Source of the DNA: Arthrobacter sp. UKPF54-2
GTDB taxonomy: Bacteria > Actinomycetota > Actinomycetes > Actinomycetales > Micrococcaceae
Direction: 5' to 3'
Length of the DNA stretch: 64,000 bases
Assembly: GCF_007858535.1 (NCBI RefSeq)
Contig: NZ_CP040174.1
Coordinates: 372,001-436,000, forward strand
Of this stretch, positions 1-64,000 are shown one piece after another (within the stretch, counting starts at the first letter, position 1; each line of letters starts with the position of its first letter). Made by a program: the position numbers and the translations under genes. A model generated the notes under the pieces. The model did no database searches. It was not told where the DNA came from and was given only the letters and a program-made list of their open reading frames with translations.

Positions 1-305
1 GACACTATTAGCACGTGCAGCTCACGGTCATTGAGTGCTTGGCTCAGCAGTGTTCCTTGGACGTCAGCGGCGCTCTGGAAGACTTCCGCCCGCAGCACTT
101 CTCTGAATCCATCCGTTGCCTGCCGAAGGTCCAAGTCGAAACGCACGGTGCGAGCACCATGAGGTCGGGCATCCCAGCTGTTCTGAGCAGTCTCTCGTAC
201 CAGCACCGTCAGAGGGTCAAGCGAGGGTCGGCCTAATAGCTTGTAGAAACCCTCCGCGGACAGGCCACCGCTCGGGGGGAGTCGCTCGGGGATCCATTCA
301 AGCAT
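1..305 (-). CDS. GHKL/HSP90-like ATPase (partial, N-terminus only)
   Basis: This is the N-terminal part (about 101 residues) of a minus-strand gene that runs off the left edge. The ATG at 305 lies inside the end of the preceding nuclease gene, overlapping it by 8 bp, so the two are probably translationally coupled. Residues 36-47 read VRETAQNSWDAR, which fits the N-box of Bergerat-fold (GHKL) ATPases, E-x3-N-x2-DA, where the Asn binds Mg-ATP. Families of this kind (MutL/MORC-like ATPases) are known partners of Z1 and DUF4420 proteins in predicted restriction systems. The partner role is an inference from context, because the rest of the protein lies outside the window. Confidence 0.72.
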   Translation of the reverse strand, partial: MLEWIPERLPPSGGLSAEGFYKLLGRPSLDPLTVLVRETAQNSWDARPHGARTVRFDLDLRQATDGFREVLRAEVFQSAADVQGTLLSQALNDRELHVLIV

Positions 306-1311
306 CAGTGGTTCCTCCCGCCAGGCACATATAGAGGGCATCGAGCTGGGTCTGCGAAAGCGAGGCGTTCAACTGCCCCGCCAAGTCGATGACGTAGCTG
401 ATTTGCTCCACTCCATCAGGGACTTGAGCTTGGGCAAACTTCCCAGGAACAATCCGGGGGAACGCTGGTTCCGTCACGTCAAAAGTGTGTTCAGTCGAGA
501 TGCTGAGAGTGTATGCCCCGTAAATGTCCTCGAAGCCGGCTCGGTACCCTGCCCTCAGCAGAAGAAGTTCAAATTCAAGCGGATCGACATTGAGTGCTTT
601 GATCCGACGAACTGCCTTTGGCAGCGAGTCGCCCTCGGGGGCGAGTAAGAACTTGAAAAGGCTCAAATAGAGCGTGCTGTTGCTCGGTTCGTTGAGCTGT
701 TCGACACTACTGATTTTGGTTCGATGTCCCTCGCGGGCGAGGGAGGCCTTGACTTCCAAGGCATGCCCACTCACTCTGAAGTCGTGTTGTGATTTAGAAG
801 GCCCGGACCAGACAGCCAATCCTCGCGCGCGGTCCCGAGACAGGATTCGCTCCAACGTAAGCAATTCCGCAAGCAGCCCAGCGGCCTGCGGAAGCGTCAG
901 CAATCCGGACAATTTCGTCCGCGCAAAAAGCTCTCTCCAATGTTCGACATGGTCTGTCAAAACCCCTGCACAGGGTCCGGAGGATGGCAGACGTCGGACC
1001 AAGTCGCGAACAAAAATGATGAAAACGTCGTTCAGATCCGAGTCGACACATGTGACAGATGCATACGACTTTCCTTTGACAAGAGTTCGCTCCAAACGAA
1101 TGGCTGCGCCGCCCAACTGGTCCGCGAACGCCTCACCACTGAGCAGCGGAACAAGCACCGTGAACTGCCCCGCCGGATTGGCTGCAGCGATGAGCGGGCC
1201 AGCCTCGATAGCTGGCCCCAACGTGTGCATATAGAGCTCGGCCGAGCCTTGAACGGCTAAGGAGTGGACCACGTTCCAGATTGACTCAAAGGAATACTGG
1301 CTAGCCGTCAA
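298..1311 (-). CDS. PD-(D/E)XK motif protein (DUF4420 family)
   Basis: The product is 337 aa, close to the usual DUF4420 length. The likely catalytic core is around residues 177-188: Asp177, then E-V-K at 186-188, in the context HDFRVSGHALEVKAS, which is the D...ExK signature of PD-(D/E)XK nucleases. DUF4420 proteins are predicted restriction endonucleases. The gene overlaps the Z1 gene upstream by 11 bp and the GHKL ATPase downstream by 8 bp, so the three form a tightly coupled minus-strand operon. It probably supplies the DNA-cutting activity of that ATPase-driven module. Base composition is lower in GC than most of the window, consistent with transfer. Confidence 0.82.
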   Translation of the reverse strand: MTASQYSFESIWNVVHSLAVQGSAELYMHTLGPAIEAGPLIAAANPAGQFTVLVPLLSGEAFADQLGGAAIRLERTLVKGKSYASVTCVDSDLNDVFIIFVRDLVRRLPSSGPCAGVLTDHVEHWRELFARTKLSGLLTLPQAAGLLAELLTLERILSRDRARGLAVWSGPSKSQHDFRVSGHALEVKASLAREGHRTKISSVEQLNEPSNSTLYLSLFKFLLAPEGDSLPKAVRRIKALNVDPLEFELLLLRAGYRAGFEDIYGAYTLSISTEHTFDVTEPAFPRIVPGKFAQAQVPDGVEQISYVIDLAGQLNASLSQTQLDALYMCLAGGTTDA

Positions 1312-3964
1312 GAGACACCTGATTCAGGGTGTTCTCGGTATCAACGTACACATCTTCATCAACGTCCTCGTCCGACGTCGCGGTGATGGTGCTGCTGTCC
1401 AGCTTGCCCAAGTCAACGTGCATCATGTCCTTTGGCTCAGAGCCAGGAGCTGCGGCGGGCAGGCACATCGCCAAGCCGACGAGCGGACCAACCGCATCCA
1501 GCTGAACCCTCTTTTCGCCCTTTCCGTTGGTTTCTGGATTAGCGCCCTCGGACGTCGATGCGGGTTTCGAGTTCGGCGCGATCGGGTATATCAGCAGCAG
1601 AGGCGTGCCGCATTCGTTTCGGGCTTTTACGATGGCTGAAGTGGACGATGGATGACGATCCAGGTCCAGAGTGAAGTCCGACGTCGACGTGATCGCCTTG
1701 AGGTAGGCAGGACTGTCTTCCCAGTCCTCCCGAGCACCCACGACGACGCGTGAACGCCCGATCGGGTGGAAGGGGCGCACAAGTCCCATGCTGACGTCGT
1801 CGTAGTCGGGATGCGGCGTGTCCCGAGAGACCACGGCTACATTCCACGAAACGAGCCTCCCGAATTCGACCTGGCGCCGGACGTATTCGGTCAGCAGGTT
1901 CCCACCCATTTCCGAAGACGAGTGGAACGAGTACTGGCTCAAGAAACTCAACACACCCTCCGCCGAGACATCCTTGAGCAGGAGAGAGCCTGGGTGCATG
2001 GTGTCCGCCGTGGCTTTGCCAGCGTTATCCGATATCAGTCGCGTGGCCGCTGCCCAGTTCGCATCAACGACCTTACTGACTTTGTGATCGAACATGATTG
2101 TCTGCGGCCGTGCGGAACTGAACGACGCCGTAACCGGGACCGCGTACTGCATTTTCAGTTTGGAGGTGATCTGCATCTTGGGATGCAGCAGCAGTCTCAC
2201 AGCCAGCTCACCGGGGGTCAGCCCGTCCTGAGCATATCGAGCTATGTCCTCTCGTATGGATGATTCGATCTCTGACAGGAAACGGAAATCGTTGGCCAAC
2301 GAGGCGGTGGTCCACACTCGCGGGAGGTCTGCGTAGCCAGTTCGATAGCCAAACCAACGGCCCATTTGGAGCGCCGAATCGTACATCGATGAGCTTCGCA
2401 GGAAGAACGACGAGATCAGTCCTTCCAAGGTCAGCCCGCGAGACAAGGTATTCCCGCCCACAGCGATGACCGTAGCAGGCTCGTCCGTATAGATGAGACG
2501 GTCATCCGAAAAACTATTATCAGCCAGCACTTGGATCTTCGCCAGGACCGACGGCACAGCCTCGGACATCTCTTGGAAACTAATCGGAGACAGTTCATGC
2601 CGCTCCGCTGGCTCGGCCAATGTTTCAAACTCCCATTGTTGACGCCATCCGTCCATGTCACCTGCCAACCACTCCTGGGAAAGGACCTTCAGGTGCTTTC
2701 TAATGACCGGGACAAAGTCCAGCTGCGGCTGCACCCGCATCGTAGTGTGGACGAGCATGCTGGAGTGTTCATCCACGCCTGCGCGGGCTCGTCGTGCAGC
2801 TGTGGCCATGATGAACCACCTGATGGCGTCACCAAGAGCCGGTGAAACTTTCGCCGGCGGGGACTTCTTAGCTGTCACAACGTATCCCTTGGCCTCGGCT
2901 TCCGGCACAAAACGGATCATGTCGTGGCCTGCCGCCGCGGTCAGGTCCTCGTCCTCAGAGATCGGAGTGCCGAAGAGTTCCTCGGCGCCAAAATAGTCCT
3001 TCGGCTTGGGGAGCGGATAAATGAAATCGCGGGGGTAGATCCCCTCGGAGTCCTTCGGGTTGGCGAGGACATTCGCAAAGGGTGTGGCGGTGTATCCCAG
3101 ATATGTCACCTTTGGGAAATTCAGAAGCGACTTCAACTTCGCGTGAATGGCCGACGAATTGAGTTCGGATCCGGGCGCCATTGTATTGGCTGTGTTGATG
3201 CTCGCCTGATCTGCTTCATCGTCAATGATCAAGATAGGGCAATTGTTGAGCGCCCCATGCTCCTGGGCTGTTTCCAACCAATTGACGAGGTTTGTGAGGC
3301 GCGAGACGTTCTTCTTCACCACTGCCAGGAGCTTGAGCTCGCTCCCGGCTACTAGCGGCAATGCCATCACGGGGTTGCCGAAATCGGCTTCCTCGGTAGT
3401 CAGCCCGACCCAGTTGATCGGGTTGATGTCGACGATTTGTTGTTCTAAGCGAAGCTGAGTCTGGCGTCGGAGCGAGTTATGCACCCCCGACAAGACGATG
3501 AACAGCCGGTATCCAGCATCGGCGGCCTTGGCTATCGTTGCCGTGAAGTTCGCGGTTTTACCAGACTGGACGTAGCCGAGAACGAGGCCGCGTTTGGCGA
3601 ACCGGTGGTCGGCCGGGTTGCCGAGCCGTGCCACGACCGCTGTGGACGTATCGTCCAGGGACGGCACGGCATCTTTCCATTTGGGCTGGGACAGAAGGTC
3701 ATCACGCAACTTCGGCCAGAACTTGTCCCGGGCTTGAGGGCCGAAGTACCAAGGGGCCATGTTTGCCGGTTCGAGAACTCCTTCCTCGTCCTTCTTGAGG
3801 ACCTCCTTAAGAATTTCGAAGTAGCGGCCTTCCACTTCATCCAGCACGAGTGCATCCACGCCCATGACTGCCAAGCTGTTCTTGGCATCTTGAACCGTAT
3901 TGCCAGTTGCGACGATCACAGTCAACTGCTTCAGGCACGCTTCATGCTTGTCGGTCCACTCCAT
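1301..3964 (-). CDS. Z1 domain-containing ATPase/helicase-like protein
   Basis: The product is 887 aa. A Walker A motif lies at about 130-137 (GYVQSGKT) and a Walker B-like IIDDEAD at about 246-252. Further superfamily-2-like motifs follow: LGYTATPFAN, then a conserved GGNTLSRGLTLEG segment and QMGRWFGYR. This matches the Z1 family, P-loop ATPases found almost only in predicted restriction systems with DUF4420 nucleases, GHKL ATPases and C5 methylases. The start at 3964 has a GAGGA ribosome site 8 nt upstream. It is the first gene of the minus-strand operon and is divergent from the Dcm-like methylase. It probably couples ATP hydrolysis to DNA translocation or complex assembly (inference). 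Confidence 0.88.
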   Translation of the reverse strand: MEWTDKHEACLKQLTVIVATGNTVQDAKNSLAVMGVDALVLDEVEGRYFEILKEVLKKDEEGVLEPANMAPWYFGPQARDKFWPKLRDDLLSQPKWKDAVPSLDDTSTAVVARLGNPADHRFAKRGLVLGYVQSGKTANFTATIAKAADAGYRLFIVLSGVHNSLRRQTQLRLEQQIVDINPINWVGLTTEEADFGNPVMALPLVAGSELKLLAVVKKNVSRLTNLVNWLETAQEHGALNNCPILIIDDEADQASINTANTMAPGSELNSSAIHAKLKSLLNFPKVTYLGYTATPFANVLANPKDSEGIYPRDFIYPLPKPKDYFGAEELFGTPISEDEDLTAAAGHDMIRFVPEAEAKGYVVTAKKSPPAKVSPALGDAIRWFIMATAARRARAGVDEHSSMLVHTTMRVQPQLDFVPVIRKHLKVLSQEWLAGDMDGWRQQWEFETLAEPAERHELSPISFQEMSEAVPSVLAKIQVLADNSFSDDRLIYTDEPATVIAVGGNTLSRGLTLEGLISSFFLRSSSMYDSALQMGRWFGYRTGYADLPRVWTTASLANDFRFLSEIESSIREDIARYAQDGLTPGELAVRLLLHPKMQITSKLKMQYAVPVTASFSSARPQTIMFDHKVSKVVDANWAAATRLISDNAGKATADTMHPGSLLLKDVSAEGVLSFLSQYSFHSSSEMGGNLLTEYVRRQVEFGRLVSWNVAVVSRDTPHPDYDDVSMGLVRPFHPIGRSRVVVGAREDWEDSPAYLKAITSTSDFTLDLDRHPSSTSAIVKARNECGTPLLLIYPIAPNSKPASTSEGANPETNGKGEKRVQLDAVGPLVGLAMCLPAAAPGSEPKDMMHVDLGKLDSSTITATSDEDVDEDVYVDTENTLNQVSLDG

Positions 3965-4568
3965 CGTTCATTCCTCACCGTCGGTTCTGCGTACACGGAC
4001 AGCCCCAATCCTGACGGTGCCCACCGACAATATACATAACGCCTATGGGCTGCCGACCGCGGTAGCCGGTTTAGACACGCGCTCACTACTGCTGTCCTAG
4101 GTATGGCGGCGCTAGACGCAAGGCGGGGAAGAACAACTCAGGCTAAAACTCGCTTATTCAAATATGAGGCCTTGATTCAGGACCGAGAAAACGGTTGATG
4201 AGGAGTTCAAAACAGGTTCCAAGTCCTGCGCGGCTGTTGCGACCTCGGAGTCGTTCGCTACCGCCTGCGGCTTGCCCTGAACAAGCGTGCCCCCGGACTT
4301 TCCCACGCAAGACCCGGCAGGGACTTCATAGCTTAGACACCCGACTATGGCCTCCGGGCTGCGGCCTGCAACTGCCTCGCGCGGGGCCTGCAGTTGGGCG
4401 CATCACCGGAGACTCTTGCATGTCGGGGGTCCATGGCAGTCTTGTTCCACCTCGGATCCGGCGAACCTGGCAGGCGCCGGTCTACTGACTATCTGGCAAC
4501 GGCGCGGCGTTGCCTCGCTGGGTCATTTGTAGGACAGAATGTCAGGTGAACAACCCAGTTAGGACAAG
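3965..4568. other. Divergent intergenic region of the restriction locus
   Basis: About 600 bp separate the Z1 operon from the methylase gene and must hold both promoters. I see no convincing gene: the longest plus-strand frame (4195-4488) has an Arg/Pro-rich translation typical of a non-coding frame. The 7-mer TAGGACA occurs three times (4093-4099 on the minus strand, 4530-4536 and 4560-4566 on the plus strand). A weak 7-bp stem (CAACTGC at 4369-4375 with GCAGTTG at 4390-4396) is the only other structure noted. Confidence 0.5.
4527..4566 (+). promoter_or_regulatory. TAGGACA direct repeats before the methylase start
   Basis: TAGGACA occurs at 4530-4536 and again exactly 30 bp later at 4560-4566, the second copy covering the ribosome-binding region of the ATG at 4569. 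The first copy overlaps a small palindrome, GACA-gaa-TGTC (4533-4543). The spacing of about three helical turns suits a repressor binding twice on one face. The methylase has its own N-terminal HTH, and EcoRII-type methylases are known to autoregulate, so self-repression is a reasonable guess. The alternative is a remnant of an insertion-sequence end, because 4527-4542 matches 14 of 16 bases of the IS terminus at 55277-55292. Confidence 0.4.
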
Positions 4569-5816
4569 ATGGACAACGCAAATACTCTCCTCGCCCAGGC
4601 TCGTGCAAGGTACACTCAACGGCAGCTTGCAGACCAGCTGCAGGTCTCCCATCGGACCGTCGCCCGCTGGGAGAACGGCGAAACGCCCTGCCCCACAATG
4701 CTCGCGCCTGCGCTGAAGGAACTGCTCGGACTGCGGCCAGCCACGACCGCCCAAGATTTTACGTTTATCGATCTTTTCGCTGGCATCGGGGGCATACGCA
4801 AGGGTTTCGAAGCCCACGGCGGCCGCTGCGTCCTGACCAGCGAATGGAATAGCTACGCCCAGAAGACCTACTTGGCTAACTTTCCGGATGACCAAGAGGA
4901 TGCTCACACTTTTGTTGGTGACATCCAGCCCTTTCCGGCAAGCGAGGTGCCCGACCACGACGTCCTGCTCGGCGGATTCCCGTGCCAGCCGTTCTCCATC
5001 GCCGGCGTCAGCAAGAAGAACTCACTAGGCAGACTGCATGGCTTCGAAGACGCAACGCAAGGCACGCTTTTCTTCGACGTAGCCAGGATCATCGATGAAA
5101 AACGACCCGCCGCGTTCATGCTGGAGAACGTCAAGAATCTGAGGTCGCATGACAAGGGGCGAACTTTTGCCGTCATCATGGAAACTCTGCAGGAGGAACT
5201 CGGATACGAGGTCCACTTCAAGGTTATCGACGGTATTGGTTTTACCCCCCAGCACCGGGAACGGATCATAATCGTGGGCTTTCGCGAACCCACTGACTTC
5301 AGCTGGGATGATCTGGAACTGCCACCTGTGGGCCCGAAACTACACACGATTTTGCACCGGACGGACGGTTCGGAGCCGCTGCTTGAGTGGGACGGCGACC
5401 GCTACTTCGATCATGACAACCGTGAGGTTCAACCGAAGTTCACACTCACGCCAAAACTCTGGGCATACCTTCAGGCCTACGCGGCCAAGCACAAAGCCGC
5501 TGGAAACGGATTCGGGTTTGGGCTCGTTCACCCATCCGGAACGACCCGAACACTGTCAGCAAGGTACTACAAAGACGGCTCCGAAATTCTCGTGTCCCAG
5601 GAAGGAAACCGGCCCCGTCGACTAACCCCACGAGAATGCGCCCGCCTGATGGGCTATGACGATACTTTTCGGATTCCCGTCAGTGATACCCAGGCGTACA
5701 AGCAGTTCGGAAACAGTGTCGTGACGCCCGTGATGCGCGAAGTTGCGCGGATCATGACTCCGCACGTGCACCGAATCGTCGAAGCTTCGAAGGTAGACGA
5801 AAGCCTGTCCGCCTAA
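4569..5816 (+). CDS. Dcm-like DNA (cytosine-5-)-methyltransferase with N-terminal HTH
   Basis: The product is 415 aa. Residues about 3-52 form an XRE-type helix-turn-helix ([20 protein letters not shown]). The rest is a C5-cytosine methylase: motif [11 protein letters not shown] near 67, the catalytic PCQ of motif IV at 138-140 with Cys139, motif VI ENV at 186-188, and QHRERI (motif VIII). Stretches such as [18 protein letters not shown] and RYYKDG closely follow E. coli Dcm and M.EcoRII, so the expected product is C5-methylated CCWGG (inference from family). It is followed 94 bp downstream by the EcoRII-like endonuclease. The HTH could both help bind DNA and repress its own promoter. Confidence 0.92.
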
Positions 5817-5910
5817 CCCTGCTTCAGGCTGTGTCGTGGCGCAGGCTTCCGCCTGCGCCACGCTACATTGTCTGCGGTAGGCGAACATCAACTCTTCTAG
5901 GGGCAAGAGC

Positions 5911-7155
5911 GTGGATTTTGGCAATCTGGCTGATCACTTTGACGGTGTCGCAGCCAAGGTTCTCAGTGCCGTGGAAACTGTCGGGAGAAGTTCGAACCAG
6001 CACGAGCTTGACGGCGTGAAGGCGCTTCAGGAACTTTTCGGGAGACCGTCAGACAAGCTGACAGTGCCCACCCGGTTCCTCCGCGTCAGCGACGATAGCG
6101 ATGAATCGATGGCTGAGGACGGCACTCTGACCTACTATGACGCCAGAATAAACACTCCGAATCGGTCCGAGTATCGGCTCTACTACCCCGCGTCAGTGGA
6201 TGTAATGAGGACAGCCGAAGCCGGCGACATCGTCTTCATCGCCAAGCGCAAGGACGGCGGCGCGCTGTTCATAGTTGCGCCCGCTGGTTCTACAGTTGCC
6301 GCCCAACTCGACTGGCTCTTCGGGACAGCAGTCTTGGAACACTCTGGATTTTCCGTTCGGTCCGCCTTGGATAAAGACGGCCTTCCCCTGACAGCCATGT
6401 ACCTGCTCGACACACTCGGGATATCCGTAGAACCGTCCAACGACGACTGGCTAGATCGCGTGCTGGAACGGTTCGGGCCCAGGTTCCCTTCGTCGGCTGA
6501 GTTCGGAGCCTTTGCTCGTTCAACGCTCCCGGAACTGGACCCAGTCGATGACCCAGATTCTGTGCTCATGGCTTGGATGGAACGTGAAGAACTCCTATTC
6601 CGGACACTGGAGCGCCACCTCGCTGCCGACACTTTGGAAAGCCTCTACAGCGAAGGGCGAGTGGATTTGGACCGATTCATCGAAGTCTCCCTCTCCCTGC
6701 ACAATCGGCGAAAGAGCAGAGCGGGACGGGGCTTGGAAAACCACCTCATTGCGCTATTTGCCGCGTTACGCCTGCGCCACACGTTCAACCCGGTGACGGA
6801 GCAACGTATACGCCCGGACTTCATATTCCCCAGCATTGACGAGTACCGCAACCCTACATTTCCAGACGGCGATCTGACGATGCTGGGCGTCAAGACCAGT
6901 TGCAAGGACAGGTGGAGGCAGGTACTCAGCGAGGCCAGTCGGGTTCCCGATAAGCACTTACTGACGCTGGAAAGTCCGATCAGCGTCGCTCAGACGGACG
7001 AAATGCGCGATCACCGGATTCAACTTGTCATACCCCGCCCGCTGCACCAACCATTCAAACCTCAGCAGCAACAGTGGCTGATGAGTTTGGCAGACTTCGC
7101 AACGATGGCTGAGGAACGCGACCGGCGGGGCCCAGCGCAGCTATTGCTCATGTAG
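5911..7155 (+). CDS. EcoRII-like type II restriction endonuclease
   Basis: The product is 414 aa, close to the roughly 400 aa of EcoRII. The GTG at 5911 is preceded by AGGGG at a good distance. Residues about 45-140 resemble the EcoRII N-terminal effector domain (LTVPTRFLRVS..., ending near LDWLFG). The C-terminal catalytic domain starts near RRKSRAGRGLENH. It carries PDFIFPS with Asp303, then LTMLGVKTSCKDRWRQ with Lys328, then KHLLTLE. Together these are the EcoRII-C signature. EcoRII enzymes cut CCWGG and need a second unmethylated site as effector. The gene's partner is the preceding methylase. Its 3' end overlaps the convergent NrtR-like gene by 8 bp, where base composition changes sharply. 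Confidence 0.88.
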   Translation: MDFGNLADHFDGVAAKVLSAVETVGRSSNQHELDGVKALQELFGRPSDKLTVPTRFLRVSDDSDESMAEDGTLTYYDARINTPNRSEYRLYYPASVDVMRTAEAGDIVFIAKRKDGGALFIVAPAGSTVAAQLDWLFGTAVLEHSGFSVRSALDKDGLPLTAMYLLDTLGISVEPSNDDWLDRVLERFGPRFPSSAEFGAFARSTLPELDPVDDPDSVLMAWMEREELLFRTLERHLAADTLESLYSEGRVDLDRFIEVSLSLHNRRKSRAGRGLENHLIALFAALRLRHTFNPVTEQRIRPDFIFPSIDEYRNPTFPDGDLTMLGVKTSCKDRWRQVLSEASRVPDKHLLTLESPISVAQTDEMRDHRIQLVIPRPLHQPFKPQQQQWLMSLADFATMAEERDRRGPAQLLLM

Positions 7156-7843
7156 CCGCGGCTACTCTCTCACCTTCGAAGTTCCGCACCCACAGCCGCG
7201 ACGGCCTTCCCCGGGTTCCATCGGACATCTGCCCCGTCCCCTGCAGCTTCGGCTCCATGAACCGCCGGAACGTGTCCCGCATCAGCGTCGAGCCGGCCAC
7301 CACCTCGTGCAATTCCCGCAGGTCCTTCAGCGTGAAGGGCTCCGCCAGCAGCTCTCCCGGGTCCGGCGCCTCACGGTAGGCACCCCGCAGCCACTCCACC
7401 GCCTTCGCCACGATGTCCGCGTGGCCGTACGGCAGCCCGGCGATCAGCTCAGGTTCCCCTGTCACGGAGGCCAGCCGGACGCCGTCGGACTTTAGCGCCT
7501 GTTCCAAGGCCGCGAGCGGCACCACGTCCACGTGCGCCACGGACAGCACCCAGCCGCGGTCGTCGCGCGCCGGGTCGTCGAAGACCTGGAGCTGGCGCGG
7601 CACCCGCCCGGAGATCCCGGCCTTCTCCCGGAGGCAGCGCAGCACCGCGTCCGCCAGGGTCTCGCGCTCCCGCAGAAAGGTGCCGGGCAGGGCCCACCTT
7701 CCGTGCTGATGGTCCTCCGCGCGCCTCACCAGCAGCACGCAGACGGAAGCGTCCGCCACCGTCAGCACCGCCGTGTCCACTGCCACCGAGGGGCGCGGGT
7801 AGTCAAGCAGGGACGTTCCGGGGCCGTTCTGGGAATCCTTCAC
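7148..7843 (-). CDS. NrtR-like NUDIX transcriptional regulator
   Basis: The product is 231 aa. An N-terminal NUDIX fold (about 18-155) is followed by a C-terminal winged helix (about 165-225, FTLKDLRELHEVVAG...MRDTFRRFME). The NUDIX box is degenerate: the region around GTFLRERETLADAVLRCLREKAGI lacks the standard GX5EX7REUXEEXGU acidic cluster, as is typical of NrtR regulators that sense ADP-ribose without hydrolysing it. The start at 7843 is GTG. NrtR proteins repress NAD metabolism genes and release DNA on binding ADP-ribose. The gene is divergent from an ADP-ribose-related operon (ARPP-1, ADP-ribosylglycohydrolase), so control of those genes is likely. Confidence 0.82.
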   Translation of the reverse strand: MKDSQNGPGTSLLDYPRPSVAVDTAVLTVADASVCVLLVRRAEDHQHGRWALPGTFLRERETLADAVLRCLREKAGISGRVPRQLQVFDDPARDDRGWVLSVAHVDVVPLAALEQALKSDGVRLASVTGEPELIAGLPYGHADIVAKAVEWLRGAYREAPDPGELLAEPFTLKDLRELHEVVAGSTLMRDTFRRFMEPKLQGTGQMSDGTRGRPSRLWVRNFEGERVAAAT

Positions 7844-7863
7844 AGGGTTATTTATTTCAGTAT

Positions 7864-7907
7864 TGCGCTAAAGATGCAAGCCGTGCATACTGGAGGCAAT
7901 TAGCGCA
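7864..7907. promoter_or_regulatory. Nested inverted repeats, putative NrtR operator
   Basis: In the 93-bp gap between the regulator and the ARPP-1 gene, TGCGCTAA (7864-7871) is exactly inverted as TTAGCGCA (7900-7907). Inside this pair lies a second inverted repeat, ATGCA (7874-7878) with TGCAT (7884-7888). The position between a regulator and its likely target operon fits an operator read by the NrtR-like protein. No -10/-35 pair was clear enough to annotate. Confidence 0.5.
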
Positions 7908-7936
7908 GAAATGATCTAAATCAACCGGAGGTTCCC

Positions 7937-8896
7937 ATGCAAGTCCCCCAGCTCCACGTCGGCGCCGGCAGCACGCTCGGCCCGCTCAGTATCTTCCCCG
8001 TCTGGACCTCCGGTTCCGGCAACCTGGGCATCAGCACCGGCACCCACGCCGACGTCGCCGTCACCGAACTCGCCAGCGGCCCCCAGGTCGCCCGGCTCAC
8101 CGTCACCAACAACGGCCCGCACCCGGCCCTGCTGTTGGAAGGTGAGCTTCTCGAGGGCGGACAGCAGCACCGGACCTGCGCCCGCGACGTCGTCCTTGGC
8201 CCGGGCGAAACCCGTGACATCGACACCTTCTGCGTCGAGGCCGGCCGCTGGGAAGCCGGCCAGTCCAGCCACCGCCGGCAGGCGCGGCGCGCACCGCTGA
8301 ACGTCTGGTCCGAGCTGGCCAACGGCCTCGACGGCCGGCGCGGCGGCGACCGGCAGGGCCGGATCTGGGAGCGGGTCAGCCGCTTCGACGCGGCCCGCGG
8401 CGCCTCGGTGACCAGCTCCCTGCTGGACCACCTGGACCTATTCAAGGACAACGCGCACAACCGCTTCGACCCCACCGACGCACCCGCACCGCTGGAGGGC
8501 CAGCGCGGCGTCGTAATCGGTCTCGGCACGCAGCCGCTGCTCCTCGAAGTCTTTGGTACCGGCACGCTGTTCCGCCGGCACTACCGCCAGCTGATCGACT
8601 CCGCGCTGCTGGACCTCGAACTCCTCTCACCCCAGGTGCTGGCCTCCGGTCCCATGCCGGGCCAGCGGGCCCGCGACTTCGCCGCCCACATCCAGTCCAT
8701 GGACTTCGGCGCTTTCGACGGCGGCTCCGCGGCGGTCGAAGTCCGCAGCCACGGCGCACTCCGGAGCCGCAACGTCTCCCGCGCCGCCGGCCCCGTCTCC
8801 GCCGCGGGCATCGCCGTCGAGCTCCCCACCCGCCGCCCCCAGCTGGCCCACCTGACCGGCTGGAACACCCACCACCCCCTGATGGAGCTGGCATGA
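7937..8896 (+). CDS. ARPP-1 family (DUF6569-like) domain protein
   Basis: The product is 319 aa with a GGAGG ribosome site before the ATG. It is a mostly beta-rich protein with conserved segments LTVTNNGPHPALLLEGELLEGG and VLGPGETRDIDTFCVEAGRW, which I recognise as the ARPP-1 family (a protein associated with ADP-ribosylglycohydrolase and rhodanese-phosphatase domains). No catalytic residues are known to me. It overlaps the downstream ADP-ribosylglycohydrolase-phosphatase gene by an ATGA junction, exactly the association that gave the family its name. A role in handling ADP-ribosylated or NAD-derived substrates is inferred from context. Confidence 0.7.
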   Translation: MQVPQLHVGAGSTLGPLSIFPVWTSGSGNLGISTGTHADVAVTELASGPQVARLTVTNNGPHPALLLEGELLEGGQQHRTCARDVVLGPGETRDIDTFCVEAGRWEAGQSSHRRQARRAPLNVWSELANGLDGRRGGDRQGRIWERVSRFDAARGASVTSSLLDHLDLFKDNAHNRFDPTDAPAPLEGQRGVVIGLGTQPLLLEVFGTGTLFRRHYRQLIDSALLDLELLSPQVLASGPMPGQRARDFAAHIQSMDFGAFDGGSAAVEVRSHGALRSRNVSRAAGPVSAAGIAVELPTRRPQLAHLTGWNTHHPLMELA

Positions 8897-10386
8897 AACT
8901 GACCCCCTTGCAGAATGACCGCGCGGCCGGCGTCCTCGTCGCCCTGGCCGCCGGCGACGCCCTCGGCGCCGGCTACGAGTTCGGCGCGCCGTTGCCGGAC
9001 GGCGCCGAGGTCACCATGAAGGGCGGCGGACCGTTCGGGTTCGCGCCGGCGGAGTGGACCGACGACACCTCCATGGCCGTCCCGATCGCCCAGGCGTTGC
9101 TGGAGGCGGCGTCCGACGCCGGGTCCTCCTCCCCCGCGGCGCCCACCATGGTGGTTCGGGCCTGGACAGCATGGGCCGAGGAGGCCAAGGATGTGGGCGC
9201 CCAGACCAGCGCCGTGATCGCGGGGGCCCGGCAGCTGGCGTCCGCCGCCGGGCGGAGCAAGGTGACTGCCGCCGATTTCAGTGCCGCCGCCGCGGACTTC
9301 CATGCCCGCACCGGCCGCAGCGCCGGCAACGGCTCGCTGATGCGCACCGCACCGCTTGCGCTGGCTTACCTGGACCGGGAGCCGGCGTCGCTGATGGCCG
9401 AGGCGGGGGTGCTCAGCGCGCTGACCCATGCCGACCAGGATGCGCAGGAAGCCTGCGGGCTCTGGTGTGTGGCCATCCGGGCGGCGGTGCTGACCGGACG
9501 GCTCGACGTCCGGGCCGGGTTGCCCCTGCTGTCCGCCGAGCGGGCTGCGCTGTGGCTGGAGCGGATCGAGGTGGCCGAGCGGTCCCGGCCGCGGGACTTC
9601 AGCCGCAACGGCTGGGTGGTCGAGGCGTTCCAGGGCGCCTGGAGCGCCATCCACTTCGCGGGCCTGTCCGCCTCCGGTCCGGCGCGCCTGCGGGCCGCGC
9701 TGGAGGAAGCGGTGCGCGGCGGCCGGGACACCGACACCGTCGCGGCCATCGCCGGCGGCCTGCTCGGTGCGGCCTATGGCTACACGGCGGTGCCATTTGA
9801 GTGGCGGCGCCGCCTGCACGGCTGGCCCGGGCTCCGGGTCCGCGACCTGATGATGCTCGGCATGGAGCTGGGACGGGGCGAGGGCTGCCGGCCCGCAGCC
9901 TGGCCGCGCGCCGAACACCAGGACTACAGCATGTGGGGCCGCACCGACGCCCTGGTCCAGCACCCGCACGACGACGGCGTCTGGCTGGGCGGCGTCGGGT
10001 CCCTTTCGCGGGTGGCCGAGGTGGGGATCGACGCTGTGGTGTCGCTATGCCGGCTGGGGACTTTGGACGCGCCCGGCGTGGCGCCGGACGATCACGCGAC
10101 ATTCTGGGTTGTCGACTCCCCCGTTGAGGCGGACAACGCCCACGCCGCGTTCGTGCTGCGCGACGCTGCGGCCGCCGTCGAACGCTTCCGCGCGGAAGAC
10201 AAGACCGTGCTGCTGCACTGCGTCCGGGCCGAGTCCCGGACGCCGACGGTGGCCGCGTTGTACGGAGCTCGGGTTGCGGGGATTACGCCGCTGGATGCGC
10301 TGGATGATGTGCGTCGGGTCCTGCCTGGTGCTAGCCCGAATGGTTTGTTCCTGAGGTTGCTGAAGAATCTTCAAACGACCCAATAG
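8893..10386 (+). CDS. ADP-ribosylglycohydrolase fused to a dual-specificity phosphatase-like domain
   Basis: The product is 497 aa. The N-terminal part (about 1-320) is an ADP-ribosylglycohydrolase. WTDDTSM near 55-61 and GRDTDTVAAIAGGLLGA near 276-292 provide the Asp/Thr ligands of the two-metal site, and HADQDAQEA lies between. The C-terminal part (about 345-497) is cysteine-phosphatase-like, with the P-loop HCVRAESR near 442-449 fitting HCx5R. It would remove ADP-ribose from macromolecules or small molecules and possibly dephosphorylate the product (inference). It overlaps the ARPP-1 gene by 4 bp (ATGA) and lies in the operon divergent from the NrtR-like regulator. Confidence 0.85.
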   Translation: MKLTPLQNDRAAGVLVALAAGDALGAGYEFGAPLPDGAEVTMKGGGPFGFAPAEWTDDTSMAVPIAQALLEAASDAGSSSPAAPTMVVRAWTAWAEEAKDVGAQTSAVIAGARQLASAAGRSKVTAADFSAAAADFHARTGRSAGNGSLMRTAPLALAYLDREPASLMAEAGVLSALTHADQDAQEACGLWCVAIRAAVLTGRLDVRAGLPLLSAERAALWLERIEVAERSRPRDFSRNGWVVEAFQGAWSAIHFAGLSASGPARLRAALEEAVRGGRDTDTVAAIAGGLLGAAYGYTAVPFEWRRRLHGWPGLRVRDLMMLGMELGRGEGCRPAAWPRAEHQDYSMWGRTDALVQHPHDDGVWLGGVGSLSRVAEVGIDAVVSLCRLGTLDAPGVAPDDHATFWVVDSPVEADNAHAAFVLRDAAAAVERFRAEDKTVLLHCVRAESRTPTVAALYGARVAGITPLDALDDVRRVLPGASPNGLFLRLLKNLQTTQ

Positions 10387-10431
10387 GCTGAGCGAAATTG
10401 ATTATCAAAGTCAGAACTGCAGGGGGCAGCA

Positions 10432-12111
10432 ATGAAGTGCATTCCGGAGAAGCCGGAGTTCGGTGACGGCCAGCTGGCGGAAAAGGTCGTCTGGGATGCG
10501 CTGAAGAGCAGCCTTCCCGACGAGGTTGTACTTGCCCACTCGGTCCAGTTGCGGGACGGACGCGCAGAACATGAGATCGACATCCTCGTCCTCTGGCCCG
10601 GCGTCGGGATGGCTGCCATAGAAGTGAAAGGCGGCCGCGTCTCTGTCGAAAACGGGCAGTGGTATCAGTCCGACAGGAGTGGGCCTCACCCGATTCAGAG
10701 TCCGGTGGCGCAATCTCAGGGCTCCCTACATGCCTGCAAGAGGTGGATCGGCACGCAACTCGGAACTCCGCTCACGAGCCGCTTCGCCTACATGGTGGCC
10801 TTCCCGTACACCGAGGTCCCCAGGGACTGGGAAATGGCGGGATGTCCTCGGTCATTGGTGCTGGATCAAGGCGACATCGCATCGCCGGCCGACGCGATCC
10901 GCAGTGCCATCGAGCGTGAGGGCGGCGGTACCACCACTCTCGCCCCGAAGTACATGGAACGAATCGTCCACAGGCTGGCGGGCAATCTCGACACCGCCTC
11001 GGGCCTGCCGCTGGACGCCAGGGAGATTGAAGATGCCCAAGATCATCTCACTGAGCGTCAAAAAGTGTTGCTGCAAGCCACAAGGTCTCTTCCCAGAATC
11101 CGATTCACTGGCGGCGCGGGAAGCGGAAAGACGTGGCTTGCCTTGGAAAAAGCCCGAATCCTCTGCAAGGAGGGAAAACGCGTCGGCCTATTCAGTTACA
11201 ACAAGGGCATCAGCCAGTACCTCCAGGACAGGGTTGCGCAGTGGCGCCACGCCCAGCCAGCCTTCACCGGAGAGTTCCATGAATATGCCCGGCGGCTCGG
11301 GGTGGCGGACGGCACGGGACCCGCCTATTTCGAAGAAGAACTGCCGCAGCTGCTCAAGGATCTCGCGGTCAGTCTCCCGCACCAGCAGCGACTGGATGCC
11401 ATCGTTGTTGATGAAGCTCAGGACTTCGCCCCGTTGTGGTGGGAAGCGCTGCTTGCTACGACGACGGACGACGCCGAGATCTATGCCTTCCTTGACGACC
11501 ATCAGGACGTATACCGGCGGTGGGGCGACCCATCACAGCGGGACGCCAGCCCACTGGAAAACCTGGTGACCATCCACATCGACGAGAATCTCCGCAACAC
11601 GAGGAAAATCGCGGAAACGTTCAAATCTTTTGCAGGTGACCACTTCACGCCCCGCGGCAGCACCGGCCTTCCTGTTCGGCGCGTTCAGTGCACCACCGAG
11701 GACGCCCTCGACGTCGCAGGTGACTGCATCGACGCACTGATCGACGAGGGATGGGCCAACAACCAGATCGCAATGCTCACCACGAAGGAACGCCACCCGA
11801 TCCACAAGGAGTTCTTCGAGAACGGCACCACCGCGGATTACTGGCGCGAGTTCCACGCCAACGAAAGCGAGTTCTACGGCCATGTCCTGGGCTTCAAGGG
11901 CTTGGAGCGGTCAGTGATAGTCCTGTGCGTCAACGGCTTCAAGGACTTGGACCGGGCAGCCGAGCAGCTCTACGTTGGCCTGTCCAGGGCTCGCAGTCTC
12001 CTCGTCGTCGTTGGCGATTCTGAGTTGCTGGGGGAGGCCGGCGGGCGAGATCTCAAGACGGCCCTGTCGCGGGCTGACGTATGGGCGCCGGCGACGCCCG
12101 TCGATCGCTAA
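10432..12111 (+). CDS. NERD-domain nuclease fused to a UvrD-like helicase
   Basis: The product is 559 aa. Residues about 8-110 form a NERD (nuclease-related) domain: an acidic ...EIDILVLWPGVGMAAIEVKGG segment gives the D...ExK-type active site. A superfamily-1 helicase core follows: Walker A GGAGSGKT near 226-233, the Walker B-like VVDEAQD near 324-330, and LYVGLSRARS near the C-terminus as motif VI. It is shorter than UvrD and lacks large insertions. The ribosome site AGGGGG precedes the ATG. It lies upstream of an AddAB-like pair in the same orientation. A DNA-repair or defence role is likely, but the substrate cannot be told from sequence. Confidence 0.85.
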   Translation: MKCIPEKPEFGDGQLAEKVVWDALKSSLPDEVVLAHSVQLRDGRAEHEIDILVLWPGVGMAAIEVKGGRVSVENGQWYQSDRSGPHPIQSPVAQSQGSLHACKRWIGTQLGTPLTSRFAYMVAFPYTEVPRDWEMAGCPRSLVLDQGDIASPADAIRSAIEREGGGTTTLAPKYMERIVHRLAGNLDTASGLPLDAREIEDAQDHLTERQKVLLQATRSLPRIRFTGGAGSGKTWLALEKARILCKEGKRVGLFSYNKGISQYLQDRVAQWRHAQPAFTGEFHEYARRLGVADGTGPAYFEEELPQLLKDLAVSLPHQQRLDAIVVDEAQDFAPLWWEALLATTTDDAEIYAFLDDHQDVYRRWGDPSQRDASPLENLVTIHIDENLRNTRKIAETFKSFAGDHFTPRGSTGLPVRRVQCTTEDALDVAGDCIDALIDEGWANNQIAMLTTKERHPIHKEFFENGTTADYWREFHANESEFYGHVLGFKGLERSVIVLCVNGFKDLDRAAEQLYVGLSRARSLLVVVGDSELLGEAGGRDLKTALSRADVWAPATPVDR

Positions 12112-12136
12112 AGGCAAGCGCGAGGTTTGCTTAGCG
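12106..12136 (+). terminator. Weak stem-loop over the stop of the NERD-helicase gene
   Basis: CGCTAA (12106-12111) pairs with TTAGCG (12131-12136), and GCAA (12114-12117) with TTGC (12127-12130), giving a bulged stem that overlaps the stop codon. There is no T-tract after it, so termination is uncertain. The remaining gap to the AddB-like gene shows no other feature. Confidence 0.28.
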
Positions 12137-12317
12137 TCACCGCCATTCATGCGCCAATTTCCACAACCTGGCGCTGTGCCCTGCAGGCCACCCTCGACGC
12201 CGGCCGACAAGACTGACGTCCCTCATCCTCCGTCACCCCAACGCGTCGCAAGCTTCATTGTCCGACCCGGCCCATATGATCGAGGAACTGTCGCTCCAAC
12301 ACGTCCCGGGGGATGAT

Positions 12318-14996
12318 GTGAAAGTTTTGTTTGGCCTGTACCTGGACCGCGCTCCATGGACCTACCGTGATTCCGCGCTCGGCGCCGTGAGGCTCGGTCC
12401 GTTGGGGCTGGCCCAGCTCCTGCAGACCCGGCTCGGGCTCACCGGCCCCGATGCCCGCCACTCCACACGGATCCGGCAGTTCATGGCCCGGCTCGCGGAG
12501 CAGGACAGCCCGGAGGCATGGTTCCACGGATCGTTCTCCGTCGATCCGTGGTCCACGGCCATCGACCTGTTGAACATGCGCGACGAACTTGTGACCAACG
12601 GGTGGACGGGCCTCGCCCCGGACGGATCCAGCGCCAAGCTGAAAGCCCTCGCTACCCTGGAACAGAGCCGGCTCCCCCTCGACCGCGCGTTCGCCGACTT
12701 CCCGCTTGAACTCATCCATGAGCTTGAGAGCGAAGCCACTGCCCACTGGCCGCTGGGAATCTCACGGCTTGAACTCCAGCACCCCCGCGCCTCGTTCCCC
12801 GCCATCTGGACCCGCCTCATCGGCGCCCTGGAGCGCCGCGGCGTCACGGTCATGGAGCCGTCCGTGCTGACGGAACCAGTGGGCGAGGTGACCGTCCTCG
12901 TCGCGAAAACCGAATGGGAAGCCGCCGAGCACACGGCCCGCTGGCTCGCGTCCGCGCCGAAGCCTGCAGGTAAAGCCGGAACTGATCGCTCGGCCGTCGT
13001 CGCCTCCACGAGCACCGCTCTGCTGGACCAGGAGCTGCAGCGCCGCGGACTGCCACGAATCGGTGTCAGCAGCCGTTCACGCTGGCGGGCCATAGACCAG
13101 ATCATTCCCCTCTTCTTTACCGTCATCTGGGGACCGGTGGACGTCCAACTGCTGGGCGAGTTCCTGAACCTCCCGGTCGGCCCCGTCCGGCGCGCCGCCG
13201 CCCGGCATCTCCTCCGCGCCCTCGCCGCCCAGCCGGGCACCGGCGGTGACGCATGGCTGAGCGCCCTCAAGGACATCAGCAGCGACGATGCTCTCGGCCC
13301 CGTCGTAGCGGCAGAGCTGGACCAGCTTCTCAGCATCGGGCTGCTGGCGGATGACGGAACGGTCACCGGCACCGCCGTCGTCGAACGCGCCCAATGGCTG
13401 CGCACCCAGCTCAGCCGCCGCGTGCAGCTCTACCCCCAGCTCGAATCCGTCCTCAGCCAGCTCAACGAGTTCACGGCCCTGATCGACGGGCCCGAGCCGG
13501 TCAACCGCAAGACCATCGCGCGGATCCTGGAATCCGTCATTCCCGCCAGTGCCAGTCCCCTGGCCGGCGGCGAAGCGGCGCCGTGGGTGACAATCCACAG
13601 CCTCGGCGAACTGTGCGACGACGTCGACTCGCTCGTCTGGTGGGGGTGCCAGGATGACGGCCAGGTCCGGTCCCGCCACTGGGACGACGCCGAACGCCAG
13701 GCGCTGCTCGGCGCCGGCGTCGTCCTGCCGGATCCCGCTGTCCTGGCCGAGCTGGAACTCCCGGTGGCGGTGAACGCCGCGAGGCGCAGTCGCCGGCTCC
13801 TGCTGGTACGCGCCGCGGAGATCGGCGGGGAGCCAACGAAGGCCCACCCGGTGCTGTCCTCGCTGGCCTTCAGCACCCTCCCCTCGCCCCTGCCTGGAAC
13901 CCCGGAGGAGAACAAGAAGGCGGTGGAACATGCCGTTTCCGCCTTCAGCACCACCCCCGCCGAGCTGGTGCGCGACGGCGTCTGGCGGCTCGCAGGCCGC
14001 ACCGCCGCGTTGACACCGGTGCAGCCGGCCCGGACTACGCCGATGCCGGCATCCCATGAATTGGGTCCCCGTCCGGAGTTCATGCCGGACAAGCTCTCCT
14101 ACTCGCAGCTCAGCACGTTGATTGGCTGCTCAATGAAGTGGATCCTGGAGAAGAAGGGCCGGCTGAAGGTAGGCGACGCGCAGTCCGTCCCCACCGGGAA
14201 CACCATGATCGGCACCTTGGTCCACCGGGTGGTCGAAGAACTCTTTGGCGAGCTTTACGCCGCGAACCGGGCGGTACCGGAGCCGGCGGAGGTCCAGGCC
14301 AAACTGGACCAACTCGTGCCGCATTACGCCTCGGAACTGCTCCTGCCGGGCCGCGGCAGCAAACTCGCCGGCCTCCGGCCCATCATCGAAAACTCGGTCA
14401 TCAAGCTTTTCCAGACCCTACAGACGCAAGGGGTCTACATCCGCGCCACCGAGCACGAGTTCAGCAAGCCGGCCCTGTTCAACGTCAACGGAACCCAGAT
14501 CGAAGTCAGGGTCTCCGGCTTCATCGATGTCCTGGCCGCGGACCAGCAAGCCGAACCCGTCGTGATCGACCTCAAGTGGACCAACCGTTCGAAGTACCGC
14601 CGCGACGAAATCACCCAGGGCGACGCCATGCAGCTGGCCCTCTACCACTGGGCCCTGGACGACGGGCCGGACCCCATGTCCACCGTCGCCGAAGATGCTG
14701 CGATGTCCTACTACATGCTCAAGCAGGGAGAGTTTGCGTCAACCAGCAACCTCTTCGGCCCGGCCCTGGCCAGCCCCGCGTCCAGCCGGAGCACCTGGCG
14801 ACGCTCGGTCCGCGCCGCCGAATTCTCCATCTCGGAAGTGGTCGGCGGGCGCGTCCTCGCGGCCGGACGACAGGAGTTGGGCTCCCCCGCTGAGCAGCGG
14901 GACACGGCGACGGCGGACGGCCGGCTCTACCAGAAGCCGCCCTGCAACTTCTGCGACTTCTCCGCACTTTGCGGTCTTAAGGGGGACCTGTCATGA
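12318..14996 (+). CDS. AddB-like PD-(D/E)XK nuclease with Fe-S cluster cysteines
   Basis: I place the start at GTG 12318 (MKVLFGLYLDRAPW), which has GGGGGA just upstream. The frame is open back to a TTG at 12258 and an ATG at 12276, but neither has a ribosome site. The product is 892 aa. The C-terminal third is a RecB/Cas4-type nuclease: YSQLSTLIGCSMKWIL, then EPVVIDLKWTN with the D...K pair, then PPCNFCDFSALCG. The single upstream Cys plus the C-x2-C-x5-C cluster fits the AddB/Cas4 iron-sulphur site. The N-terminal part is helicase-like but shows no Walker A, as in AddB. It overlaps the AddA-like gene by 4 bp. Confidence 0.8.
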   Translation: MKVLFGLYLDRAPWTYRDSALGAVRLGPLGLAQLLQTRLGLTGPDARHSTRIRQFMARLAEQDSPEAWFHGSFSVDPWSTAIDLLNMRDELVTNGWTGLAPDGSSAKLKALATLEQSRLPLDRAFADFPLELIHELESEATAHWPLGISRLELQHPRASFPAIWTRLIGALERRGVTVMEPSVLTEPVGEVTVLVAKTEWEAAEHTARWLASAPKPAGKAGTDRSAVVASTSTALLDQELQRRGLPRIGVSSRSRWRAIDQIIPLFFTVIWGPVDVQLLGEFLNLPVGPVRRAAARHLLRALAAQPGTGGDAWLSALKDISSDDALGPVVAAELDQLLSIGLLADDGTVTGTAVVERAQWLRTQLSRRVQLYPQLESVLSQLNEFTALIDGPEPVNRKTIARILESVIPASASPLAGGEAAPWVTIHSLGELCDDVDSLVWWGCQDDGQVRSRHWDDAERQALLGAGVVLPDPAVLAELELPVAVNAARRSRRLLLVRAAEIGGEPTKAHPVLSSLAFSTLPSPLPGTPEENKKAVEHAVSAFSTTPAELVRDGVWRLAGRTAALTPVQPARTTPMPASHELGPRPEFMPDKLSYSQLSTLIGCSMKWILEKKGRLKVGDAQSVPTGNTMIGTLVHRVVEELFGELYAANRAVPEPAEVQAKLDQLVPHYASELLLPGRGSKLAGLRPIIENSVIKLFQTLQTQGVYIRATEHEFSKPALFNVNGTQIEVRVSGFIDVLAADQQAEPVVIDLKWTNRSKYRRDEITQGDAMQLALYHWALDDGPDPMSTVAEDAAMSYYMLKQGEFASTSNLFGPALASPASSRSTWRRSVRAAEFSISEVVGGRVLAAGRQELGSPAEQRDTATADGRLYQKPPCNFCDFSALCGLKGDLS

Positions 14997-17900
14997 ACGA
15001 CGCACTGCACAACGTCACGATGATCACGGCCAGCGCCGGCACCGGCAAGACCTACAGCCTGATGGGAGAAATCGCGCGCGAAATCAACAGCGGCACGAAG
15101 CCCAGCCAGATCCTGGCCACGACCTTCACGAAGAAGGCCGCCGCAGAACTCATCGACCGGGTCCAAGCCGAACTCTTCGGCCAGGAACGCCCCGATGCCG
15201 CTCGGCAGATGTCCGTCAGCATGGTGGGCACTGTCAACAGCGTCTGCAGCCGACTGCTCCAGGAATACGCGGTCGACGCCGGGCTGTCGCCGGCCCTCCA
15301 GGTCATCGCCGAAGACGAACAGCTCCGGATCTTCCAGCTCGCCACGGACGCCGTCTTCGCAGAGTTCACTCCCCGGATCCAGCCGCTCGCCCGGCGGCTG
15401 GGACACGACGGCGAAGCCGACATCCGGGGCACCGACACCGACTGGCGCAAGATCGTCCGCGACATCACCGATGCCGCCCGCAGCAACAGGATTGCCCCCT
15501 CGGCGCTGACGCACTCCGCCGCGGCCTCATGGCAGGGGCTGCAACAGGTTTTGGGTCCGGCCGGCCTCGACGACCGGGCAACCTGGTCCAACCAGCTCCT
15601 CCAGGGGCTGATGGGCCTTCGCGGGCTGGCCGCAGAGATCGCCGAATCCGGCAAGACTCCACCGAAGAACCTCTTGGCCTCAATCGCCCTGCTGGAGCCG
15701 GTCCTGACCCACGCGTCGCCGGAGGAAGCTCCTTGGCGGTTCTGGATCGAGGCGGCCGGGGTCTCCAACGCCAACGCCAAACGACAGCTGGAGAGCTACA
15801 TTTCTGCGGTCGACGTCGAGCTGGCTTCCAATCCGGCCTTCCAAACCGAGCTGCGTGAATTCACCGAACTGGTGTTTGCCTGCGCCGCTGCCTGCCTGGA
15901 CCGGTTCGCGGACTTCAAGCGGCAATACGGACTGATTGACTTCGCGGACCAGGAAACCCTGGTTCTGGACCTGCTGGAGAACAACCCGGAATTCCGTGCC
16001 TCCATCACCAGCCGCATCAAGTTCATGGTGGTGGACGAGTTCCAGGACACCAGCCCGCTGCAACTCCAGCTGTTCACCAAGTTCGCCGAGCTGGTGGAGA
16101 AAGTGGTCTGGGTGGGCGACTCCAAGCAGGCCATCTACGAATTCCGGGGCACTGACCCGGAGCTGATGAAGGCAGTTGCCGCCCGGGTTGAGAGCAAGAC
16201 CCAGCTGCATGATTCCTGGCGGTCCAAAGAATCCGTCATCGACCTCTCAAACGCGATCAGCCTCGCCATGTTCCCGGAGCTGAGCGAGGACGAAGTCCAG
16301 CTGACGGTCCCCGAAGCCCGCCTCGACGCCGCGCATCCCAAGAACGCCCTGGGCGGCGCCAGAGAGGCCTGGACACTGGCTGCCAAAACCGTGCCGGACC
16401 AGCGGCGTGCGGTCGCAGCCGGCGTCGTGGATCTGCTGCAGCGGCGTAACTTCAAGGGGTCCGACGTCGCGGTCCTCGCCCGGTCAAATGACGCTGTGGC
16501 GGCCATTGCCGCGGAACTGGCGGCGCTCGGAGTCAAGGCGACCACCAACACCTCCTCGTTGTTCGCCGCTCGGGAAATTCAGCTGGTCCGTGCCGGGATG
16601 GCCTTCGTCGCGTCCGACGACGACACGGTGGCCCTGGCCGAGTTGGCGCACCTGCATCCTGACCATCCCGAGTTCGGTCGCTGGGTCCCCGCACTGTTCG
16701 ACGCCGCGGAGCCCCGGGAAGAGCTCCAGCGCTGGGCCGCCGACCCGCTGGTGTCCGGCTTGGTGGAACTTCGCGGCCTCGCCACGGTGTGCACGCCGAC
16801 CGAAATCATGGAAGAGGTCACAGCGCGCCTTGGGGTTGCCCGGCTCATCAAGTCGTGGAGCAACCCGGGAACCCGCCTCAAGAATCTGGACGCGCTGCGC
16901 TCGCTGCTGGAGCAGTATTACGAGTCGTGTGCGGCGCTGGGCAAGCCCGTGACGCTGAGCGGGTCTCTCAAGTTTCTTGCAGATGCCGACAGCACCGGCA
17001 GCGAGAACTTCGGCGACGACGTCGTGAACGTACTGACCTACCACAAGGCCAAGGGGCTGGAGTGGCCGGCGGTTGTGCTGGCGAGCCTCGACACCGAGGT
17101 CGTAGCCAAACCGTGGGGCGTGGCTGTCGAAGGCGTCGATGAGATCGACGTCCGTGATCCCCTCGTCGGACGCTGGATCCGCTTCTGGCCCTGGCCGTTC
17201 GGCACCAAGGGATTCAAGCCTCTCTCCGGAGCGGCCGACTCCTCGGCTGTCGCGCAGCGGGTCCTGGCCCGGCGCCAGGCCGACTCGGCGCGCGTGCTCT
17301 ACGTGGGCCTGACCCGGTCCGTCAGCGTGACCTGCCTGGCCGCCGCCAAGCCCGCGCCAGCTTCATTGAACTCGCTCGGGACCGGCCAGATTGTGGAGTG
17401 GACTGAGGGAACCGGTAGCGAAGGCACCTTGACTGTCCAAGGGCGCGACGGCGAACACACTCTCGCCGTGGAGGCCTTCAGCTACGAGCCTGCGGACGGA
17501 CCCGCCAATACCGACGACGGCGCCAACGTCGAGTACGAGGACGGCCTGGCAGTCGAATCGCCGGTTTCGCATGAACCTGCCCGGGTGACCGCCAGCTCCC
17601 TGGAGAGCTTCGGCTTCGCTGCCGACGTCACCGAGGCGGCCGTCCTTGGCCCGCAGCTGATTCCCCACGGCGCGGCCATCTGGGATCAGGTGGGCTCCGC
17701 CATCCACGGCTACTTCGCCTTGCCCCTCGCCGAGATGGATGCCTCCGTCCGGCTCCGGGCGGCGCACCGTCTTCTGGATCGCTGGGGTGCGGCCTCCGCC
17801 GTCGGCGCTGACGTTGTGGTGGAAGCGGGTGAGCGAATACTCGCCTTCCTGCACCAGCACTACCCTGGCGCGACGGCCACCACCGAGCAGTCGGTTGCCT

Positions 17901-18142
17901 GGCGGAATGCTGACAACCAGCTCATGGAGGGGTGGATCGACCTCCTGCTGGAGACGCCAGCCGGCTTCGTGCTGGTGGACCACAAGTCCTACCCGGGCAA
18001 GGATCCTGTCGGTCACATCAAGGACAAGTACATCGGCCAGATGCGAGGGTATGCCGAAGCGATTGGGTCCATCACCGGGCGCCCCGTCGTCGAAATGCTG
18101 ATCCACATGCCGGCACTGGGGAAGGTATTCCGGATTGGCTAA
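14993..18142 (+). CDS. AddA-like UvrD-family helicase with C-terminal nuclease domain
   Basis: The product is 1049 aa. Walker A lies at about 13-20 (ASAGTGKT), followed by TTFTKKAAAEL (motif Ia region). VVDEFQDTSP near 346 is motif II, GDSKQAIYEFRG is motif III, and ARVLYVGLTRSV near 765-776 is motif VI. A C-terminal RecB-type nuclease carries WIDLLLETPAGFVLVDHKSYPGK near 982-1004, with D...HK-type catalytic residues. This is the AddA layout, slightly shorter than typical AddA. With the AddB-like partner it should form a helicase-nuclease that processes double-strand ends. Whether it is the main recombination enzyme or an accessory defence complex cannot be told here. Confidence 0.88.
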   Translation: MNDALHNVTMITASAGTGKTYSLMGEIAREINSGTKPSQILATTFTKKAAAELIDRVQAELFGQERPDAARQMSVSMVGTVNSVCSRLLQEYAVDAGLSPALQVIAEDEQLRIFQLATDAVFAEFTPRIQPLARRLGHDGEADIRGTDTDWRKIVRDITDAARSNRIAPSALTHSAAASWQGLQQVLGPAGLDDRATWSNQLLQGLMGLRGLAAEIAESGKTPPKNLLASIALLEPVLTHASPEEAPWRFWIEAAGVSNANAKRQLESYISAVDVELASNPAFQTELREFTELVFACAAACLDRFADFKRQYGLIDFADQETLVLDLLENNPEFRASITSRIKFMVVDEFQDTSPLQLQLFTKFAELVEKVVWVGDSKQAIYEFRGTDPELMKAVAARVESKTQLHDSWRSKESVIDLSNAISLAMFPELSEDEVQLTVPEARLDAAHPKNALGGAREAWTLAAKTVPDQRRAVAAGVVDLLQRRNFKGSDVAVLARSNDAVAAIAAELAALGVKATTNTSSLFAAREIQLVRAGMAFVASDDDTVALAELAHLHPDHPEFGRWVPALFDAAEPREELQRWAADPLVSGLVELRGLATVCTPTEIMEEVTARLGVARLIKSWSNPGTRLKNLDALRSLLEQYYESCAALGKPVTLSGSLKFLADADSTGSENFGDDVVNVLTYHKAKGLEWPAVVLASLDTEVVAKPWGVAVEGVDEIDVRDPLVGRWIRFWPWPFGTKGFKPLSGAADSSAVAQRVLARRQADSARVLYVGLTRSVSVTCLAAAKPAPASLNSLGTGQIVEWTEGTGSEGTLTVQGRDGEHTLAVEAFSYEPADGPANTDDGANVEYEDGLAVESPVSHEPARVTASSLESFGFAADVTEAAVLGPQLIPHGAAIWDQVGSAIHGYFALPLAEMDASVRLRAAHRLLDRWGAASAVGADVVVEAGERILAFLHQHYPGATATTEQSVAWRNADNQLMEGWIDLLLETPAGFVLVDHKSYPGKDPVGHIKDKYIGQMRGYAEAIGSITGRPVVEMLIHMPALGKVFRIG

Positions 18143-18145
18143 GCC

Positions 18146-18412
18146 TCACCACCAGCGGTGACGGCACTCCGGGTTCTGGCATGCCCATTTGGGTATGCCG
18201 ATCTCCGTCTTACCGGTGGCTGGGTACTCGCGGATTTCCATGTCGATGCAACATCCGGCGAACTCGGTGTTCTCTGGCATTGCTTCGCGCGCCGACGGCA
18301 TGATCATCCCGTAGGCAATCCGCCAGGCCTCGCCGCCACATACCGGACATTTTCGCGAGACGGTCCGCTTCTTCTTCGGTGCGGGGCTTTGGGGCGTCTC
18401 GTCGGGAGTCAT
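18146..18412 (-). CDS. Small zinc-ribbon protein
   Basis: The product is 88 aa. It has two Cys pairs, KCPVCGGEAW near 21-30 and WACQNPECRHRWW at the C-terminus, which would form one zinc ribbon. The Lys-rich stretch PKKKRTVSRK precedes the first pair. The stop lies 3 bp beyond the end of the convergent AddA-like gene. Nothing identifies a specific function. The Cys spacing and lower-GC coding pattern make it a credible gene rather than a shadow frame. Confidence 0.6.
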   Translation of the reverse strand: MTPDETPQSPAPKKKRTVSRKCPVCGGEAWRIAYGMIMPSAREAMPENTEFAGCCIDMEIREYPATGKTEIGIPKWACQNPECRHRWW

Positions 18413-18460
18413 GGGAGCACTGTAGGCCCGAGATCAGACAAAGAGCGCATCCTGGGCGGA

Positions 18461-18496
18461 TTACAAAAACTTCTTAGGGCTAAGAAATTTTTGTAA
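18461..18496. repeat. 36-bp near-perfect palindrome
   Basis: TTACAAAAA (18461-18469) and TTCTTAG (18471-18477) are mirrored as CTAAGAA (18480-18486) and TTTTTGTAA (18488-18496), with one mismatched pair (18470/18487) and a 2-nt centre. It is strikingly AT-rich. It lies 49 bp upstream of the zinc-ribbon gene start and 59 bp beyond the stop of the DUF4230 gene, both on the minus strand. It could be an operator for a dimeric regulator or a bidirectional transcription terminator with flanking A and T tracts. Confidence 0.75.
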
Positions 18497-18554
18497 CTTG
18501 GCGCGGGTGCCGTTCAAGCGTAGCTTTCGTCGCTCGCTGGGAGAGCCATGGAAT

Positions 18555-19181
18555 CTACCCTGCGAACTCAAAGTCGAGGGTAACTTCGGGAGCGACGCTG
18601 GCAATTATTCCCCGATAGAACACCTTGGCTTGATCTTTCAAGGCTTCTTCATTTTGGGTGACGTACTTCTGCTTGTTCTCGTCGCTGAGAACGTTGTCCC
18701 TCATGCGATTTTGAACGGCTGGCTCGGCCAGCCAGCTAAGCGGGTTGCCCCTCTCCAGAGCATCCTCGAACACGAGATTGTCAAAGCCGATGAACTTGGA
18801 TTCAGGGATAGTCACGCGCAACGACTCTGGACCGGTCCGTTCGATCTTCACCTTCGAGCTATCGACGCCTAATTTCGCGTCAAACCTATACTGGAGCAGA
18901 GTGGTTTTTTCGCTCGCGGGGATGGCCACGCCGAGAAATTCCCCATTGCTTTCGTGCCTATCGATGCCCTCGATGTGAAGGCGGAGCAAGGCGACCTCTT
19001 GCACGCGCGTGACGGCCTGAACCACTTGGGAATCACGTTCGCTGGAGCTGCTGCCGAACAGCGACTTGAGGCCCAGTGCGTTCAGTCCGCCGGATGCGAA
19101 TGCGGCGGCCGCTCCCCCGCCCAGCAGCACCACGAGCAGCAAGGCCGGCCAAAGCAACACCCTTGCTTTGAAAAACTTCAT
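18555..19181 (-). CDS. DUF4230 domain-containing membrane-anchored protein
   Basis: The product is 208 aa. One N-terminal membrane segment (about 8-29, VLLWPALLLVVLLGGGAAAAFA) would anchor it, with the rest probably outside the cytoplasm. The domain is recognisable by RVQEVALLRLHIEGI near 60-74, LLQYRFDAKLGVD near 94-106 and IRVTIPES-like RVTIPESKFIG. DUF4230 proteins have no established function. GGAGA lies upstream of the ATG. No operon partner is evident: it is flanked by the 36-bp palindrome and by the divergent sugar operon. Confidence 0.75.
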   Translation of the reverse strand: MKFFKARVLLWPALLLVVLLGGGAAAAFASGGLNALGLKSLFGSSSSERDSQVVQAVTRVQEVALLRLHIEGIDRHESNGEFLGVAIPASEKTTLLQYRFDAKLGVDSSKVKIERTGPESLRVTIPESKFIGFDNLVFEDALERGNPLSWLAEPAVQNRMRDNVLSDENKQKYVTQNEEALKDQAKVFYRGIIASVAPEVTLDFEFAG

Positions 19182-19572
19182 GACGATTCAATCTCCAGCT
19201 TCGTTCGACATCGAGACCCTCGAAATTACGCGGGTTGCCTAGCCGCACCAGACAACCGTGACAAGTCCTCTCGAACCATATATGGATGCGAGGGGCGGCC
19301 GAGTACGGCACGCCCCACCCGTCCTGAAAATTGCAGGGGGAGCTTGGCAGATAGGCCAGAATCCCACCGGGCCGCTTTGAATCTATGGCGATTGTATTCG
19401 TGGATCCGCGCTTGGACGGGTACGGCGCGATCAGCCTCCTCCCTCAAGCGCCCACCGTCCGCTCAAAAAGCAAAGGCTCCTCAACTTCGGACGAACCGGC
19501 TGGTGCCCGTTTACGAAACGCAACGCGATCCCGCACCCACCCCTTACTGTTGATCCTGCACGCAACGAAACC
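19182..19572. other. Intergenic region between DUF4230 and lacI-type genes
   Basis: About 390 bp before the LacI operators hold no gene I can support. Short frames on both strands have Arg/Ser-rich, featureless translations. A 10-bp perfect palindrome CCATATATGG lies at 19276-19285 and may belong to the promoter region of the DUF4230 gene. Confidence 0.4.
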
Positions 19573-19596
19573 GTTTACGTAAACCGTTTGCGTAAC
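19573..19596. promoter_or_regulatory. Tandem LacI-family operators
   Basis: GTTTACGTAAAC (19573-19584) is a perfect 12-bp palindrome with the central CG typical of LacI-family sites. A related, imperfect copy, GTTTGCGTAAC (19586-19596), begins 13 bp later. They lie 56-79 bp before the GTG of the LacI-type gene, so autoregulation and control of the following sugar operon are likely. Confidence 0.7.
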
Positions 19597-19651
19597 CCGG
19601 CCCACAGCCGGTTCACGCGGCACCCGCAGGCACCCTCAGGGAGGAGGAACA

Positions 19652-20671
19652 GTGGTCACCATCCGCGATGTCGCCAGGCACGCCGGCGTCTCCCCTGCCA
19701 CCGTCTCCCGGGTAGTCAACGGCCTGGTCGGCTACTCCGACGAAACGCGGGAACGCGTCGAAACGGCCGTCAAGAGCCTCTCCTACGAAACGGACCACCT
19801 CGCCCGCGGCCTGAAAACCCGGCAGACCTCCGTGATCGGGCTGCTCGCGCCGATGGTGTCCGATGCCCTGGCCTCCCAGGTCATGCAGGGCGTCGAAGAA
19901 GAAGCCCAGGAACGCGGCTACGCCGTGATGCTGGGCCGCACCGGCGCCAAGTCCGCCTACATCGCCGGCTACCTCCGCACCCTGCGCACCTACCGGGCCG
20001 CCGGCGTCATCCTCATCTCCGCGGTGATCACGCCGGAGACGCGGCAGCTGCTGGGACCCAACGTCCCGATTATCTCCGTCGCCATCAGCGACAAATCCGG
20101 CTCGCCCAGCGTGGCGATCGACGACGAGCAGGCAGCCTACGACGCGACCCGTCACCTGCTGCGGCTCGGCCACCGGCGCATCGGCCTGCTGACCGGTGAC
20201 CCGGCGTCGATCTACGTCGCCCAGCCCCGGAAACGCGGCTACCTCCGCGCCATGACCGAAGCGGGCTGCACCCCGGTCACCGCCACCGGCAGCTTCTTCT
20301 ACGAAAGCGGCGCCGCCGGCGTCGACGAACTCCTGCAGCAGGATCCCGGCCTCACCGCGATCTTCGCGATGAGCGATGAGATGGGCGCCGCCGTCGTCAA
20401 CGAACTGCAGCGGCGCGGGCTCCGGGTGCCGGAGGACGTGTCCGTCCTGGGCTTCGACAACACCTCCACCTCCCGGCACGTAAACCCGCCGCTGAGCACC
20501 ATGGCGCAGCCGCTGGAGGAAATGGGCCGGATGGCCGTGAAAAAGCTGCTCCGCTCCCGCGACCTGGGCCCCAAGATCATGCCGCACCGGCTGATCGAGC
20601 GCGGCTCCACCGCGCCGCCCAATCCAACACCGGCCAGCCCAACACCCACGGGCCCACCACCCACCGACTAA
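19652..20671 (+). CDS. LacI-family transcriptional regulator
   Basis: The product is 339 aa from a GTG with GGAGGAGG just upstream. An N-terminal LacI helix-turn-helix occupies residues 1-55 (VTIRDVARHAGVSPATVSRVVNG), followed by the hinge and a periplasmic-binding-protein-like effector domain from about 60 (TSVIGLLAPMVSD) to 325. The C-terminus is a Pro/Thr-rich tail. It heads a sugar uptake and glucosidase gene set and probably represses it until an alpha-glucoside or derived sugar binds. The tandem palindromes at 19573-19596 are the likely operators. Confidence 0.92.
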   Translation: MVTIRDVARHAGVSPATVSRVVNGLVGYSDETRERVETAVKSLSYETDHLARGLKTRQTSVIGLLAPMVSDALASQVMQGVEEEAQERGYAVMLGRTGAKSAYIAGYLRTLRTYRAAGVILISAVITPETRQLLGPNVPIISVAISDKSGSPSVAIDDEQAAYDATRHLLRLGHRRIGLLTGDPASIYVAQPRKRGYLRAMTEAGCTPVTATGSFFYESGAAGVDELLQQDPGLTAIFAMSDEMGAAVVNELQRRGLRVPEDVSVLGFDNTSTSRHVNPPLSTMAQPLEEMGRMAVKKLLRSRDLGPKIMPHRLIERGSTAPPNPTPASPTPTGPPPTD

Positions 20672-20793
20672 GACCCCCAAACCACTACCCACGGCGGCCG
20701 GCGCAGGACCGCAACAACCCCGCGTCGAATACACCAGCCGCCGTTCCGCATGCACCAAACCACCCGCATAAATCAGATAACAAGGAGCAACAC

Positions 20794-22116
20794 ATGAGGC
20801 AGCGCCGCCGCACCTGGCAAACTCTTCTGGCCACCACCGCATCCCTGACCGTCGCCGCCGTCGCCCTCACCGGCTGCGGCGGAGCGTCCACGGAAGCGAA
20901 GAGCACCCCGAAGGCCACCGCCGCATCCTTCGAGGGCAAGGGCCCCATCAACTACGTCTCCAACCGCGACGCCTCGGGCGCCGCGAACAAGAGCATCGAG
21001 GAATGGAACGCCGCGCACCCGGACCAGAAGGTCACCTTCATCGAACTGCCGGACTCCGCGGACGCCCAGCGCCAGCAGCTGATCCAGAACGCCCAGATCA
21101 AGTCGGACACCTTCAGCGTGCTGAACCTCGACGTCGTCTGGACCTCCGAGTTCGCCGCCAACAAGTGGATCATGCCGCTGCCCGCGGACGCCGTCCCCAC
21201 GGACAAGATGATCCCGGCCACCGTCAACGCCGCCACCTACCGTGATTCCCTGGTCGGCGCCCCGTACTACACCGACGGCGCGCTGCTCTACTTCCGCTCC
21301 GACCTGCTCAAGGCCGCCGGCATCGCCGCCGCACCCAAGACCTGGGACGAGATGAAGACCGCCTGCAAGGCCATCCTGGCCCTCCCGGAAGCCGCGGGCA
21401 TGTCCTGCTACGCCGGCCAGTTCGACAAGAACGAGGCCCTCACGGTCAACTTCTCCGAAGCCGTCGCTTCCGCCGGCGGCCACATTGTCGACGCCGACGG
21501 CAAGCCCACGGTCAACACCGCGGAGGCCAAGAAGGGCCTGAACCTGCTGGTGAACGGCTTCAAGGACGGCATGTTCCCCTCCGACGCCATCACCTACCTC
21601 GAAGAGCAGGGCCGCCGCGCATTCCAGGACGGCAAGGTGGTCTTCCTGCGCAACTGGCCCTTCGTCTACGCCTCCCTGACCGCCACCGACGGCTCCAGCA
21701 AGGTCAACGGCAAGTTCGACATCACCTCCATCCCGGGCACCGACGGCCCCGGCGTCTCCACCCTGGGCGGCCGCAGCCTGGCGATCTCCCCGTTTACCCC
21801 GAACAAGGCCACCGCGCTGGAATTCGTCAAGTTCTTCACCAGCCAGGAGCAGGCCCAGAAGCGCCTCGCCCTGTCCTCCCGCGCCCCCGTCTACGGCGCC
21901 CTCTTCGAGGATCCCGCCGTCGTCGCCAAGCGCCCGTTCTTCCCCACCCTGCTGAAGTCGCTGAACAACGCCCAGCCGCGCCCCAAGGTGGTCCAGTACG
22001 GCGCCACCACCAAGGCGATCCAGGAAGAGGCCTACGCCGCGATCACCGGCAAGAAGGACACGGACACCGCCCTGAATGACATGCAGGCCAAGCTCACCGA
22101 GCTCGCCAGCAAGTAA
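20794..22116 (+). CDS. ABC sugar transporter substrate-binding lipoprotein
   Basis: The product is 440 aa with AAGGAG before the ATG. A lipoprotein signal peptide ends at LTGC near 26-29, giving a lipid-anchored Cys outside the membrane. The body is a type 1 extracellular solute-binding protein: NYVSNRDASGAANKSIEEWN at the N-terminus, LNLDVVWTSEFAANKW, and the hinge-region PYYTDGALLYFRSDLLKAAG. Downstream permeases and a GH13 glucosidase suggest an alpha-glucoside such as maltose, trehalose or sucrose as ligand (inference). Confidence 0.92.
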   Translation: MRQRRRTWQTLLATTASLTVAAVALTGCGGASTEAKSTPKATAASFEGKGPINYVSNRDASGAANKSIEEWNAAHPDQKVTFIELPDSADAQRQQLIQNAQIKSDTFSVLNLDVVWTSEFAANKWIMPLPADAVPTDKMIPATVNAATYRDSLVGAPYYTDGALLYFRSDLLKAAGIAAAPKTWDEMKTACKAILALPEAAGMSCYAGQFDKNEALTVNFSEAVASAGGHIVDADGKPTVNTAEAKKGLNLLVNGFKDGMFPSDAITYLEEQGRRAFQDGKVVFLRNWPFVYASLTATDGSSKVNGKFDITSIPGTDGPGVSTLGGRSLAISPFTPNKATALEFVKFFTSQEQAQKRLALSSRAPVYGALFEDPAVVAKRPFFPTLLKSLNNAQPRPKVVQYGATTKAIQEEAYAAITGKKDTDTALNDMQAKLTELASK

Positions 22117-22124
22117 GCACCCAC

Positions 22125-22159
22125 GCCTGGCCGGCCGGTTTCCCGCCGGCCGGCCAGGC
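22125..22159. repeat. 14-bp intercistronic stem-loop
   Basis: GCCTGGCCGGCCGG (22125-22138) is perfectly inverted at 22146-22159 around a 7-nt loop. It begins 9 bp after the binding-protein stop and ends 39 bp before the permease start. There is no T-tract. Such very stable hairpins between a binding protein and its permeases commonly protect the upstream message, raising binding-protein yield over permeases; partial termination is the alternative. Confidence 0.7.
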
Positions 22160-22198
22160 ATTCTCTCCACCGCTTTCCACCCCAGTGAGGTACCGAGC

Positions 22199-23224
22199 AT
22201 GACGACGACGACCGCCCCCGCCGGCCTGCCACCCGCGCCGGACGCCAGCAGGCCCCGCGCCAACAGACCCCCCAAACGCGGGAAACGCACCGCCGGCGAA
22301 GGCCGGATGGCCGCGATGCTGCTCTCCCCCACCCTGCTGATGCTGGCCCTGGTGATTGCCTATCCGCTGCTCTCCGCGGTGCACCAGTCCCTGTTCCGCG
22401 CCGAATCCGGCCTGGACGCGGACGGCTTCGTCTCCGACGTCGATTCCTTCGTGGGCCTGGCCAACTACGCCGACCTCTTCGCCGGCGAATCCGGCCGGCG
22501 CTTCCTCAACGCCTTCGCCAACACCACCTTCTTCACGCTCACCACGGTGTTCCTCGAAACCGTGCTGGGACTCTGCCTGGCCCTCGCCATGAACCGCGCC
22601 TTCCGCGGCCGGTCCTTCCTGCGCGCCAGCATCCTGGTCCCATGGGCCGTCCCCACCGCCGTCTCCGGCCTGCTCTGGCGCTGGATCTTTCAGTCCGACG
22701 GCATCGCCAACACCCTGCTGGGCAGCGAAATCCTCTGGACCGCCGAGGGGGACGCCTCCAAGGTGGCCGTCATCATCGCCGAAGTCTGGAAGACCGCCCC
22801 GTTCATCGGCCTGCTGGTCCTCGCCGGCATGCAGGTCATCCCCGGCGAAGTCTACGAAGCCGCCAGGATCGACGGCGCCGGCTGGTGGCGCCAGCTCGGC
22901 TCCATCACCCTGCCGCTGGTCAAGCCCACCCTGCTGGTGGCCGTGCTGTTCCGCATGCTCGACGCGCTGCGCATGTTCGACCTGCCCTTCGTCCTGATCG
23001 GCCCGGGCAAGGAATCGGTGGAAACCCTCTCCATGCTCGCCTGGGACGAATCCAACCAGCTCCGCTACGGCTCGGCCTCCGCGTTCGCCGTGATGCTCTT
23101 CCTGTACGTCGCCGTCGTCGCGATCGTCTTTGTGAAGGTGCTCGGCGCCGACGTCACCGGCGCCAAGGAACTGAAGCTGATCACCAAGAAGTCCCGCACC
23201 AAGAAGGCCGAGGCCACCCGATGA
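22199..23224 (+). CDS. ABC sugar transporter permease (MalF-like)
   Basis: The frame opens upstream, but the ATG at 22199 has GAGG 8 nt before it and yields a conventional 341-aa product. After a basic N-terminal tail there are about six membrane segments, the first at LLSPTLLMLALVIAYPLLSA. The EAA motif that contacts the ATPase is EAARIDGAGWWRQLGSITLPL near 220-240. It overlaps the second permease by ATGA. No ATPase gene is present, so it probably shares an MsiK-like ATPase encoded elsewhere. Confidence 0.92.
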   Translation: MTTTTAPAGLPPAPDASRPRANRPPKRGKRTAGEGRMAAMLLSPTLLMLALVIAYPLLSAVHQSLFRAESGLDADGFVSDVDSFVGLANYADLFAGESGRRFLNAFANTTFFTLTTVFLETVLGLCLALAMNRAFRGRSFLRASILVPWAVPTAVSGLLWRWIFQSDGIANTLLGSEILWTAEGDASKVAVIIAEVWKTAPFIGLLVLAGMQVIPGEVYEAARIDGAGWWRQLGSITLPLVKPTLLVAVLFRMLDALRMFDLPFVLIGPGKESVETLSMLAWDESNQLRYGSASAFAVMLFLYVAVVAIVFVKVLGADVTGAKELKLITKKSRTKKAEATR

Positions 23225-24147
23225 CTCTCTCCGACCTCCGCAACGCCGCCGCCGATTCCGGCGCCGGTTCCGGCGCACCCAAGCCGGGCACCGCCGTCGT
23301 CCGCCCCGGCACTCAGAAGCCCAAGCGCAGCTGGCGCTCCTACAGCGTCTACGCCGGCCTGGCGCTGATCTTCGCCTACTGCCTGGCGCCGTTCTACTGG
23401 ATGCTGGTCTCCAGCCTGCGCCGCACCGCCGACATCTTCGACAACTCGCTGCTGCCGGCCCCGTTCTCGCTGGAGAACTACACCAAGGTCTTCGACGGCT
23501 CCACGATGTTCGGCCAGGCGCTGCTCAACTCGCTGATCGTCGCCGGCACCACGACGGCGTTCGCCCTGCTCCTGGGCGTGTTCGCCGCCTACGCCATCTC
23601 GCGGCTGAACTTCCGCTTCAAGTCGCTGATCCTGGGCGTCATCATCGCGACGTCGATGTTCCCGGGCATCTCCGTGGTGGTGCCGCTGCTGCGCCTCTTC
23701 ACGGACATCGGCTGGATCAACACCTACCAGGCGATGATCGTGCCCAGCCTGTCCTTCGCGATCCCGCTGGCCGTCTGGAACCTCACCACCTTCATGAAGG
23801 CCCTCCCGTTCGACCTCGAGGAAGCCGCGATGATCGACGGCTGCACCAAGTGGCAGGCGTTCCGCCGGGTGCTGCTGCCGCTCGCCGCGCCGGGCGTGTT
23901 CACCACCGCGATCCTGACCTTCATCCACAGCTGGAACGAATTCATCATCGCGCTGTCCATGATCAACGACCCCAAGATCCAGACCGCCACCGTGGCGATC
24001 TCCAAGTTCACCGGCGCCACCGAATTCCAGGCGCCCTTCGGCGAGCAGATGGCCGCCGGCGTGATCGTCACCGTGCCGCTGGTGATCATGGTGCTGGTCT
24101 TCCAGCGCCGGATCGTCGAAGGCCTCACCGCGGGCACCGGCAAGTGA
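23221..24147 (+). CDS. ABC sugar transporter permease (MalG-like)
   Basis: The product is 308 aa, starting at the ATGA junction with the previous gene. Six membrane segments follow a hydrophilic N-terminus, the first at VYAGLALIFAYCLAPFYWMLVSS. The EAA motif is EEAAMIDGCTKWQAFRRVLLPL near 200-221. It pairs with the MalF-like permease as the membrane channel of the importer. Its stop overlaps the GTG of the glucosidase gene. Confidence 0.92.
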   Translation: MTLSDLRNAAADSGAGSGAPKPGTAVVRPGTQKPKRSWRSYSVYAGLALIFAYCLAPFYWMLVSSLRRTADIFDNSLLPAPFSLENYTKVFDGSTMFGQALLNSLIVAGTTTAFALLLGVFAAYAISRLNFRFKSLILGVIIATSMFPGISVVVPLLRLFTDIGWINTYQAMIVPSLSFAIPLAVWNLTTFMKALPFDLEEAAMIDGCTKWQAFRRVLLPLAAPGVFTTAILTFIHSWNEFIIALSMINDPKIQTATVAISKFTGATEFQAPFGEQMAAGVIVTVPLVIMVLVFQRRIVEGLTAGTGK

Positions 24148-25757
24148 GCCCTGCTGTGGCCGAGGAAACCGTCCTGACGCCGGCCGCCTGGTGGGAATCC
24201 GCGGTGATCTACCAGGTCTATCCGCGCTCGTTCGCGGACGGCGACGGCGACGGCGTAGGCGACCTCGCCGGGCTGACCGCGCGGCTGCCGTACATCGCCG
24301 CGCTCGGCGTCGACGGGATCTGGATGACCCCATTCCAGCCCTCCCCGCAGGTGGATCAGGGCTACGACGTGAGCGACTACTGCGGCGTGGACCCGTTGTT
24401 CGGCACCATGGAACAGTTTGATGCTTTGCTGGAACTGGCTCATTCGCTGGGCCTGCGGGTCCTGCTCGACGTCGTCCCGAACCACTGTTCCTCGGAGCAC
24501 CCGCTGTTCCAGGCTGCTTTGGCGGCGGGGCCGGGGTCACCCGAACGGGAGATGTTCCACTTCGTCCACGGTCCCGGGGGTGACACTCCCCCGAACAACT
24601 GGCAGAGCGTGTTCGGCGGCCGCGCCTGGAGCCGCTCGAATCCGTCGTCCGAGACAGATCTCGACTGGTACCTGCACCTCTTCTCCGCCGGGCAGCCGGA
24701 CTGGAACTGGCGCAATCCCGCCGTCGGCGACTACTTCGACGGCGTGCTGCGCTTCTGGTTCGACAAAGGCGTGGACGGCCTCCGGATCGACGTCGCGCAT
24801 GCCCTGTTCAAGGCCGAGGGTCTGCCGGATTCGCCTTACGAGGGCGGGGTGGTGGACGGGCTGCGGTCCAACCCACAGGTCTCCGACCAGGAGGAAGTCC
24901 ACGAGGTCTACCGCCGGTGGCGCACCCTCGCGGAGCAGTATGAGCCGCACCGCCTGCTGGTGGGCGAGGTGAACCTGGAACCGGCCCGCGCCGCCCGCTA
25001 CACCCGCCGGGACGAGATGCAGCAGGCCTTCGCGTTCGCGTTCGTCAAGCTCGGCTGGGACCCGGAGGCCTGGGCCGCCGTCGGGAACGAGCTCGAAGCC
25101 GCGCGGCAGCTGCACGGGGCGACGCCGACCTGGGCGCTGGAAAACCACGACATTGTCCGGTCCGTGACGCGCTTTGGCGGCGGCGAGCTTGGCACGCTGC
25201 GCGCCCGCGCCGCGCTGGTGGCGCTGCTGGGGCTGCCCGGCCCTGCGTACCTCTACCAGGGCCAGGAACTCGGGCTGCCCGAGGCGGACGTGCCGCTGGC
25301 GGCCCGGGTGGACCCCATGTGGGCCCGCGGCGGAGTCTGCCGCGACGGCGCCCGGATCCCGCTGCCCTGGACCGAGGACCCGGCCTTGAGCCACGGCTTT
25401 TCCCTGACGGAGGCAAACGGCGAGCCGTGGCTGCCGGTCCCTGCAGGCTGGGGCGGCCACGCCGTCGAGCTGCAGGAGCAGGATCCCGGGTCTTCGCTGG
25501 CGCTGGTCAGGGCTGCGTTGGATCTGCGTCGGAAGCTGTGGGGCGACGGGGTCTTCACCGCGGACGACGGCGGCATCTGGCGTGTGGAGGATGGGGGCCT
25601 GCTGGTCTGCGAACGGAGCGAGAACTTCCTGGTCGCCGTCGCAATGGGCACCGATCCTGTGAAGCTGCCGCCCGGAACGGTACTGCTCAGCGCCGCGCCG
25701 CTGGCGGAAGACGGCTGGCTGCAGCCGAACAACGCCGCGTGGGTTCTGCGAGGATGA
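24144..25757 (+). CDS. GH13-family alpha-glucosidase
   Basis: The product is 537 aa from a GTG overlapping the permease stop; a second GTG at 24156 is also possible. The GH13 barrel starts at AVIYQVYPRSFADGDGDGVGDL. Conserved regions follow: DVVPNHCS, GLRIDVAH with the nucleophile Asp near 216, LLVGEVNL with the acid/base Glu near 275, and ENHDIVRS with the third acidic residue near 335. The enzyme would cut imported alpha-glucosides in the cytoplasm. From 25125 to the stop the gene is duplicated at 43231-43863, so its 3' part may be a recombinant. Confidence 0.92.
   Translation: MSPAVAEETVLTPAAWWESAVIYQVYPRSFADGDGDGVGDLAGLTARLPYIAALGVDGIWMTPFQPSPQVDQGYDVSDYCGVDPLFGTMEQFDALLELAHSLGLRVLLDVVPNHCSSEHPLFQAALAAGPGSPEREMFHFVHGPGGDTPPNNWQSVFGGRAWSRSNPSSETDLDWYLHLFSAGQPDWNWRNPAVGDYFDGVLRFWFDKGVDGLRIDVAHALFKAEGLPDSPYEGGVVDGLRSNPQVSDQEEVHEVYRRWRTLAEQYEPHRLLVGEVNLEPARAARYTRRDEMQQAFAFAFVKLGWDPEAWAAVGNELEAARQLHGATPTWALENHDIVRSVTRFGGGELGTLRARAALVALLGLPGPAYLYQGQELGLPEADVPLAARVDPMWARGGVCRDGARIPLPWTEDPALSHGFSLTEANGEPWLPVPAGWGGHAVELQEQDPGSSLALVRAALDLRRKLWGDGVFTADDGGIWRVEDGGLLVCERSENFLVAVAMGTDPVKLPPGTVLLSAAPLAEDGWLQPNNAAWVLRG
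25125..25757 (+). repeat. Left copy of 633-bp repeat flanking the Ter island
   Basis: Codons 328-537 of the GH13 gene align without a single gap to 43231-43863, with a constant offset of 18106 bp through the stop codon. By hand I count about 37 differences in about 206 residues, roughly 82% identity. The two copies bracket 17.5 kb that carries the Ter genes. Confidence 0.85.
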
Positions 25758-25852
25758 CCACGACTGCACTGATTCGGATGCGTCGGTGCCGCGGGGCTTC
25801 GCAGAGCGAATCCGGACAGCCGACGGACCTGGGGACGTCCGGCGCGATCTAG

Positions 25853-27157
25853 TTACGCTTGCATCCTGATTCTGGAGGTCCACGCCGAACCGTCCCAATA
25901 GCGGAAGGGCGCAAGTTCCTGCGGGTCCGGATAGAACCCGGGCTGCAGACCTCCGGCATCGGTTCGAGCAGGCGCTGGCCCGTCGATAGCGGGCGGAGCG
26001 TCGTCATCAATAGAGAGGTCAATGACGGCCGCCTGCAAGGCAGGTTTCGCTGCCCGTTGGGCTGCAAGCCGGTCCCGCTCGGCGGCCTTCTCTGCGCGGA
26101 CTCTTTCCGCTTCAGCCCGCCTCTCCTCCTTGACGCGCTCAGCCTGTTCCCGCTTCAGCTCTGCTGCACGTTCTTTCTGTTGCGCGGCCTGGCGGACGGC
26201 GTCGGCTTTAGCTTGCTCAGTCTCATGTTGACGGCGCTGAATCCTGGTCATTGCTTCTCGGATTCCCGCGACACTCGAATCCTCGGCCAGAATTTTTTCC
26301 AAGTCCGCCGTCGCGCGGCCGAAGGCCCCTTCGGCCAGACTAATCTCAGAACGGAGGGCCAACGCCTGGAACCGCAGACCGTTCCCAAACTTCTTGCTCG
26401 CCGTCAGTGACTTAATGCATTCCTTGGCGGCTACAAGTTCGCCAAGTGCTAGATGCGACTTGGCACGGAAGATGGCGAGCATTGCCGTGATCTCAGAATC
26501 GACTACCATGCCGTCCGTGAGTCGAAGCACTTCATGCCAGTCATTGAGTTCGACGTAGAGGTCAGCAAGACTTAGCAACGCGGGATAGCTCGGATCCAGG
26601 CCCTCAACGTAATACACAGCCGTTTGGGTCTGTCCCTGGATCTGCAAACCCTCGGCGAGCGCCAAGGTCGCAGAGTCATCGGACAGGGGCAGTTCCACCG
26701 AGACGCCCCCGGCAATCCCCAGGGTCAGCCGATAACCGGAGAGATACTTCTGAGTGAAGGTATGGGACTCCACTAGGCCGTCGAGAGCGAGGGCCGCCCG
26801 GAGGCACTCAACAGCGAGGTCAGTCTGTCCGTGGATCAGGTGGCGCAGCCCCAAGAGAGTCGTTGCAAGCTTGGCGTACTGCGGATGGGCAAGTACGGCC
26901 TCATCAGCACCCACGGCGTCCGGCTGGGAGATGAATGCGAAAAGGGCCTTTTCCTCCTTGGGTGCAAAAAGGCCCGGGCGAACCGGCGCTGGTGCCGGAG
27001 CTGCAGCCGGCGGTCTTGCGGAGGTGGGCCGCGACTTGGCCGGAGATTTTCGTGAAGTAACCTTGCGGCCGCCCACGTAGGTGCTTACTCCGTTGGTGGA
27101 AACCCGGACGCGCACACCGGGCATCACCTTGAACGACGTGCTTTTTCTGAATCCCAC
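25853..27157 (-). CDS. DUF4236 - TPR-like - DUF2510 protein
   Basis: The product is 434 aa with three parts. Residues 1-35 (MGFRKSTSFKVMPGVRVRVSTNGVSTYVGG) are a DUF4236 motif. A helical TPR-like region follows (about 75-300, with DLAVECLRAALALDGLVES and LADLYVELNDWHEVL), and then a charged Arg/Glu/Ala-rich coiled coil (about 300-365). The last 35 residues (PGFYPDPQELAPFRYWDGSAWT) form a DUF2510 motif. The GTG start overlaps the stop of the TerD-GIY-YIG gene by one base (TAGTG), so the two are co-translated. DUF2510 is often on actinobacterial membrane-associated proteins, but no membrane segment is present here. A scaffold role within the Ter locus is a guess. Confidence 0.78.
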   Translation of the reverse strand: MGFRKSTSFKVMPGVRVRVSTNGVSTYVGGRKVTSRKSPAKSRPTSARPPAAAPAPAPVRPGLFAPKEEKALFAFISQPDAVGADEAVLAHPQYAKLATTLLGLRHLIHGQTDLAVECLRAALALDGLVESHTFTQKYLSGYRLTLGIAGGVSVELPLSDDSATLALAEGLQIQGQTQTAVYYVEGLDPSYPALLSLADLYVELNDWHEVLRLTDGMVVDSEITAMLAIFRAKSHLALGELVAAKECIKSLTASKKFGNGLRFQALALRSEISLAEGAFGRATADLEKILAEDSSVAGIREAMTRIQRRQHETEQAKADAVRQAAQQKERAAELKREQAERVKEERRAEAERVRAEKAAERDRLAAQRAAKPALQAAVIDLSIDDDAPPAIDGPAPARTDAGGLQPGFYPDPQELAPFRYWDGSAWTSRIRMQA

Positions 27158-28854
27158 TATTCCCCCTTGGACATGGACATACTCCGCCGAAACTCTGAGG
27201 CGTCAGCTTCTTCCCTAAATTCGAGTGTTGTTGCACCAACGATTCTTCGAACCGCTTCCCGGACCTCGTGAGGGGTGGCGTAGAAAAACTCCCGGCGAAG
27301 GTTGACCCGATTGACACGACGGTCTTCGAATTCCCGGTGCAATTGCGCCTCCAAACCCGCGGCGTCATCACTGAAGAATAGAACATGGACGTCGTAGAGG
27401 AACGGCACACCTGCTCCACTCAGCTCGCGGATTCGCTCTGTCGGTTCGAGACGGCGCGTCATTCCAATCTTCACAATCTGGTCGCCGAAGGCCCCGAGAT
27501 TCGAAATGACGTAGACGTAACCGGCCCTGGCGTTGGCCTCCCGGTTTTCGATGTCGCGAAGGTTGAGTTCGGCTTGGTCGAGCCGCGACTGCATGGTTTC
27601 AATGGCGGAGGCATCTCCACTGTTAATCGCGATCTGGAGTGCCGCCTGGTACTGATCGCGTTCCTTCTGGAACTTCTCGCGGGCCTTCCGCAGTTCGCGC
27701 TCGACCTTTTCTTGCTCACGGAGTTCCTCGCGGAGTGTCCTTTGTGCTTCCCGCTCCTCTGAAACCTTCAGATGGTAGTCCGCGGTAAGTCGAATTTCAG
27801 CAAGGCGGAGCTCGTGATACCCGTCCGTGATCTGGATGGCCATGCTGCGACCCAGCTTCTGAATCGATTCTTTCGCCCGTGTCAACCGCGAGATCGTCGG
27901 CTCAAGGTTGTGGCTGCGGACCGTTCGGATACAGTTGTCGGCTTCGGCGTTGTACGCGCGCAACATCAACCGACACTGCTCACGCACCATTCGGGCGCCG
28001 TCCTGCAAGCTGCCGTTTACGGCCCAGTTTGCGGCTCCGGTCACGCCGCGTTCTTTCGCCGTTTCCTTCACCTCCGCGCGGAGGAGATCCAGGCGATCTT
28101 TATATTTGATCGCGTTGTCCAGCGGGTGTGCGAACTCGTAAAGTCCGAGTTCCTGAAGGAGCTTGATCTCGCGGGTCTCTACAATCGCGGATTCGAGGTC
28201 CCTTAGCACTGCCTCTTTTTCCCGGATCCGGTGTTCCAGGTCGTGTAGATCTTCGAGGCGGTGCGTGTTAGCCGTGGGCATGGCTGACACGGAAGCTGGC
28301 TGAGGCTCCCCGCCCAAAGTCACTCCATGCTCGCCAAGGAAGGACTCCAGACCGCCCGTCCACCCCTGCGACACGCTGCGGATCTTCCATCCGCCGTCTC
28401 GGCGGTAGATTTCGCCCATAACGGCAACATTCTCATCGAGAAGTCCTGAAGCCGGAACCTCGAAGGAAACCCCGGAAGGTGATCTGACAAGCAAACGCAG
28501 GTCCGTGAGACGGCCTAGAACCTCGTCCGTGGAATCAAGACTGGCCGCGATTGAGATGCGGTGAACATCTTCAGGAAGTTGAGACAGAAAAATGGTGGCA
28601 GAGTGTTCCTGGATACCCACCGGAACAGAATTTCCGTCGAGATATTCGACAGCACCCCCGAGATATCTCGGCTGATTGTAGAAGACGACGGCCTCATTGG
28701 AAGCGACCTGCCCGACTTCGTCGACCATGATCAGGAAAAGGTCCACGTCGCAACTTGTCGCGGACGACTTCCAGCTGAGGTCGACTGACAATTTTTCGCC
28801 AGGACGTGTCGACAGCATCGAGTTTCCACCCTTGGACAGGATTGAGTGCGGCAT
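27157..28854 (-). CDS. TerD domain - coiled coil - GIY-YIG (T5orf172-like) fusion protein
   Basis: The frame opens at 29007, but I choose ATG 28854 because MPHSILSKGGNSMLS then matches a TerD N-terminus. The product is 565 aa. Residues 1-190 are TerD-like (KLSVDLSWKSS, VFYNQPRYLGG, GEIYRRDGGWKIRSVSQGW). Residues about 220-450 are a long coiled coil with a DUF4041-like region (TREIKLLQELGLYEFAHPLD). Residues about 455-545 are a GIY-YIG domain (GYVYVISNLGAFGDQIVKIGM, ...RIRELS, LEAQLHREF). It joins a Ter stress domain to a predicted DNA-cutting domain and probably supplies the nuclease arm of the Ter system (inference). The TerD part lacks the acidic DLDAS and GDN motifs of the other copies. 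Confidence 0.85.
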   Translation of the reverse strand: MPHSILSKGGNSMLSTRPGEKLSVDLSWKSSATSCDVDLFLIMVDEVGQVASNEAVVFYNQPRYLGGAVEYLDGNSVPVGIQEHSATIFLSQLPEDVHRISIAASLDSTDEVLGRLTDLRLLVRSPSGVSFEVPASGLLDENVAVMGEIYRRDGGWKIRSVSQGWTGGLESFLGEHGVTLGGEPQPASVSAMPTANTHRLEDLHDLEHRIREKEAVLRDLESAIVETREIKLLQELGLYEFAHPLDNAIKYKDRLDLLRAEVKETAKERGVTGAANWAVNGSLQDGARMVREQCRLMLRAYNAEADNCIRTVRSHNLEPTISRLTRAKESIQKLGRSMAIQITDGYHELRLAEIRLTADYHLKVSEEREAQRTLREELREQEKVERELRKAREKFQKERDQYQAALQIAINSGDASAIETMQSRLDQAELNLRDIENREANARAGYVYVISNLGAFGDQIVKIGMTRRLEPTERIRELSGAGVPFLYDVHVLFFSDDAAGLEAQLHREFEDRRVNRVNLRREFFYATPHEVREAVRRIVGATTLEFREEADASEFRRSMSMSKGE

Positions 28855-29128
28855 CCAAAGACCATACAACAGCAGATAGATATCACTGATGAAGATCTCC
28901 AAACGGCACCGCCGAGCCTTAGCGACATCGATTCCCCCATGAGAATCAGACGGCGTGGGGCGCAATGTCCGATCTTTCGTCTTCACGAGGAATTCGCATG
29001 TGGTCAATGCCCTCTGAAGCCAATCTGCGCCGCTAGGCCCTGCTAAACGCCGGACAGGAGCGGCCTCCCTATATGTAAGAGGGAAGGGCGACGCCCTCTG
29101 GTTGCACAGCGGCTGAGCGGTTAGGCAC
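28855..29128. other. Upstream region of the TerD-GIY-YIG gene
   Basis: About 270 bp hold no gene I can support apart from the unlikely N-terminal extension of the TerD-GIY-YIG frame. It should contain that gene's own promoter, because a hairpin terminator precedes it on the minus strand. I see no convincing -35/-10 pair. Confidence 0.35.
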
Positions 29129-29168
29129 GAGGGCCGTCAACGTAGCCTGCGGAACGTCGACGGCCCTC
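29129..29168 (-). terminator. Hairpin terminator after the VWA gene
   Basis: GAGGGCCGTC (29129-29138) and GACGGCCCTC (29159-29168) are perfectly inverted around a 20-nt loop. The hairpin lies 44 bp beyond the stop of the minus-strand VWA gene, with no gene until the TerD-GIY-YIG start. There is no strong T-tract, as is common in high-GC actinobacteria. Confidence 0.5.
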
Positions 29169-29211
29169 CATCTCTGCCCGGGAGCTCGACCCCGGGTGGG
29201 CCCCGGGGGTG

Positions 29212-30009
29212 TTACTGGATGAGGTTCTTGCTGCGGGCTTCTTTGAGCCAGTCCGGGAACTCCGTCAGCATCTTCTTGAACAGGTCCGCGTCGCTGATGG
29301 CGTCGACATCGCCAACGGGCTCATAGTTGGCGTTGTCCACGAACCGGTCCGTGAGCGTATCCAGCTTCTCCAGAAAGAGCATCGATTGCCTGCCGATGGA
29401 AAGGAACTTCCAGAAGATGGGCGCAGTCGACACTTCGGTCAAAGCACGGACCGCCTTCGACTGGTTGTCCGGCGCGCCATCGGTCAAGAACAACACGTAC
29501 ACAGGGATGTCTGCGGGCAGAGTCGACGGCTTAGCGGCCGGGACAGTTGGCGTGGGCTGCGCCTTGCCAAGGCCGAAGAACCCCCTCCTCTGCGGTGCGG
29601 CCGGAGTGGCGCCTCCTGCCGGAGCGAACCCGAAATGCTTTCGGATCGTCAGGAACGCGTCAGCGTAATTCGTGCCGCCCATGCTCCGGCCTTTGGTCAG
29701 GCGGTCTACGGACCCGGCAAAGTCATCAATGCTGATCTCGCCCAAATATGCCGCCGTGGAATCGAAGACGAAGAAATCGATGGCTCCGTCGTCATCGAAC
29801 TGGGTTGCCAGTGCCAGCGCCTTTTCGACCAGGCGCTGCATAGCCCCCGAACGGTAGACCCTGCTCATGGAACCTGAGAAGTCCAGTGCCAAGGCGACCT
29901 TGGCCTTCTGCCCATTTAGCCCGGAGTGATCGACGGCCTGCGAAGCGGTCTTGGCCAGTGAAAGCAGGCCCGGGGCCTGTTCGCCGATCTTGTCGAGGGA
30001 AAGTGCCAT
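29212..30009 (-). CDS. VWA-domain protein of the Ter locus (TerF-like)
   Basis: I choose ATG 30009, which has AAAGGA at good spacing; the frame extends to 30093. The product is 265 aa. After a short N-terminal helix (MALSLDKIGEQAPGLLSLAK) a von Willebrand A fold begins near 40. It carries the metal-adhesion motif ALDFSGSMS (DxSxS), a GGTNYADAF threonine loop and YVLFLTDGAPDN with the third metal ligand. VWA proteins of the Ter group (TerF/TerY types) are thought to be metal-dependent interaction modules. It lies between the TerD-GIY-YIG gene and the divergent DUF475 operon, which supports that role. Confidence 0.85.
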   Translation of the reverse strand: MALSLDKIGEQAPGLLSLAKTASQAVDHSGLNGQKAKVALALDFSGSMSRVYRSGAMQRLVEKALALATQFDDDGAIDFFVFDSTAAYLGEISIDDFAGSVDRLTKGRSMGGTNYADAFLTIRKHFGFAPAGGATPAAPQRRGFFGLGKAQPTPTVPAAKPSTLPADIPVYVLFLTDGAPDNQSKAVRALTEVSTAPIFWKFLSIGRQSMLFLEKLDTLTDRFVDNANYEPVGDVDAISDADLFKKMLTEFPDWLKEARSKNLIQ

Positions 30010-30140
30010 GTTTTGAGTCCTTTTCGATGAGTTTCTGTGATTCTTGCCTGCGTTGGGGGATGCGTACCTGCGGCATGCGCGGCCTTCCCGCATCTCCTCG
30101 CGGTACTGCTGACCGGGACTGCCGTTAGCGGAATGTGGTC

Positions 30141-30419
30141 TTAACGGCTGGTGACCAGTGAGTGAGCGGCCACGATCCTTGCCGCCTCACTGTCAGCCCG
30201 CGCAAAGCGGATGACGGCGCGGACGCACCCGTAGAGCCCGAACACGATCGCGCCCCAGAAGACTACGTAGCCGCCTCCTGATTTCGAGGCGGATGTGAGG
30301 GTGCCCAAGCTAACAATGAGCCCTGCAAGGAAAATCGCTCCGTTGATCAGAAGTGAATTTCGTGCTTTCCGTCGAATCATGGCGGTTACTTCCTGTACCG
30401 CCACGCTAAATTCAGTCAT
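30141..30419 (-). CDS. Small membrane protein
   Basis: The product is 92 aa if it starts at ATG 30419, preceded by GGGGGA; ATGs at 30431 and 30443 are also in frame. Two hydrophobic segments (LLINGAIFLAGLIVSLGTL and GYVVFWGAIVFGLYGCVRAVI) are separated by a short Ser/Gly loop, giving a two-helix hairpin. The N-terminus is amphipathic and basic. I recognise no family. It sits upstream of the VWA gene on the same strand and could share its transcript. Confidence 0.6.
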   Translation of the reverse strand: MTEFSVAVQEVTAMIRRKARNSLLINGAIFLAGLIVSLGTLTSASKSGGGYVVFWGAIVFGLYGCVRAVIRFARADSEAARIVAAHSLVTSR

Positions 30420-30805
30420 CCTGTCCCCCATTGGTTCATTCATTCGCCGCCTGCAGCGTTCTTTCGACAAGATAGCCTATGGTCAACCCTCTGGCTGCGC
30501 TCTTGACGTGAAGATTATTGATTGCGTGCGTCATGTCGCCACCGAGGCAGGGGCGGCCCCGCACAGTTGCGGTGGCTTCGCAGGCACCCGCACCAACGTG
30601 AACAGCGAGCAATGCCAATGGATTCGTCACGCACTTGGGACGCGGACGATCACAATCGGGAAACGCAGTGCCGTCGCAGGACAAAGTGTCCGTGCCTGCC
30701 TATATGCTGTTGCCACGAAGTCTTGGGGGATAACTTCCGGGACGTTTTCTGCCGTCCTGTCGGCGCTGCTCGGCTAGGACCCTTCGTTTCGGGAGTTGTT
30801 CCAGC
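30420..30805. other. Divergent intergenic region within the Ter island
   Basis: About 385 bp separate the minus-strand membrane protein from the plus-strand DUF475 operon. Both strands have short open frames, but their translations are Cys/Arg-rich and lack any recognisable motif. Promoters for both transcripts must lie here; I could not pick a reliable -35/-10 pair. Confidence 0.4.
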
Positions 30806-31912
30806 GTGTTCCTCAAGACATTCGGGTGGTCGTTTGCGGTCACCGCCATCGCGTTGGTGGTCGCATTTCTTTACGGCGGACCCCAAGCACTGATCCTTTG
30901 CCTCATCCTGGGCATCCTTGAAATCAGCCTCAGCTTCGACAATGCCGTGGTCAATGCTCGAATCCTCGAGCGGATGAACCCGTTCTGGCAGAAGATGTTC
31001 CTCAGCGTGGGCATCATCATCGCCGTCTTCGGGATGCGCATCCTCTTCCCTCTTCTGATTGTGGGAGTCACCGCCAACCTGAACCCAATCGAAGCCGTGA
31101 GCCTGGCAATGGAGAAGGGCGACCCGCACACCCCGGGCAGCTACGGATACCTGCTGCACGAAGCCCACCCGCAGATTGCGGCGTTCGGTGGGATGTTCCT
31201 GCTGATGCTGTTCCTGGACTTCATCTTGGCTCACCGCGACATTAAATGGATCAAGTTCCTCGAGATCCCACTCGCCCGTTTGGGCAAACTCGAAGGTGCA
31301 TCGTTGATCATCGGAATGGCTGCCCTGGCCATCGCGGGGGCTGTTGCTGGTGAGAAGCAGGGCATCGTCCTGCTGTCAGGCCTACTCGGCATGATTACGT
31401 ACTTCCTCGTGAACGGCCTCGGGAATCTCTTCGACGTCGACGAAGACGGCGACGTCGACGCAGCGGACGCCGATCTTGTCGTTCACTCGGGCCCCTCCGG
31501 TGCCGCTCAGGTGGCGGGCAAGGCTGCCCTCATGCTCTTCCTGTACCTGGAGGTCATCGATGCCTCCTTCTCCTTCGACGGTGTCATCGGGGCCTTCGCC
31601 ATCACCTCCGACCCCATCATCATCGCCCTCGGACTCGGGTTCATCGGCGCCATGTTCGTGCGCTCCCTGACGGTGTTCTTGGTCCGCCAGGGCACGCTCG
31701 ACGAGTTCGAATACCTGGACCACGGCGCACACTGGGCCATCGGCGCGCTGGCCGTCATCCTGCTGGTCACGATCGTGGTCCCCGTCAACGAAATCATCAC
31801 GGGCCTCATCGGCGTCGTCTTTATCGGTGCCGCGTTTATCGGCTCGGTGCGTCGCAACAAGAGGGCTCTTGTCGCCGAGCAGACGCAATCCCTTGAGCCT
31901 GCTAACAACTAA
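30806..31912 (+). CDS. DUF475/TerC-like integral membrane protein
   Basis: The product is 368 aa from a GTG. About nine membrane segments are visible. Two matching acidic membrane motifs, EISLSFDNAVVNA near 37-49 and EVIDASFSFDGVIGAFA near 248-264, form the inverted-repeat signature of the TerC/DUF475 superfamily, thought to handle metal ions. A soluble acidic loop with DVDEDGDVDAADAD near 211-224 looks like a possible calcium site. It begins the plus-strand Ter operon and probably provides the membrane complex with which TerD proteins associate (family knowledge). Confidence 0.88.
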   Translation: MFLKTFGWSFAVTAIALVVAFLYGGPQALILCLILGILEISLSFDNAVVNARILERMNPFWQKMFLSVGIIIAVFGMRILFPLLIVGVTANLNPIEAVSLAMEKGDPHTPGSYGYLLHEAHPQIAAFGGMFLLMLFLDFILAHRDIKWIKFLEIPLARLGKLEGASLIIGMAALAIAGAVAGEKQGIVLLSGLLGMITYFLVNGLGNLFDVDEDGDVDAADADLVVHSGPSGAAQVAGKAALMLFLYLEVIDASFSFDGVIGAFAITSDPIIIALGLGFIGAMFVRSLTVFLVRQGTLDEFEYLDHGAHWAIGALAVILLVTIVVPVNEIITGLIGVVFIGAAFIGSVRRNKRALVAEQTQSLEPANN

Positions 31913-31969
31913 GTCCCGGGCGCCACAGACGCCAAGTACACAGACACCACTAGGAAAGCGAGTAATTCA

Positions 31970-32560
31970 ATGGGTTTGAGTTTGCAAAAGGGCCAGTCTC
32001 TGTCATTGACGAAACAGAACGGCGATTCGATGACGAACGTCCGTCTGGGCCTCGGCTGGGACTCCGCGGTTCCCGCAAAAAAGGGCTTCTTCGGCGGCAC
32101 CAAGACAGTGGAGATCGACCTGGACGCGTCGGCCATCCTGTTTGACGCCCAGGGCCAGCACCTCGACACGGTGTTCTTCAACCAGCTCACCAGCAAAGAC
32201 GGTTCCATCCGACACACCGGAGACAACCTGACAGGCGAAGGCGAGGGCGACGACGAAACCCTCATGGTTGACCTGCCGAACGTGTCACCGGCCGTCGCGC
32301 ACATCGTATTCGTCATCACCAGCTACAGCCAGCAGACGTTCGACATGGTCCAGAACGCGTTTTGCCGCGTGATCGATGACTCCGTGGCAGGCAGCCCGGA
32401 AGTCGCCCGCTACGACCTCACCGAATCGGGACGGTACACGGCAATGGTCATGTCCAAGCTTTCGCGAAACGGGAACATCTGGAACTTCCAGGCCATCGGC
32501 GCGCCGGCCCATGGACGAACACCCGGCGATGTCCGCGGCGCCGCTGCCGCGGCCCTTTAG
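31970..32560 (+). CDS. TerD-family protein (first copy)
   Basis: The product is 196 aa. It begins MGLSLQKGQSLSLTK and has VRLGLGWDS, EIDLDASAILF, FFNQLTSKDGSI and GDNLTGEGEGDDE, the acidic motifs that bind calcium in TerD proteins. An insertion near 30-40 (AVPAKKGFFGGTK) and a Gly/Ala-rich tail set it apart from the next two copies and make it more TerZ-like. It acts in the cytoplasm or at the membrane face in tellurite and general stress responses (family knowledge). It lies 57 bp after the DUF475 gene. Confidence 0.92.
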   Translation: MGLSLQKGQSLSLTKQNGDSMTNVRLGLGWDSAVPAKKGFFGGTKTVEIDLDASAILFDAQGQHLDTVFFNQLTSKDGSIRHTGDNLTGEGEGDDETLMVDLPNVSPAVAHIVFVITSYSQQTFDMVQNAFCRVIDDSVAGSPEVARYDLTESGRYTAMVMSKLSRNGNIWNFQAIGAPAHGRTPGDVRGAAAAAL

Positions 32561-32625
32561 CCTGATCGAAACAGCGCTCCTCAGCGCAACTCAACACACA
32601 CACACCGAATTTTAAGGAGTACCTC

Positions 32626-33207
32626 TTGTCTAGCCTCACTCTTAGCAAGGGCAGCAACCTCTCGTTGACCAAAGCCGATCCCGGGCTCCGCAAGGCCATG
32701 GTCGGCTTGGGTTGGGATCCGCGAAGCACTGCCGGCGAACAGTTCGACCTCGACGCCTCGGCACTCTTGGTCCGTGCCGACGGCAAGGTGCGTTCCAACG
32801 ACGACTTCATCTTCTACAACCAGTTGTCCTCCAAGGACGGCTCAATCGTGCACCAGGGCGACAACCGCACGGGTGAAGGCGAAGGCGACGACGAGCAAAT
32901 CCTGATCGACCTCGACGCCGTCGCCGCCGACATCGCGAAGATCGTCATCGTAGTGTCGATTGACCAGGCAGAAGCGCGGCGCCAGAACTTCGGCCAGGTG
33001 CGCGATGCATTCTGCCGGGTCGTGAACCAGGAGTCGGACAACGAGGTTGTCCGCTATGACCTCACAGAGGATGCCGCAGCGGAAACGTGCATGATTTTCG
33101 CCGAGATCTATCGGAACGGCGGCGAGTGGAAGTTCCGCGCTGTGGGGCAGGGATACGCCTCTGGCCTCCGCGGCGTGGCCACGGACTTCGGCATCGTCCT
33201 GGACTAG
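32626..33207 (+). CDS. TerD-family protein (second copy)
   Basis: The product is 193 aa from a TTG start, chosen because AAGGAG lies 7 nt upstream and the translation then begins SSLTLSKGSNLSLTK. All TerD calcium-site motifs are present: VGLGWDPRST, FDLDASALLV, FYNQLSSKDGSI and GDNRTGEGEGDDE. It is nearly colinear with the next gene, indicating a recent tandem duplication. Role as for TerD proteins: a calcium-binding part of the Ter complex. Confidence 0.92.
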   Translation: MSSLTLSKGSNLSLTKADPGLRKAMVGLGWDPRSTAGEQFDLDASALLVRADGKVRSNDDFIFYNQLSSKDGSIVHQGDNRTGEGEGDDEQILIDLDAVAADIAKIVIVVSIDQAEARRQNFGQVRDAFCRVVNQESDNEVVRYDLTEDAAAETCMIFAEIYRNGGEWKFRAVGQGYASGLRGVATDFGIVLD

Positions 33208-33274
33208 GTCCGAGTGGGCCCGGCGCCGCCGGCCCGCGGACCCCATTTAGCTCATTGATTAAGGAGAACAACCC

Positions 33275-33856
33275 ATGGCTGGACTGACGCTTACCAAAGG
33301 CAGCAACCTCTCGCTCACGAAAACCGATCCGGGACTGAGCAAGGTTCTCGTGGGGCTGGGCTGGGATCCCCGCACCACCACGGGTGATGCCTTTGACCTG
33401 GACGCCTCGGCACTCCTGCTGGGCGCCGACGGGAAGGTCCGCAGCTCCGCGGACTTCATCTTCTACAACCAGCCGGCGGCCGCCGACGGTTCGGTGGTCC
33501 ACAAGGGCGACAACCGCTCCGGCGAGGGGGACGGTGATGACGAAGTGATCGCCGTCGAGCTCTCGGCCGTCGGTGCCGACGTTGAACGGATCGTCTTTGT
33601 TGTTTCGATCGACCAGGCAGACGCCCGCCGGCAGAACTTCGGCCAGGTGCGCTCCGCCTACTGCCGCGTCGTTAACCAGGAAAGCGATGCCGAGGTGGTC
33701 CGCTACGACCTGAGCGAAGATGCCGCGCCGGAGACCTGCATGATCTTCTCTGAGCTCTACCGCTACAACGGCGAGTGGAAGTTCAAAGCCGTCGGCCAGG
33801 GATACGCCACGGGCCTCGCCGGCATCGCCGCCGACTTCGGCGTTCACCTCGGCTAA
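33275..33856 (+). CDS. terD: TerD-family protein (third copy)
   Basis: The product is 193 aa from an ATG with AAGGAGA upstream. It is the closest of the set to classic TerD: LTLTKGSNLSLTK, VGLGWDPRTTTGDAFDLDA, GDNRSGEGDGDDE and GEWKFKAVGQGYATGL near the end. It shares its length and most residues with the second copy. It is followed 31 bp later by the TelA-type gene, forming a conserved terD-telA arrangement. Confidence 0.92.
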   Translation: MAGLTLTKGSNLSLTKTDPGLSKVLVGLGWDPRTTTGDAFDLDASALLLGADGKVRSSADFIFYNQPAAADGSVVHKGDNRSGEGDGDDEVIAVELSAVGADVERIVFVVSIDQADARRQNFGQVRSAYCRVVNQESDAEVVRYDLSEDAAPETCMIFSELYRYNGEWKFKAVGQGYATGLAGIAADFGVHLG

Positions 33857-33887
33857 GCCCCGAGACCACAGAAAGAGAGACGCAACA

Positions 33888-35084
33888 ATGAGCATGCAAC
33901 TCACACCGCCTGAGACGTCGGCCGCGAACCCGCTCGTACTGAACGCACCGGAGGCTCCCGGCATCGTCAAGGAAGACGACGCCCCGGGAATGGTGCCGGT
34001 CCCGGCCGAACGCCAGCAGGAAATCAACGCCCAGGCACGTGCCTTCGTTGGCGAAATCGCGTCGATGAGTCCGTTTAGCCCCGAGTACACGAGCAAGATC
34101 GACGGCATCAACCGGCTTGGCGGCCAGCAGCTCGTGGCCTCCGCCAACACTTCGAGCCGGCTCCTGGAGCGGTCGTCGACCTCGCTGGCCGGGGCCAAGA
34201 AGTCCGGCAGCAGCGCCCAGGTGCAGGTTGCCTCTACGCTTGGTGAGCTCCGATCCACCGTTGAAGACCTGACACCGAACAACGCCGATTTGGGCGTGGG
34301 CCGGAAGATCCTCGGGATCATCCCCGGTGGCAACAAGCTCGCCAAGTATTTTCAGCGATACGAGAGTGCGCAGACCCAGCTCGACAAGATCATCAAGTCC
34401 CTGATGGCGGGACAGGACGCGCTGCTCAAGGACAACGCCTCGCTTGCCCAGGAAAAGACCCAGCTGTGGGAGACCATGCAGGGCCTGAGCGAATACGCGG
34501 TTTTTGCCAAGGCCCTGGACACGGCTACGGCTAACAGGATCGACGAGATGAAGATGCAGGGCCAGATCGAAGAGTCGAGCAAACTCGAATCTGACGTGCT
34601 GTATCCGATCCGCCAGCGCCACCAGGACATCCTGACCCAGCTGGCCGTCTCGGTTCAGGGATATCTCGCCATCGACATGATCCGCAAGAACAACACCGAG
34701 CTCATCAAGGGCGTGGAACGTGCCCGTACGACGACGATCTCCGCACTGCGGACCGCCGTCATCGTGGCCCAGGCGCTGGCGAACCAGAAGATGGTGCTCG
34801 ACCAGATCGACGCCATCAACACAACGACGAACAATATGATCCTCAAGACAAGCGAAATGCTCAAGGATCAGACCGCACGGATCCACCAGCAGGCCGCAAG
34901 CTCCGGGGTCAGCGTCGAGACGTTGCAGCGTGCCTTCGACAACGTCTTCCAGACGATGGATGCCATCGACACCTTCCGTTCCCAGGCAAACAAGAGCATG
35001 GAAGGCACCGTGCATGCCCTCGAAACCGGGCTGGAGCGGGCCCGACCGTACCTGGACAGGGTGCGGCAGCAGGAGGGGAATTAG
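33888..35084 (+). CDS. TelA-family toxic anion resistance protein
   Basis: The product is 398 aa, the usual TelA length. It is almost wholly helical with long coiled coils. Recognisable family segments are IDGINRLGGQQLVASANTSS near 68-87, GVGRKILGIIPGGNKLAKYF near 130-149, KTQLWETMQGLSEYA and LAVSVQGYLAIDMIRKNN near 252-269. TelA (KlaA) proteins are linked to tellurite resistance and occur with TerD operons. The biochemical activity is unknown. It is the fifth gene of the plus-strand operon. Confidence 0.92.
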   Translation: MSMQLTPPETSAANPLVLNAPEAPGIVKEDDAPGMVPVPAERQQEINAQARAFVGEIASMSPFSPEYTSKIDGINRLGGQQLVASANTSSRLLERSSTSLAGAKKSGSSAQVQVASTLGELRSTVEDLTPNNADLGVGRKILGIIPGGNKLAKYFQRYESAQTQLDKIIKSLMAGQDALLKDNASLAQEKTQLWETMQGLSEYAVFAKALDTATANRIDEMKMQGQIEESSKLESDVLYPIRQRHQDILTQLAVSVQGYLAIDMIRKNNTELIKGVERARTTTISALRTAVIVAQALANQKMVLDQIDAINTTTNNMILKTSEMLKDQTARIHQQAASSGVSVETLQRAFDNVFQTMDAIDTFRSQANKSMEGTVHALETGLERARPYLDRVRQQEGN

Positions 35085-35118
35085 TGGCCGCCTGTCCTAA
35101 GCAATAGGCTTACGGGCT

Positions 35119-35637
35119 ATGGTCGCAAATTTCTTGGGCTCGTTATTCGGCGGCGGAGCGGCACCCCGCTCCGCCGCCGTCGCGGGGGCCGCTCCTACGG
35201 CAGACGATTCGGCCGGGGACGAACTGACAATCACCGGCGCCGCGCTCGAAGAGCTACGTCGGACAGTATTGACCAACGGGGCCAAGCTGCCCCCGCTCGT
35301 AGTGTCACAGGTGCTCCAGATTACGGACATCTTGCGCTCCCTCATCGGCTACATCCGCCAGTCGGGAGCTTCAACCGAGCAGGGCGTCCTGCTGGAGGCC
35401 GTCGTCACCGACTACCTGCCGTCGCCGTTGCATGCCTACCTGAGGCTGGGCTCGGCATCACGGACGGACGGTTCCACTGACACGACTGTCTTGCTGGAGC
35501 AGCTTGACGTGCTCCATTCCACCGTCCGGAACCTGGACAACCAGGTCCGCACGGGTGCCATAACGGAGTTGGCAGTCCACGGTCAATTCCTCCGGGACAA
35601 ATTTGATATCGATGGTCTTCACTTGGAAGGACACTAG
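35119..35637 (+). CDS. Uncharacterised Ter-operon protein
   Basis: The product is 172 aa. A Gly/Ala-rich N-terminus (FLGSLFGGGAAPRSAAVAGAA) precedes a helical domain (about 45-165) with LVVSQVLQITDILRSLIGYI and TTVLLEQLDVLHSTVRNLDN. I do not recognise the family. Its stop overlaps the GTG of the next TerD-like gene (TAGTG), so the two are co-translated. The helical core resembles a dimerisation or adaptor domain more than an enzyme: no catalytic motif is visible. Confidence 0.72.
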   Translation: MVANFLGSLFGGGAAPRSAAVAGAAPTADDSAGDELTITGAALEELRRTVLTNGAKLPPLVVSQVLQITDILRSLIGYIRQSGASTEQGVLLEAVVTDYLPSPLHAYLRLGSASRTDGSTDTTVLLEQLDVLHSTVRNLDNQVRTGAITELAVHGQFLRDKFDIDGLHLEGH

Positions 35638-36188
35638 TGGCTTCAATGGTTGCGGGCAGCAACGCCGCCCTCACAGCTGAGAACCCTGGGCTGGAAAAAG
35701 TACTACTGGGGATCGGCTGGGACGTTATCCCGAGCCGTGGTCCGCAAGCCGAGCTAGTGCCCATGGTGATCATGTGCGGCAAGGATGGCCGTGCCCTTTC
35801 GGATGACCACCTCGTCTTTTTCAACCAGATCGCAAGCCCCGATGGCAGTATTTCCTTCGCCGGGTCCGAGGACCAGGAACAGATCGACGTCGACCTGAAC
35901 CGCGTGCCGGAGTCCGTAAGTAAGATCGCGGTCCTGCTCTACGTAGATCCGGATGTGCGGGGGCCCGGCACCTTCGCGCCCGTCAAAAACGCGTATCTGC
36001 GGGTCGCGACCGACTCTAACCGGGAGCTTCTTCGTTTCACGGTGCCCCGGGGGAACCTCGACAAGATCAACGCCATGATCCTGGGTGAGCTCTACCGCCA
36101 CGCGGGAGGCTGGAAGTTCCGTGCCCTCGGCCAGGGTTATGAGAATGGGCTCGCAGCCGTCGCCGCCGACTTCAAGTTGAAACTCTAA
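35637..36188 (+). CDS. Divergent TerD-family protein with degenerate calcium site
   Basis: The product is 183 aa from a GTG overlapping the previous stop; the ATG at 35646 is an alternative. The fold is TerD (LLGIGWDVIPS, VFFNQIASPDGSI, GELYRHAGGWKFRALGQGY). However, the DLDASA motif is replaced by LVPMVIMC, and the GDNxTGEGxGDDE loop is shortened to GSEDQEQ. Calcium binding is therefore probably weakened or lost. It may act as a structural or regulatory partner of the canonical copies. Confidence 0.85.
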   Translation: MASMVAGSNAALTAENPGLEKVLLGIGWDVIPSRGPQAELVPMVIMCGKDGRALSDDHLVFFNQIASPDGSISFAGSEDQEQIDVDLNRVPESVSKIAVLLYVDPDVRGPGTFAPVKNAYLRVATDSNRELLRFTVPRGNLDKINAMILGELYRHAGGWKFRALGQGYENGLAAVAADFKLKL

Positions 36189-36190
36189 CT

Positions 36191-37015
36191 ATGGCCGTGA
36201 TCAGAACGGCCGTGCGGACCGACATCGGATACCTTAGCCGGCGCCGGAAAACCGTGACGGAGCCCGGGCCCACGCAACCGACTGTGCGGAGCATTGTCCC
36301 CTCTGCCGCCCCCCGTCCAATCCCATCCACCGGACTGACGCTCGGCGCTGGCCCCTCCACAGCCCCGTCCAGCGGACCCACGGTCGTCCCGGGCATGGTA
36401 TCGGCCGCCGGGCTGACACTCGCCGACCCGGCGGCCGCACGGCCGGGCACCACCGACGTGGCCGCAACAACCCGCCCCCGGCCTGCCCCGACTGCGTCGG
36501 AACGGCTGTTCCCGGCACCCGGCTTCGGCAGCCTCCGCGAACTGGACGCAGAGAGTCCGGTTGTTCGGCTCAACCCGCGCCAGTCCGCGATCGGCTCACT
36601 TTTAGTTGCGGGGGTTCGTTCCGCAGCCTGGGAGGATGAACAGTTATCCGCTGGCGCGCAACAGTCGGACGGGCTGACGGCCGGGACCGTCGTCCTTACT
36701 CCCGGAAACCGGCCTCTTGTCGGGGTCCAGGACGGCGCCGGCATCGTTTCCCTGCGACACGTCCGGCTACTGCGCCGCGCGCTGTTCGTCGCCGGGGAGA
36801 TGCCGCTGACGGTCGGAGTTAATGACGGCGCGGCTGCCGCCGTCGCCGCGCGCAGCGAAACGGGCTTGCGGAGCGTTCTGTATGTCGCGAGGATTGGCTC
36901 GGTCCTCGAGCTCCGCGCCGAGTTCGTGCCCGCGGATGGCCTGGACGCAGCCATCTGGGCTATGTTCGGCTTCACCATGACCACTCCACTGGACCAACGG
37001 GTCCTCCTGCGCTGA
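36191..37015 (+). CDS. Uncharacterised Pro/Thr-rich Ter-operon protein
   Basis: The product is 274 aa. The first 110 or so residues are low-complexity and rich in Pro, Thr, Ala and Gly. A compact C-terminal domain (about 120-274) includes FRELDAESPVV-like GSLRELDAESPVVRL, GTVVLTPGNRPLVGVQDG and SVLYVARIGSVLELRAEFVP. The Trp- and Gly-containing C-terminal strands faintly resemble TerD, but I would not assign it. It starts 3 bp after the TerD-like gene and is followed by the CitE-like gene, so it belongs to the operon. Confidence 0.65.
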   Translation: MAVIRTAVRTDIGYLSRRRKTVTEPGPTQPTVRSIVPSAAPRPIPSTGLTLGAGPSTAPSSGPTVVPGMVSAAGLTLADPAAARPGTTDVAATTRPRPAPTASERLFPAPGFGSLRELDAESPVVRLNPRQSAIGSLLVAGVRSAAWEDEQLSAGAQQSDGLTAGTVVLTPGNRPLVGVQDGAGIVSLRHVRLLRRALFVAGEMPLTVGVNDGAAAAVAARSETGLRSVLYVARIGSVLELRAEFVPADGLDAAIWAMFGFTMTTPLDQRVLLR

Positions 37016-37050
37016 TCCGCAAGCGCATACTTGCAAACCACCGGGGGACA

Positions 37051-38232
37051 ATGCAGCACTTCCAAGCCCTTGCCGAATCCGTTAAGGATCGGCTCTTCCA
37101 CAAGCGCCCTGAACACCTTCACCGCACCTCAAAACCCGGTCTTCTGGCCGTCGCGCTTGGGGCCACCCTCTACTCGCCGGCCACGAGAAGCTCCCTGGCG
37201 CACGGAATCCGGAAGCAGGCCGCGGCGGGCTGCCTCAGCGTTGTCATCTGCCTCGAGGACGCCGTCCCCGACGGGGAGGTGCCCGCCGCCGAGGAGAACC
37301 TGCTCGCCGCCTTGACCGACTTGGCTCTGGACGAACCGGATGAGCTCCCGCTGATCTTCATCCGCTGCCGCACTGCCGAACAGTTGCTCGACATTGGCCG
37401 GCGGGCCGGCGCCGCCCTCAGGGTGGTCTACGGTTTCGTCTTGCCCAAGTTTGAGAACGAGACAGGACGCGGACGCACTTTTCTGAAGGCACTGCAGCTG
37501 TTGAATGAAGAAGCCGGACGCACCGGGGCGCCGCAGGAGCAGGCCCTGATGGCCATGCCGATCATCGAGGACCTGTCCACTACCCACTTGGAGTCACGCG
37601 TCCGGGTACTGACGGACAATCTCGCCTTGGTCGAAGAGTTCCGCGATCTGGTGCTCTGTGTCCGAATCGGTGCGACCGACATGTCCAGTGCCTTTGGTCT
37701 GCGGCGTTCCCGCGACCTAACCATCTACAACGTGAAGGTCGTGGCTAACATCATTGGAGATGTCGTCAACATCTTCGGCCGCCCGAATGACGGCTGGGTC
37801 ATCTCCGGCCCAGTCTGGGAACATTTCGTCAACACTGAACGGGTTCTGCGGCCCCAACTGCGGTCTACGCCGTTCGAGGCCGTCAACGAGGGCGAGCTCC
37901 GTCAGCGCATCCTGATGGAAAACCTGGACGGCCTGATCCGCGAGATCGAGCTGGACCTGGCCAACGGGCTGCTGGGCAAGACGGTCATCCATCCCACCCA
38001 TGTCCCGGTGGTGCATGCCATGTGCGTGGTAAGTCACGAGGAATACCTTGACGCCGTTGACATAGCTGGGGACGCACGGGGCGGGGTGAAGGCGTCGTCC
38101 TACGGAAACAAGATGAACGAGCTGAAGCCTCACCGCGCTTGGGCGGAGCGCACGCTGCTGCGGGCCCGGGCCTTCGGGGTTGCGAGACCCGGAGTCAACT
38201 TTGTCGAACTACTGGAAGCGAACATGCGGTGA
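37051..38232 (+). CDS. HpcH/HpaI aldolase/citrate-lyase (CitE)-like protein
   Basis: The product is 393 aa with GGGGGA before the ATG. It has the CitE-like barrel features: GCLSVVICLEDAVPDGE with an acidic metal ligand, LIFIRCR, FVLPKFEN and LCVRIGATDMSSAFG, then GKTVIHPTHVPVVHA near the C-terminus. The family cleaves or forms C-C bonds of acyl-CoA or keto-acid substrates. In Ter operons this member belongs to a conserved module with PRTase/TRSP and HAD proteins, thought to make a nucleoside-like metabolite (published inference). It overlaps the next gene by GTGA. Confidence 0.85.
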   Translation: MQHFQALAESVKDRLFHKRPEHLHRTSKPGLLAVALGATLYSPATRSSLAHGIRKQAAAGCLSVVICLEDAVPDGEVPAAEENLLAALTDLALDEPDELPLIFIRCRTAEQLLDIGRRAGAALRVVYGFVLPKFENETGRGRTFLKALQLLNEEAGRTGAPQEQALMAMPIIEDLSTTHLESRVRVLTDNLALVEEFRDLVLCVRIGATDMSSAFGLRRSRDLTIYNVKVVANIIGDVVNIFGRPNDGWVISGPVWEHFVNTERVLRPQLRSTPFEAVNEGELRQRILMENLDGLIREIELDLANGLLGKTVIHPTHVPVVHAMCVVSHEEYLDAVDIAGDARGGVKASSYGNKMNELKPHRAWAERTLLRARAFGVARPGVNFVELLEANMR

Positions 38233-40841
38233 CGCAACTCTCCACGGATGCCTCTTGGAGCGGCAGCTACGTAACCGATGCGCTCGGCGTCGACGTGACC
38301 TCAGACCCAGGCACCGGCGTGCTGCCGGTCAAGGAACTGGTCGGATTGGCGCTGCGGCGCAATCCGAAGCGGGCCCACCTCCTGGTCTCGCGGGTTCTCG
38401 CCAAGCATGTCCCCACCGAACCCGGGGTCGTAACGTCAGCGGGCCGGTTGCTGGGACTCCTGGTGCAACGCGAACTCCAGCTCCCAGCCGAGACCGGATC
38501 GCTGACTGCCGTCATTGACGAGGCCGCCGACAGACTGGGTCGGCTGCTGGATCCTGCAGCACCGACGAACACCGGGGCTGTGCCCGACGGCGACGAACGG
38601 TCCCACCGGATGAGCGCCGTGACTGCCCTGGGCAATCTGCTCGCCGGACAGCAAGTGGAAAGTCCCGATGTCGTGACCATCGGCTACGCGGAAACTGCCA
38701 CCGCTCTGGGCCAGCTGGTGGCCGGACAACTGGGCACGTATTACATCCATTCCACCCGACAGGGAAGCTGCGGGGTTGAGCCTTACGGTGCCTTCGAGGA
38801 AGCCCACTCACACGCAACTTCCCATCAGTTGCTGCCAACCAGCCGCGCCGCCCTGAACCAGGCCGGGACCGTGGTCCTGGTGGATGACGAGCTCAGCACC
38901 GGCGCGACAATCATCAACACCATCCGCGAACTGCACGGCACCGCTCCGCACCGCCACTACATCGTGGCCTCCTTGGTGGACCTGCGCACTCCTGCAGACC
39001 GGGACCGCCTCGGTGAGCTGGCACGCGAGCTTGGCACCCGGGTCAGCGCCGTGGCGCTGGCACAGGGAAGCATCGAGTTGCCGGAGAATCTTGCAGCGGA
39101 CGCGGCGAAGCTGATCGGCACTCTTCCTCTCCCGCCCAAAACAGCCCCCGGCCCGGACCAGGTCCAAGTGCTGGACCTCAACGGCGTCGTGCCGCCAATC
39201 CGCAGCGCCCGCTTTGGCATTGCCGACCGGCCGGATCCGGAACAGGCCGCGCGCATCGCCGACCACCTTTCGGCAGCCCTCAGCAGCAGCCCCGGTGCCG
39301 GGCGCCGGGTGCTGGTCCTGGCCACGGAGGAATTTATGGCGCTGCCGTTGGCGGTGGCTACCAGGCTCCAGGAACTGCGCCCCCAAGCAGACATCCGCTA
39401 TTCCACCAGCACCCGCTCACCGATCGCCGCGCTGGATGAACCGGGCTACGCGATCCGTTCCGCCATTGCGTTTGACAGCGCCGGCGACTCGGCAGATGGT
39501 CCCGGGCCGCGGTTTGCTTACAATTTCACGCACCCAGAGGGACGCTTCGATACGGTGCTCCTCATGGCGGAACCCGGTGCCGCGGTTGCCGGGCTTTTGG
39601 GGCCCGGCAAGATTGCCGAGGCCGTTGCAGGGGCCGCCGACGATGTCCGGCTCGTCCTCGTGCCCGCCCAGCCACCATTCCCGACGCCGCTGCTCGGCCC
39701 TGCTTTTGGTTCCTATGGGACCGACGATGTGCAGTGGCTCGTGAAGGATCTGAGTTCTGCGCAGCTGGAAGCCCCGAAGGAAGAGCGGGAAGCCGCGATC
39801 CAGTCCGGCAAGGTCAGCTACGCCGAATCGTTGCCGCAAGAGTTCGAACCCTCTCCCGAATACAGCGCACTGTTCCAGTCCGCGCTGCAGAGCACGGCTG
39901 TCCGAATCGCGCACGCCGTCGGAACGCTCACCGAGCAGGTCCTCAAGCTGCGCGGCAATGCGCCCGTTCTGGTGTCTCTCGCCCGCGCCGGGACCCCCGT
40001 CGGCATCCTGATGAGGCGCTGGGCGTGGGAAGTCCACGGACTGGAGCTTCCGCACTATGCCATCAGCATCGTGCGCGGTCTCGGCATCGACCAGACTGCT
40101 CTCGGCTATCTCGCCTCCCGGCACCGTCCGGAGGACATCATGTTCGTGGACGGCTGGACCGGCAAGGGAGCGATCGCGCGCGAACTCGCCGCCGCCGTCG
40201 ACCTCTTCCGAAGGACCGATGGGCCTGCGTTCCGGCCGGACCTTGCCGTCCTCGCGGATCCCGGACACTGCGTCCGGATTTTCGGCACCCGCGACGACTA
40301 TCTTGTTCCTTCGGCATGCCTTAACTCGACCGTCTCCGGCCTAGTCTCACGCACCGTCTTCAACAAGGCGCTGATCGGGCCCGGGGATTTCCATGGGGCC
40401 AAGTTTTACTCGGAGCTCTCCGGCAGCGACGTCTCCAACGACTTCCTGGCCGCCGTCACGGCCCGGTTTGCCGAGGTCCGCGACGACGTCACGCAAGCCG
40501 CCGCCCACGCCCCGTCGGATATTTTGGCGTTGCCGGAAGCAGACTGGTCCGGATGGGCCGCCGTCGAAGACATCAGCCGCAGCTACGGCATCAACAACGT
40601 GAACTTGGTCAAACCGGGTGTCGGCGAGACCACCAGGGTCCTGCTCCGCCGCGTGCCGTGGAAGGTGCTGGTGCGCCCGGAGGCCGTGCCCGAGCTCGCC
40701 CACGTGCTGCACTTGGCCGAACAGCGCGGCGTTGAGGTGCTTGAAGTTCCTGGCCTGGCGTACAGCTGCGTCGGACTGATTCACCCTGTCCACACACCGG
40801 GAGCGACCGGCGCAGATGGCAAGGCTGTGGCCGACGTATGA
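38229..40841 (+). CDS. PRTase - TRSP - PRTase/PELOTA fusion protein of the Ter module
   Basis: I choose GTG 38229, which overlaps the CitE-like stop (GTGA), giving 870 aa; the frame is open further upstream. An N-terminal phosphoribosyltransferase-like domain has the PRPP loop VVLVDDELSTGAT near 215-227. A TRSP-like middle region follows (about 300-520). A second PRTase-like domain (about 560-730) has PVLVSLARAGTPVGILMRR and DIMFVDGWTGKGA, and the C-terminal 90 residues resemble a PELOTA RNA-binding domain. In other genomes these parts are often separate genes. It likely builds or transfers a ribose-phosphate compound in the Ter stress pathway (inference). Confidence 0.8.
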   Translation: MTQLSTDASWSGSYVTDALGVDVTSDPGTGVLPVKELVGLALRRNPKRAHLLVSRVLAKHVPTEPGVVTSAGRLLGLLVQRELQLPAETGSLTAVIDEAADRLGRLLDPAAPTNTGAVPDGDERSHRMSAVTALGNLLAGQQVESPDVVTIGYAETATALGQLVAGQLGTYYIHSTRQGSCGVEPYGAFEEAHSHATSHQLLPTSRAALNQAGTVVLVDDELSTGATIINTIRELHGTAPHRHYIVASLVDLRTPADRDRLGELARELGTRVSAVALAQGSIELPENLAADAAKLIGTLPLPPKTAPGPDQVQVLDLNGVVPPIRSARFGIADRPDPEQAARIADHLSAALSSSPGAGRRVLVLATEEFMALPLAVATRLQELRPQADIRYSTSTRSPIAALDEPGYAIRSAIAFDSAGDSADGPGPRFAYNFTHPEGRFDTVLLMAEPGAAVAGLLGPGKIAEAVAGAADDVRLVLVPAQPPFPTPLLGPAFGSYGTDDVQWLVKDLSSAQLEAPKEEREAAIQSGKVSYAESLPQEFEPSPEYSALFQSALQSTAVRIAHAVGTLTEQVLKLRGNAPVLVSLARAGTPVGILMRRWAWEVHGLELPHYAISIVRGLGIDQTALGYLASRHRPEDIMFVDGWTGKGAIARELAAAVDLFRRTDGPAFRPDLAVLADPGHCVRIFGTRDDYLVPSACLNSTVSGLVSRTVFNKALIGPGDFHGAKFYSELSGSDVSNDFLAAVTARFAEVRDDVTQAAAHAPSDILALPEADWSGWAAVEDISRSYGINNVNLVKPGVGETTRVLLRRVPWKVLVRPEAVPELAHVLHLAEQRGVEVLEVPGLAYSCVGLIHPVHTPGATGADGKAVADV

Positions 40842-41731
40842 GCGGTCGTTCAAGCGCCGCCCCTGTCATGGTGGCCAGCGACCTGGACCGTACCTTGATC
40901 TACTCGGCGAACTCGATGTCACTCGTAGGTAGTGACCATCTGGCGCCCCGCATGGTGGTCGCCGAAGTTTATGACGCAGCACCGCTCTCCTTCATGACCC
41001 GGGCTGCGGAAGGGCTGCTGGAGTGGGTCGCGGAGCAGAGCGTCTTCGTGCCCGTCACCACCCGCACCCAGGCCCAGTTCTCCCGTGTGCAACTACCAAG
41101 AGCAGGGCAGGGATACGCCGTGACCACCAACGGGGCCGTCCTACTGCACGATGGCGAACCGGATGCCGACTGGTCACGGCACATGCAACGGTCATTGGGA
41201 TCGGTTTGCGCGCCGCTGGACGTCGTGCTGGGCCATCTCACCGGCAGTGCGGCACACCCCGCAATTCTGAGGATCCGGACAGCCGAGGACTGCTTCATCT
41301 ATGGAATCGTCGACCGTGACGCGCTGACCGACGCTTATCTGGAAGAGCTCGGCGCTTGGTGCGATGCCCGCGGTTGGACAACGTCCTTGCAGGGGCGAAA
41401 GCTTTACTGCGTCCCGGTCCCTATTACCAAGGAAGCCGCCGTAGCTGAGGTCCGGCGGCGAACCGGCGCTGGACTGCTCGTTGCTGCCGGTGACTCCCGG
41501 CTGGATGCGGGCATCTTGGAGCTGGCGGACGTCGCCATCCGCCCGGCGCATGGCGAACTCGAAAGCGACGGATTCTCCCGGCCAAACCTGACCGTCACGT
41601 CGACGTCGGGCGTGCTGGCAGGCGAAGAGATAGCGCGGTTCTTTCGCGATATCCTGACGGGAACGGGAAATTCCACCAGTATTATTGCGAGCCGCGAAAC
41701 GTCACCGGCAATGCACACGCTGGGAAATTGA
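40838..41731 (+). CDS. HAD-family hydrolase of the Ter module
   Basis: The product is 297 aa, overlapping the previous stop by ATGA. The N-terminal MVASDLDRTLIYS carries the DxD nucleophile pair of HAD phosphatases, and VPVTTRTQAQFSRV is the motif II Thr region. GLLVAAGDSRLDAGILELADVAIRPAHGEL near the C-terminus is motif IV (GDSxxD), with the Cof-type layout of sugar-phosphate phosphatases. It probably dephosphorylates the product of the PRTase fusion. It is the last gene of the plus-strand Ter operon. Confidence 0.88.
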   Translation: MSGRSSAAPVMVASDLDRTLIYSANSMSLVGSDHLAPRMVVAEVYDAAPLSFMTRAAEGLLEWVAEQSVFVPVTTRTQAQFSRVQLPRAGQGYAVTTNGAVLLHDGEPDADWSRHMQRSLGSVCAPLDVVLGHLTGSAAHPAILRIRTAEDCFIYGIVDRDALTDAYLEELGAWCDARGWTTSLQGRKLYCVPVPITKEAAVAEVRRRTGAGLLVAAGDSRLDAGILELADVAIRPAHGELESDGFSRPNLTVTSTSGVLAGEEIARFFRDILTGTGNSTSIIASRETSPAMHTLGN

Positions 41732-41824
41732 GGCGTGACCGTATACTCCCTATGACGCCGAGAACCGTCATTGGTCTGGCCCCCAGCGAGGTCGCTGATG
41801 GGCCGAAATACATGGGGAACACAA

Positions 41825-43210
41825 ATGAAGAGCAACCGACGCCTGAATGGCAAGCCGGATTCGTACTACGCGATGAAGCCGCGGAACCCTAAAATCTCAA
41901 CATTCATTGTCGGAGCTCTGGCGTTGGGTGCCATCGCGCTAGGCGCGGGCAGCAGCGGAATCGGCGGCGCCATGGTCTTGCTCGCCATATTGGCTGCGAT
42001 TACGGGTCTTTACGTTTTGGTCACAGGCCGCCGCTCGTGGGCAAGGTTGCCAGGCGGCCGGAAAGTCGGAGGCATCGTGCTCGCTGGCGCACTGGTGCTG
42101 TTCATTGTCGGCGGAATTTCATTGCCTCCCCGATCGGCGGAAAGCATTGCCGCCCAGGCGGCGTCGGAGAACGCGAAGCGGGCAGCAGAAGAAGCATCCC
42201 GCGCCGCGGCCGCCCCCTCCGAGGCTCCCTCTGCCGTTCCTTCGCCGACCCCGTCGCCGGCAAACACCGGCAAACCACTTGACCCAGAGACGGTCACGGG
42301 ACTCGCCAAGGGCGTTAGTTATAAGGCGCCGAAGAGCCAACCCGCCTACGCAACGAAGGCAATCGATCTGCTCGGCCGGCTCTCGATTCAGGACACGGTT
42401 TCAGCGAGAGTCCAAGATGCCCCTGCTATGTTCGGTGCGGCCTGGGCAGACACTGATGGGAATGGTTGCGACACCCGGAACGACGTCCTCAAAAGAGACC
42501 TGTCGGACGTCGTCTTCACAGACGGAAAACACTGCAAGGTCGAACGCGGCACCCTTGCTGACCCTTATACGGCGACAACTATCCACTTTCAAAGGGGACC
42601 CGAAACCAGCAGCGCGGTTCAGATCGACCACGTAGTCGCGCTGGGCGACGCTTTGTTGAAAGGTGCCCAGAAACTCACAGAAGCGCAGCGCATAGCTTTT
42701 GCCAATGATCCTTTGAATCTTCGGGCCACGGACGGACCGACCAATATCCAAAAGGGCGAAAGCGACGCTGCGACATGGCTGCCACCGAACAAGAGCTACC
42801 GCTGCGAGTACGTCGCGCGCCAGATCTCCGTCAAAGCGACTTACGACCTCTGGGTGACGCGGGCCGAACACGATGCCATGGCTGGCGTCCTCGCAGATTG
42901 TGCAAGCCAACTCGTGCCGACGAATGAGAAGGAAACTGTAGTCGTCGCGGTGGCCGAGCCGAAAGAGGAGCAGTCTGCCGCCGCAGTAGTCGCCGTGCCT
43001 GAGCCCGCGGCGCCAGCGCCCTACGTTCCACCGGCACCGGTCTACGTTGCGCCCGCCCCTGCGCCTTACGTGCCGCCGGCGCCGGTTGCCACGTATTACG
43101 CCAGCTGCGCGGATGTGAAGAATGCTGGTGCGGCTCCGCTGTATGCCGGGCAGCCCGGCTACAGCTTCAAACTGGACCGCGATCGCGACGGCATCGCCTG
43201 CGAAAAGTAG
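41825..43210 (+). CDS. Membrane-anchored HNH (DUF1524-type) nuclease with excalibur domain
   Basis: I choose ATG 41825, after GGGGAA; the frame extends to 41771. The product is 461 aa. Two or three membrane segments occupy residues about 20-95, followed by an Ala/Ser/Pro-rich linker. The nuclease domain (about 170-340) has QIDHVVALGDAL, DPLNLRATDGPTNIQKG and ESDAATWLPP, the DUF1524/HNH signature. A Pro/Val-rich spacer with APYVPPAP repeats leads to the excalibur calcium motif DRDRDGIACE. It probably acts outside the cell on DNA. It is the last intact gene before the right copy of the GH13 repeat. Confidence 0.85.
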   Translation: MKSNRRLNGKPDSYYAMKPRNPKISTFIVGALALGAIALGAGSSGIGGAMVLLAILAAITGLYVLVTGRRSWARLPGGRKVGGIVLAGALVLFIVGGISLPPRSAESIAAQAASENAKRAAEEASRAAAAPSEAPSAVPSPTPSPANTGKPLDPETVTGLAKGVSYKAPKSQPAYATKAIDLLGRLSIQDTVSARVQDAPAMFGAAWADTDGNGCDTRNDVLKRDLSDVVFTDGKHCKVERGTLADPYTATTIHFQRGPETSSAVQIDHVVALGDALLKGAQKLTEAQRIAFANDPLNLRATDGPTNIQKGESDAATWLPPNKSYRCEYVARQISVKATYDLWVTRAEHDAMAGVLADCASQLVPTNEKETVVVAVAEPKEEQSAAAVVAVPEPAAPAPYVPPAPVYVAPAPAPYVPPAPVATYYASCADVKNAGAAPLYAGQPGYSFKLDRDRDGIACEK

Positions 43211-43230
43211 CTCCCCTCGCGGACTGACTG

Positions 43231-43863
43231 CCGACGTGGGCGTTGGAGAACCACGACATTGTCCGGTCGGCGACGCGCTTTGGCGGCGGGGAGCTTGGCG
43301 CCATGCGGGCACGGGCCGCGCTGGTGGCGCTGCTGGGGCTGCCCGGCCCGGCGTACCTCTACCAGGGCCAGGAGCTCGGGCTGCCCGAAGTCGATGTCCC
43401 GCTCGAGTCCCGGGTGGATCCCATGTGGGCCCGCGGCGGCGTCTGCCGCGACGGCGCCCGGATCCCGCTGCCGTGGACTGCGGATGCGGCGGCGGCCCAT
43501 GGGTTCTCGCTGACTGAAGAGGCGGCGCAGCCGTGGCTGCCGGTCCCCGTCGGCTGGGGCCAGCACGCCGTCGAACTCCAGGATCGAGACTCCGATTCGG
43601 TCCTGAACCTGACCAGGGCTGCCCTGGCGCTGCGCCGGACGCTGTGGAGCGACGGGGTCTTCACCGCGGACGACGGCGGCACCTGGCGGGTCGAGGACGG
43701 CGGCCTGCTGGTCTGCCAACGGAGCGAGAACTTCCTGGTCGCCGTCGCGATGGGGTCCGAGCCGGCCCGGCTCCCGGCGGGCACGGTGCTGCTCAGCGCC
43801 GAACCGCTCGCCGAGGACGGCTGGCTGCAGCCGAACAACGCCGCGTGGGTGCAGCAGGACTGA
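43231..43863 (+). pseudogene. GH13 alpha-glucosidase 3' fragment (right repeat copy)
   Basis: This is the C-terminal 210 codons of a GH13 glucosidase, beginning abruptly at Pro-Thr-Trp-Ala with an in-frame stop two codons before (43225). The barrel's nucleophile and acid/base residues are absent, so it cannot be active. It aligns without gaps to 25125-25757, at about 82% protein identity. It has no ribosome site: a TTG at 43243 is the only nearby start. I read it as the 3' end of the original or the incoming glucosidase allele, displaced when the Ter island arrived. Confidence 0.88.
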
Positions 43864-44012
43864 GGGGCTTGTGAGCACCTCCGGGCGACCGGCGAGCCCG
43901 AAACCCGCCGCCGCAGAATCGCCGGGGAATACTATTGGTTCGGTGCGCCCGACAACCGGGCGGTACCGTTGAGAGGTTGCTGAAAGGTTCGGCGGCCGAT
44001 TCAGGAGGCGAA

Positions 44013-44393
44013 GTGGTCGCAGCACCCGAGACCGTGGACGGCGGAAAAGGAAGCGTCGAACTCGGCGACGACGGCGTCGTCCACCTGAAGTGGCTGTCGG
44101 GGATCACCATCGAGGTCGAGGATGCCCGGGCCGCCATGGCGAAAGTCAACGACCTCTGCCAAGGCGTGCCGCACCCGATGCTGGTGGACATGGCCGCGGT
44201 TGCTTCGGTCAGCCGGGAGGCCAGGGGTATCTGGTCTATTCCCTGCGACGCCTCCCGCATTGCCCTCCTGGGACGCTCCCCGGTGGACCGAGTCCTCGCT
44301 AACTTTTTTCTCGGCGTCCATATCCCTCCCTGCCCCACCCGGTTCTTCACGTCCCGCAGCGATGCGACGGACTGGCTCAATGACGACCGGTAG
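44013..44393 (+). CDS. DUF7793/STAS-SEC14-like protein
   Basis: The GTG at 44013 follows a perfect AGGAGG at 4 nt, giving 126 aa. The family is visible in HLKWLSGITIEVEDARAAMAKV, MLVDMAAVASVSREARGIW, SRIALLGRSPVDRVLANFFLG and PTRFFTSRSDATDWL. Related actinobacterial proteins have a STAS/SEC14-like fold of unknown partner. The stop is directly followed by the GTG of the GGDEF-EAL frame, so the two may be co-transcribed. Confidence 0.75.
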   Translation: MVAAPETVDGGKGSVELGDDGVVHLKWLSGITIEVEDARAAMAKVNDLCQGVPHPMLVDMAAVASVSREARGIWSIPCDASRIALLGRSPVDRVLANFFLGVHIPPCPTRFFTSRSDATDWLNDDR

Positions 44394-44468
44394 GTGCCGT
44401 GTTCTGCCCTGCGGCGGACGATCCGAGGCGGACAAAGCACCACTGGAACAACACTCGGATCGGCGCGC

Positions 44469-46007
44469 GTGAGCCCAGCAGAAGGCGCTGAGGATCCCCG
44501 CCTCGAACAACTAGTCGACGGCATTGTCCGGCTGGCTGCCGGGGAGCTGAACGCACGCATCGAGCCCTCGGATCAGAGGGACGCCATCGACGCAGTCATT
44601 ACCGGCGTCAATCTCCTGGCCGAGGAGCTGGGGCACATTTACACGGATCTGGAGGAACGCGTCGCCGCCCGCACTGCCATGCTGCGTCGAACGCAGGTGA
44701 AGCTGGAACACATGGCCAAAACGGATGCCCTGACCGGTCTGGCCAACAGAACCTTGCTCAACGAACGGATCCAGGACGCCATCCGGACCGAGACGGAGAA
44801 CGGAAACGCCCCCGCCGTGCTCATCCTGGACCTGGACTCCTTCAAAGCCGTCAACGACACCTTGGGCCACAGCGCCGGAGACGCCGTGCTGGTGGAGGTT
44901 TCCCGTCGCCTGCGCTCCGTCGTCCGGGCCACGGACACTGTTGCCCGCCTCGGCGGAGATGAATTCGCAGCCCTCATCACCGGGGCGAGCGCAGACGAGG
45001 TCATGCTCATTGCGCACCGGGCGTGCGAAGCCCTGCAGGACCGGGTGGACATCGGACCGGAAACGGTCTGGACCACCGCCAGCATCGGAATCTGCCTCCG
45101 TGGTCCAGGATATTCGGCAGAGGAATTAATGCGTGACGCCGATATTGCCATGTATCACGCCAAGGCCCGAGGCCGGAACACTGTCCAGCTTTTCCACCCC
45201 GAGATGCTCAATGCGGTCCAGGAACGTGCCCGGATCACCGCCGAACTGCGGACGGCTGCGGCCAGCGGGCAGCTGGCGTTGTACTACCAGCCTGTGGTCG
45301 AGCTGGCATCCGGCCGGGTCGCCGGCGTCGAAGCCCTCGTCCGGTGGCACCACCCCGTGCACGGAACAATCATGCCTGACAGCTTCATTGGCATCGCGGA
45401 AGAGACCGGCCTGATCCTGGACCTGGGACGGTGGGTCCTGCGCGAGGGGATCGCCCAGCTGGGCCGATGGAAACGCGAGGCCCCCCAGCTGGCCGATTTC
45501 CGCCTGCACATCAACCTCTCCGCCGCCGAACTTCTGCGCAGCGATCTGCTCGATGACCTCAACGAAACCCTGGCCAGGAACGACATTGAACCCTCGCGCC
45601 TCGTGCTGGAGATTACCGAAAGCGTCTTGATGTCCCGCAGGACCGGGGAACAGCAGGTACTCGAGAAGATCCGGGCCCTCGGCGTCGGACTCCAAATTGA
45701 CGACTTCGGCACCGGCTATTCATCTATCAGCTATCTCCGGGAACTTCCGGCTGACACGGTCAAAGTGGACCACTCGTTGATAAAGAACCTCGAGACTGAC
45801 CCACGGCAACAGAAATTTGTCTCCGCTATCCTGCAGCTGATCTCGGCAGCCGAACTTGAGGCGATCGTCGAAGGCATTGAAACCGCCGAGCAGGCCGAGC
45901 GGCTGCAAGCCATGGGCTGCCTCTACGGGCAAGGCTACTACTATGGCCGCCCGGTGCCGGCCGCGGAAATTCCCAATCGCGTCAACGGCGCTGGGCCCCG
46001 GCGGTAA
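44469..46007 (+). CDS. GGDEF-EAL domain cyclic-di-GMP protein
   Basis: I choose GTG 44469 (MSPAEGAEDPRL...); the frame begins at GTG 44394, directly after the previous stop, so that start is also possible. The product is 512 aa. A short HAMP-like linker and coiled coil occupy residues 1-75. A GGDEF domain (about 80-240) has the intact motif LGGDEFAAL, and an EAL domain (about 255-500) has VEALVRW, NLSAAELL, DDFGTGYSS and IVEGIET. Both active sites look complete, so it could make or break cyclic di-GMP. No sensor domain or membrane segment is present. Confidence 0.9.
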   Translation: MSPAEGAEDPRLEQLVDGIVRLAAGELNARIEPSDQRDAIDAVITGVNLLAEELGHIYTDLEERVAARTAMLRRTQVKLEHMAKTDALTGLANRTLLNERIQDAIRTETENGNAPAVLILDLDSFKAVNDTLGHSAGDAVLVEVSRRLRSVVRATDTVARLGGDEFAALITGASADEVMLIAHRACEALQDRVDIGPETVWTTASIGICLRGPGYSAEELMRDADIAMYHAKARGRNTVQLFHPEMLNAVQERARITAELRTAAASGQLALYYQPVVELASGRVAGVEALVRWHHPVHGTIMPDSFIGIAEETGLILDLGRWVLREGIAQLGRWKREAPQLADFRLHINLSAAELLRSDLLDDLNETLARNDIEPSRLVLEITESVLMSRRTGEQQVLEKIRALGVGLQIDDFGTGYSSISYLRELPADTVKVDHSLIKNLETDPRQQKFVSAILQLISAAELEAIVEGIETAEQAERLQAMGCLYGQGYYYGRPVPAAEIPNRVNGAGPRR

Positions 46008-46010
46008 AGT

Positions 46011-46814
46011 ATGTCCATGTCTAAACTATGGGACCGGATGCGGCTTGTCCCAACAGTTGTGCGCCTCGCCTCCCATGCCCCACGGAACCCCCACGCCGCG
46101 TGGGAAAGGTACTGGAGCGGCATTCAAACCACCGGCCACGACGGCGAAGTGCTCTGGGACTCCGACTCGCCGGCCGAACGCAACCAGTACACGGACCTGG
46201 TCCTGGCGCACTTCGATCCGACCCTCCCCGTCATCGACATTGGCTGCGGCAACGGCACCTACACCCGATGGCTTGCCTCCCTGTTTCCCAAGGTTCACGG
46301 AATCGACGTCTCGGCCGGCGCCGTGGCGAGGGCTACACGGGAAGCCCGGGACATTCCGAATTGTTCCTTTTCCGTCTTGGACGGCGCCACGGCGGGTGCC
46401 GGGGAGATCCTCCTGCAGCAGCTGGGACCCGCGAACGTCTTTGTGCGCGGTGTCTTTCACGTCTTGAAACCAGCCAAGCAGGCCTCGCTGGCGGCAAACT
46501 TGAGAACCATCGTCGGAAGCACCGGACGCGTGTTCCTGGCAGAAACAAACTTCCCGGGAAACAGCCTCGACTACCTCGCGGGACTCGGCGCAACGAGTGA
46601 CCACATGCCCAGTCAGCTGCAACGCGCCCTGGAACACCTGCCCCGCCCGGGGCGCTTCGGCGCCCGCGAACGGAGCCGCGTCTTCCCTGCCGCGGACTGG
46701 CGCGTCCTCGCGGACGGACCGGTCAACATCGACGTCGTCCCCATGGTCCAGGCAGGACACCCGCAGGCGGTGCCGGGCTACTTCGCCCTCCTGGCCGGTG
46801 CCAACGCCGAATAG
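46011..46814 (+). CDS. Class I SAM-dependent methyltransferase
   Basis: The product is 267 aa. Motif I is VIDIGCGNGTYTRWLAS near 77-92, followed by HGIDVSAGAVARAT (acidic residue of motif II) and VFVRGVFHVLKP (post-motif). The N-terminal residues place a WERYWSGIQTTGHDGEVLWD segment before the fold, as in Tpm/DUF-type small-molecule methylases. It starts 3 bp after the GGDEF-EAL stop. The substrate is not evident. Confidence 0.85.
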   Translation: MSMSKLWDRMRLVPTVVRLASHAPRNPHAAWERYWSGIQTTGHDGEVLWDSDSPAERNQYTDLVLAHFDPTLPVIDIGCGNGTYTRWLASLFPKVHGIDVSAGAVARATREARDIPNCSFSVLDGATAGAGEILLQQLGPANVFVRGVFHVLKPAKQASLAANLRTIVGSTGRVFLAETNFPGNSLDYLAGLGATSDHMPSQLQRALEHLPRPGRFGARERSRVFPAADWRVLADGPVNIDVVPMVQAGHPQAVPGYFALLAGANAE

Positions 46815-46907
46815 GATGCGACCCCCGGCGGGATGGGCACCGCTGCGGGTGAAGCTGCCTGCTAGGCATCGCGTCCACCGGTCAGCGCCGGGGCGGGTGG
46901 AGCCTCC

Positions 46908-47288
46908 CTACGACCGCTGGGCGATATTGATGATGTTGCCCTCGCTGTCGAGGAACCAGGCGGCCTTCCCCCAGGACGCGGTGGCGACGCCGTTTTCCGT
47001 CTTCAGGCCGGGAAAGTCGTAATCCTCAAAGACGACGCCGCGGCCCCGCAGCTCCGCCATCTCGGCTTCGAGGTTGTCCGATTCCCAGCCCATCTGGGTG
47101 TTCTTGGCCGTCCCGGCATTATCTGTCTGGTACAGCAGGAAGCGGGTTCCCTGGCCGCAGGTATACATGTAGCTTCCCTCCTCCATGGATTCGGAGGGCT
47201 CGATGCCGAGTTTGTCCCGGTAGAAATCCTTGGCCCGATTGATGTCCTTCGCGGGCAGGACGGCCATGATGTTTGAATCCCCGAGCAT
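46908..47288 (-). CDS. VOC-family (glyoxalase-like) protein
   Basis: I choose ATG 47288 with AAGGGGAA upstream; the frame extends to 47438. The product is 126 aa. Two beta-alpha-beta-beta-beta units are visible: IMAVLPAKDINRAKDFYRDK and TASWGKAAWFLDSEGNIINI. The C-terminal Glu of EGNIINIAQ fits a VOC metal ligand. The family includes glyoxalases and antibiotic-binding proteins; nothing here decides between them. Confidence 0.82.
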   Translation of the reverse strand: MLGDSNIMAVLPAKDINRAKDFYRDKLGIEPSESMEEGSYMYTCGQGTRFLLYQTDNAGTAKNTQMGWESDNLEAEMAELRGRGVVFEDYDFPGLKTENGVATASWGKAAWFLDSEGNIINIAQRS

Positions 47289-47543
47289 GATGATTCCCCT
47301 TAATGCGTCTATGACTGCAGCGATGGCGTGGTTCCCCGATTTCGGTCCCGGACACGTTGTCTGGAGCCCGTGACCGTCCCTCGCGCCGAACCGGGACGGC
47401 CACCTGGGACTCCTCAACGCCGAGCCACCCATCACCAACGCGAGGTGTCCCCGATGCTTATGGGGCCATTATGGACCGATCCGGTCCCGCGGAGAATGGG
47501 CAGCGATTCCGGGTCCGGGCCCCGTCACCGGCACAATGGACGA

Positions 47544-48128
47544 ATGCCCCTGACAACCTTTGCCCTCGTCCGCCATGGCCAGACCGACTGGAATGCGCAG
47601 CGCCGACTGCAGGGTTCCACCGACATACCGCTGAACGACGTCGGCCGCGGCCAGGCGCGCGACGCCGTCTCGGGCCTGGCAGAGTACGAGTGGGACGCTA
47701 TTGTGTCTTCGCCACTAAGCCGGGCCGCGGAGACCGCTGAGCTGATCGCCGCCGGGCTGGGGCTGCACGTGGCCCGGCTTATTCCGGAGCTCACCGAACG
47801 CTCCTTCGGGCCGGCCGAGGGTCTGCACGACGGTCCCGAGCTGGATCTTCTGCGCATCCCCGGAGGCTTCCGCGGCGCCGAGAGCGAGGACGACGCCGCG
47901 GACCGCGGGCTCGGCGCACTGGAAGCACTCGCGGAAGAGTTCCGCGGCGGCCGCGTCCTGGTGGTCGCCCACGGCTCGCTGCTCCGCATGAGCCTCAGCC
48001 GGGTGGTAGGCCGCCCGCTGCAGAGCATCGACAATGCCGCGTTGAACCTGGCCCACCATCACGACGTCGACGGCTGGCAGCTCGAATACCTCAACGGCGA
48101 GCGGCTCCCGGCCGAGGTCGGCGTCTGA
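47544..48128 (+). CDS. Histidine phosphatase family protein
   Basis: I choose ATG 47544; the long upstream frame has no family similarity. The product is 194 aa. The catalytic RHG motif lies at the N-terminus (FALVRHGQTDWNAQRRLQG), with SSPLSRAAETAELIA, ERSFGPAEG and the second catalytic His in VLVVAHGSLLRMSL. It is of the phosphoglycerate-mutase-like branch. The substrate is unknown. It converges with the monooxygenase gene, with a 15-bp gap. Confidence 0.9.
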   Translation: MPLTTFALVRHGQTDWNAQRRLQGSTDIPLNDVGRGQARDAVSGLAEYEWDAIVSSPLSRAAETAELIAAGLGLHVARLIPELTERSFGPAEGLHDGPELDLLRIPGGFRGAESEDDAADRGLGALEALAEEFRGGRVLVVAHGSLLRMSLSRVVGRPLQSIDNAALNLAHHHDVDGWQLEYLNGERLPAEVGV

Positions 48129-48143
48129 GCCTAGAGTCTCCGG

Positions 48144-50042
48144 CTACGGCCGCCCGGGCACCCGCTCCCCCAGCAACGGCGCGAAGAACGCGGCGAGCTC
48201 CGCCGTCGCCGTCAACGGCAAAACGGTGGCCACGTACTGGTCCGGGCGGACCACCACCACCACGCCGCCGCGGTCCAGGCCGCGCGATTCGAAGATGTCG
48301 GCGCGCGGATCCGCGGCGTAGACCTTCTCGAGGTAGGTCAGCTGGAACGGGCCCACGGCAGGCTTGAACACGGCCGGGACCGCACTGATGTCCACGCTGG
48401 TGTGCTCCTGCTGGTAGATGACCCGGAGGTCGAACCACGCGTCACGGTCCAGGCCCTCGGGGGTGGCGGCGAGCGGCGAGTCCGGCGCCGTCGCCAGCCA
48501 GTCGGCCAGGTTCGTGGTGGGCGACGACGCGCCGGCCGCTGCCCCGTCCGCGAAGACGTAGATCCGCCACCGGCCGTCCGCCGTGGCCTGGTGGCCAAGG
48601 TGCAGCGGATTGGTGTCACAGACCCGCACCACGGGAGCGGACTTGAACCGCTTGCCGATGGGGAAGCCGGTGGCCAGCTCCTGGTGCTCCGGCACGCCAA
48701 TGAGCATGGACGGGGCGTACTGGGTCATGAAGCCGGCGGGGAACTCGGCGGTGCTGACGTAGAAGTCTTCGAGCTGGGAGGGGCTGTCGAATTCCTCCGG
48801 CTTCTTGGCCATCAGCGTCGACCATTCCTTGTCGAAATCGATCAGGTTCTTCGCGACCACCTGGCGTTCGGCGGAGTAGGTGGCGAGCAGGCTCTCCGGG
48901 CTGCGGCCCTCCAGCACGTGCCCGAGCTTCCAGCCGATGTTGAAGCCGTCCTGCATGGAGACGTTCATGCCCTGGCCGGCCTTGGCGCTGTGGGTGTGGC
49001 AGGCGTCGCCGGTGATGAACACCCGCGGAGTGCGGGTGCCGCGCTCCTCCGGGCGGACGTCGTCGAACCGGTCGGTCAGGCGGTGGCCCACCTCGTAGAC
49101 GCTGTGCCAGGCGACGTTGCGGACGTCGAGGGTGTAGGGGTGGATGATGGCGTTGGCCTTGGCAATGATCTGCTCGATGCTAGTGCTGCGCACCGCGCCG
49201 GCGTCGGTCTCCGGGACCACACCCAGGTCCACGTACATCCGGAAGAGGTGGCCGCCTTCGCGCGGGATAAGCAGGATGCTGCCGCCTGCGCCCGAGGTGA
49301 TGGCACACTTGGTCCGGATGTCCGGGAAGTCGGTGTTGGCGAGCACGTCCATCACGCCCCACGCGTGGTTAGCCTTATCGCCGGCCATGGTGCAGCCGAT
49401 CGAATCCCGCACCTTGCTCCGGGCGCCGTCCGCGCCCACGACGTATTTGGCGCGGACGGTGCGTTCGGCGCCGGCGTCGGGACCGGCGGTGTGCGCCAGC
49501 GTCACGGTGACGGGGTACTCCCCCTCGCCGACTTCCAGGGCCTTGTATTCGTAGCCGTAGTCCGGCGTCATCCGGGTGGGGGCGTTGGCCATGACCTCGG
49601 CGAAGTAGTCCAGGACGCGGGCCTGGTTGACGATCAGGTGCGGGAACTCGCTGATGCCGGCGGGGTCGTCGAGGGTGCGGGCGGCGCGGACAATGCGGGA
49701 TGGATCTTTGGGGTCCGGCTTCCAGAAGGCCATCTCGGTGATGCGGTACGCCTCGGCGATGATCCGCTCGGCGAAGCCGAAGGCCTGGAACGTCTCCACG
49801 CTGCGGGCCTGGATGCCGTCCGCCTGGCCGATCGCAAGCCGACCAGGCCGGCGCTCCACGATCCTCGTGGTGACGCCGGCGAACTGGGAGAGTTGCGCCG
49901 CCGCGACCATGCCGGCGGGGCCGGTGCCCACAATGAGGACGTCGACGACGTCGGGAAGTTCCGCGGGCCGGTCAAGGCCGACGCCGGCGGCCGGCTGAAC
50001 CCGCGGGTCCCCGGAGACGTAACCGTGGTGGTGGAAATGCAC
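48144..50042 (-). CDS. FAD-dependent aromatic monooxygenase (3-hydroxybenzoate 4-monooxygenase-like)
   Basis: The product is 632 aa. A GxGxxG dinucleotide site is at VLIVGTGPAGMVAAA near 36-50, VVGADGARSKVRDSIG near 195-210 is the DG motif, and VFITGDACHTHSAKAGQGMN near 335-354 is the second FAD motif. A C-terminal thioredoxin-like domain completes the phenol-hydroxylase layout. The N-terminus MHFHHHGYVSGDPR and the length are those of 3-hydroxybenzoate 4-monooxygenases, though phenol-type relatives cannot be excluded. The operator at 50085-50119 lies just upstream. A nearby MFS gene on the same strand may transport the substrate. Confidence 0.83.
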   Translation of the reverse strand: MHFHHHGYVSGDPRVQPAAGVGLDRPAELPDVVDVLIVGTGPAGMVAAAQLSQFAGVTTRIVERRPGRLAIGQADGIQARSVETFQAFGFAERIIAEAYRITEMAFWKPDPKDPSRIVRAARTLDDPAGISEFPHLIVNQARVLDYFAEVMANAPTRMTPDYGYEYKALEVGEGEYPVTVTLAHTAGPDAGAERTVRAKYVVGADGARSKVRDSIGCTMAGDKANHAWGVMDVLANTDFPDIRTKCAITSGAGGSILLIPREGGHLFRMYVDLGVVPETDAGAVRSTSIEQIIAKANAIIHPYTLDVRNVAWHSVYEVGHRLTDRFDDVRPEERGTRTPRVFITGDACHTHSAKAGQGMNVSMQDGFNIGWKLGHVLEGRSPESLLATYSAERQVVAKNLIDFDKEWSTLMAKKPEEFDSPSQLEDFYVSTAEFPAGFMTQYAPSMLIGVPEHQELATGFPIGKRFKSAPVVRVCDTNPLHLGHQATADGRWRIYVFADGAAAGASSPTTNLADWLATAPDSPLAATPEGLDRDAWFDLRVIYQQEHTSVDISAVPAVFKPAVGPFQLTYLEKVYAADPRADIFESRGLDRGGVVVVVRPDQYVATVLPLTATAELAAFFAPLLGERVPGRP

Positions 50043-50084
50043 GGGCTGTCCTCACTTCTTTGTAGGGCTGGCTGCAGCCTGAAT

Positions 50085-50119
50085 GTTCGATAATAGAACT
50101 TCCTGTTCTATTATCGAAC
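50085..50119. promoter_or_regulatory. Double IclR-type operator upstream of the monooxygenase
   Basis: GTTCGATAATAGAAC (50085-50099) is perfectly inverted as GTTCTATTATCGAAC (50105-50119) around TTCCT. Each 15-bp arm is itself an imperfect palindrome (GTTC...GAAC), the form of site bound by IclR-family regulators of aromatic catabolism. The two sites are 20 bp apart, about two helical turns. They end 43 bp before the start codon. No IclR gene is in this window. Confidence 0.72.
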
Positions 50120-50264
50120 CACTGCTTTGACTATAGGCGCCGCGTGAGCGTGCGAGCAACTTTTTTGTGGCTCCGCTCACACTGGACCCGGCGTTTCCAC
50201 TGAGTCAAGGCGTCTCGGCCTCAGGGAACCACGGCGCCGAGGCGTCAGCACCAGGGACGCGGCC

Positions 50265-51629
50265 CTACGCCGTGCGGCGCTCCCGCCACAGCAGAGACAC
50301 CACAAACACCACCGCGCCAAGGCCCAGCATGACCAGGACCATCAGGCCCCAGTTCGACTGGGTTACCCCGGTGCCGTAGAAGATGCCGATTAGGACGGTC
50401 GCGGTGATCGCGCCCAGGTAGCGGCAGGTCTGGAAGATCCCGGCGGCCACCCCGCGTTCCTCCAGCCGGGTGGACAGGTACATGCCCTGGCTCGAGGCGA
50501 TGCTGACCACGCAATACGGCACACCCAGCAGGGCCGTCATGGCCAGTACCAGCGGGGCGGCCAGCGACGCGGTCAGCAGCCACATGGTGCCCGACGCCCC
50601 GATCAGCAGCACGACGCCGGCGATCAGCACCCGCCGCACCCCGAACCGGTCGATGGCGCGGACCGCGAAGGGTGTCCCGACCACGGAGATGGCGGCAAGC
50701 GGCAGCATCAGCAGGCCCACGATGCCCGGGTCGTAGCCGCCGGCGGTCTGCAAGAGCTGCGGCAGGCCGAAGAACGCGAAGTAGTAGACGCCGTTGAACA
50801 GCGCAAAGCCCAGGTACACCAGCAGCAGCGGCCGGTTGCGGCCCAGCAGCCGCAGGTCCAGGAAGGGCGGGCTGAAGTGCAGCTCCCGCACCGCGAACAG
50901 CGCCGCCAGCAGCAGCCCCGCGCCGAGCAGCCACCACCGGTAGGCCGGCAGCACGTTCAGCAGCGCCATCATCACCAGCACCAGCGCGCCGATGAACGCG
51001 CCGATGCCCGGCAGGTCCGAATCCCGCAGCAGTTCGGACACCCGGCCGCGTTCGCGCCCGCCGTCCGCCGGGGCGAACCGCCGGACCACAAAGATGGCCA
51101 CCAGCGCGAGCGGGACGTTGATCAGGAACAGCGCCTCCCAGCCCACCAGGCTCACCAGCAGCCCGCCCACCACCGGCCCGACGGCGGCCGCCGAGGTGTT
51201 CGCCATCTGGATCCTGCCCAGGGGGCGGGTGGATTTCACATTCGCCTGCCGCGCCAGCGCCGCCACCATCACCACGGCGCTGGGATACGCCGTCGCCGTC
51301 CCGAGGGCCATAAACGCCCGCGCCACACAGAGCAGCGCGAAGTTCGGCGCAAACGGGGCCAGCGCACACGTCACGGCCACCAGCGCCATGCCGAGCAGGA
51401 ACAGCCGGCGCGGGCCGAAGCGGTCCGCGAGCCGCCCCATCAGCGGCTGGCCCGCGGCGGAGGTGAGGTAGAAGGACGTGACCACCCAGGTGACCGTGGC
51501 GACGTCGAGCGCGAAATCCGCGCGCAAGACCACCAGCGCGACGGCGATCATCGAGGAGTTCAGCGGGTTCAGCGACGTGCCGAGGCTGAGTCCTGCGATG
51601 GCGACGCCGGTCCGGGGAGAGTTGCTCAC
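50265..51629 (-). CDS. MFS transporter
   Basis: I choose GTG 51629 because the protein then begins MSNSPRTGVAIAGLS just before the first membrane segment; the frame also has a GTG at 51701. The product is 454 aa with about 12-14 membrane segments. GRLADRFGPRRLF near 75-87 is the conserved loop 2-3 motif of major facilitators, and GRIQMANTSAAAVGPVVGGLL is the motif C-type antiporter signature. It belongs to the drug:H+ antiporter type. Same-strand proximity to the hydroxybenzoate-type monooxygenase suggests aromatic compound export or uptake, but this is unproven. Confidence 0.88.
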   Translation of the reverse strand: MSNSPRTGVAIAGLSLGTSLNPLNSSMIAVALVVLRADFALDVATVTWVVTSFYLTSAAGQPLMGRLADRFGPRRLFLLGMALVAVTCALAPFAPNFALLCVARAFMALGTATAYPSAVVMVAALARQANVKSTRPLGRIQMANTSAAAVGPVVGGLLVSLVGWEALFLINVPLALVAIFVVRRFAPADGGRERGRVSELLRDSDLPGIGAFIGALVLVMMALLNVLPAYRWWLLGAGLLLAALFAVRELHFSPPFLDLRLLGRNRPLLLVYLGFALFNGVYYFAFFGLPQLLQTAGGYDPGIVGLLMLPLAAISVVGTPFAVRAIDRFGVRRVLIAGVVLLIGASGTMWLLTASLAAPLVLAMTALLGVPYCVVSIASSQGMYLSTRLEERGVAAGIFQTCRYLGAITATVLIGIFYGTGVTQSNWGLMVLVMLGLGAVVFVVSLLWRERRTA

Positions 51630-51722
51630 GGCAACAGTCTGTCCTACTGCGGCGGCCGGGATCGAACCCACGGCCAGCTCCGGGCGGGTTTGCCGCGTCA
51701 CACGGCGCAGGCTTAGGGCCCC

Positions 51723-52043
51723 CTACTGCCCCGGCGCGCGGTACGACGGCGTCTTCTTGACCGCCTCGTCGATGTCCTCGACCGACATCAACGGCTTCAG
51801 GCGCACACTCACGTTGCCGGTGGAATTGATCATCAGCGAGAGGGCTGCGGCGTCGGCGTCGCTTGGGGCCTCGAGGACGCCCAGGACGTCGGTGTCCCCG
51901 AAGGCGTAGTAGAAGCACTCGAGCGTTCCGCCGACGGACTTGAGTGCGTCCACCAGGGCGTCGCGGCGCTTGCTGCCGCCCTCGCGCATGAGTCCCTTGA
52001 TTCCTTCGCCCAGGTAATTGGCTTCAAACAGATATTTGCTCAT
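51723..52043 (-). CDS. GYD domain-containing protein
   Basis: The ATG at 52043 follows AGGAAA; the product is 106 aa. YLFEANYLGEGIKGLMREGG at the N-terminus, then LECFYYAFGDTDVLGVLEAP and AAALSLMINSTGNVSVRLKPLM, give the ferredoxin-like GYD fold (here FGD). The function is unknown. It lies upstream of the MFS gene on the same strand, 93 bp away. Confidence 0.88.
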   Translation of the reverse strand: MSKYLFEANYLGEGIKGLMREGGSKRRDALVDALKSVGGTLECFYYAFGDTDVLGVLEAPSDADAAALSLMINSTGNVSVRLKPLMSVEDIDEAVKKTPSYRAPGQ

Positions 52044-52081
52044 GGTTTTTCCTGTCCCGTGATTCCAGGACGCAGGCATCC

Positions 52082-52102
52082 GGGGGTGGGCATGGCACCC
52101 CC
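52082..52102. terminator. GC-rich hairpin between the cupin and GYD genes
   Basis: GGGGGTG (52082-52088) is perfectly inverted as CACCCCC (52096-52102) with a 7-nt loop. It lies between two minus-strand genes, about 117 bp after the cupin stop and 39 bp before the GYD start. It could end the cupin transcript or sit in the GYD leader; there is no T-tract. Confidence 0.4.
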
Positions 52103-52218
52103 ATGAGGGAGGATCCTGGAGCCGGTCCCCGGATTGGGGCCGCCGAGCCACAGCGTAGGCCCACTCCGGCGCACTGACAACAGCCTCCGGAAAGTCCGGT
52201 GGGCGCGCAGCCCATGCC

Positions 52219-52554
52219 TCAGCCCTTGGCCTTCGCCACCGTCATCAAAATCGCGGAGTCTTCTTCCGCTACCAGGCTGTGCAACCCTTCCGGCACGATC
52301 AGCAGGTCGCCGGTTTTCCCCTGCCAGGATTCGTTTCCGGCCTGCAGCCTGACGCAGCCCCGGAGCACAAACACCGTCGCCTCCCCAGGGTTCTGGTGCT
52401 CGCTCAACTGGGTCCCCGCTTTGAAGGCCATTACCGTCTGGCGGAGCACCTTTTCGTGGCCGCCGTAGACGGTGTCGGCGGCCCGTCCGCTGCCGGCCGC
52501 GAGCGCCGCGGCAACCTGCTGGCGGGCCAAAGCGTCGATCGATATCTTCTGCAT
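52219..52554 (-). CDS. Cupin-domain protein
   Basis: I choose ATG 52554 with AGGGTGG upstream; the product is 111 aa. It is a single small barrel with GTQLSEHQNPGEATVFVLRG (first cupin motif with one His and Glu) and GDLLIVPEGLHSLVAEED (second motif with His). The metal-binding set is nearly complete. Such small cupins bind metals or small molecules. The gene is divergent from recQ, sharing the intergenic region. Confidence 0.85.
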   Translation of the reverse strand: MQKISIDALARQQVAAALAAGSGRAADTVYGGHEKVLRQTVMAFKAGTQLSEHQNPGEATVFVLRGCVRLQAGNESWQGKTGDLLIVPEGLHSLVAEEDSAILMTVAKAKG

Positions 52555-52706
52555 GCGCGCCACCCTACCCACCGCCAAGAGCCCTGCCGAGGGCCATTTG
52601 TCCCGGCCGTCCGACGCGTTTCTTGTGACCCGCACCTGCGTCTAGGCTGAACCCAGGTTCCGGCGTCACCTGCCGCCGCCTCCCGTCCGCGAAAGGAAGC
52701 CGCCCT

Positions 52707-54476
52707 ATTAGCGAGGCTACCGTCCCGGCCCCGGAAGCACCCGTCGACGCACCCGACGACGGTGCGCTCCGCGGGCTCGCCGCCGCCGCCTTCGGCCTGC
52801 CCGAACTCCGCGACGGGCAGTTGGCCGGCATGGCTGCGCTCGCCGCCGGGCGGGACGTCCTCGCGGTGATGCCCACCGGCTATGGGAAGTCGGCGTTGTA
52901 CCAGGTGCCCGCGCTGCTCCTGCACCGGCAGCGCAAGGGAGCCACCGTCGTCGTTTCCCCGCTGATCTCGCTGCAGGAGGACCAGCTGGACGGACTGGCG
53001 GGCGCCCTCGGCCCGGGCCACGCCGTCGCCGTCAATTCCTCGCACAGCGCCGCCGAACAGGAGCGCGCCTGGCAGGCGGCGGAGCGCGGGGAGGCCGTCT
53101 TCCTGTTCCTAGCCCCGGAACAGCTGGCGAAGGCCAGCACGGTGGAGCGGCTCGCGGCCCTCACCATCGCCTTGTTTGTGGTGGACGAGGCGCACTGCGT
53201 CTCCACCTGGGGCCACGACTTCCGGCCCGACTACCTCCGGCTCGGCGAGGTCCGCGAACGCCTGGGCCATCCGACGACGGCGGCGCTCACCGCCACCGCC
53301 GCTCCCCCGGTCCGCGAGGAAATCCTGGACCGCCTGCGCCTGAAGGATCCGCTGGTCCTGGTCCGGGGCTTCGACCGCCCCAACATCGGCCTCGATGTCG
53401 TGCGGCATCATGAGGACAAGGAGAAGCGCCGCGCGGTGGTGCGGCGGGCAGCCAAGTTGGTCAGCGAACTGCACGGCCCGGGCCTGGTCTACGCCGCCAA
53501 ACGCAAGGACACGGAGAAATACGCCGCGAAGCTTGCGCAGAAGGGACTGCGTGCCGCCGCGTACCACGCGGGCCGAACACCGGCGGAGCGGGAGGCGGTC
53601 CACCGGCAGTTCCTCGGCGGCCGACTCGACGCCGTGGTGGCCACGACCGCGTTCGGCATGGGGATCGACAAGCCGGATGTCCGGTTCGTGCTGCACGCGG
53701 ACATCCCGGAGTCGCTGGACAGCTACTACCAGCAGATCGGCCGGGCCGGACGCGACGGCCTGCCCGCCCAGGCCGTGCTGCACTACCGGTCCGAGGACCT
53801 GGGCCTGCGCCGCTACTTCGCCACCCACCGCCCGGACGAGTCCGCGCTGCTGGCCGTCCTCGCTGTCCTGCGCGACGCCGGCGGTTCCGTGCCGCCACCG
53901 GCGCTCGCTGCGGCCACGGGCTACCCGAAGCGCCGGCTCACGGGGCTGCTCAACGAGCTGCAGGACACCGGCGGCGTGACCCCGGCGGACGGCGGGGTGC
54001 GCCTGGAGCCCGGCGCCAATCCTGCCCAGCTGGTGGCACGCGCCGTCGCCCTCGCGGCGGCGCGGGAACGCGTGGGCAAGTCCCGCATCGCCATGATGCG
54101 CAGCTATGCCGAGACGCACCGCTGCCGGCGCCAGTTCCTGCTGGGCTACTTCGGCGAGGACCTACCCGAGCCTTGCGGGAACTGCGACAACTGCCGGGAC
54201 GGGTCGGCGTCCCGGACGCACGACGCCGTCACTGCCGCGGCAGCGTCGGCCGGCGCGGCCCCGGCTGATGCCGAGGCGTTCCCGCTGAACTCCGCGGTGG
54301 AACATGCCCTCTGGGGCCCAGGCCTGGTGATGCGGCACGACGACGGGCTGATCACGGTGCTGTTCGAGCGCGAGGGCTATAAGACCCTGTCCCGCAAGGC
54401 GGTGCTGGCGAGCGGGCTGCTCACGCCGGCGGCGGGGGCCCGAACCGCAGTCAGTAGACCACCCGGAAGTTGCTGA
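52707..54476 (+). CDS. recQ: RecQ-like ATP-dependent DNA helicase, apparent ATT start
   Basis: The first conventional start in frame (TTG 52821) would remove RecQ motif 0 (FGLPELRDGQ). ATT 52707 is preceded by AAGGAAG at 7 nt and restores it, giving 589 aa. The helicase core has Walker A MPTGYGKSAL, VVDEAHCVSTWGHDFRPDY (DEAH) and QIGRAGRDG (motif VI). The zinc-binding region follows: CRRQFLLGYFGE and CGNCDNC. The C-terminus is shorter than in E. coli RecQ and ends with a small SH3-like tail (ALWGPGLVMRHDDGLITVLFE). It unwinds DNA in repair. Its end overlaps the convergent acylphosphatase gene by 26 bp. Confidence 0.85.
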   Translation: MSEATVPAPEAPVDAPDDGALRGLAAAAFGLPELRDGQLAGMAALAAGRDVLAVMPTGYGKSALYQVPALLLHRQRKGATVVVSPLISLQEDQLDGLAGALGPGHAVAVNSSHSAAEQERAWQAAERGEAVFLFLAPEQLAKASTVERLAALTIALFVVDEAHCVSTWGHDFRPDYLRLGEVRERLGHPTTAALTATAAPPVREEILDRLRLKDPLVLVRGFDRPNIGLDVVRHHEDKEKRRAVVRRAAKLVSELHGPGLVYAAKRKDTEKYAAKLAQKGLRAAAYHAGRTPAEREAVHRQFLGGRLDAVVATTAFGMGIDKPDVRFVLHADIPESLDSYYQQIGRAGRDGLPAQAVLHYRSEDLGLRRYFATHRPDESALLAVLAVLRDAGGSVPPPALAAATGYPKRRLTGLLNELQDTGGVTPADGGVRLEPGANPAQLVARAVALAAARERVGKSRIAMMRSYAETHRCRRQFLLGYFGEDLPEPCGNCDNCRDGSASRTHDAVTAAAASAGAAPADAEAFPLNSAVEHALWGPGLVMRHDDGLITVLFEREGYKTLSRKAVLASGLLTPAAGARTAVSRPPGSC

Positions 54477-54768
54477 ACGCTCCGGTGGCGGGGCTCATCC
54501 GTTCCTCCACGTGCTCCACCCGCCCGGGCGCATCCGGCGAGCGCAACCAGCTCCGGAACTGCAGCACCACCGCCTGCGGGCCCTCCACAACGACGGCGAC
54601 CGAACCGTCGTCGTTGTTCCTGACCGTGCCGCATAGGGCGAGTTCCTCGGCCTTTCGCACCGTCCAATACCGGAAGCCGACGGCCTGGACCATGCCCTCC
54701 ACCCGTGCCGTGAGCCGGACGGCGGTACCGGCGTCCGCAGCTCCGGACGCGCTAGCGAATTCAGCCAT
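54451..54768 (-). CDS. acyP: Acylphosphatase
   Basis: I choose ATG 54768 with GGAGG upstream; the product is 105 aa. The signature VEGMVQAVGFRYWT (G-x-V-Q-x-V-GFR) carries the catalytic Arg, and the second signature GTVRNNDDGSVAVVVEGP the catalytic Asn. It hydrolyses acyl phosphates. An N-terminal extension of about 15 residues precedes the family core. It is convergent with recQ. Confidence 0.9.
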   Translation of the reverse strand: MAEFASASGAADAGTAVRLTARVEGMVQAVGFRYWTVRKAEELALCGTVRNNDDGSVAVVVEGPQAVVLQFRSWLRSPDAPGRVEHVEERMSPATGAFSNFRVVY

Positions 54769-54921
54769 GCCTCCAATGTAGTCCCGGCCCGGGGCCGCCC
54801 ACATCCGGGACTTTCGCCCCTTTCAGCCCGGCCGCCGCCCAAGGAGGGTGGAGGGAGACCTCCGGCACTGCGCTGCGGACACCCCGCGTCGGCCGCCGGA
54901 ACGCCTGAAAGGAATAAGACA

Positions 54922-55188
54922 ATGGCAGGACAATTCGAGATCTTCACCGACGCAGAATCGAACGTCCGGTTCCGGCTGCTGGGGGCTGACGGCACAGTGC
55001 TCGCTGTCTCAAAGGCTTTCGAGGACAAACGTTCCGCCGCGGACGGCATCATGGCGGTCCGCGAGTGCGCCGGCACCGGGCTGATCCGGGAGACGCATTC
55101 CACCCCTTGGGGCGGCACCACCTGGACCAAGAGCAGCCAGGTGCCCCCCAGCCACACCCGGCGGCGGAGGCATTTCCCGGCAGTGTGA
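54922..55188 (+). CDS. DUF1508 (YegP-like) protein
   Basis: The product is 88 aa with AAAGGAA before the ATG. The repeat FEIFTDAESNVRFRLLGADG and EDKRSAADGIMAVRECA match the DUF1508 unit, which folds as a small beta-alpha domain; only one full repeat is present. The basic tail (HTRRRRHF) is unusual. The function is unknown. It lies just before the insertion sequence. Confidence 0.82.
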   Translation: MAGQFEIFTDAESNVRFRLLGADGTVLAVSKAFEDKRSAADGIMAVRECAGTGLIRETHSTPWGGTTWTKSSQVPPSHTRRRRHFPAV

Positions 55189-55273
55189 GCATCGCGCGAA
55201 GCTCCCGCCCGGTTGGACCTGTGGTCCGGCCGGGCGGCGTCGTTAACCCGCGGTTTTCGCCGGCCGCAGCGAG

Positions 55274-55297
55274 GGGTTATAGGACAAAATGTGTGTC
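55274..55297 (+). repeat. Left terminal inverted repeat of the IS
   Basis: Perfect 24-bp repeat matching the inverse of 56540-56563. The 8-bp target duplication GCAGCGAG abuts it at 55266-55273. Confidence 0.93.
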
Positions 55298-55310
55298 TTT
55301 TTCGGGCGTG

Positions 55311-56471
55311 TTAGGTGCGTCCTGCCCAGCCTTTTCTGGCCCAGAGGCCTTCTTCGGCGCTGAGACCGGCGCTATAACGTTCCGGGCCCGGAGTACCGTC
55401 CGTGATCACCGTTCGCTTCGGCCGCGGGAGCTCGTAGTGGTGCGCCGCGATCAGCTCGGCCGGCGGTAGCGGGTTTTCGCTGTGGAGGTAGAGGTACCAC
55501 TCGATGGCGCGCTTTTGGTGCTCTTCGCTCATCCCGCGGTGGGCCCGGAGGATTAGACGGAGCTGGGCGTTCGTGCCGCCTTCGATTCGGTTGGTTGTGG
55601 GTGCAATGTTGAGCCCGGCGTGTTCGGCACGCAGGTACGTGAAGAGAGTCCCGGCCCGGCTGAGGCGTTCGAGGAGCCGGTAGGCCTTGCGCAGCCGGTC
55701 GTGGGTGAACCACCAGCTTTGGTTTGCCCGCACCCATCCCGGCACGAGGGCGGTGCCGTTGCGGTAGGTCCTGGCCCGGACGAGGTGCCCGTGGTCCTGA
55801 TACCAGTCGTTCAGGCCTCCGAGCCAGGCCGCGGCTTCGGTCGCCGTGGTGATTCTGGTCAGGGCACGGCCAAGGCGCAGGAGCGCTTTGCCGGCCTCGG
55901 TTCTGGGCCGGCCGGTCAGGTAGGTGCGGACGTTGCGTTGGACGTGCACCTGGCAGCGCTGGACCGCGGTCTCGGACCAGCATTCAGACAGGGCGGCGGC
56001 AATCCCGGCGCCGCCGTCGGTGATCACGACCGTGGGCGCGGGGAACCTTGCCAGCAGGGCCGCCCACGCAGCCTTTTTCTCGGTGTCGCACCATTGCCAC
56101 CCGAGGACGTAATCGCCGGCGACCGCGATCAGGCAGCACCACGAGCCGACGTAAATCCCGTCGACCTGGATCTGGTCGTGGACCTCGCCGGTGACGGGAA
56201 TCTGTGGGGCGATATTCCAGCACCAGCCCGTCCGGCGGCGGAAGGACCGGTCGGCGCCTTCCCGGACACACTCGACCTGGGAGCTCTTGCCCATGAGCCA
56301 GCCGAGAAAGGCGCCCAGTTGGGCCCGGCGTTCCACATCGGGCCGGGTCCTGGTGCTGCTCGCACCGCACCCCGTACATCTCCACCGGGTCCGCCCGGCG
56401 GAGGTCTTACCGTTCCGCTTGAGTCCAGAACTACAGAGCACACAACGCGAGGAATTCCCAGCACCAGCCAC
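55311..56471 (-). CDS. IS1249-family transposase
   Basis: The product is 386 aa from a GTG; no ATG is in frame upstream. An N-terminal zinc ribbon has CVLCSSGLKRNGKT and WRCTGCG. The DDE catalytic core follows: IQVDGIYVGSW with the first Asp, VVITDGGAGIAAAL with the second Asp, and NRIEGGTNAQLRLILRAHRG with the Glu. This order and spacing match IS1249-type transposases common in actinobacteria. Confidence 0.93.
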   Translation of the reverse strand: MAGAGNSSRCVLCSSGLKRNGKTSAGRTRWRCTGCGASSTRTRPDVERRAQLGAFLGWLMGKSSQVECVREGADRSFRRRTGWCWNIAPQIPVTGEVHDQIQVDGIYVGSWCCLIAVAGDYVLGWQWCDTEKKAAWAALLARFPAPTVVITDGGAGIAAALSECWSETAVQRCQVHVQRNVRTYLTGRPRTEAGKALLRLGRALTRITTATEAAAWLGGLNDWYQDHGHLVRARTYRNGTALVPGWVRANQSWWFTHDRLRKAYRLLERLSRAGTLFTYLRAEHAGLNIAPTTNRIEGGTNAQLRLILRAHRGMSEEHQKRAIEWYLYLHSENPLPPAELIAAHHYELPRPKRTVITDGTPGPERYSAGLSAEEGLWARKGWAGRT

Positions 56472-56504
56472 AACTACGAGTCTCAGGGCATAGCAAACCC
56501 CGCA

Positions 56505-57272
56505 TTACCGCCCCGGCACTAGGAAGCAGGCCTCACGCAGACACACATTTTGTCCTATAACCCGCAGCGAGGTGATCATGGTCCGGAGCTGCCGGTACTC
56601 CGCCGTGTCCTTGTACAGCTTCGCCTTCTCCAGGTACGGCAGAGCCTGATCCCCCGGGGTGGCGTTGTTCGCCGGGTTGTAGGTGCCGCCGAACAGCGCC
56701 CCGCTCGGCGGCCACAGGAACAGGTGGAACATGGGGCAGGCCAGCGGCCCGGTCTCCTCCGGCATCATGGTGATCCCGTACCCGGCCGTGGTGGACTGCG
56801 TGGGCCCGGGCTCGGTGCCGTCACCCCGGGACTCAAAGACATAGCGCGGCGCCGCGCCGTCCGCGGTGCCCGGTTCCACCAGTCCCTGCAGCGGCTGCGA
56901 ATCGAAGACCTGGTAGGGGTACTGCGATACGCATTCCGCGCCGGTGACAATGTTGGTGCGCAGTTGGGCCATCGGCTTCCCCTGGGCATTGGTGACGTCC
57001 ACAAACGCCCCGCCCAGCTTCCCGCCCGGATCCCGGGCGGTCCAGTCCGGCGGGTAGTCGAAGGACAGCCCGTCCGACGTCGTGAACGTTTGCCAGCCCG
57101 ACGGCGTCACGATCGCCTGGGCCGGGGTGCTGGCGGCCGGCGAGCCCCCAGCCGGCGAGCCGCTACTGGGTGAGGCGGGCGCCGTCGAGCTTTCCGGTGC
57201 TGCCGGGGCGCCGCAGCCGCCCAATAGCACGGCCAGTCCCAGGGCGGCCGCCGCCGCCCGAACCCGCGTCAC
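56505..57272 (-). CDS. Lipoprotein with 3' end altered by IS insertion
   Basis: The product is 255 aa from a GTG. The signal peptide ends at the lipobox LLGGC near 17-21, followed by a Ser/Ala/Pro-rich linker and a globular domain (about 52-235) with FTTSDGLSFDYPPDWTARDP. It is paralogous to the next gene. The final codons after ITSLR (VIGQNVCLREACFLVPGR) come from the IS end. Removing the IS and one target copy gives ITSLRPAKTAG and a stop at 55243-55245, close to the paralogue's ending MSLRPAGK. The change is confined to the tail, so function may survive. The role is unknown. Confidence 0.82.
   Translation of the reverse strand: MTRVRAAAAALGLAVLLGGCGAPAAPESSTAPASPSSGSPAGGSPAASTPAQAIVTPSGWQTFTTSDGLSFDYPPDWTARDPGGKLGGAFVDVTNAQGKPMAQLRTNIVTGAECVSQYPYQVFDSQPLQGLVEPGTADGAAPRYVFESRGDGTEPGPTQSTTAGYGITMMPEETGPLACPMFHLFLWPPSGALFGGTYNPANNATPGDQALPYLEKAKLYKDTAEYRQLRTMITSLRVIGQNVCLREACFLVPGR
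56540..56563 (-). repeat. Right terminal inverted repeat of the IS
   Basis: Perfect 24-bp repeat, the inverse of 55274-55297, abutted by the second target copy GCAGCGAG at 56564-56571. The first 24 bases are read as coding sequence by the interrupted lipoprotein gene. Confidence 0.93.
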
Positions 57273-57279
57273 CTGGCCG

Positions 57280-58053
57280 CTACTTTCCCGCCGGCCGCAG
57301 GGACATGATCATCTGCTTGGCCCACTGGTACTCGGGGGTGTCCTTGTACACCTCGGGGCTGTCCACGTGCATGGGGCCGCCCGGCGTGGTGTCGAACGGG
57401 TCGTAGACGCCGCCGAACGAGGCGCCGCTGGGCGGCCAGTTGAAGAAGTGCGTCATGGGGCAAGCCTCGGTGCCGGTGGGTTCCGGCTCGGAGGTCAGGC
57501 CGTAGGCGAACATGGTGGCTTTCGCCGGGTCGGTCGCGGTCCGGTCGGTCCGGGCCTCGTAGACGAAGCGCGGGGCCATGCCTTTCTGGGCCAGGGCCGG
57601 CACCGGCGCCGTGTCGTATTGCATAAACGGCATCTTCTGCGTGCATTCGGCCCCGGTGACCACCCCCGTGCGCAGGGAGGCGATCGTCTTGCCATAGTCC
57701 GTGAGGACATCCACGGCCGCGCCGCCGGCACCGGGGGCGGCGTCGTTGATGGTCCACTTCTCCGGGTAATCGAAGGTCAGCATGCCGTCCCCGGTGGTGA
57801 ACGACTTCCAGCCCGCCGGGGCAGGGGCAGCAGGGTCCGTGGACGCCTGAGCCTGCGACGCGGCGCTCTGAGAGGCGCTCGCCGACGGTGCCGCGGGGGT
57901 CGCCGTCGACGTCGCTGACGGGCTCGACGCCGGGCTCGACGCCGGGGCCGAACTGGCGGCGGGCGCCGCGCCGGGTGACCCGCACCCGGCCAGCAGCCCC
58001 ACTGCGAAGAGTGCGGCAGAACCTACAGTGACCAATGGTGCGGTGCGACTCAT
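57280..58053 (-). CDS. Lipoprotein, paralogue of the downstream gene
   Basis: I choose ATG 58053, with GGGGGAGGG upstream; the frame extends to 58185. The product is 257 aa. A signal peptide ends at the lipobox LLAGC near 21-25, followed by a long Ala/Ser/Pro linker. The globular domain has FTTGDGMLTFDYPEKWTIND and MTHFFNWPPSGASFGGVYDP, and its sister gene repeats both patterns (LFLWPPSGALFGGTYNP). The two genes are 7 bp apart and arose by tandem duplication. It lies outside the membrane as an anchored lipoprotein; the function is unknown. Confidence 0.82.
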   Translation of the reverse strand: MSRTAPLVTVGSAALFAVGLLAGCGSPGAAPAASSAPASSPASSPSATSTATPAAPSASASQSAASQAQASTDPAAPAPAGWKSFTTGDGMLTFDYPEKWTINDAAPGAGGAAVDVLTDYGKTIASLRTGVVTGAECTQKMPFMQYDTAPVPALAQKGMAPRFVYEARTDRTATDPAKATMFAYGLTSEPEPTGTEACPMTHFFNWPPSGASFGGVYDPFDTTPGGPMHVDSPEVYKDTPEYQWAKQMIMSLRPAGK

Positions 58054-58238
58054 GTCACCCTCCCCCGGAGATGCAAGTGGTTGCACAATTCTCGGGCTTT
58101 TTGTCGCGGAATATAGGGCCGTAGGTCCCGAATCGGTGCCCGGGCAGCGGAGGTCCGGGCCGGGCGCTGGCGTGACCAGACCCACCTTGACTTCCCACCG
58201 ATTTCAGTTGATTGGCGAAGCTTGCTACACCTTAAAGG

Positions 58239-59474
58239 ATGCAAGATTTCCTTTCTTCGGCCATGCCCTTCCTCGCCGTGGCCTTGGCTGTGGCCGCCGG
58301 GCTGATCGCCTCGTGGTTGCTTCGCCGGGTGGTCCTCCGCCTCAACCGCAAGCAGGAGGCCCTCCGGGAAACCTCCCGGGTGGCGCGAGTGCCCCTGCGC
58401 TTGGCGCTCTGCCTGATCGGCGTGCGGATCGCGCTGGCCCTGACCACCGACGACGCCGAGTGGCGCCGCAACGTGGACCATGTCCTGGTGATCGCGCTGA
58501 TCGGGTCGGTGGCCTGGCTGGCGATTGCCGTGCTGCTGATCATTGAGACCCTGGTCCTCACCCGCTACCGGGTGGATGTGGCGGACAACCGGCGTGCCCG
58601 GCGGCTCCGCACCCAGGTGATCCTGGCCCGGCGGATCGGCGTTGCACTCATCGCAATCGTGGCCCTGGGCAGCATCATGCTGACGTTCCCCGCGATCCAG
58701 GCCCTCGGCGCCGGGCTGCTGGCCTCCGCCGGCGTGATCTCGATCGTGGCCGGCCTCGCCGCGCAGACCTCGCTGGTCAACGTCTTCGCCGGCATCCAGC
58801 TCGCCTTCACGGACGCGATCCGGGTGGACGATGTGGTGGTGGTCCAGAAGGAATGGGGCCGGATCGAGGAAATCACCCTGACCTACGTGGTGGTCCACAT
58901 TTGGGATGACCGCCGGCTGATCCTGCCCTCCACCTACTTCACCACCACCCCGTTCGAGAACTGGACCCGGCGCCAGTCCGAGGTGATGGGCACGGTGGAG
59001 TTCGACCTCGACTGGCGCGCCCCGGTGGAAGCCATGCGGGCCGAGCTGAAGCGCGTCCTCGCCACCACCGATCTCTGGGACGAGCGTGTGGGCATCCTGC
59101 AGATCACCGACGCCACGGCGGGCTTTGTCCGGGTGCGCATCCTGGTCAGCGCCGGGGACAGCGCCTCGCTCTTTGACCTGCGCTGCCTGATCCGTGAAGA
59201 GCTGGTGCTGTTCCTGCAGCAGGAATTCCCGACGGCGCTGCCGCACGTCCGGCTCGAATCCACGCCGTCGGCCGCGGCCTCCAGTCAGCCGGCCGCCAGG
59301 CGTCCGGGCAAACTCGACGCGTCCGACGAGACCGCGGCGCGGCTGCCGTCCGACCCGCACGACTCCCAGCTGTTCACCGGCTCGATCGAGGCCGTGCAGC
59401 GCTCCCGCGCGTTCTCCGGCCCCGGCGAGGATGTGTTCGAGGACCGGGACAAGTCAGTCGCGGCGCAGAACTAG
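58239..59474 (+). CDS. MscS-family mechanosensitive ion channel
   Basis: The product is 411 aa. Membrane segments occur near 8-28, 52-66, 82-102 and 127-172. The pore-lining helix region is GAGLLASAGVISIVAGLAAQ near 157-176. This is followed by the MscS beta domain (FTDAIRVDDVVVVQ, LPSTYFTTTPFENWTRR). The C-terminus (about 345-411) is a Pro/Ser/Ala-rich tail. AAAGG abuts the ATG directly, too close for a normal ribosome site; the message may be leaderless or the ATG at 58263 may be used. It would release solutes on osmotic downshock. Confidence 0.88.
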   Translation: MQDFLSSAMPFLAVALAVAAGLIASWLLRRVVLRLNRKQEALRETSRVARVPLRLALCLIGVRIALALTTDDAEWRRNVDHVLVIALIGSVAWLAIAVLLIIETLVLTRYRVDVADNRRARRLRTQVILARRIGVALIAIVALGSIMLTFPAIQALGAGLLASAGVISIVAGLAAQTSLVNVFAGIQLAFTDAIRVDDVVVVQKEWGRIEEITLTYVVVHIWDDRRLILPSTYFTTTPFENWTRRQSEVMGTVEFDLDWRAPVEAMRAELKRVLATTDLWDERVGILQITDATAGFVRVRILVSAGDSASLFDLRCLIREELVLFLQQEFPTALPHVRLESTPSAAASSQPAARRPGKLDASDETAARLPSDPHDSQLFTGSIEAVQRSRAFSGPGEDVFEDRDKSVAAQN

Positions 59475-59563
59475 GACAGCTTGCCCGGCCTGACTTGCCT
59501 GGCGGTGCCGGTGCGCGCGCCGGGTGTCTTCCCTCCGGGCGGCCGCGGGTCGATAATCGGGCC

Positions 59564-59803
59564 ATGACCATTCCGCCGCTGCCAGAGCCCGATCCGTTCC
59601 CGCCCGAGCCCGGGCCGACGTCGCCGGAGCCGCAGCCGGGCGACCCGTTCCCGCCGGACCCCGGCCCCGCACCGCCGGCCCCGATCCCCGCACCCGGGCC
59701 AAGCCCGCCGCCGGGGCCCACTCCCGGCCCGCTGCCGATCCCGGATCCGGGTCCGGTCCCGCCGCCGCCCGTTCCGCCCAGCCCCGACCCCACCCGGTTT
59801 TAA
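59564..59803 (+). CDS. Proline-rich low-complexity protein
   Basis: The product would be 79 aa, about half Pro with Gly, Asp and Glu, and no folded domain (MTIPPLPEPDPFPPEPGPT at the start). There is no clear ribosome site. The composition could come from a GC-rich spacer read in a lucky frame, although the regular P-E/D-P pattern resembles small actinobacterial proline-rich proteins. It is isolated between the MscS gene and the convergent X25-domain gene. Confidence 0.4.
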   Translation: MTIPPLPEPDPFPPEPGPTSPEPQPGDPFPPDPGPAPPAPIPAPGPSPPPGPTPGPLPIPDPGPVPPPPVPPSPDPTRF

Positions 59804-59899
59804 AGCAACGCGGGGTCACTCGGCGCCCATCCCGGGGTCCGGTATGGGACGGAAGTAACCCCGCGCAGCTTGGTCCGGAGCTGGAGTGCGCCCCGACGG

Positions 59900-60766
59900 T
59901 TAGCCGGAGACGATGTCGCGGGTGCGGTGGTCGTACCGGATGACCAGCAGGCCGCCGCGGTGGTGCACCTCGTGGTTGGCGCCGTCGAAGACGCCGAAGG
60001 CACCATAGTTCTCATCCCAGGACCGGTTGATCGCGATCTTGAAGCTGTACGAGCCGGCCGGCAGGTCCGCGGCGAGCTTCCACAGCTGGTCGACCTCGTC
60101 CAGCTGCATCTGGGATTCGTCGTACTGCGGTGCCCAGTTCGCGGGCGCGCCCAGCAGGACGTTGAAGTCGCCGGCCACGGCGACCTCAGCGGGCTGCTCG
60201 ACGGTCTCCGCCGCTGCCGGGGCCGGGGCCTCGGACGCGGGCGACGCGGCGGCTGCCTTGCGCTTCCGCACGGCTTTGGCCACCGGAGCCACAACCTCTT
60301 CGACCAGCCCGGCCACCTTTTCGGCGACCTCTTCCGCTACCTTGACCGCCTTCGGGGCGGTCTTCGCCGCCTTGGCCCTGGGGGCGCGCTTTGTTGCCGG
60401 GGCGGACGGCAGCGGGGTGCCGGCCGGAACCGGGGTGCCGGCGTCGAGCGCTGCCGTGAAGGCGGTGGGATCCGCGAAGGCGACCGTGGCGCGCTGGCCG
60501 TCCTCGGTGATGGTCCAGCCCGAGCGGCCCTTGACCAGCCAGCCGGCCTTGACCAGCTTGGCCGTGGCGCTCGTGAGCGCCTTGTGGCCGCGGGGAATGC
60601 CGCCGCTAAGGAGTTCGCGCTCGTGGTCGTTCAGCGGCACCCGCGCGATCGCCTCTCCGAGGACGACGCCGGCGTTCAGCTTCTCGCCCGACCACACTCC
60701 CTCGGTCAGCACGTCCAGCACAGCCTTAAGCCGAAGGTTGGTGTTTTCCGCAGCGTTCGCGCCCAT
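59900..60766 (-). CDS. Winged-helix - Ala/Lys linker - X25-like (pullulanase) domain protein
   Basis: The product is 288 aa. Residues about 8-100 look like a winged-helix or histone-fold-like helical domain (LKAVLDVLTEGVWSGEKLN). Residues about 125-190 are an Ala/Lys/Pro-rich linker (KRAPRAKAAKTAPKAVK). The last 90 residues are a pullulanase X25-type beta domain (AGDFNVLLGAPANWAPQYDE, YSFKIAINRSWDENYG), normally in starch-active enzymes. No glycosidase domain is present. The pairing of a possibly DNA-binding part with a carbohydrate-module-like part is unusual, and the function is unknown. Confidence 0.75.
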   Translation of the reverse strand: MGANAAENTNLRLKAVLDVLTEGVWSGEKLNAGVVLGEAIARVPLNDHERELLSGGIPRGHKALTSATAKLVKAGWLVKGRSGWTITEDGQRATVAFADPTAFTAALDAGTPVPAGTPLPSAPATKRAPRAKAAKTAPKAVKVAEEVAEKVAGLVEEVVAPVAKAVRKRKAAAASPASEAPAPAAAETVEQPAEVAVAGDFNVLLGAPANWAPQYDESQMQLDEVDQLWKLAADLPAGSYSFKIAINRSWDENYGAFGVFDGANHEVHHRGGLLVIRYDHRTRDIVSG

Positions 60767-60889
60767 GGGTCTCCTTTAGCAGCAATTGATCCACCTGCAT
60801 TTTGCCAAGGTTCGCCGGGTTCCGCGACCGAAGAAGGTTAACTCTGGGTGTCATGACCCACTGTGACGGGCCGGAGTGCCGCTGTGCGG

Positions 60890-61756
60890 CTAGATCCGGG
60901 GGATCAGGACCGGGGTGTTCTTCTTGTACGCCTCGTAGTCGGCCTGGCCGCCCCACTTAGTGTCGGCCTTTTTTTCGAGATGCGGTACCCCGCTGACCTT
61001 GGTGATCAGCAGGGCGACGAAGACCGGGGAGATGAGGGCAACCCACTGCCAGCCCTGCAGTGTGGGCACGGCAATGATCGCGACACCGACCCAGAGCAGG
61101 ATCTCGCCAAAGTAGTTCGGGTGCCGCGACTTCGCCCACAAACCTGTCGAGATGAACTTCCCTTTGTTGGCGGGATCGGCGCTGAAGCGGGACTTCTGGG
61201 AGTCCGCCACAATCTCGCAGCCGAAGCCGGCCACCCACACCAGGAGGCCGCCTACAGCGAAGCCATCCAGGGCTACCCGGTTCCCGGACGTCATGGCCAC
61301 CCACGCGGCGGCCGCGGTGAACGAAACCCAAATGCCCTGCATGGTCCACACGCTAAGGAAGCGGACAAAGGAGGGCTTGATCTCGTCAAAACGGTCGTCC
61401 TTGCCGGCCCGGCTGATGCGCCGGAACAGGAAGGTGCCCAGCCGGACCGCCCAGACGAGCACTAAACCCGCGAGCAACAGTCCCCGGGCGTCGATCCCCG
61501 GGGTCAGCAGCACCAGCAGCAGGGTGACAGCGATGTAGCTCAGAGACCCGGTGAGGTCGTAAAACTTCTCCGTCTGCGCCAGGAATGCCGGTACGAACGC
61601 CAGCCACTGGATCAGGAAGGCGGCCCCGACGGCCAGTGCGAACACCGGGATCCCGCCCGCCACGGCGCCGCCCTGGCTGCCTGCAACCGCCAACAGCGCC
61701 CCAATCACAACGACCAGGGGGATGGCGGCGAGGGCCTTGCGCTCCGAGTCTTTCAT
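60890..61756 (-). CDS. DUF1295 (steroid-reductase-like) membrane protein
   Basis: The product is 288 aa with AAAGGAA before the start at 61756. About seven membrane segments are visible, the first at IPLVVVIGALLAVAGSQGG. The C-terminal GLWAKSRHPNYFGEILLW is the signature of the DUF1295/isoprenylcysteine-methyltransferase-like superfamily. Members include fatty-acid and steroid reductases and methyltransferases. The substrate cannot be assigned. Confidence 0.9.
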   Translation of the reverse strand: MKDSERKALAAIPLVVVIGALLAVAGSQGGAVAGGIPVFALAVGAAFLIQWLAFVPAFLAQTEKFYDLTGSLSYIAVTLLLVLLTPGIDARGLLLAGLVLVWAVRLGTFLFRRISRAGKDDRFDEIKPSFVRFLSVWTMQGIWVSFTAAAAWVAMTSGNRVALDGFAVGGLLVWVAGFGCEIVADSQKSRFSADPANKGKFISTGLWAKSRHPNYFGEILLWVGVAIIAVPTLQGWQWVALISPVFVALLITKVSGVPHLEKKADTKWGGQADYEAYKKNTPVLIPRI

Positions 61757-61913
61757 CAGGTGTTCCTTTCACAGGCATCGCCAACCTCTGGCGCGGGGGG
61801 CGGGGCTTCCCCGCCACCATCAGTATTGTTCAATACCCGAGAGATGCAGCACTGACTGGCCGCCGCCTATACTTCGGGGAACGCGAGCCCCCTGCCAACA
61901 AGAGGAGTCAATC

Positions 61914-62366
61914 ATGACCGGCCCACGCAAGAAGTGGCTGCTCGCCTACGCGGCGGCCGGCATCATCTTCGCCGGCATCGACGCGCTCTGGATCAGCACC
62001 GTAGCGAACACCCAGTACCGCAGCCAGATCGGCCACCTGCTCCCCGCCAACTTCAACGTCCTGGGCGCCGTGCTGTTCTACGTCGTCTACGTCGCGGGCA
62101 TAGTGCACTACGGCGTGCGTCCAAACGATCGTCGGGCCACGCTCAGGAACCGGGTGGGCGGCGCGGCTCTGTTCGGCTTCTTCACCTACGCCACCTGGGC
62201 GCTAACAGCCTTCGCCATCCTCAAGGACTTCCCGGCCCTCGTAGCCCTGACCGACATCGCCTGGGGAGCGGCGGTGTGCGGCGCCGCCACCGCTCTCACG
62301 ACCCTGCTGCTGCGACTACGGCCGCGGTCGCGGCCGACCGTTGCCCATGGCAAGCAAGCTGACTAG
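61914..62366 (+). CDS. DUF2177 family membrane protein
   Basis: I choose ATG 61914, with GAGGAG upstream; the frame extends to 61722. The product is 150 aa with four membrane segments. It begins KKWLLAYAAAGIIFAGIDALW and contains LGAVLFYVVYVAGIVHYGV, AALFGFFTYATWALTAFA and TDIAWGAAVCGAAT. These are DUF2177 landmarks, including D-x-x-W in the first helix. The function is unknown. It is divergent from the DUF1295 gene, with which it often co-occurs in actinobacteria (inference). Confidence 0.88.
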   Translation: MTGPRKKWLLAYAAAGIIFAGIDALWISTVANTQYRSQIGHLLPANFNVLGAVLFYVVYVAGIVHYGVRPNDRRATLRNRVGGAALFGFFTYATWALTAFAILKDFPALVALTDIAWGAAVCGAATALTTLLLRLRPRSRPTVAHGKQAD

Positions 62367-62452
62367 AGTGGCTTGATCGCCGCCACACGCCGGCCCCGCT
62401 TTGACCGGGCTCCTCGGCGGCACTCCATCCCCCTCTGGTTCAGGAGATCCCC

Positions 62453-63427
<975 letters not shown>

Positions 63428-63443
63428 GAGCGCTGCCCCGTCA

Positions 63444-63502
63444 TTGCCCTATCACTTATGGTCCCCATCCGGCCGTGTTGGCAGCCATACGTGATAGGGC
63501 AA
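63444..63502. terminator. 18-bp inverted repeat between convergent genes
   Basis: TTGCCCTATCACTTATGG (63444-63461) is inverted at 63485-63502 with one mismatch and a 23-nt loop. It lies between the aldo/keto reductase stop and the convergent adenosine deaminase stop, so it is probably a bidirectional terminator. There are no T-tracts. Confidence 0.55.
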
Positions 63503-63510
63503 CTGCGGGG

Positions 63511-64000
63511 TTAGCGGCCGGAAGCGGCCAGTTCGGCAAGCAGCTCGGTCTTGCGTTCCTCGCTCGCGAAGGAGGACCGGATGGAGTTGGCGGCGAGGCG
63601 GACGCAGTCGAACTCGGAGAGCCCAATCACGGACCTGAGCTGGGCGAAGTTGTCATCCACGTAGCCGCCAAAGTAGGCCGGGTCGTCCGAGTTCACGCTC
63701 ACGTTCAGCCCGGCCGCGAGCATGCGCGGCAGCGGGTGCTCGGCCAGCGTGTCCACGGCGCGCAGCCGGACATTGGACAGCGGGCAGACGGTCAGGGGCA
63801 TCAGCTCGTGGACCAGTCGTTCGACCAGTTCGGGGTCCTCCATGCAGCGGATGCCGTGGTCGATCCGCTCCACGTCTAGCAGGTCCAGTGCCTCGATGAT
63901 GTACGACGGCGGGCCTTCCTCGCCGGCGTGCGCGACCCGGTGGAGCCCGGCATCCTTGGCCCGGGCGAAGAGCCGCTCGAACTTCGACGGCGGGTTGCCT
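63511..64000 (-). CDS. Adenosine deaminase family protein (partial, C-terminal part)
   Basis: This is the C-terminal 162 residues of a gene entering from the right edge. The frame near the edge reads GNPPSKFERLFARAKDAGL and HRVAHAGEEGPPSYI, where HAGE supplies a zinc-site His and the catalytic Glu. It continues with ERIDHGIRCMED (second His), and LNVSVNSDDPAYFGGY carries the conserved Asp pair. These are the catalytic motifs of adenosine/adenine deaminases. The enzyme removes the amino group from adenosine or adenine in purine salvage; which one cannot be told from this part. Confidence 0.9.
   Translation of the reverse strand, partial: GNPPSKFERLFARAKDAGLHRVAHAGEEGPPSYIIEALDLLDVERIDHGIRCMEDPELVERLVHELMPLTVCPLSNVRLRAVDTLAEHPLPRMLAAGLNVSVNSDDPAYFGGYVDDNFAQLRSVIGLSEFDCVRLAANSIRSSFASEERKTELLAELAASGR

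Follow-up and report, generated by a model that had tools for sequence, protein, structure and literature searches.

The locus described here raises the question of how a bacterial chromosome gains a block of Ter genes in such a way that the end of a metabolic gene comes to lie on both sides of it. The window, which is the whole stretch of DNA analysed, comprises 64,000 nt of the soil bacterium Arthrobacter sp. UKPF54-2 (GCF_007858535.1, contig NZ_CP040174.1, forward strand 372,001-436,000). Coordinates are window positions, and labels such as G148 and G031 denote the genomes of relatives.

The last 633 bp of the GH13 gene are repeated downstream at an offset of 18106, without a gap and with 523 of 633 nucleotides identical (BLASTN of the left against the right region, E 0.0). 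A repeat finder reported this block as its two largest direct-repeat families, and similarity drops to background on both sides of it. The spacing from the left copy to the right copy is 17,473 bp. The 110 mismatches fall on codon positions 1, 2 and 3 as 20, 25 and 65, and the same residue is encoded at 174 of 211 codons, stop included (82.5%), in agreement with the original prediction of a colinear, ungapped recurrence at about 82% protein identity. The right copy begins after a stop, an in-frame TGA at 43225-43227, and has no barrel active site, as had also been proposed: of the strings DVVPNH, GLRIDVAH, LVGEVN and LENHD of the left protein, which we take to be GH13 conserved regions, only the last is retained. 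The left frame may start at GTG 24144, which gives 537 aa. Pfam matches bear out the placement of the Ter genes between the copies (Table 1). An assembly artefact is unlikely, given the single 3.52-Mb contig of this genome and the recurrence of the same pattern in independent genomes.

Table 1. Features of the window around the repeated GH13 3' end
Feature	Coordinates	Strand	Remarks
Upstream genes	19652..24147	+	W19652 gene, then three further genes (working names)
Substrate-binding-type gene	20794-22116	+	Working name
Permease-type genes	22169-23224 and 23224-24147	+	Working names
Complete GH13 gene (left copy)	24144..25757	+	PF00128, E 4.3e-97; DVVPNH, GLRIDVAH, LVGEVN and LENHD all present
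3' block of left copy	25125..25757	+	Likely the incoming allele, judging from dS to G148
DUF2510 protein, left edge of island	25853..27157	-	PF10708; weak TPR matches
TerD - DUF4041 - T5orf172/MUG113 fusion protein	27157..29007	-	Pfam
TerF-type vWA protein	29212..30093	-	PF10138, E 3.3e-54
Ter cluster	30806..41731	+	TerC/DUF475, four TerD, TelA, C-C bond lyase, PRTase-TRSP-StiP-PELOTA protein, three genes without Pfam match
GmrSD_C - Excalibur protein	41771..43210	+	Final cargo gene ahead of the remnant
Right copy, 5'-truncated GH13 3' end	43231..43863	+	Probably the resident end left behind
Right flank	44013..46814	+	DUF7793, GGDEF-EAL, methyltransferase
Conserved gene closing the hotspot (cluster 1)	48144..50042	-	

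The closest relative, G148, has no Ter genes and a single GH13 gene. This gene and a 4.4-kb insert are followed by the same gene order as in the right flank of the window. The expectation that GH13 would be followed directly by the gene at 44013 in relatives lacking the Ter genes is thus not borne out, since these 4.4 kb hold other genes. The right copy is 89.8% identical to G148 and the left copy 84.8%. The dS to G148 is 0.255 for the right copy, 0.243 for the 5' part of the left gene and 0.443 for its 3' part, with a bootstrap interval of 0.056-0.345 for the difference between the left 3' block and the right copy. It is 0.10-0.14 for the upstream genes and 0.26 for the gene that closes the hotspot. 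The right-flank genes reach 0.46-0.65, which indicates that this flank has an exchange history of its own. Discordant sites favour the right copy at 68 positions and the left copy at 35, and over the final ~150 nt it is the left copy that is nearer to G148 (15 vs 9 sites).

Separate trees for the two parts of the gene, which the original prediction had proposed, were built on columns 0-900 (5') and 969-1599 (3'), not exactly at codons 327/328. In the best 3' tree the right copy, and not the left, groups with G148 (support 100/98), but AU tests reject neither a clade of the left copy with G148 (p 0.21) nor a clade of the left and right copies (p 0.19); on columns 969-1425 the corresponding values are 0.32 and 0.31. 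The profile of divergence along the gene did not locate a crossover in the left copy: its divergence from G148 jumps at column 1218, but control pairs show jumps at similar places. When a donor was sought for the left 3' end, the nearest sequence was still G148, at the identity given above. No donor with an uninterrupted cargo end was found, and later deletions may have shifted the join. The right junction of the window was inspected by eye for microhomology, without result, as in G094 and G181 what follows the GmrSD gene cannot be compared with it.

Between the two copies dN/dS is 0.218, compared to a median of 0.195 in intact orthologue pairs and 0.10-0.26 in seven other remnant/full-gene pairs. 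This means that the copies diverged under purifying selection and that the truncation is recent relative to the divergence. Together with the position of the right copy in the 3' tree, these values support the predicted origin of the two copies as alleles of different lineages, with no recent duplication. The left GH13 gene is likely chimeric, as had been suspected, its 3' end being the more distant allele according to dS. The proposal that a foreign segment brought its own allele therefore stands as to the two lineages and changes as to their places, since it is the left 3' end that stands further from G148, and the right copy has the look of the resident one. The comparison with G148 thus suggests a polarity, with support short of proof, in which the resident 3' end was moved rightwards and is now the right copy. 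This polarity derives mainly from synonymous divergence, and the AU tests do not reject its alternatives.

The original prediction missed that scars of this kind are numerous at this locus, which is a hotspot across the clade. Displaced GH13 3' remnants are found downstream of the gene at 13 of 30 loci in the Arthrobacter-type clade and at 0 of 22 in its sister clade (Fisher p 2.2e-4). Because stretch lengths differ between the clades (G194 has just 4.4 kb downstream), the count was also limited to ~16 kb, giving 10/30 against 0/22 (Fisher p 0.003); both tests take loci as independent despite their relatedness. The two groups come from the 5' tree (clade support 96/75, not starred; sister clade 100/94), in which G349 falls outside both, and the 30 loci are 29 with a full-length gene plus G129, whose split gene was scored remnant-free. 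Left out of the remnant count were the G129 pieces, mid-gene hits of 57-75 nt in G192 and G153, distant paralogue hits (model ~7-1160), and G190, G140 and G115, whose stretches contain remnants without a full gene. A single hit of 63 nt in G098 fell under the threshold of the final count, and adjoining pieces of one decayed copy were taken as one remnant (G031, G098, G202).

All 18 remnants lie on the gene's own strand, and 16 reach to within 25 nt of its end. More than one is present in G031, G019, G204 and G098. They start anywhere from model position ~440 to ~1555 without a common core, although later deletion could have erased one, and they are 82.7-91.7% identical to their own full gene, as between different species. 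Profiles of the three upstream genes, of the GGDEF-EAL gene and of the closing gene revealed no comparable series of downstream 3' remnants. With GH13 masked, other direct repeats of at least 60 nt occur in 23 of 32 loci (paralogues and tandem repeats included), so partial duplication is not limited to GH13. The correlation of 5' and 3' distances is 0.63 in the remnant clade and 0.60 in the sister clade; as it is no lower in the former, more frequent swapping of the gene end there is not shown.

The interval from GH13 to the closing gene is a hotspot of shuffled modules. On its left, the substrate-binding-type gene and both permease-type genes are kept upstream of GH13 in most relatives; on its right, the closing gene comes no later than third after GH13 in 13 of the 22 loci of the sister clade. 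The Ter cluster occupies the same hotspot in G211, G094 and G015 and other genomic places in other genomes. The three named loci are literally what the original prediction gave as a refutation, the same Ter genes with no right copy; they were not counted as decisive, since they are arranged differently. The two genes at the left edge of the island (25853..27157 and 27157..29007) are also found after a GH13 remnant in G031. Gene order was taken from clusters made with a home-made ORF picker trained on the window, and 30 representatives of the 95 clusters common to at least two clade loci were scanned with Pfam.

The loci of individual relatives show what these remnants may once have been. Of seven remnants in the 3' tree, those of G142 and G019 pair with the full gene of the same genome (91/90 and 95/71); the other five do not. 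The G205 remnant lies outside its relatives' genes, among which the full gene falls. In G098 it is the remnant, not the full gene, that groups with G202 (99/83), its relative in the 5' tree (AU test of the full gene with G202, p 0.079). In G031, G178 and G211 the remnants start differently behind a nearly identical cargo end, as expected from deletion. A four-gene module of G211 is decayed left of the operon and intact right of it (83% identical), and in G142 the four-gene module is flanked by a pair of W19652 gene copies that are 89.5% identical to each other. Among 23 loci such a match of the operon's left and right flanks is limited to G010, G204, G205 and G211, plus the W19652 copies of G142; no module common to both sides was found in the window. 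The remnant of G190 reaches into a permease gene. At loci other than that of the window, the remnant resembles what is left of a second copy of the operon that came from another lineage.

The reading that we consider probable is integrase-free recombination between relatives, which would make the operon merodiploid before one copy collapses to a 3' scar. The setting would be an integrase-free hotspot on the downstream side of an operon, putatively for sugar uptake, whose last gene is GH13. We infer the following order of events. DNA of a related strain, consisting of its own operon end and then cargo, here the Ter genes, would join the chromosome on the left by homologous recombination. The right join may have used gene modules common to both strains, or may have been illegitimate at one end. 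The resident operon copy would thereby be placed to the right of the cargo, and most of this redundant copy would then be deleted, leaving the 211-codon 3' end beside the resident right flank.

Two other explanations are less probable. The whole block from the left GH13 3' end to the right remnant may have been imported ready-made by crossovers in the flanks, and hotspots without mobile elements often do turn over by recombination at flanking core genes (PMC5635113). Such an import is unlikely, because the right copy, the 5' part of the gene and the closing gene are about equally distant from G148 and the left 3' end differs, and because the remnant would then still have to arise in the donor. 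Tandem duplication in one lineage, in which operon and cargo doubled long ago and the second copy decayed, would fit the G142 and G019 remnants and the failure of the AU test to reject a left-right clade in the window. It is nonetheless quite unlikely: remnants stand at between-species distance from their own full genes, dN/dS is typical of functional genes whereas a truncated copy would drift freely, and the best tree of the window puts the right copy with G148.

Enzyme-driven insertion appears less probable still. An integrative element that carries a GH13 3' end of its own, serving as attachment site, could have integrated there and re-established the reading frame; the frame is indeed restored, and most remnants extend to the end of the gene, a pattern familiar from icd phages, whose attachment site is a gene end. 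This is very unlikely given that a search of 22 genomes, among them every one of the 13 that carry remnants, found no tyrosine integrase at a distance of up to 100 kb on the contig of the locus (the range was shorter for G019 and G014, whose contigs are <50 kb), and that Pfam revealed no recombinase families among the genes of the window's island. A resolvase-family gene lies within 50 kb in one of 23 genomes, G129, inside its split gene, which is an unrelated event; with this exception, the search for integrase and resolvase families found none in the variable region between the conserved flanks. The scattered remnant starts without a common core, and the G190 remnant that continues into a permease gene, also argue against site-specific integration. 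In G129 a transposon-like insertion that holds the resolvase splits GH13, the sole such case seen in these integrase and resolvase searches. Intronless homing is the most improbable explanation: the T5orf172 protein, presumably GIY-YIG-type, would cut island-free alleles, and repair would copy the island with the adjoining GH13 end. The domain matches its profile over 1-100/101 (60.4 bits), and in the window as in G031 the fusion protein is close to a GH13 3' end, but its cluster occurs in only 2 fetched loci, which is too few to explain the hotspot, and no cutting site is known.

Recombination between relatives followed by collapse can be extended, tentatively, to a metabolic operon that would act in this Arthrobacter clade as a self-made landing strip. 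Related strains would carry the same modules on both sides, so that ordinary recombination between them could repeatedly make tandem operon copies around cargo. When one copy then collapses into a 3' scar, the cargo could become fixed, since the long repeat able to excise it is removed. Cargo might thus spread through the clade without a mobility enzyme, and stacked scars might give the order of arrival. Bacterial hotspots free of mobility genes are numerous, and the way in which they take up DNA is for the most part inferred from statistics. Here the scars are readable, each with an orientation and its own allele, so that the process could be dated, and modelled one locus at a time.

Among known systems, icd phages use the 3' end of a protein gene as their attachment site. 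The GH13 locus resembles them in its duplicated, diverged gene end and restored frame, and differs in that no integrase was found, no core is common and the remnants are long and variable. Merodiploids generated by transformation (Johnston 2013, PMC3784515) arise when pairing at a repeated segment gives a tandem duplication; these are ~100-900 kb, can come from the cell's own DNA, and one that was studied is unstable. Segments on both operon sides in G211 and G205 could act as such repeats, but the copies here are diverged and one has collapsed. Integrase-free hotspots of horizontal transfer (Oliveira 2017, PMC5635113) recombine at flanking core genes and share with this locus conserved flanks, module turnover and the absence of recognised mobility genes; a double crossover there would leave no scar, whereas gene-end remnants mark the events here.

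The closest parallel is found in T6SS immunity-gene arrays and the orphan 3' ends of Rhs/CDI genes, where C-terminal parts are displaced sequentially and homology-facilitated illegitimate recombination is proposed (Kirchberger 2017, PMC5361080). Both systems have a conserved upstream anchor with new DNA behind it and the old 3' part kept downstream, on the same strand in all cases here; stacks build up, the alleles of one genome stem from different strains, and no integrase is known in either. The GH13 locus differs in having no toxin/immunity or polymorphic tip gene, an enzyme without a toxin-immunity role, 17.5 kb of unrelated cargo and a displaced end without evident use. On the best reading, by analogy, it may be the metabolic-gene counterpart of these arrays. 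If this is true, displacement arrays, known from toxin loci, extend to an ordinary metabolic gene.

The last 633 bp of the GH13 gene recur without a gap beyond the Ter island, and the colinear recurrence that was originally predicted is thereby confirmed. The two copies are identical at 523 bases and at 174 of 211 codons, stop included, and the mismatches fall mostly at third codon positions (20, 25 and 65 at positions 1, 2 and 3). Comparison of the left and right regions found no similarity past either end of the block. The left gene encodes a complete GH13 protein (PF00128, E 4.3e-97, Pfam) containing the strings DVVPNH, GLRIDVAH, LVGEVN and LENHD, of which the right copy, preceded by an in-frame TGA, retains LENHD alone. 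The genome assembly consists of one 3.52-Mb contig, and its closest named records by GH13 protein are from Arthrobacter and Pseudarthrobacter.

Features of the locus in window coordinates
Feature	Coordinates	Strand	Place	Source
Complete GH13 gene (left gene)	24144-25757
Repeated block, left copy	25125-25757
DUF2510 gene			between GH13 copies	Pfam
TerD-DUF4041-T5orf172/MUG113 fusion	27157-29007	-		Pfam
TerF-type gene			between GH13 copies	Pfam
TerC/DUF475			between GH13 copies	Pfam
Four TerD genes			between GH13 copies	Pfam
TelA			between GH13 copies	Pfam
C-C bond lyase			between GH13 copies	Pfam
PRTase-StiP-PELOTA protein			between GH13 copies	Pfam
Three genes without Pfam match			between GH13 copies
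GmrSD_C-Excalibur protein	41771-43210	+	island right edge	Pfam
Repeated block, right copy	43231-43863
Conserved core gene	48144-50042		closes hotspot

Of the 206 genomes searched in the genus, 17 have a TerC/DUF475 homologue, and the Ter cluster lies at the same hotspot in the relatives G211, G094 and G015. A nucleotide-profile scan of these three loci found no GH13 remnant (a displaced 3′ piece downstream of the full gene) behind the cluster; G211 and G094 each have one ahead of it. The fusion gene and its neighbour also sit after a GH13 remnant in G031, and in G181 no more than about 0.5 kb separates the GH13 end from a GmrSD_C-Excalibur homologue. Elsewhere in the window, G+C rises to 0.73–0.75 at 8001-10000, between stretches of 0.66 and 0.64.

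The window's locus exemplifies a process found across its clade. The 206 genomes were searched with the GH13 C-terminal part, and the loci then fetched were scanned using a GH13 nucleotide profile. In the tree built from the 5′ part, the 53 rows fall into a clade of 30 (support 96/75; 29 full-length genes, including that of the window, and the 5′ piece of a split gene in G129), a sister clade of 22 (100/94), and G349, which lies outside both. Extra downstream GH13 pieces are found in 13 loci of the first clade (G031, G019, G014, G142, G178, G205, G098, G211, G204, G202, G094, G126 and the window), compared to 0 of 22 sister-clade loci in the same scan (Fisher p 2.2e-4); within about 16 kb downstream, the counts are 10/30 and 0/22 (p 0.003). 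All 18 remnants in these loci lie on the full gene's strand, and 16 end within 25 positions of the model end. Remnants are also present in G190, G140 and G115, in fetched stretches without a full GH13 gene.

GH13 ends a putative sugar-uptake operon (SBP, permease-1, permease-2). Profile scans of the loci found no comparable downstream 3′ series for the SBP, two permease, GGDEF-EAL or conserved core genes. Partial SBP matches lie at the start of fetched stretches, with one distant exception, partial permease-2 genes lie directly 5′ of the GH13 gene or remnant, and other partial matches look like distant paralogues. With GH13 masked, other direct repeats, including paralogues and tandem repeats, occur in 23 of 32 loci. 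In G118 (locus L121), dense direct repeats lie about 0.7–2.6 kb past the GH13 stop, several with spacings near 80–150 bp. The best permease-1 match is only 48–52% identical in G024, G159, G129, G094, G190 and G115, where this part of the operon appears to be lost; four of the six keep GH13 or most of it.

Among the 22 sister-clade loci, 13 have the core gene as the first to third after GH13; in the other nine the interval is longer or different. In the window's clade, this interval carries differing sets of recurring modules, and the 30 representatives scanned with Pfam include ion channel, GDPD, glyoxalase-like, SnoaL, AHSA1, histidine phosphatase, amino-acid permease, aminotransferase, AsnC regulator, TPP enzyme, PhzF and LuxR-type genes. 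No tyrosine integrase was found within 100 kb on the same contig in the 22 genomes mapped, all 13 remnant carriers included; the window genome's three tyrosine recombinase matches are all far from the locus, and it has no resolvase match. Among 23 genomes mapped for resolvase-family genes, only G129 has any closer than 50 kb, and these lie in its split GH13 gene. There (G129:C1:2213915-2228303; L105, L106), about 13.7 kb with two such matches separates two GH13 pieces sharing about 14 model positions.

Recent duplication was considered as the source of the two copies and rejected, as their dN/dS of 0.218 falls where intact orthologue pairs do (0.10–0.41, median 0.195); seven other long remnant/full pairs give 0.10–0.26. 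Such orthologue-like values, unlike those of a gene end long freed from selection, argue for alleles that diverged in separate lineages and a late truncation. In the closest relative found, G148, a stretch of 4.4 kb carrying other genes separates the single GH13 gene from the window's right flank (44013-46814), whose gene order is the same; the 206-genome search found no TerC homologue in G148. Identity to G148 over the duplicated columns is 89.8% for the right copy against 84.8% for the left, and separating sites favour the right copy as the G148 match by 68 to 35. Measured against G148, the right copy has a dS of 0.255, similar to the 0.243 of the left gene's 5′ part, and the left 3′ part reaches 0.443 (bootstrap interval of the difference between copies 0.056–0.345). 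In the 3′ tree the right copy pairs with G148 (100/98) and the left copy is sister to the pair (100/99); in the 5′ tree it is the left gene that pairs with G148 (100/99), so a donor of the left 3′ end would itself be a close relative. Some results speak against this polarity: AU tests rejected neither left with G148 (p 0.21; sub-region 0.32) nor left with right (p 0.19; sub-region 0.31), over the final ~150 nt the left copy is the better match to G148 (15 vs 9 sites), and control pairs show a divergence jump comparable to that along the left gene. The right copy is the more likely resident end, and the left glucosidase gene is probably chimeric. The original prediction thus holds in part, for alleles of different lineages and a probable chimera; the likely residence of the right copy and the clade-wide recurrence correct and extend it.

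How remnants arise is suggested by a four-gene module of amino-acid permease, aminotransferase, AsnC regulator and TPP enzyme (clusters 20-21-26-13). It lies left of the operon or a GH13 copy in seven loci: beside an intact operon (G153, G142), a GH13 gene with an upstream-truncated operon (G024, G159, G129, G081) or a remnant (G190, where the remnant includes part of the permease gene). It lies right of GH13 in eight (G031, G178, G211, G098, G010, G205, G176, G080), with a remnant after it in the first four. In G031, G178 and G211 these genes and a small gene form a common cargo ahead of the remnant; its end is nearly the same, yet the remnant start codons differ, as deletion into a once longer copy would give. 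In G211 the module stands twice, decayed on the left of the operon and intact on the right (83% identical), in G142 two copies of the gene upstream of the operon (from 19652 in the window) flank the module (89.5%), and in G205 a 1-kb segment lies on both sides of the operon (87.8%). These structures look like tandem operon-plus-module arrangements in which the alleles stem from different lineages and one copy has collapsed. They would form directly if strains carrying the module on opposite sides of the operon recombined. Comparison of the window operon's two sides found no shared module, and here homology on one side and an illegitimate join on the other may have served. The window genome carries a ComEC-type gene, which is compatible with DNA uptake. 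No record of displacement at an ordinary metabolic gene was found in the open-access papers searched. In pneumococcus, merodiploids have been documented to form at repeats (PMC3784515).
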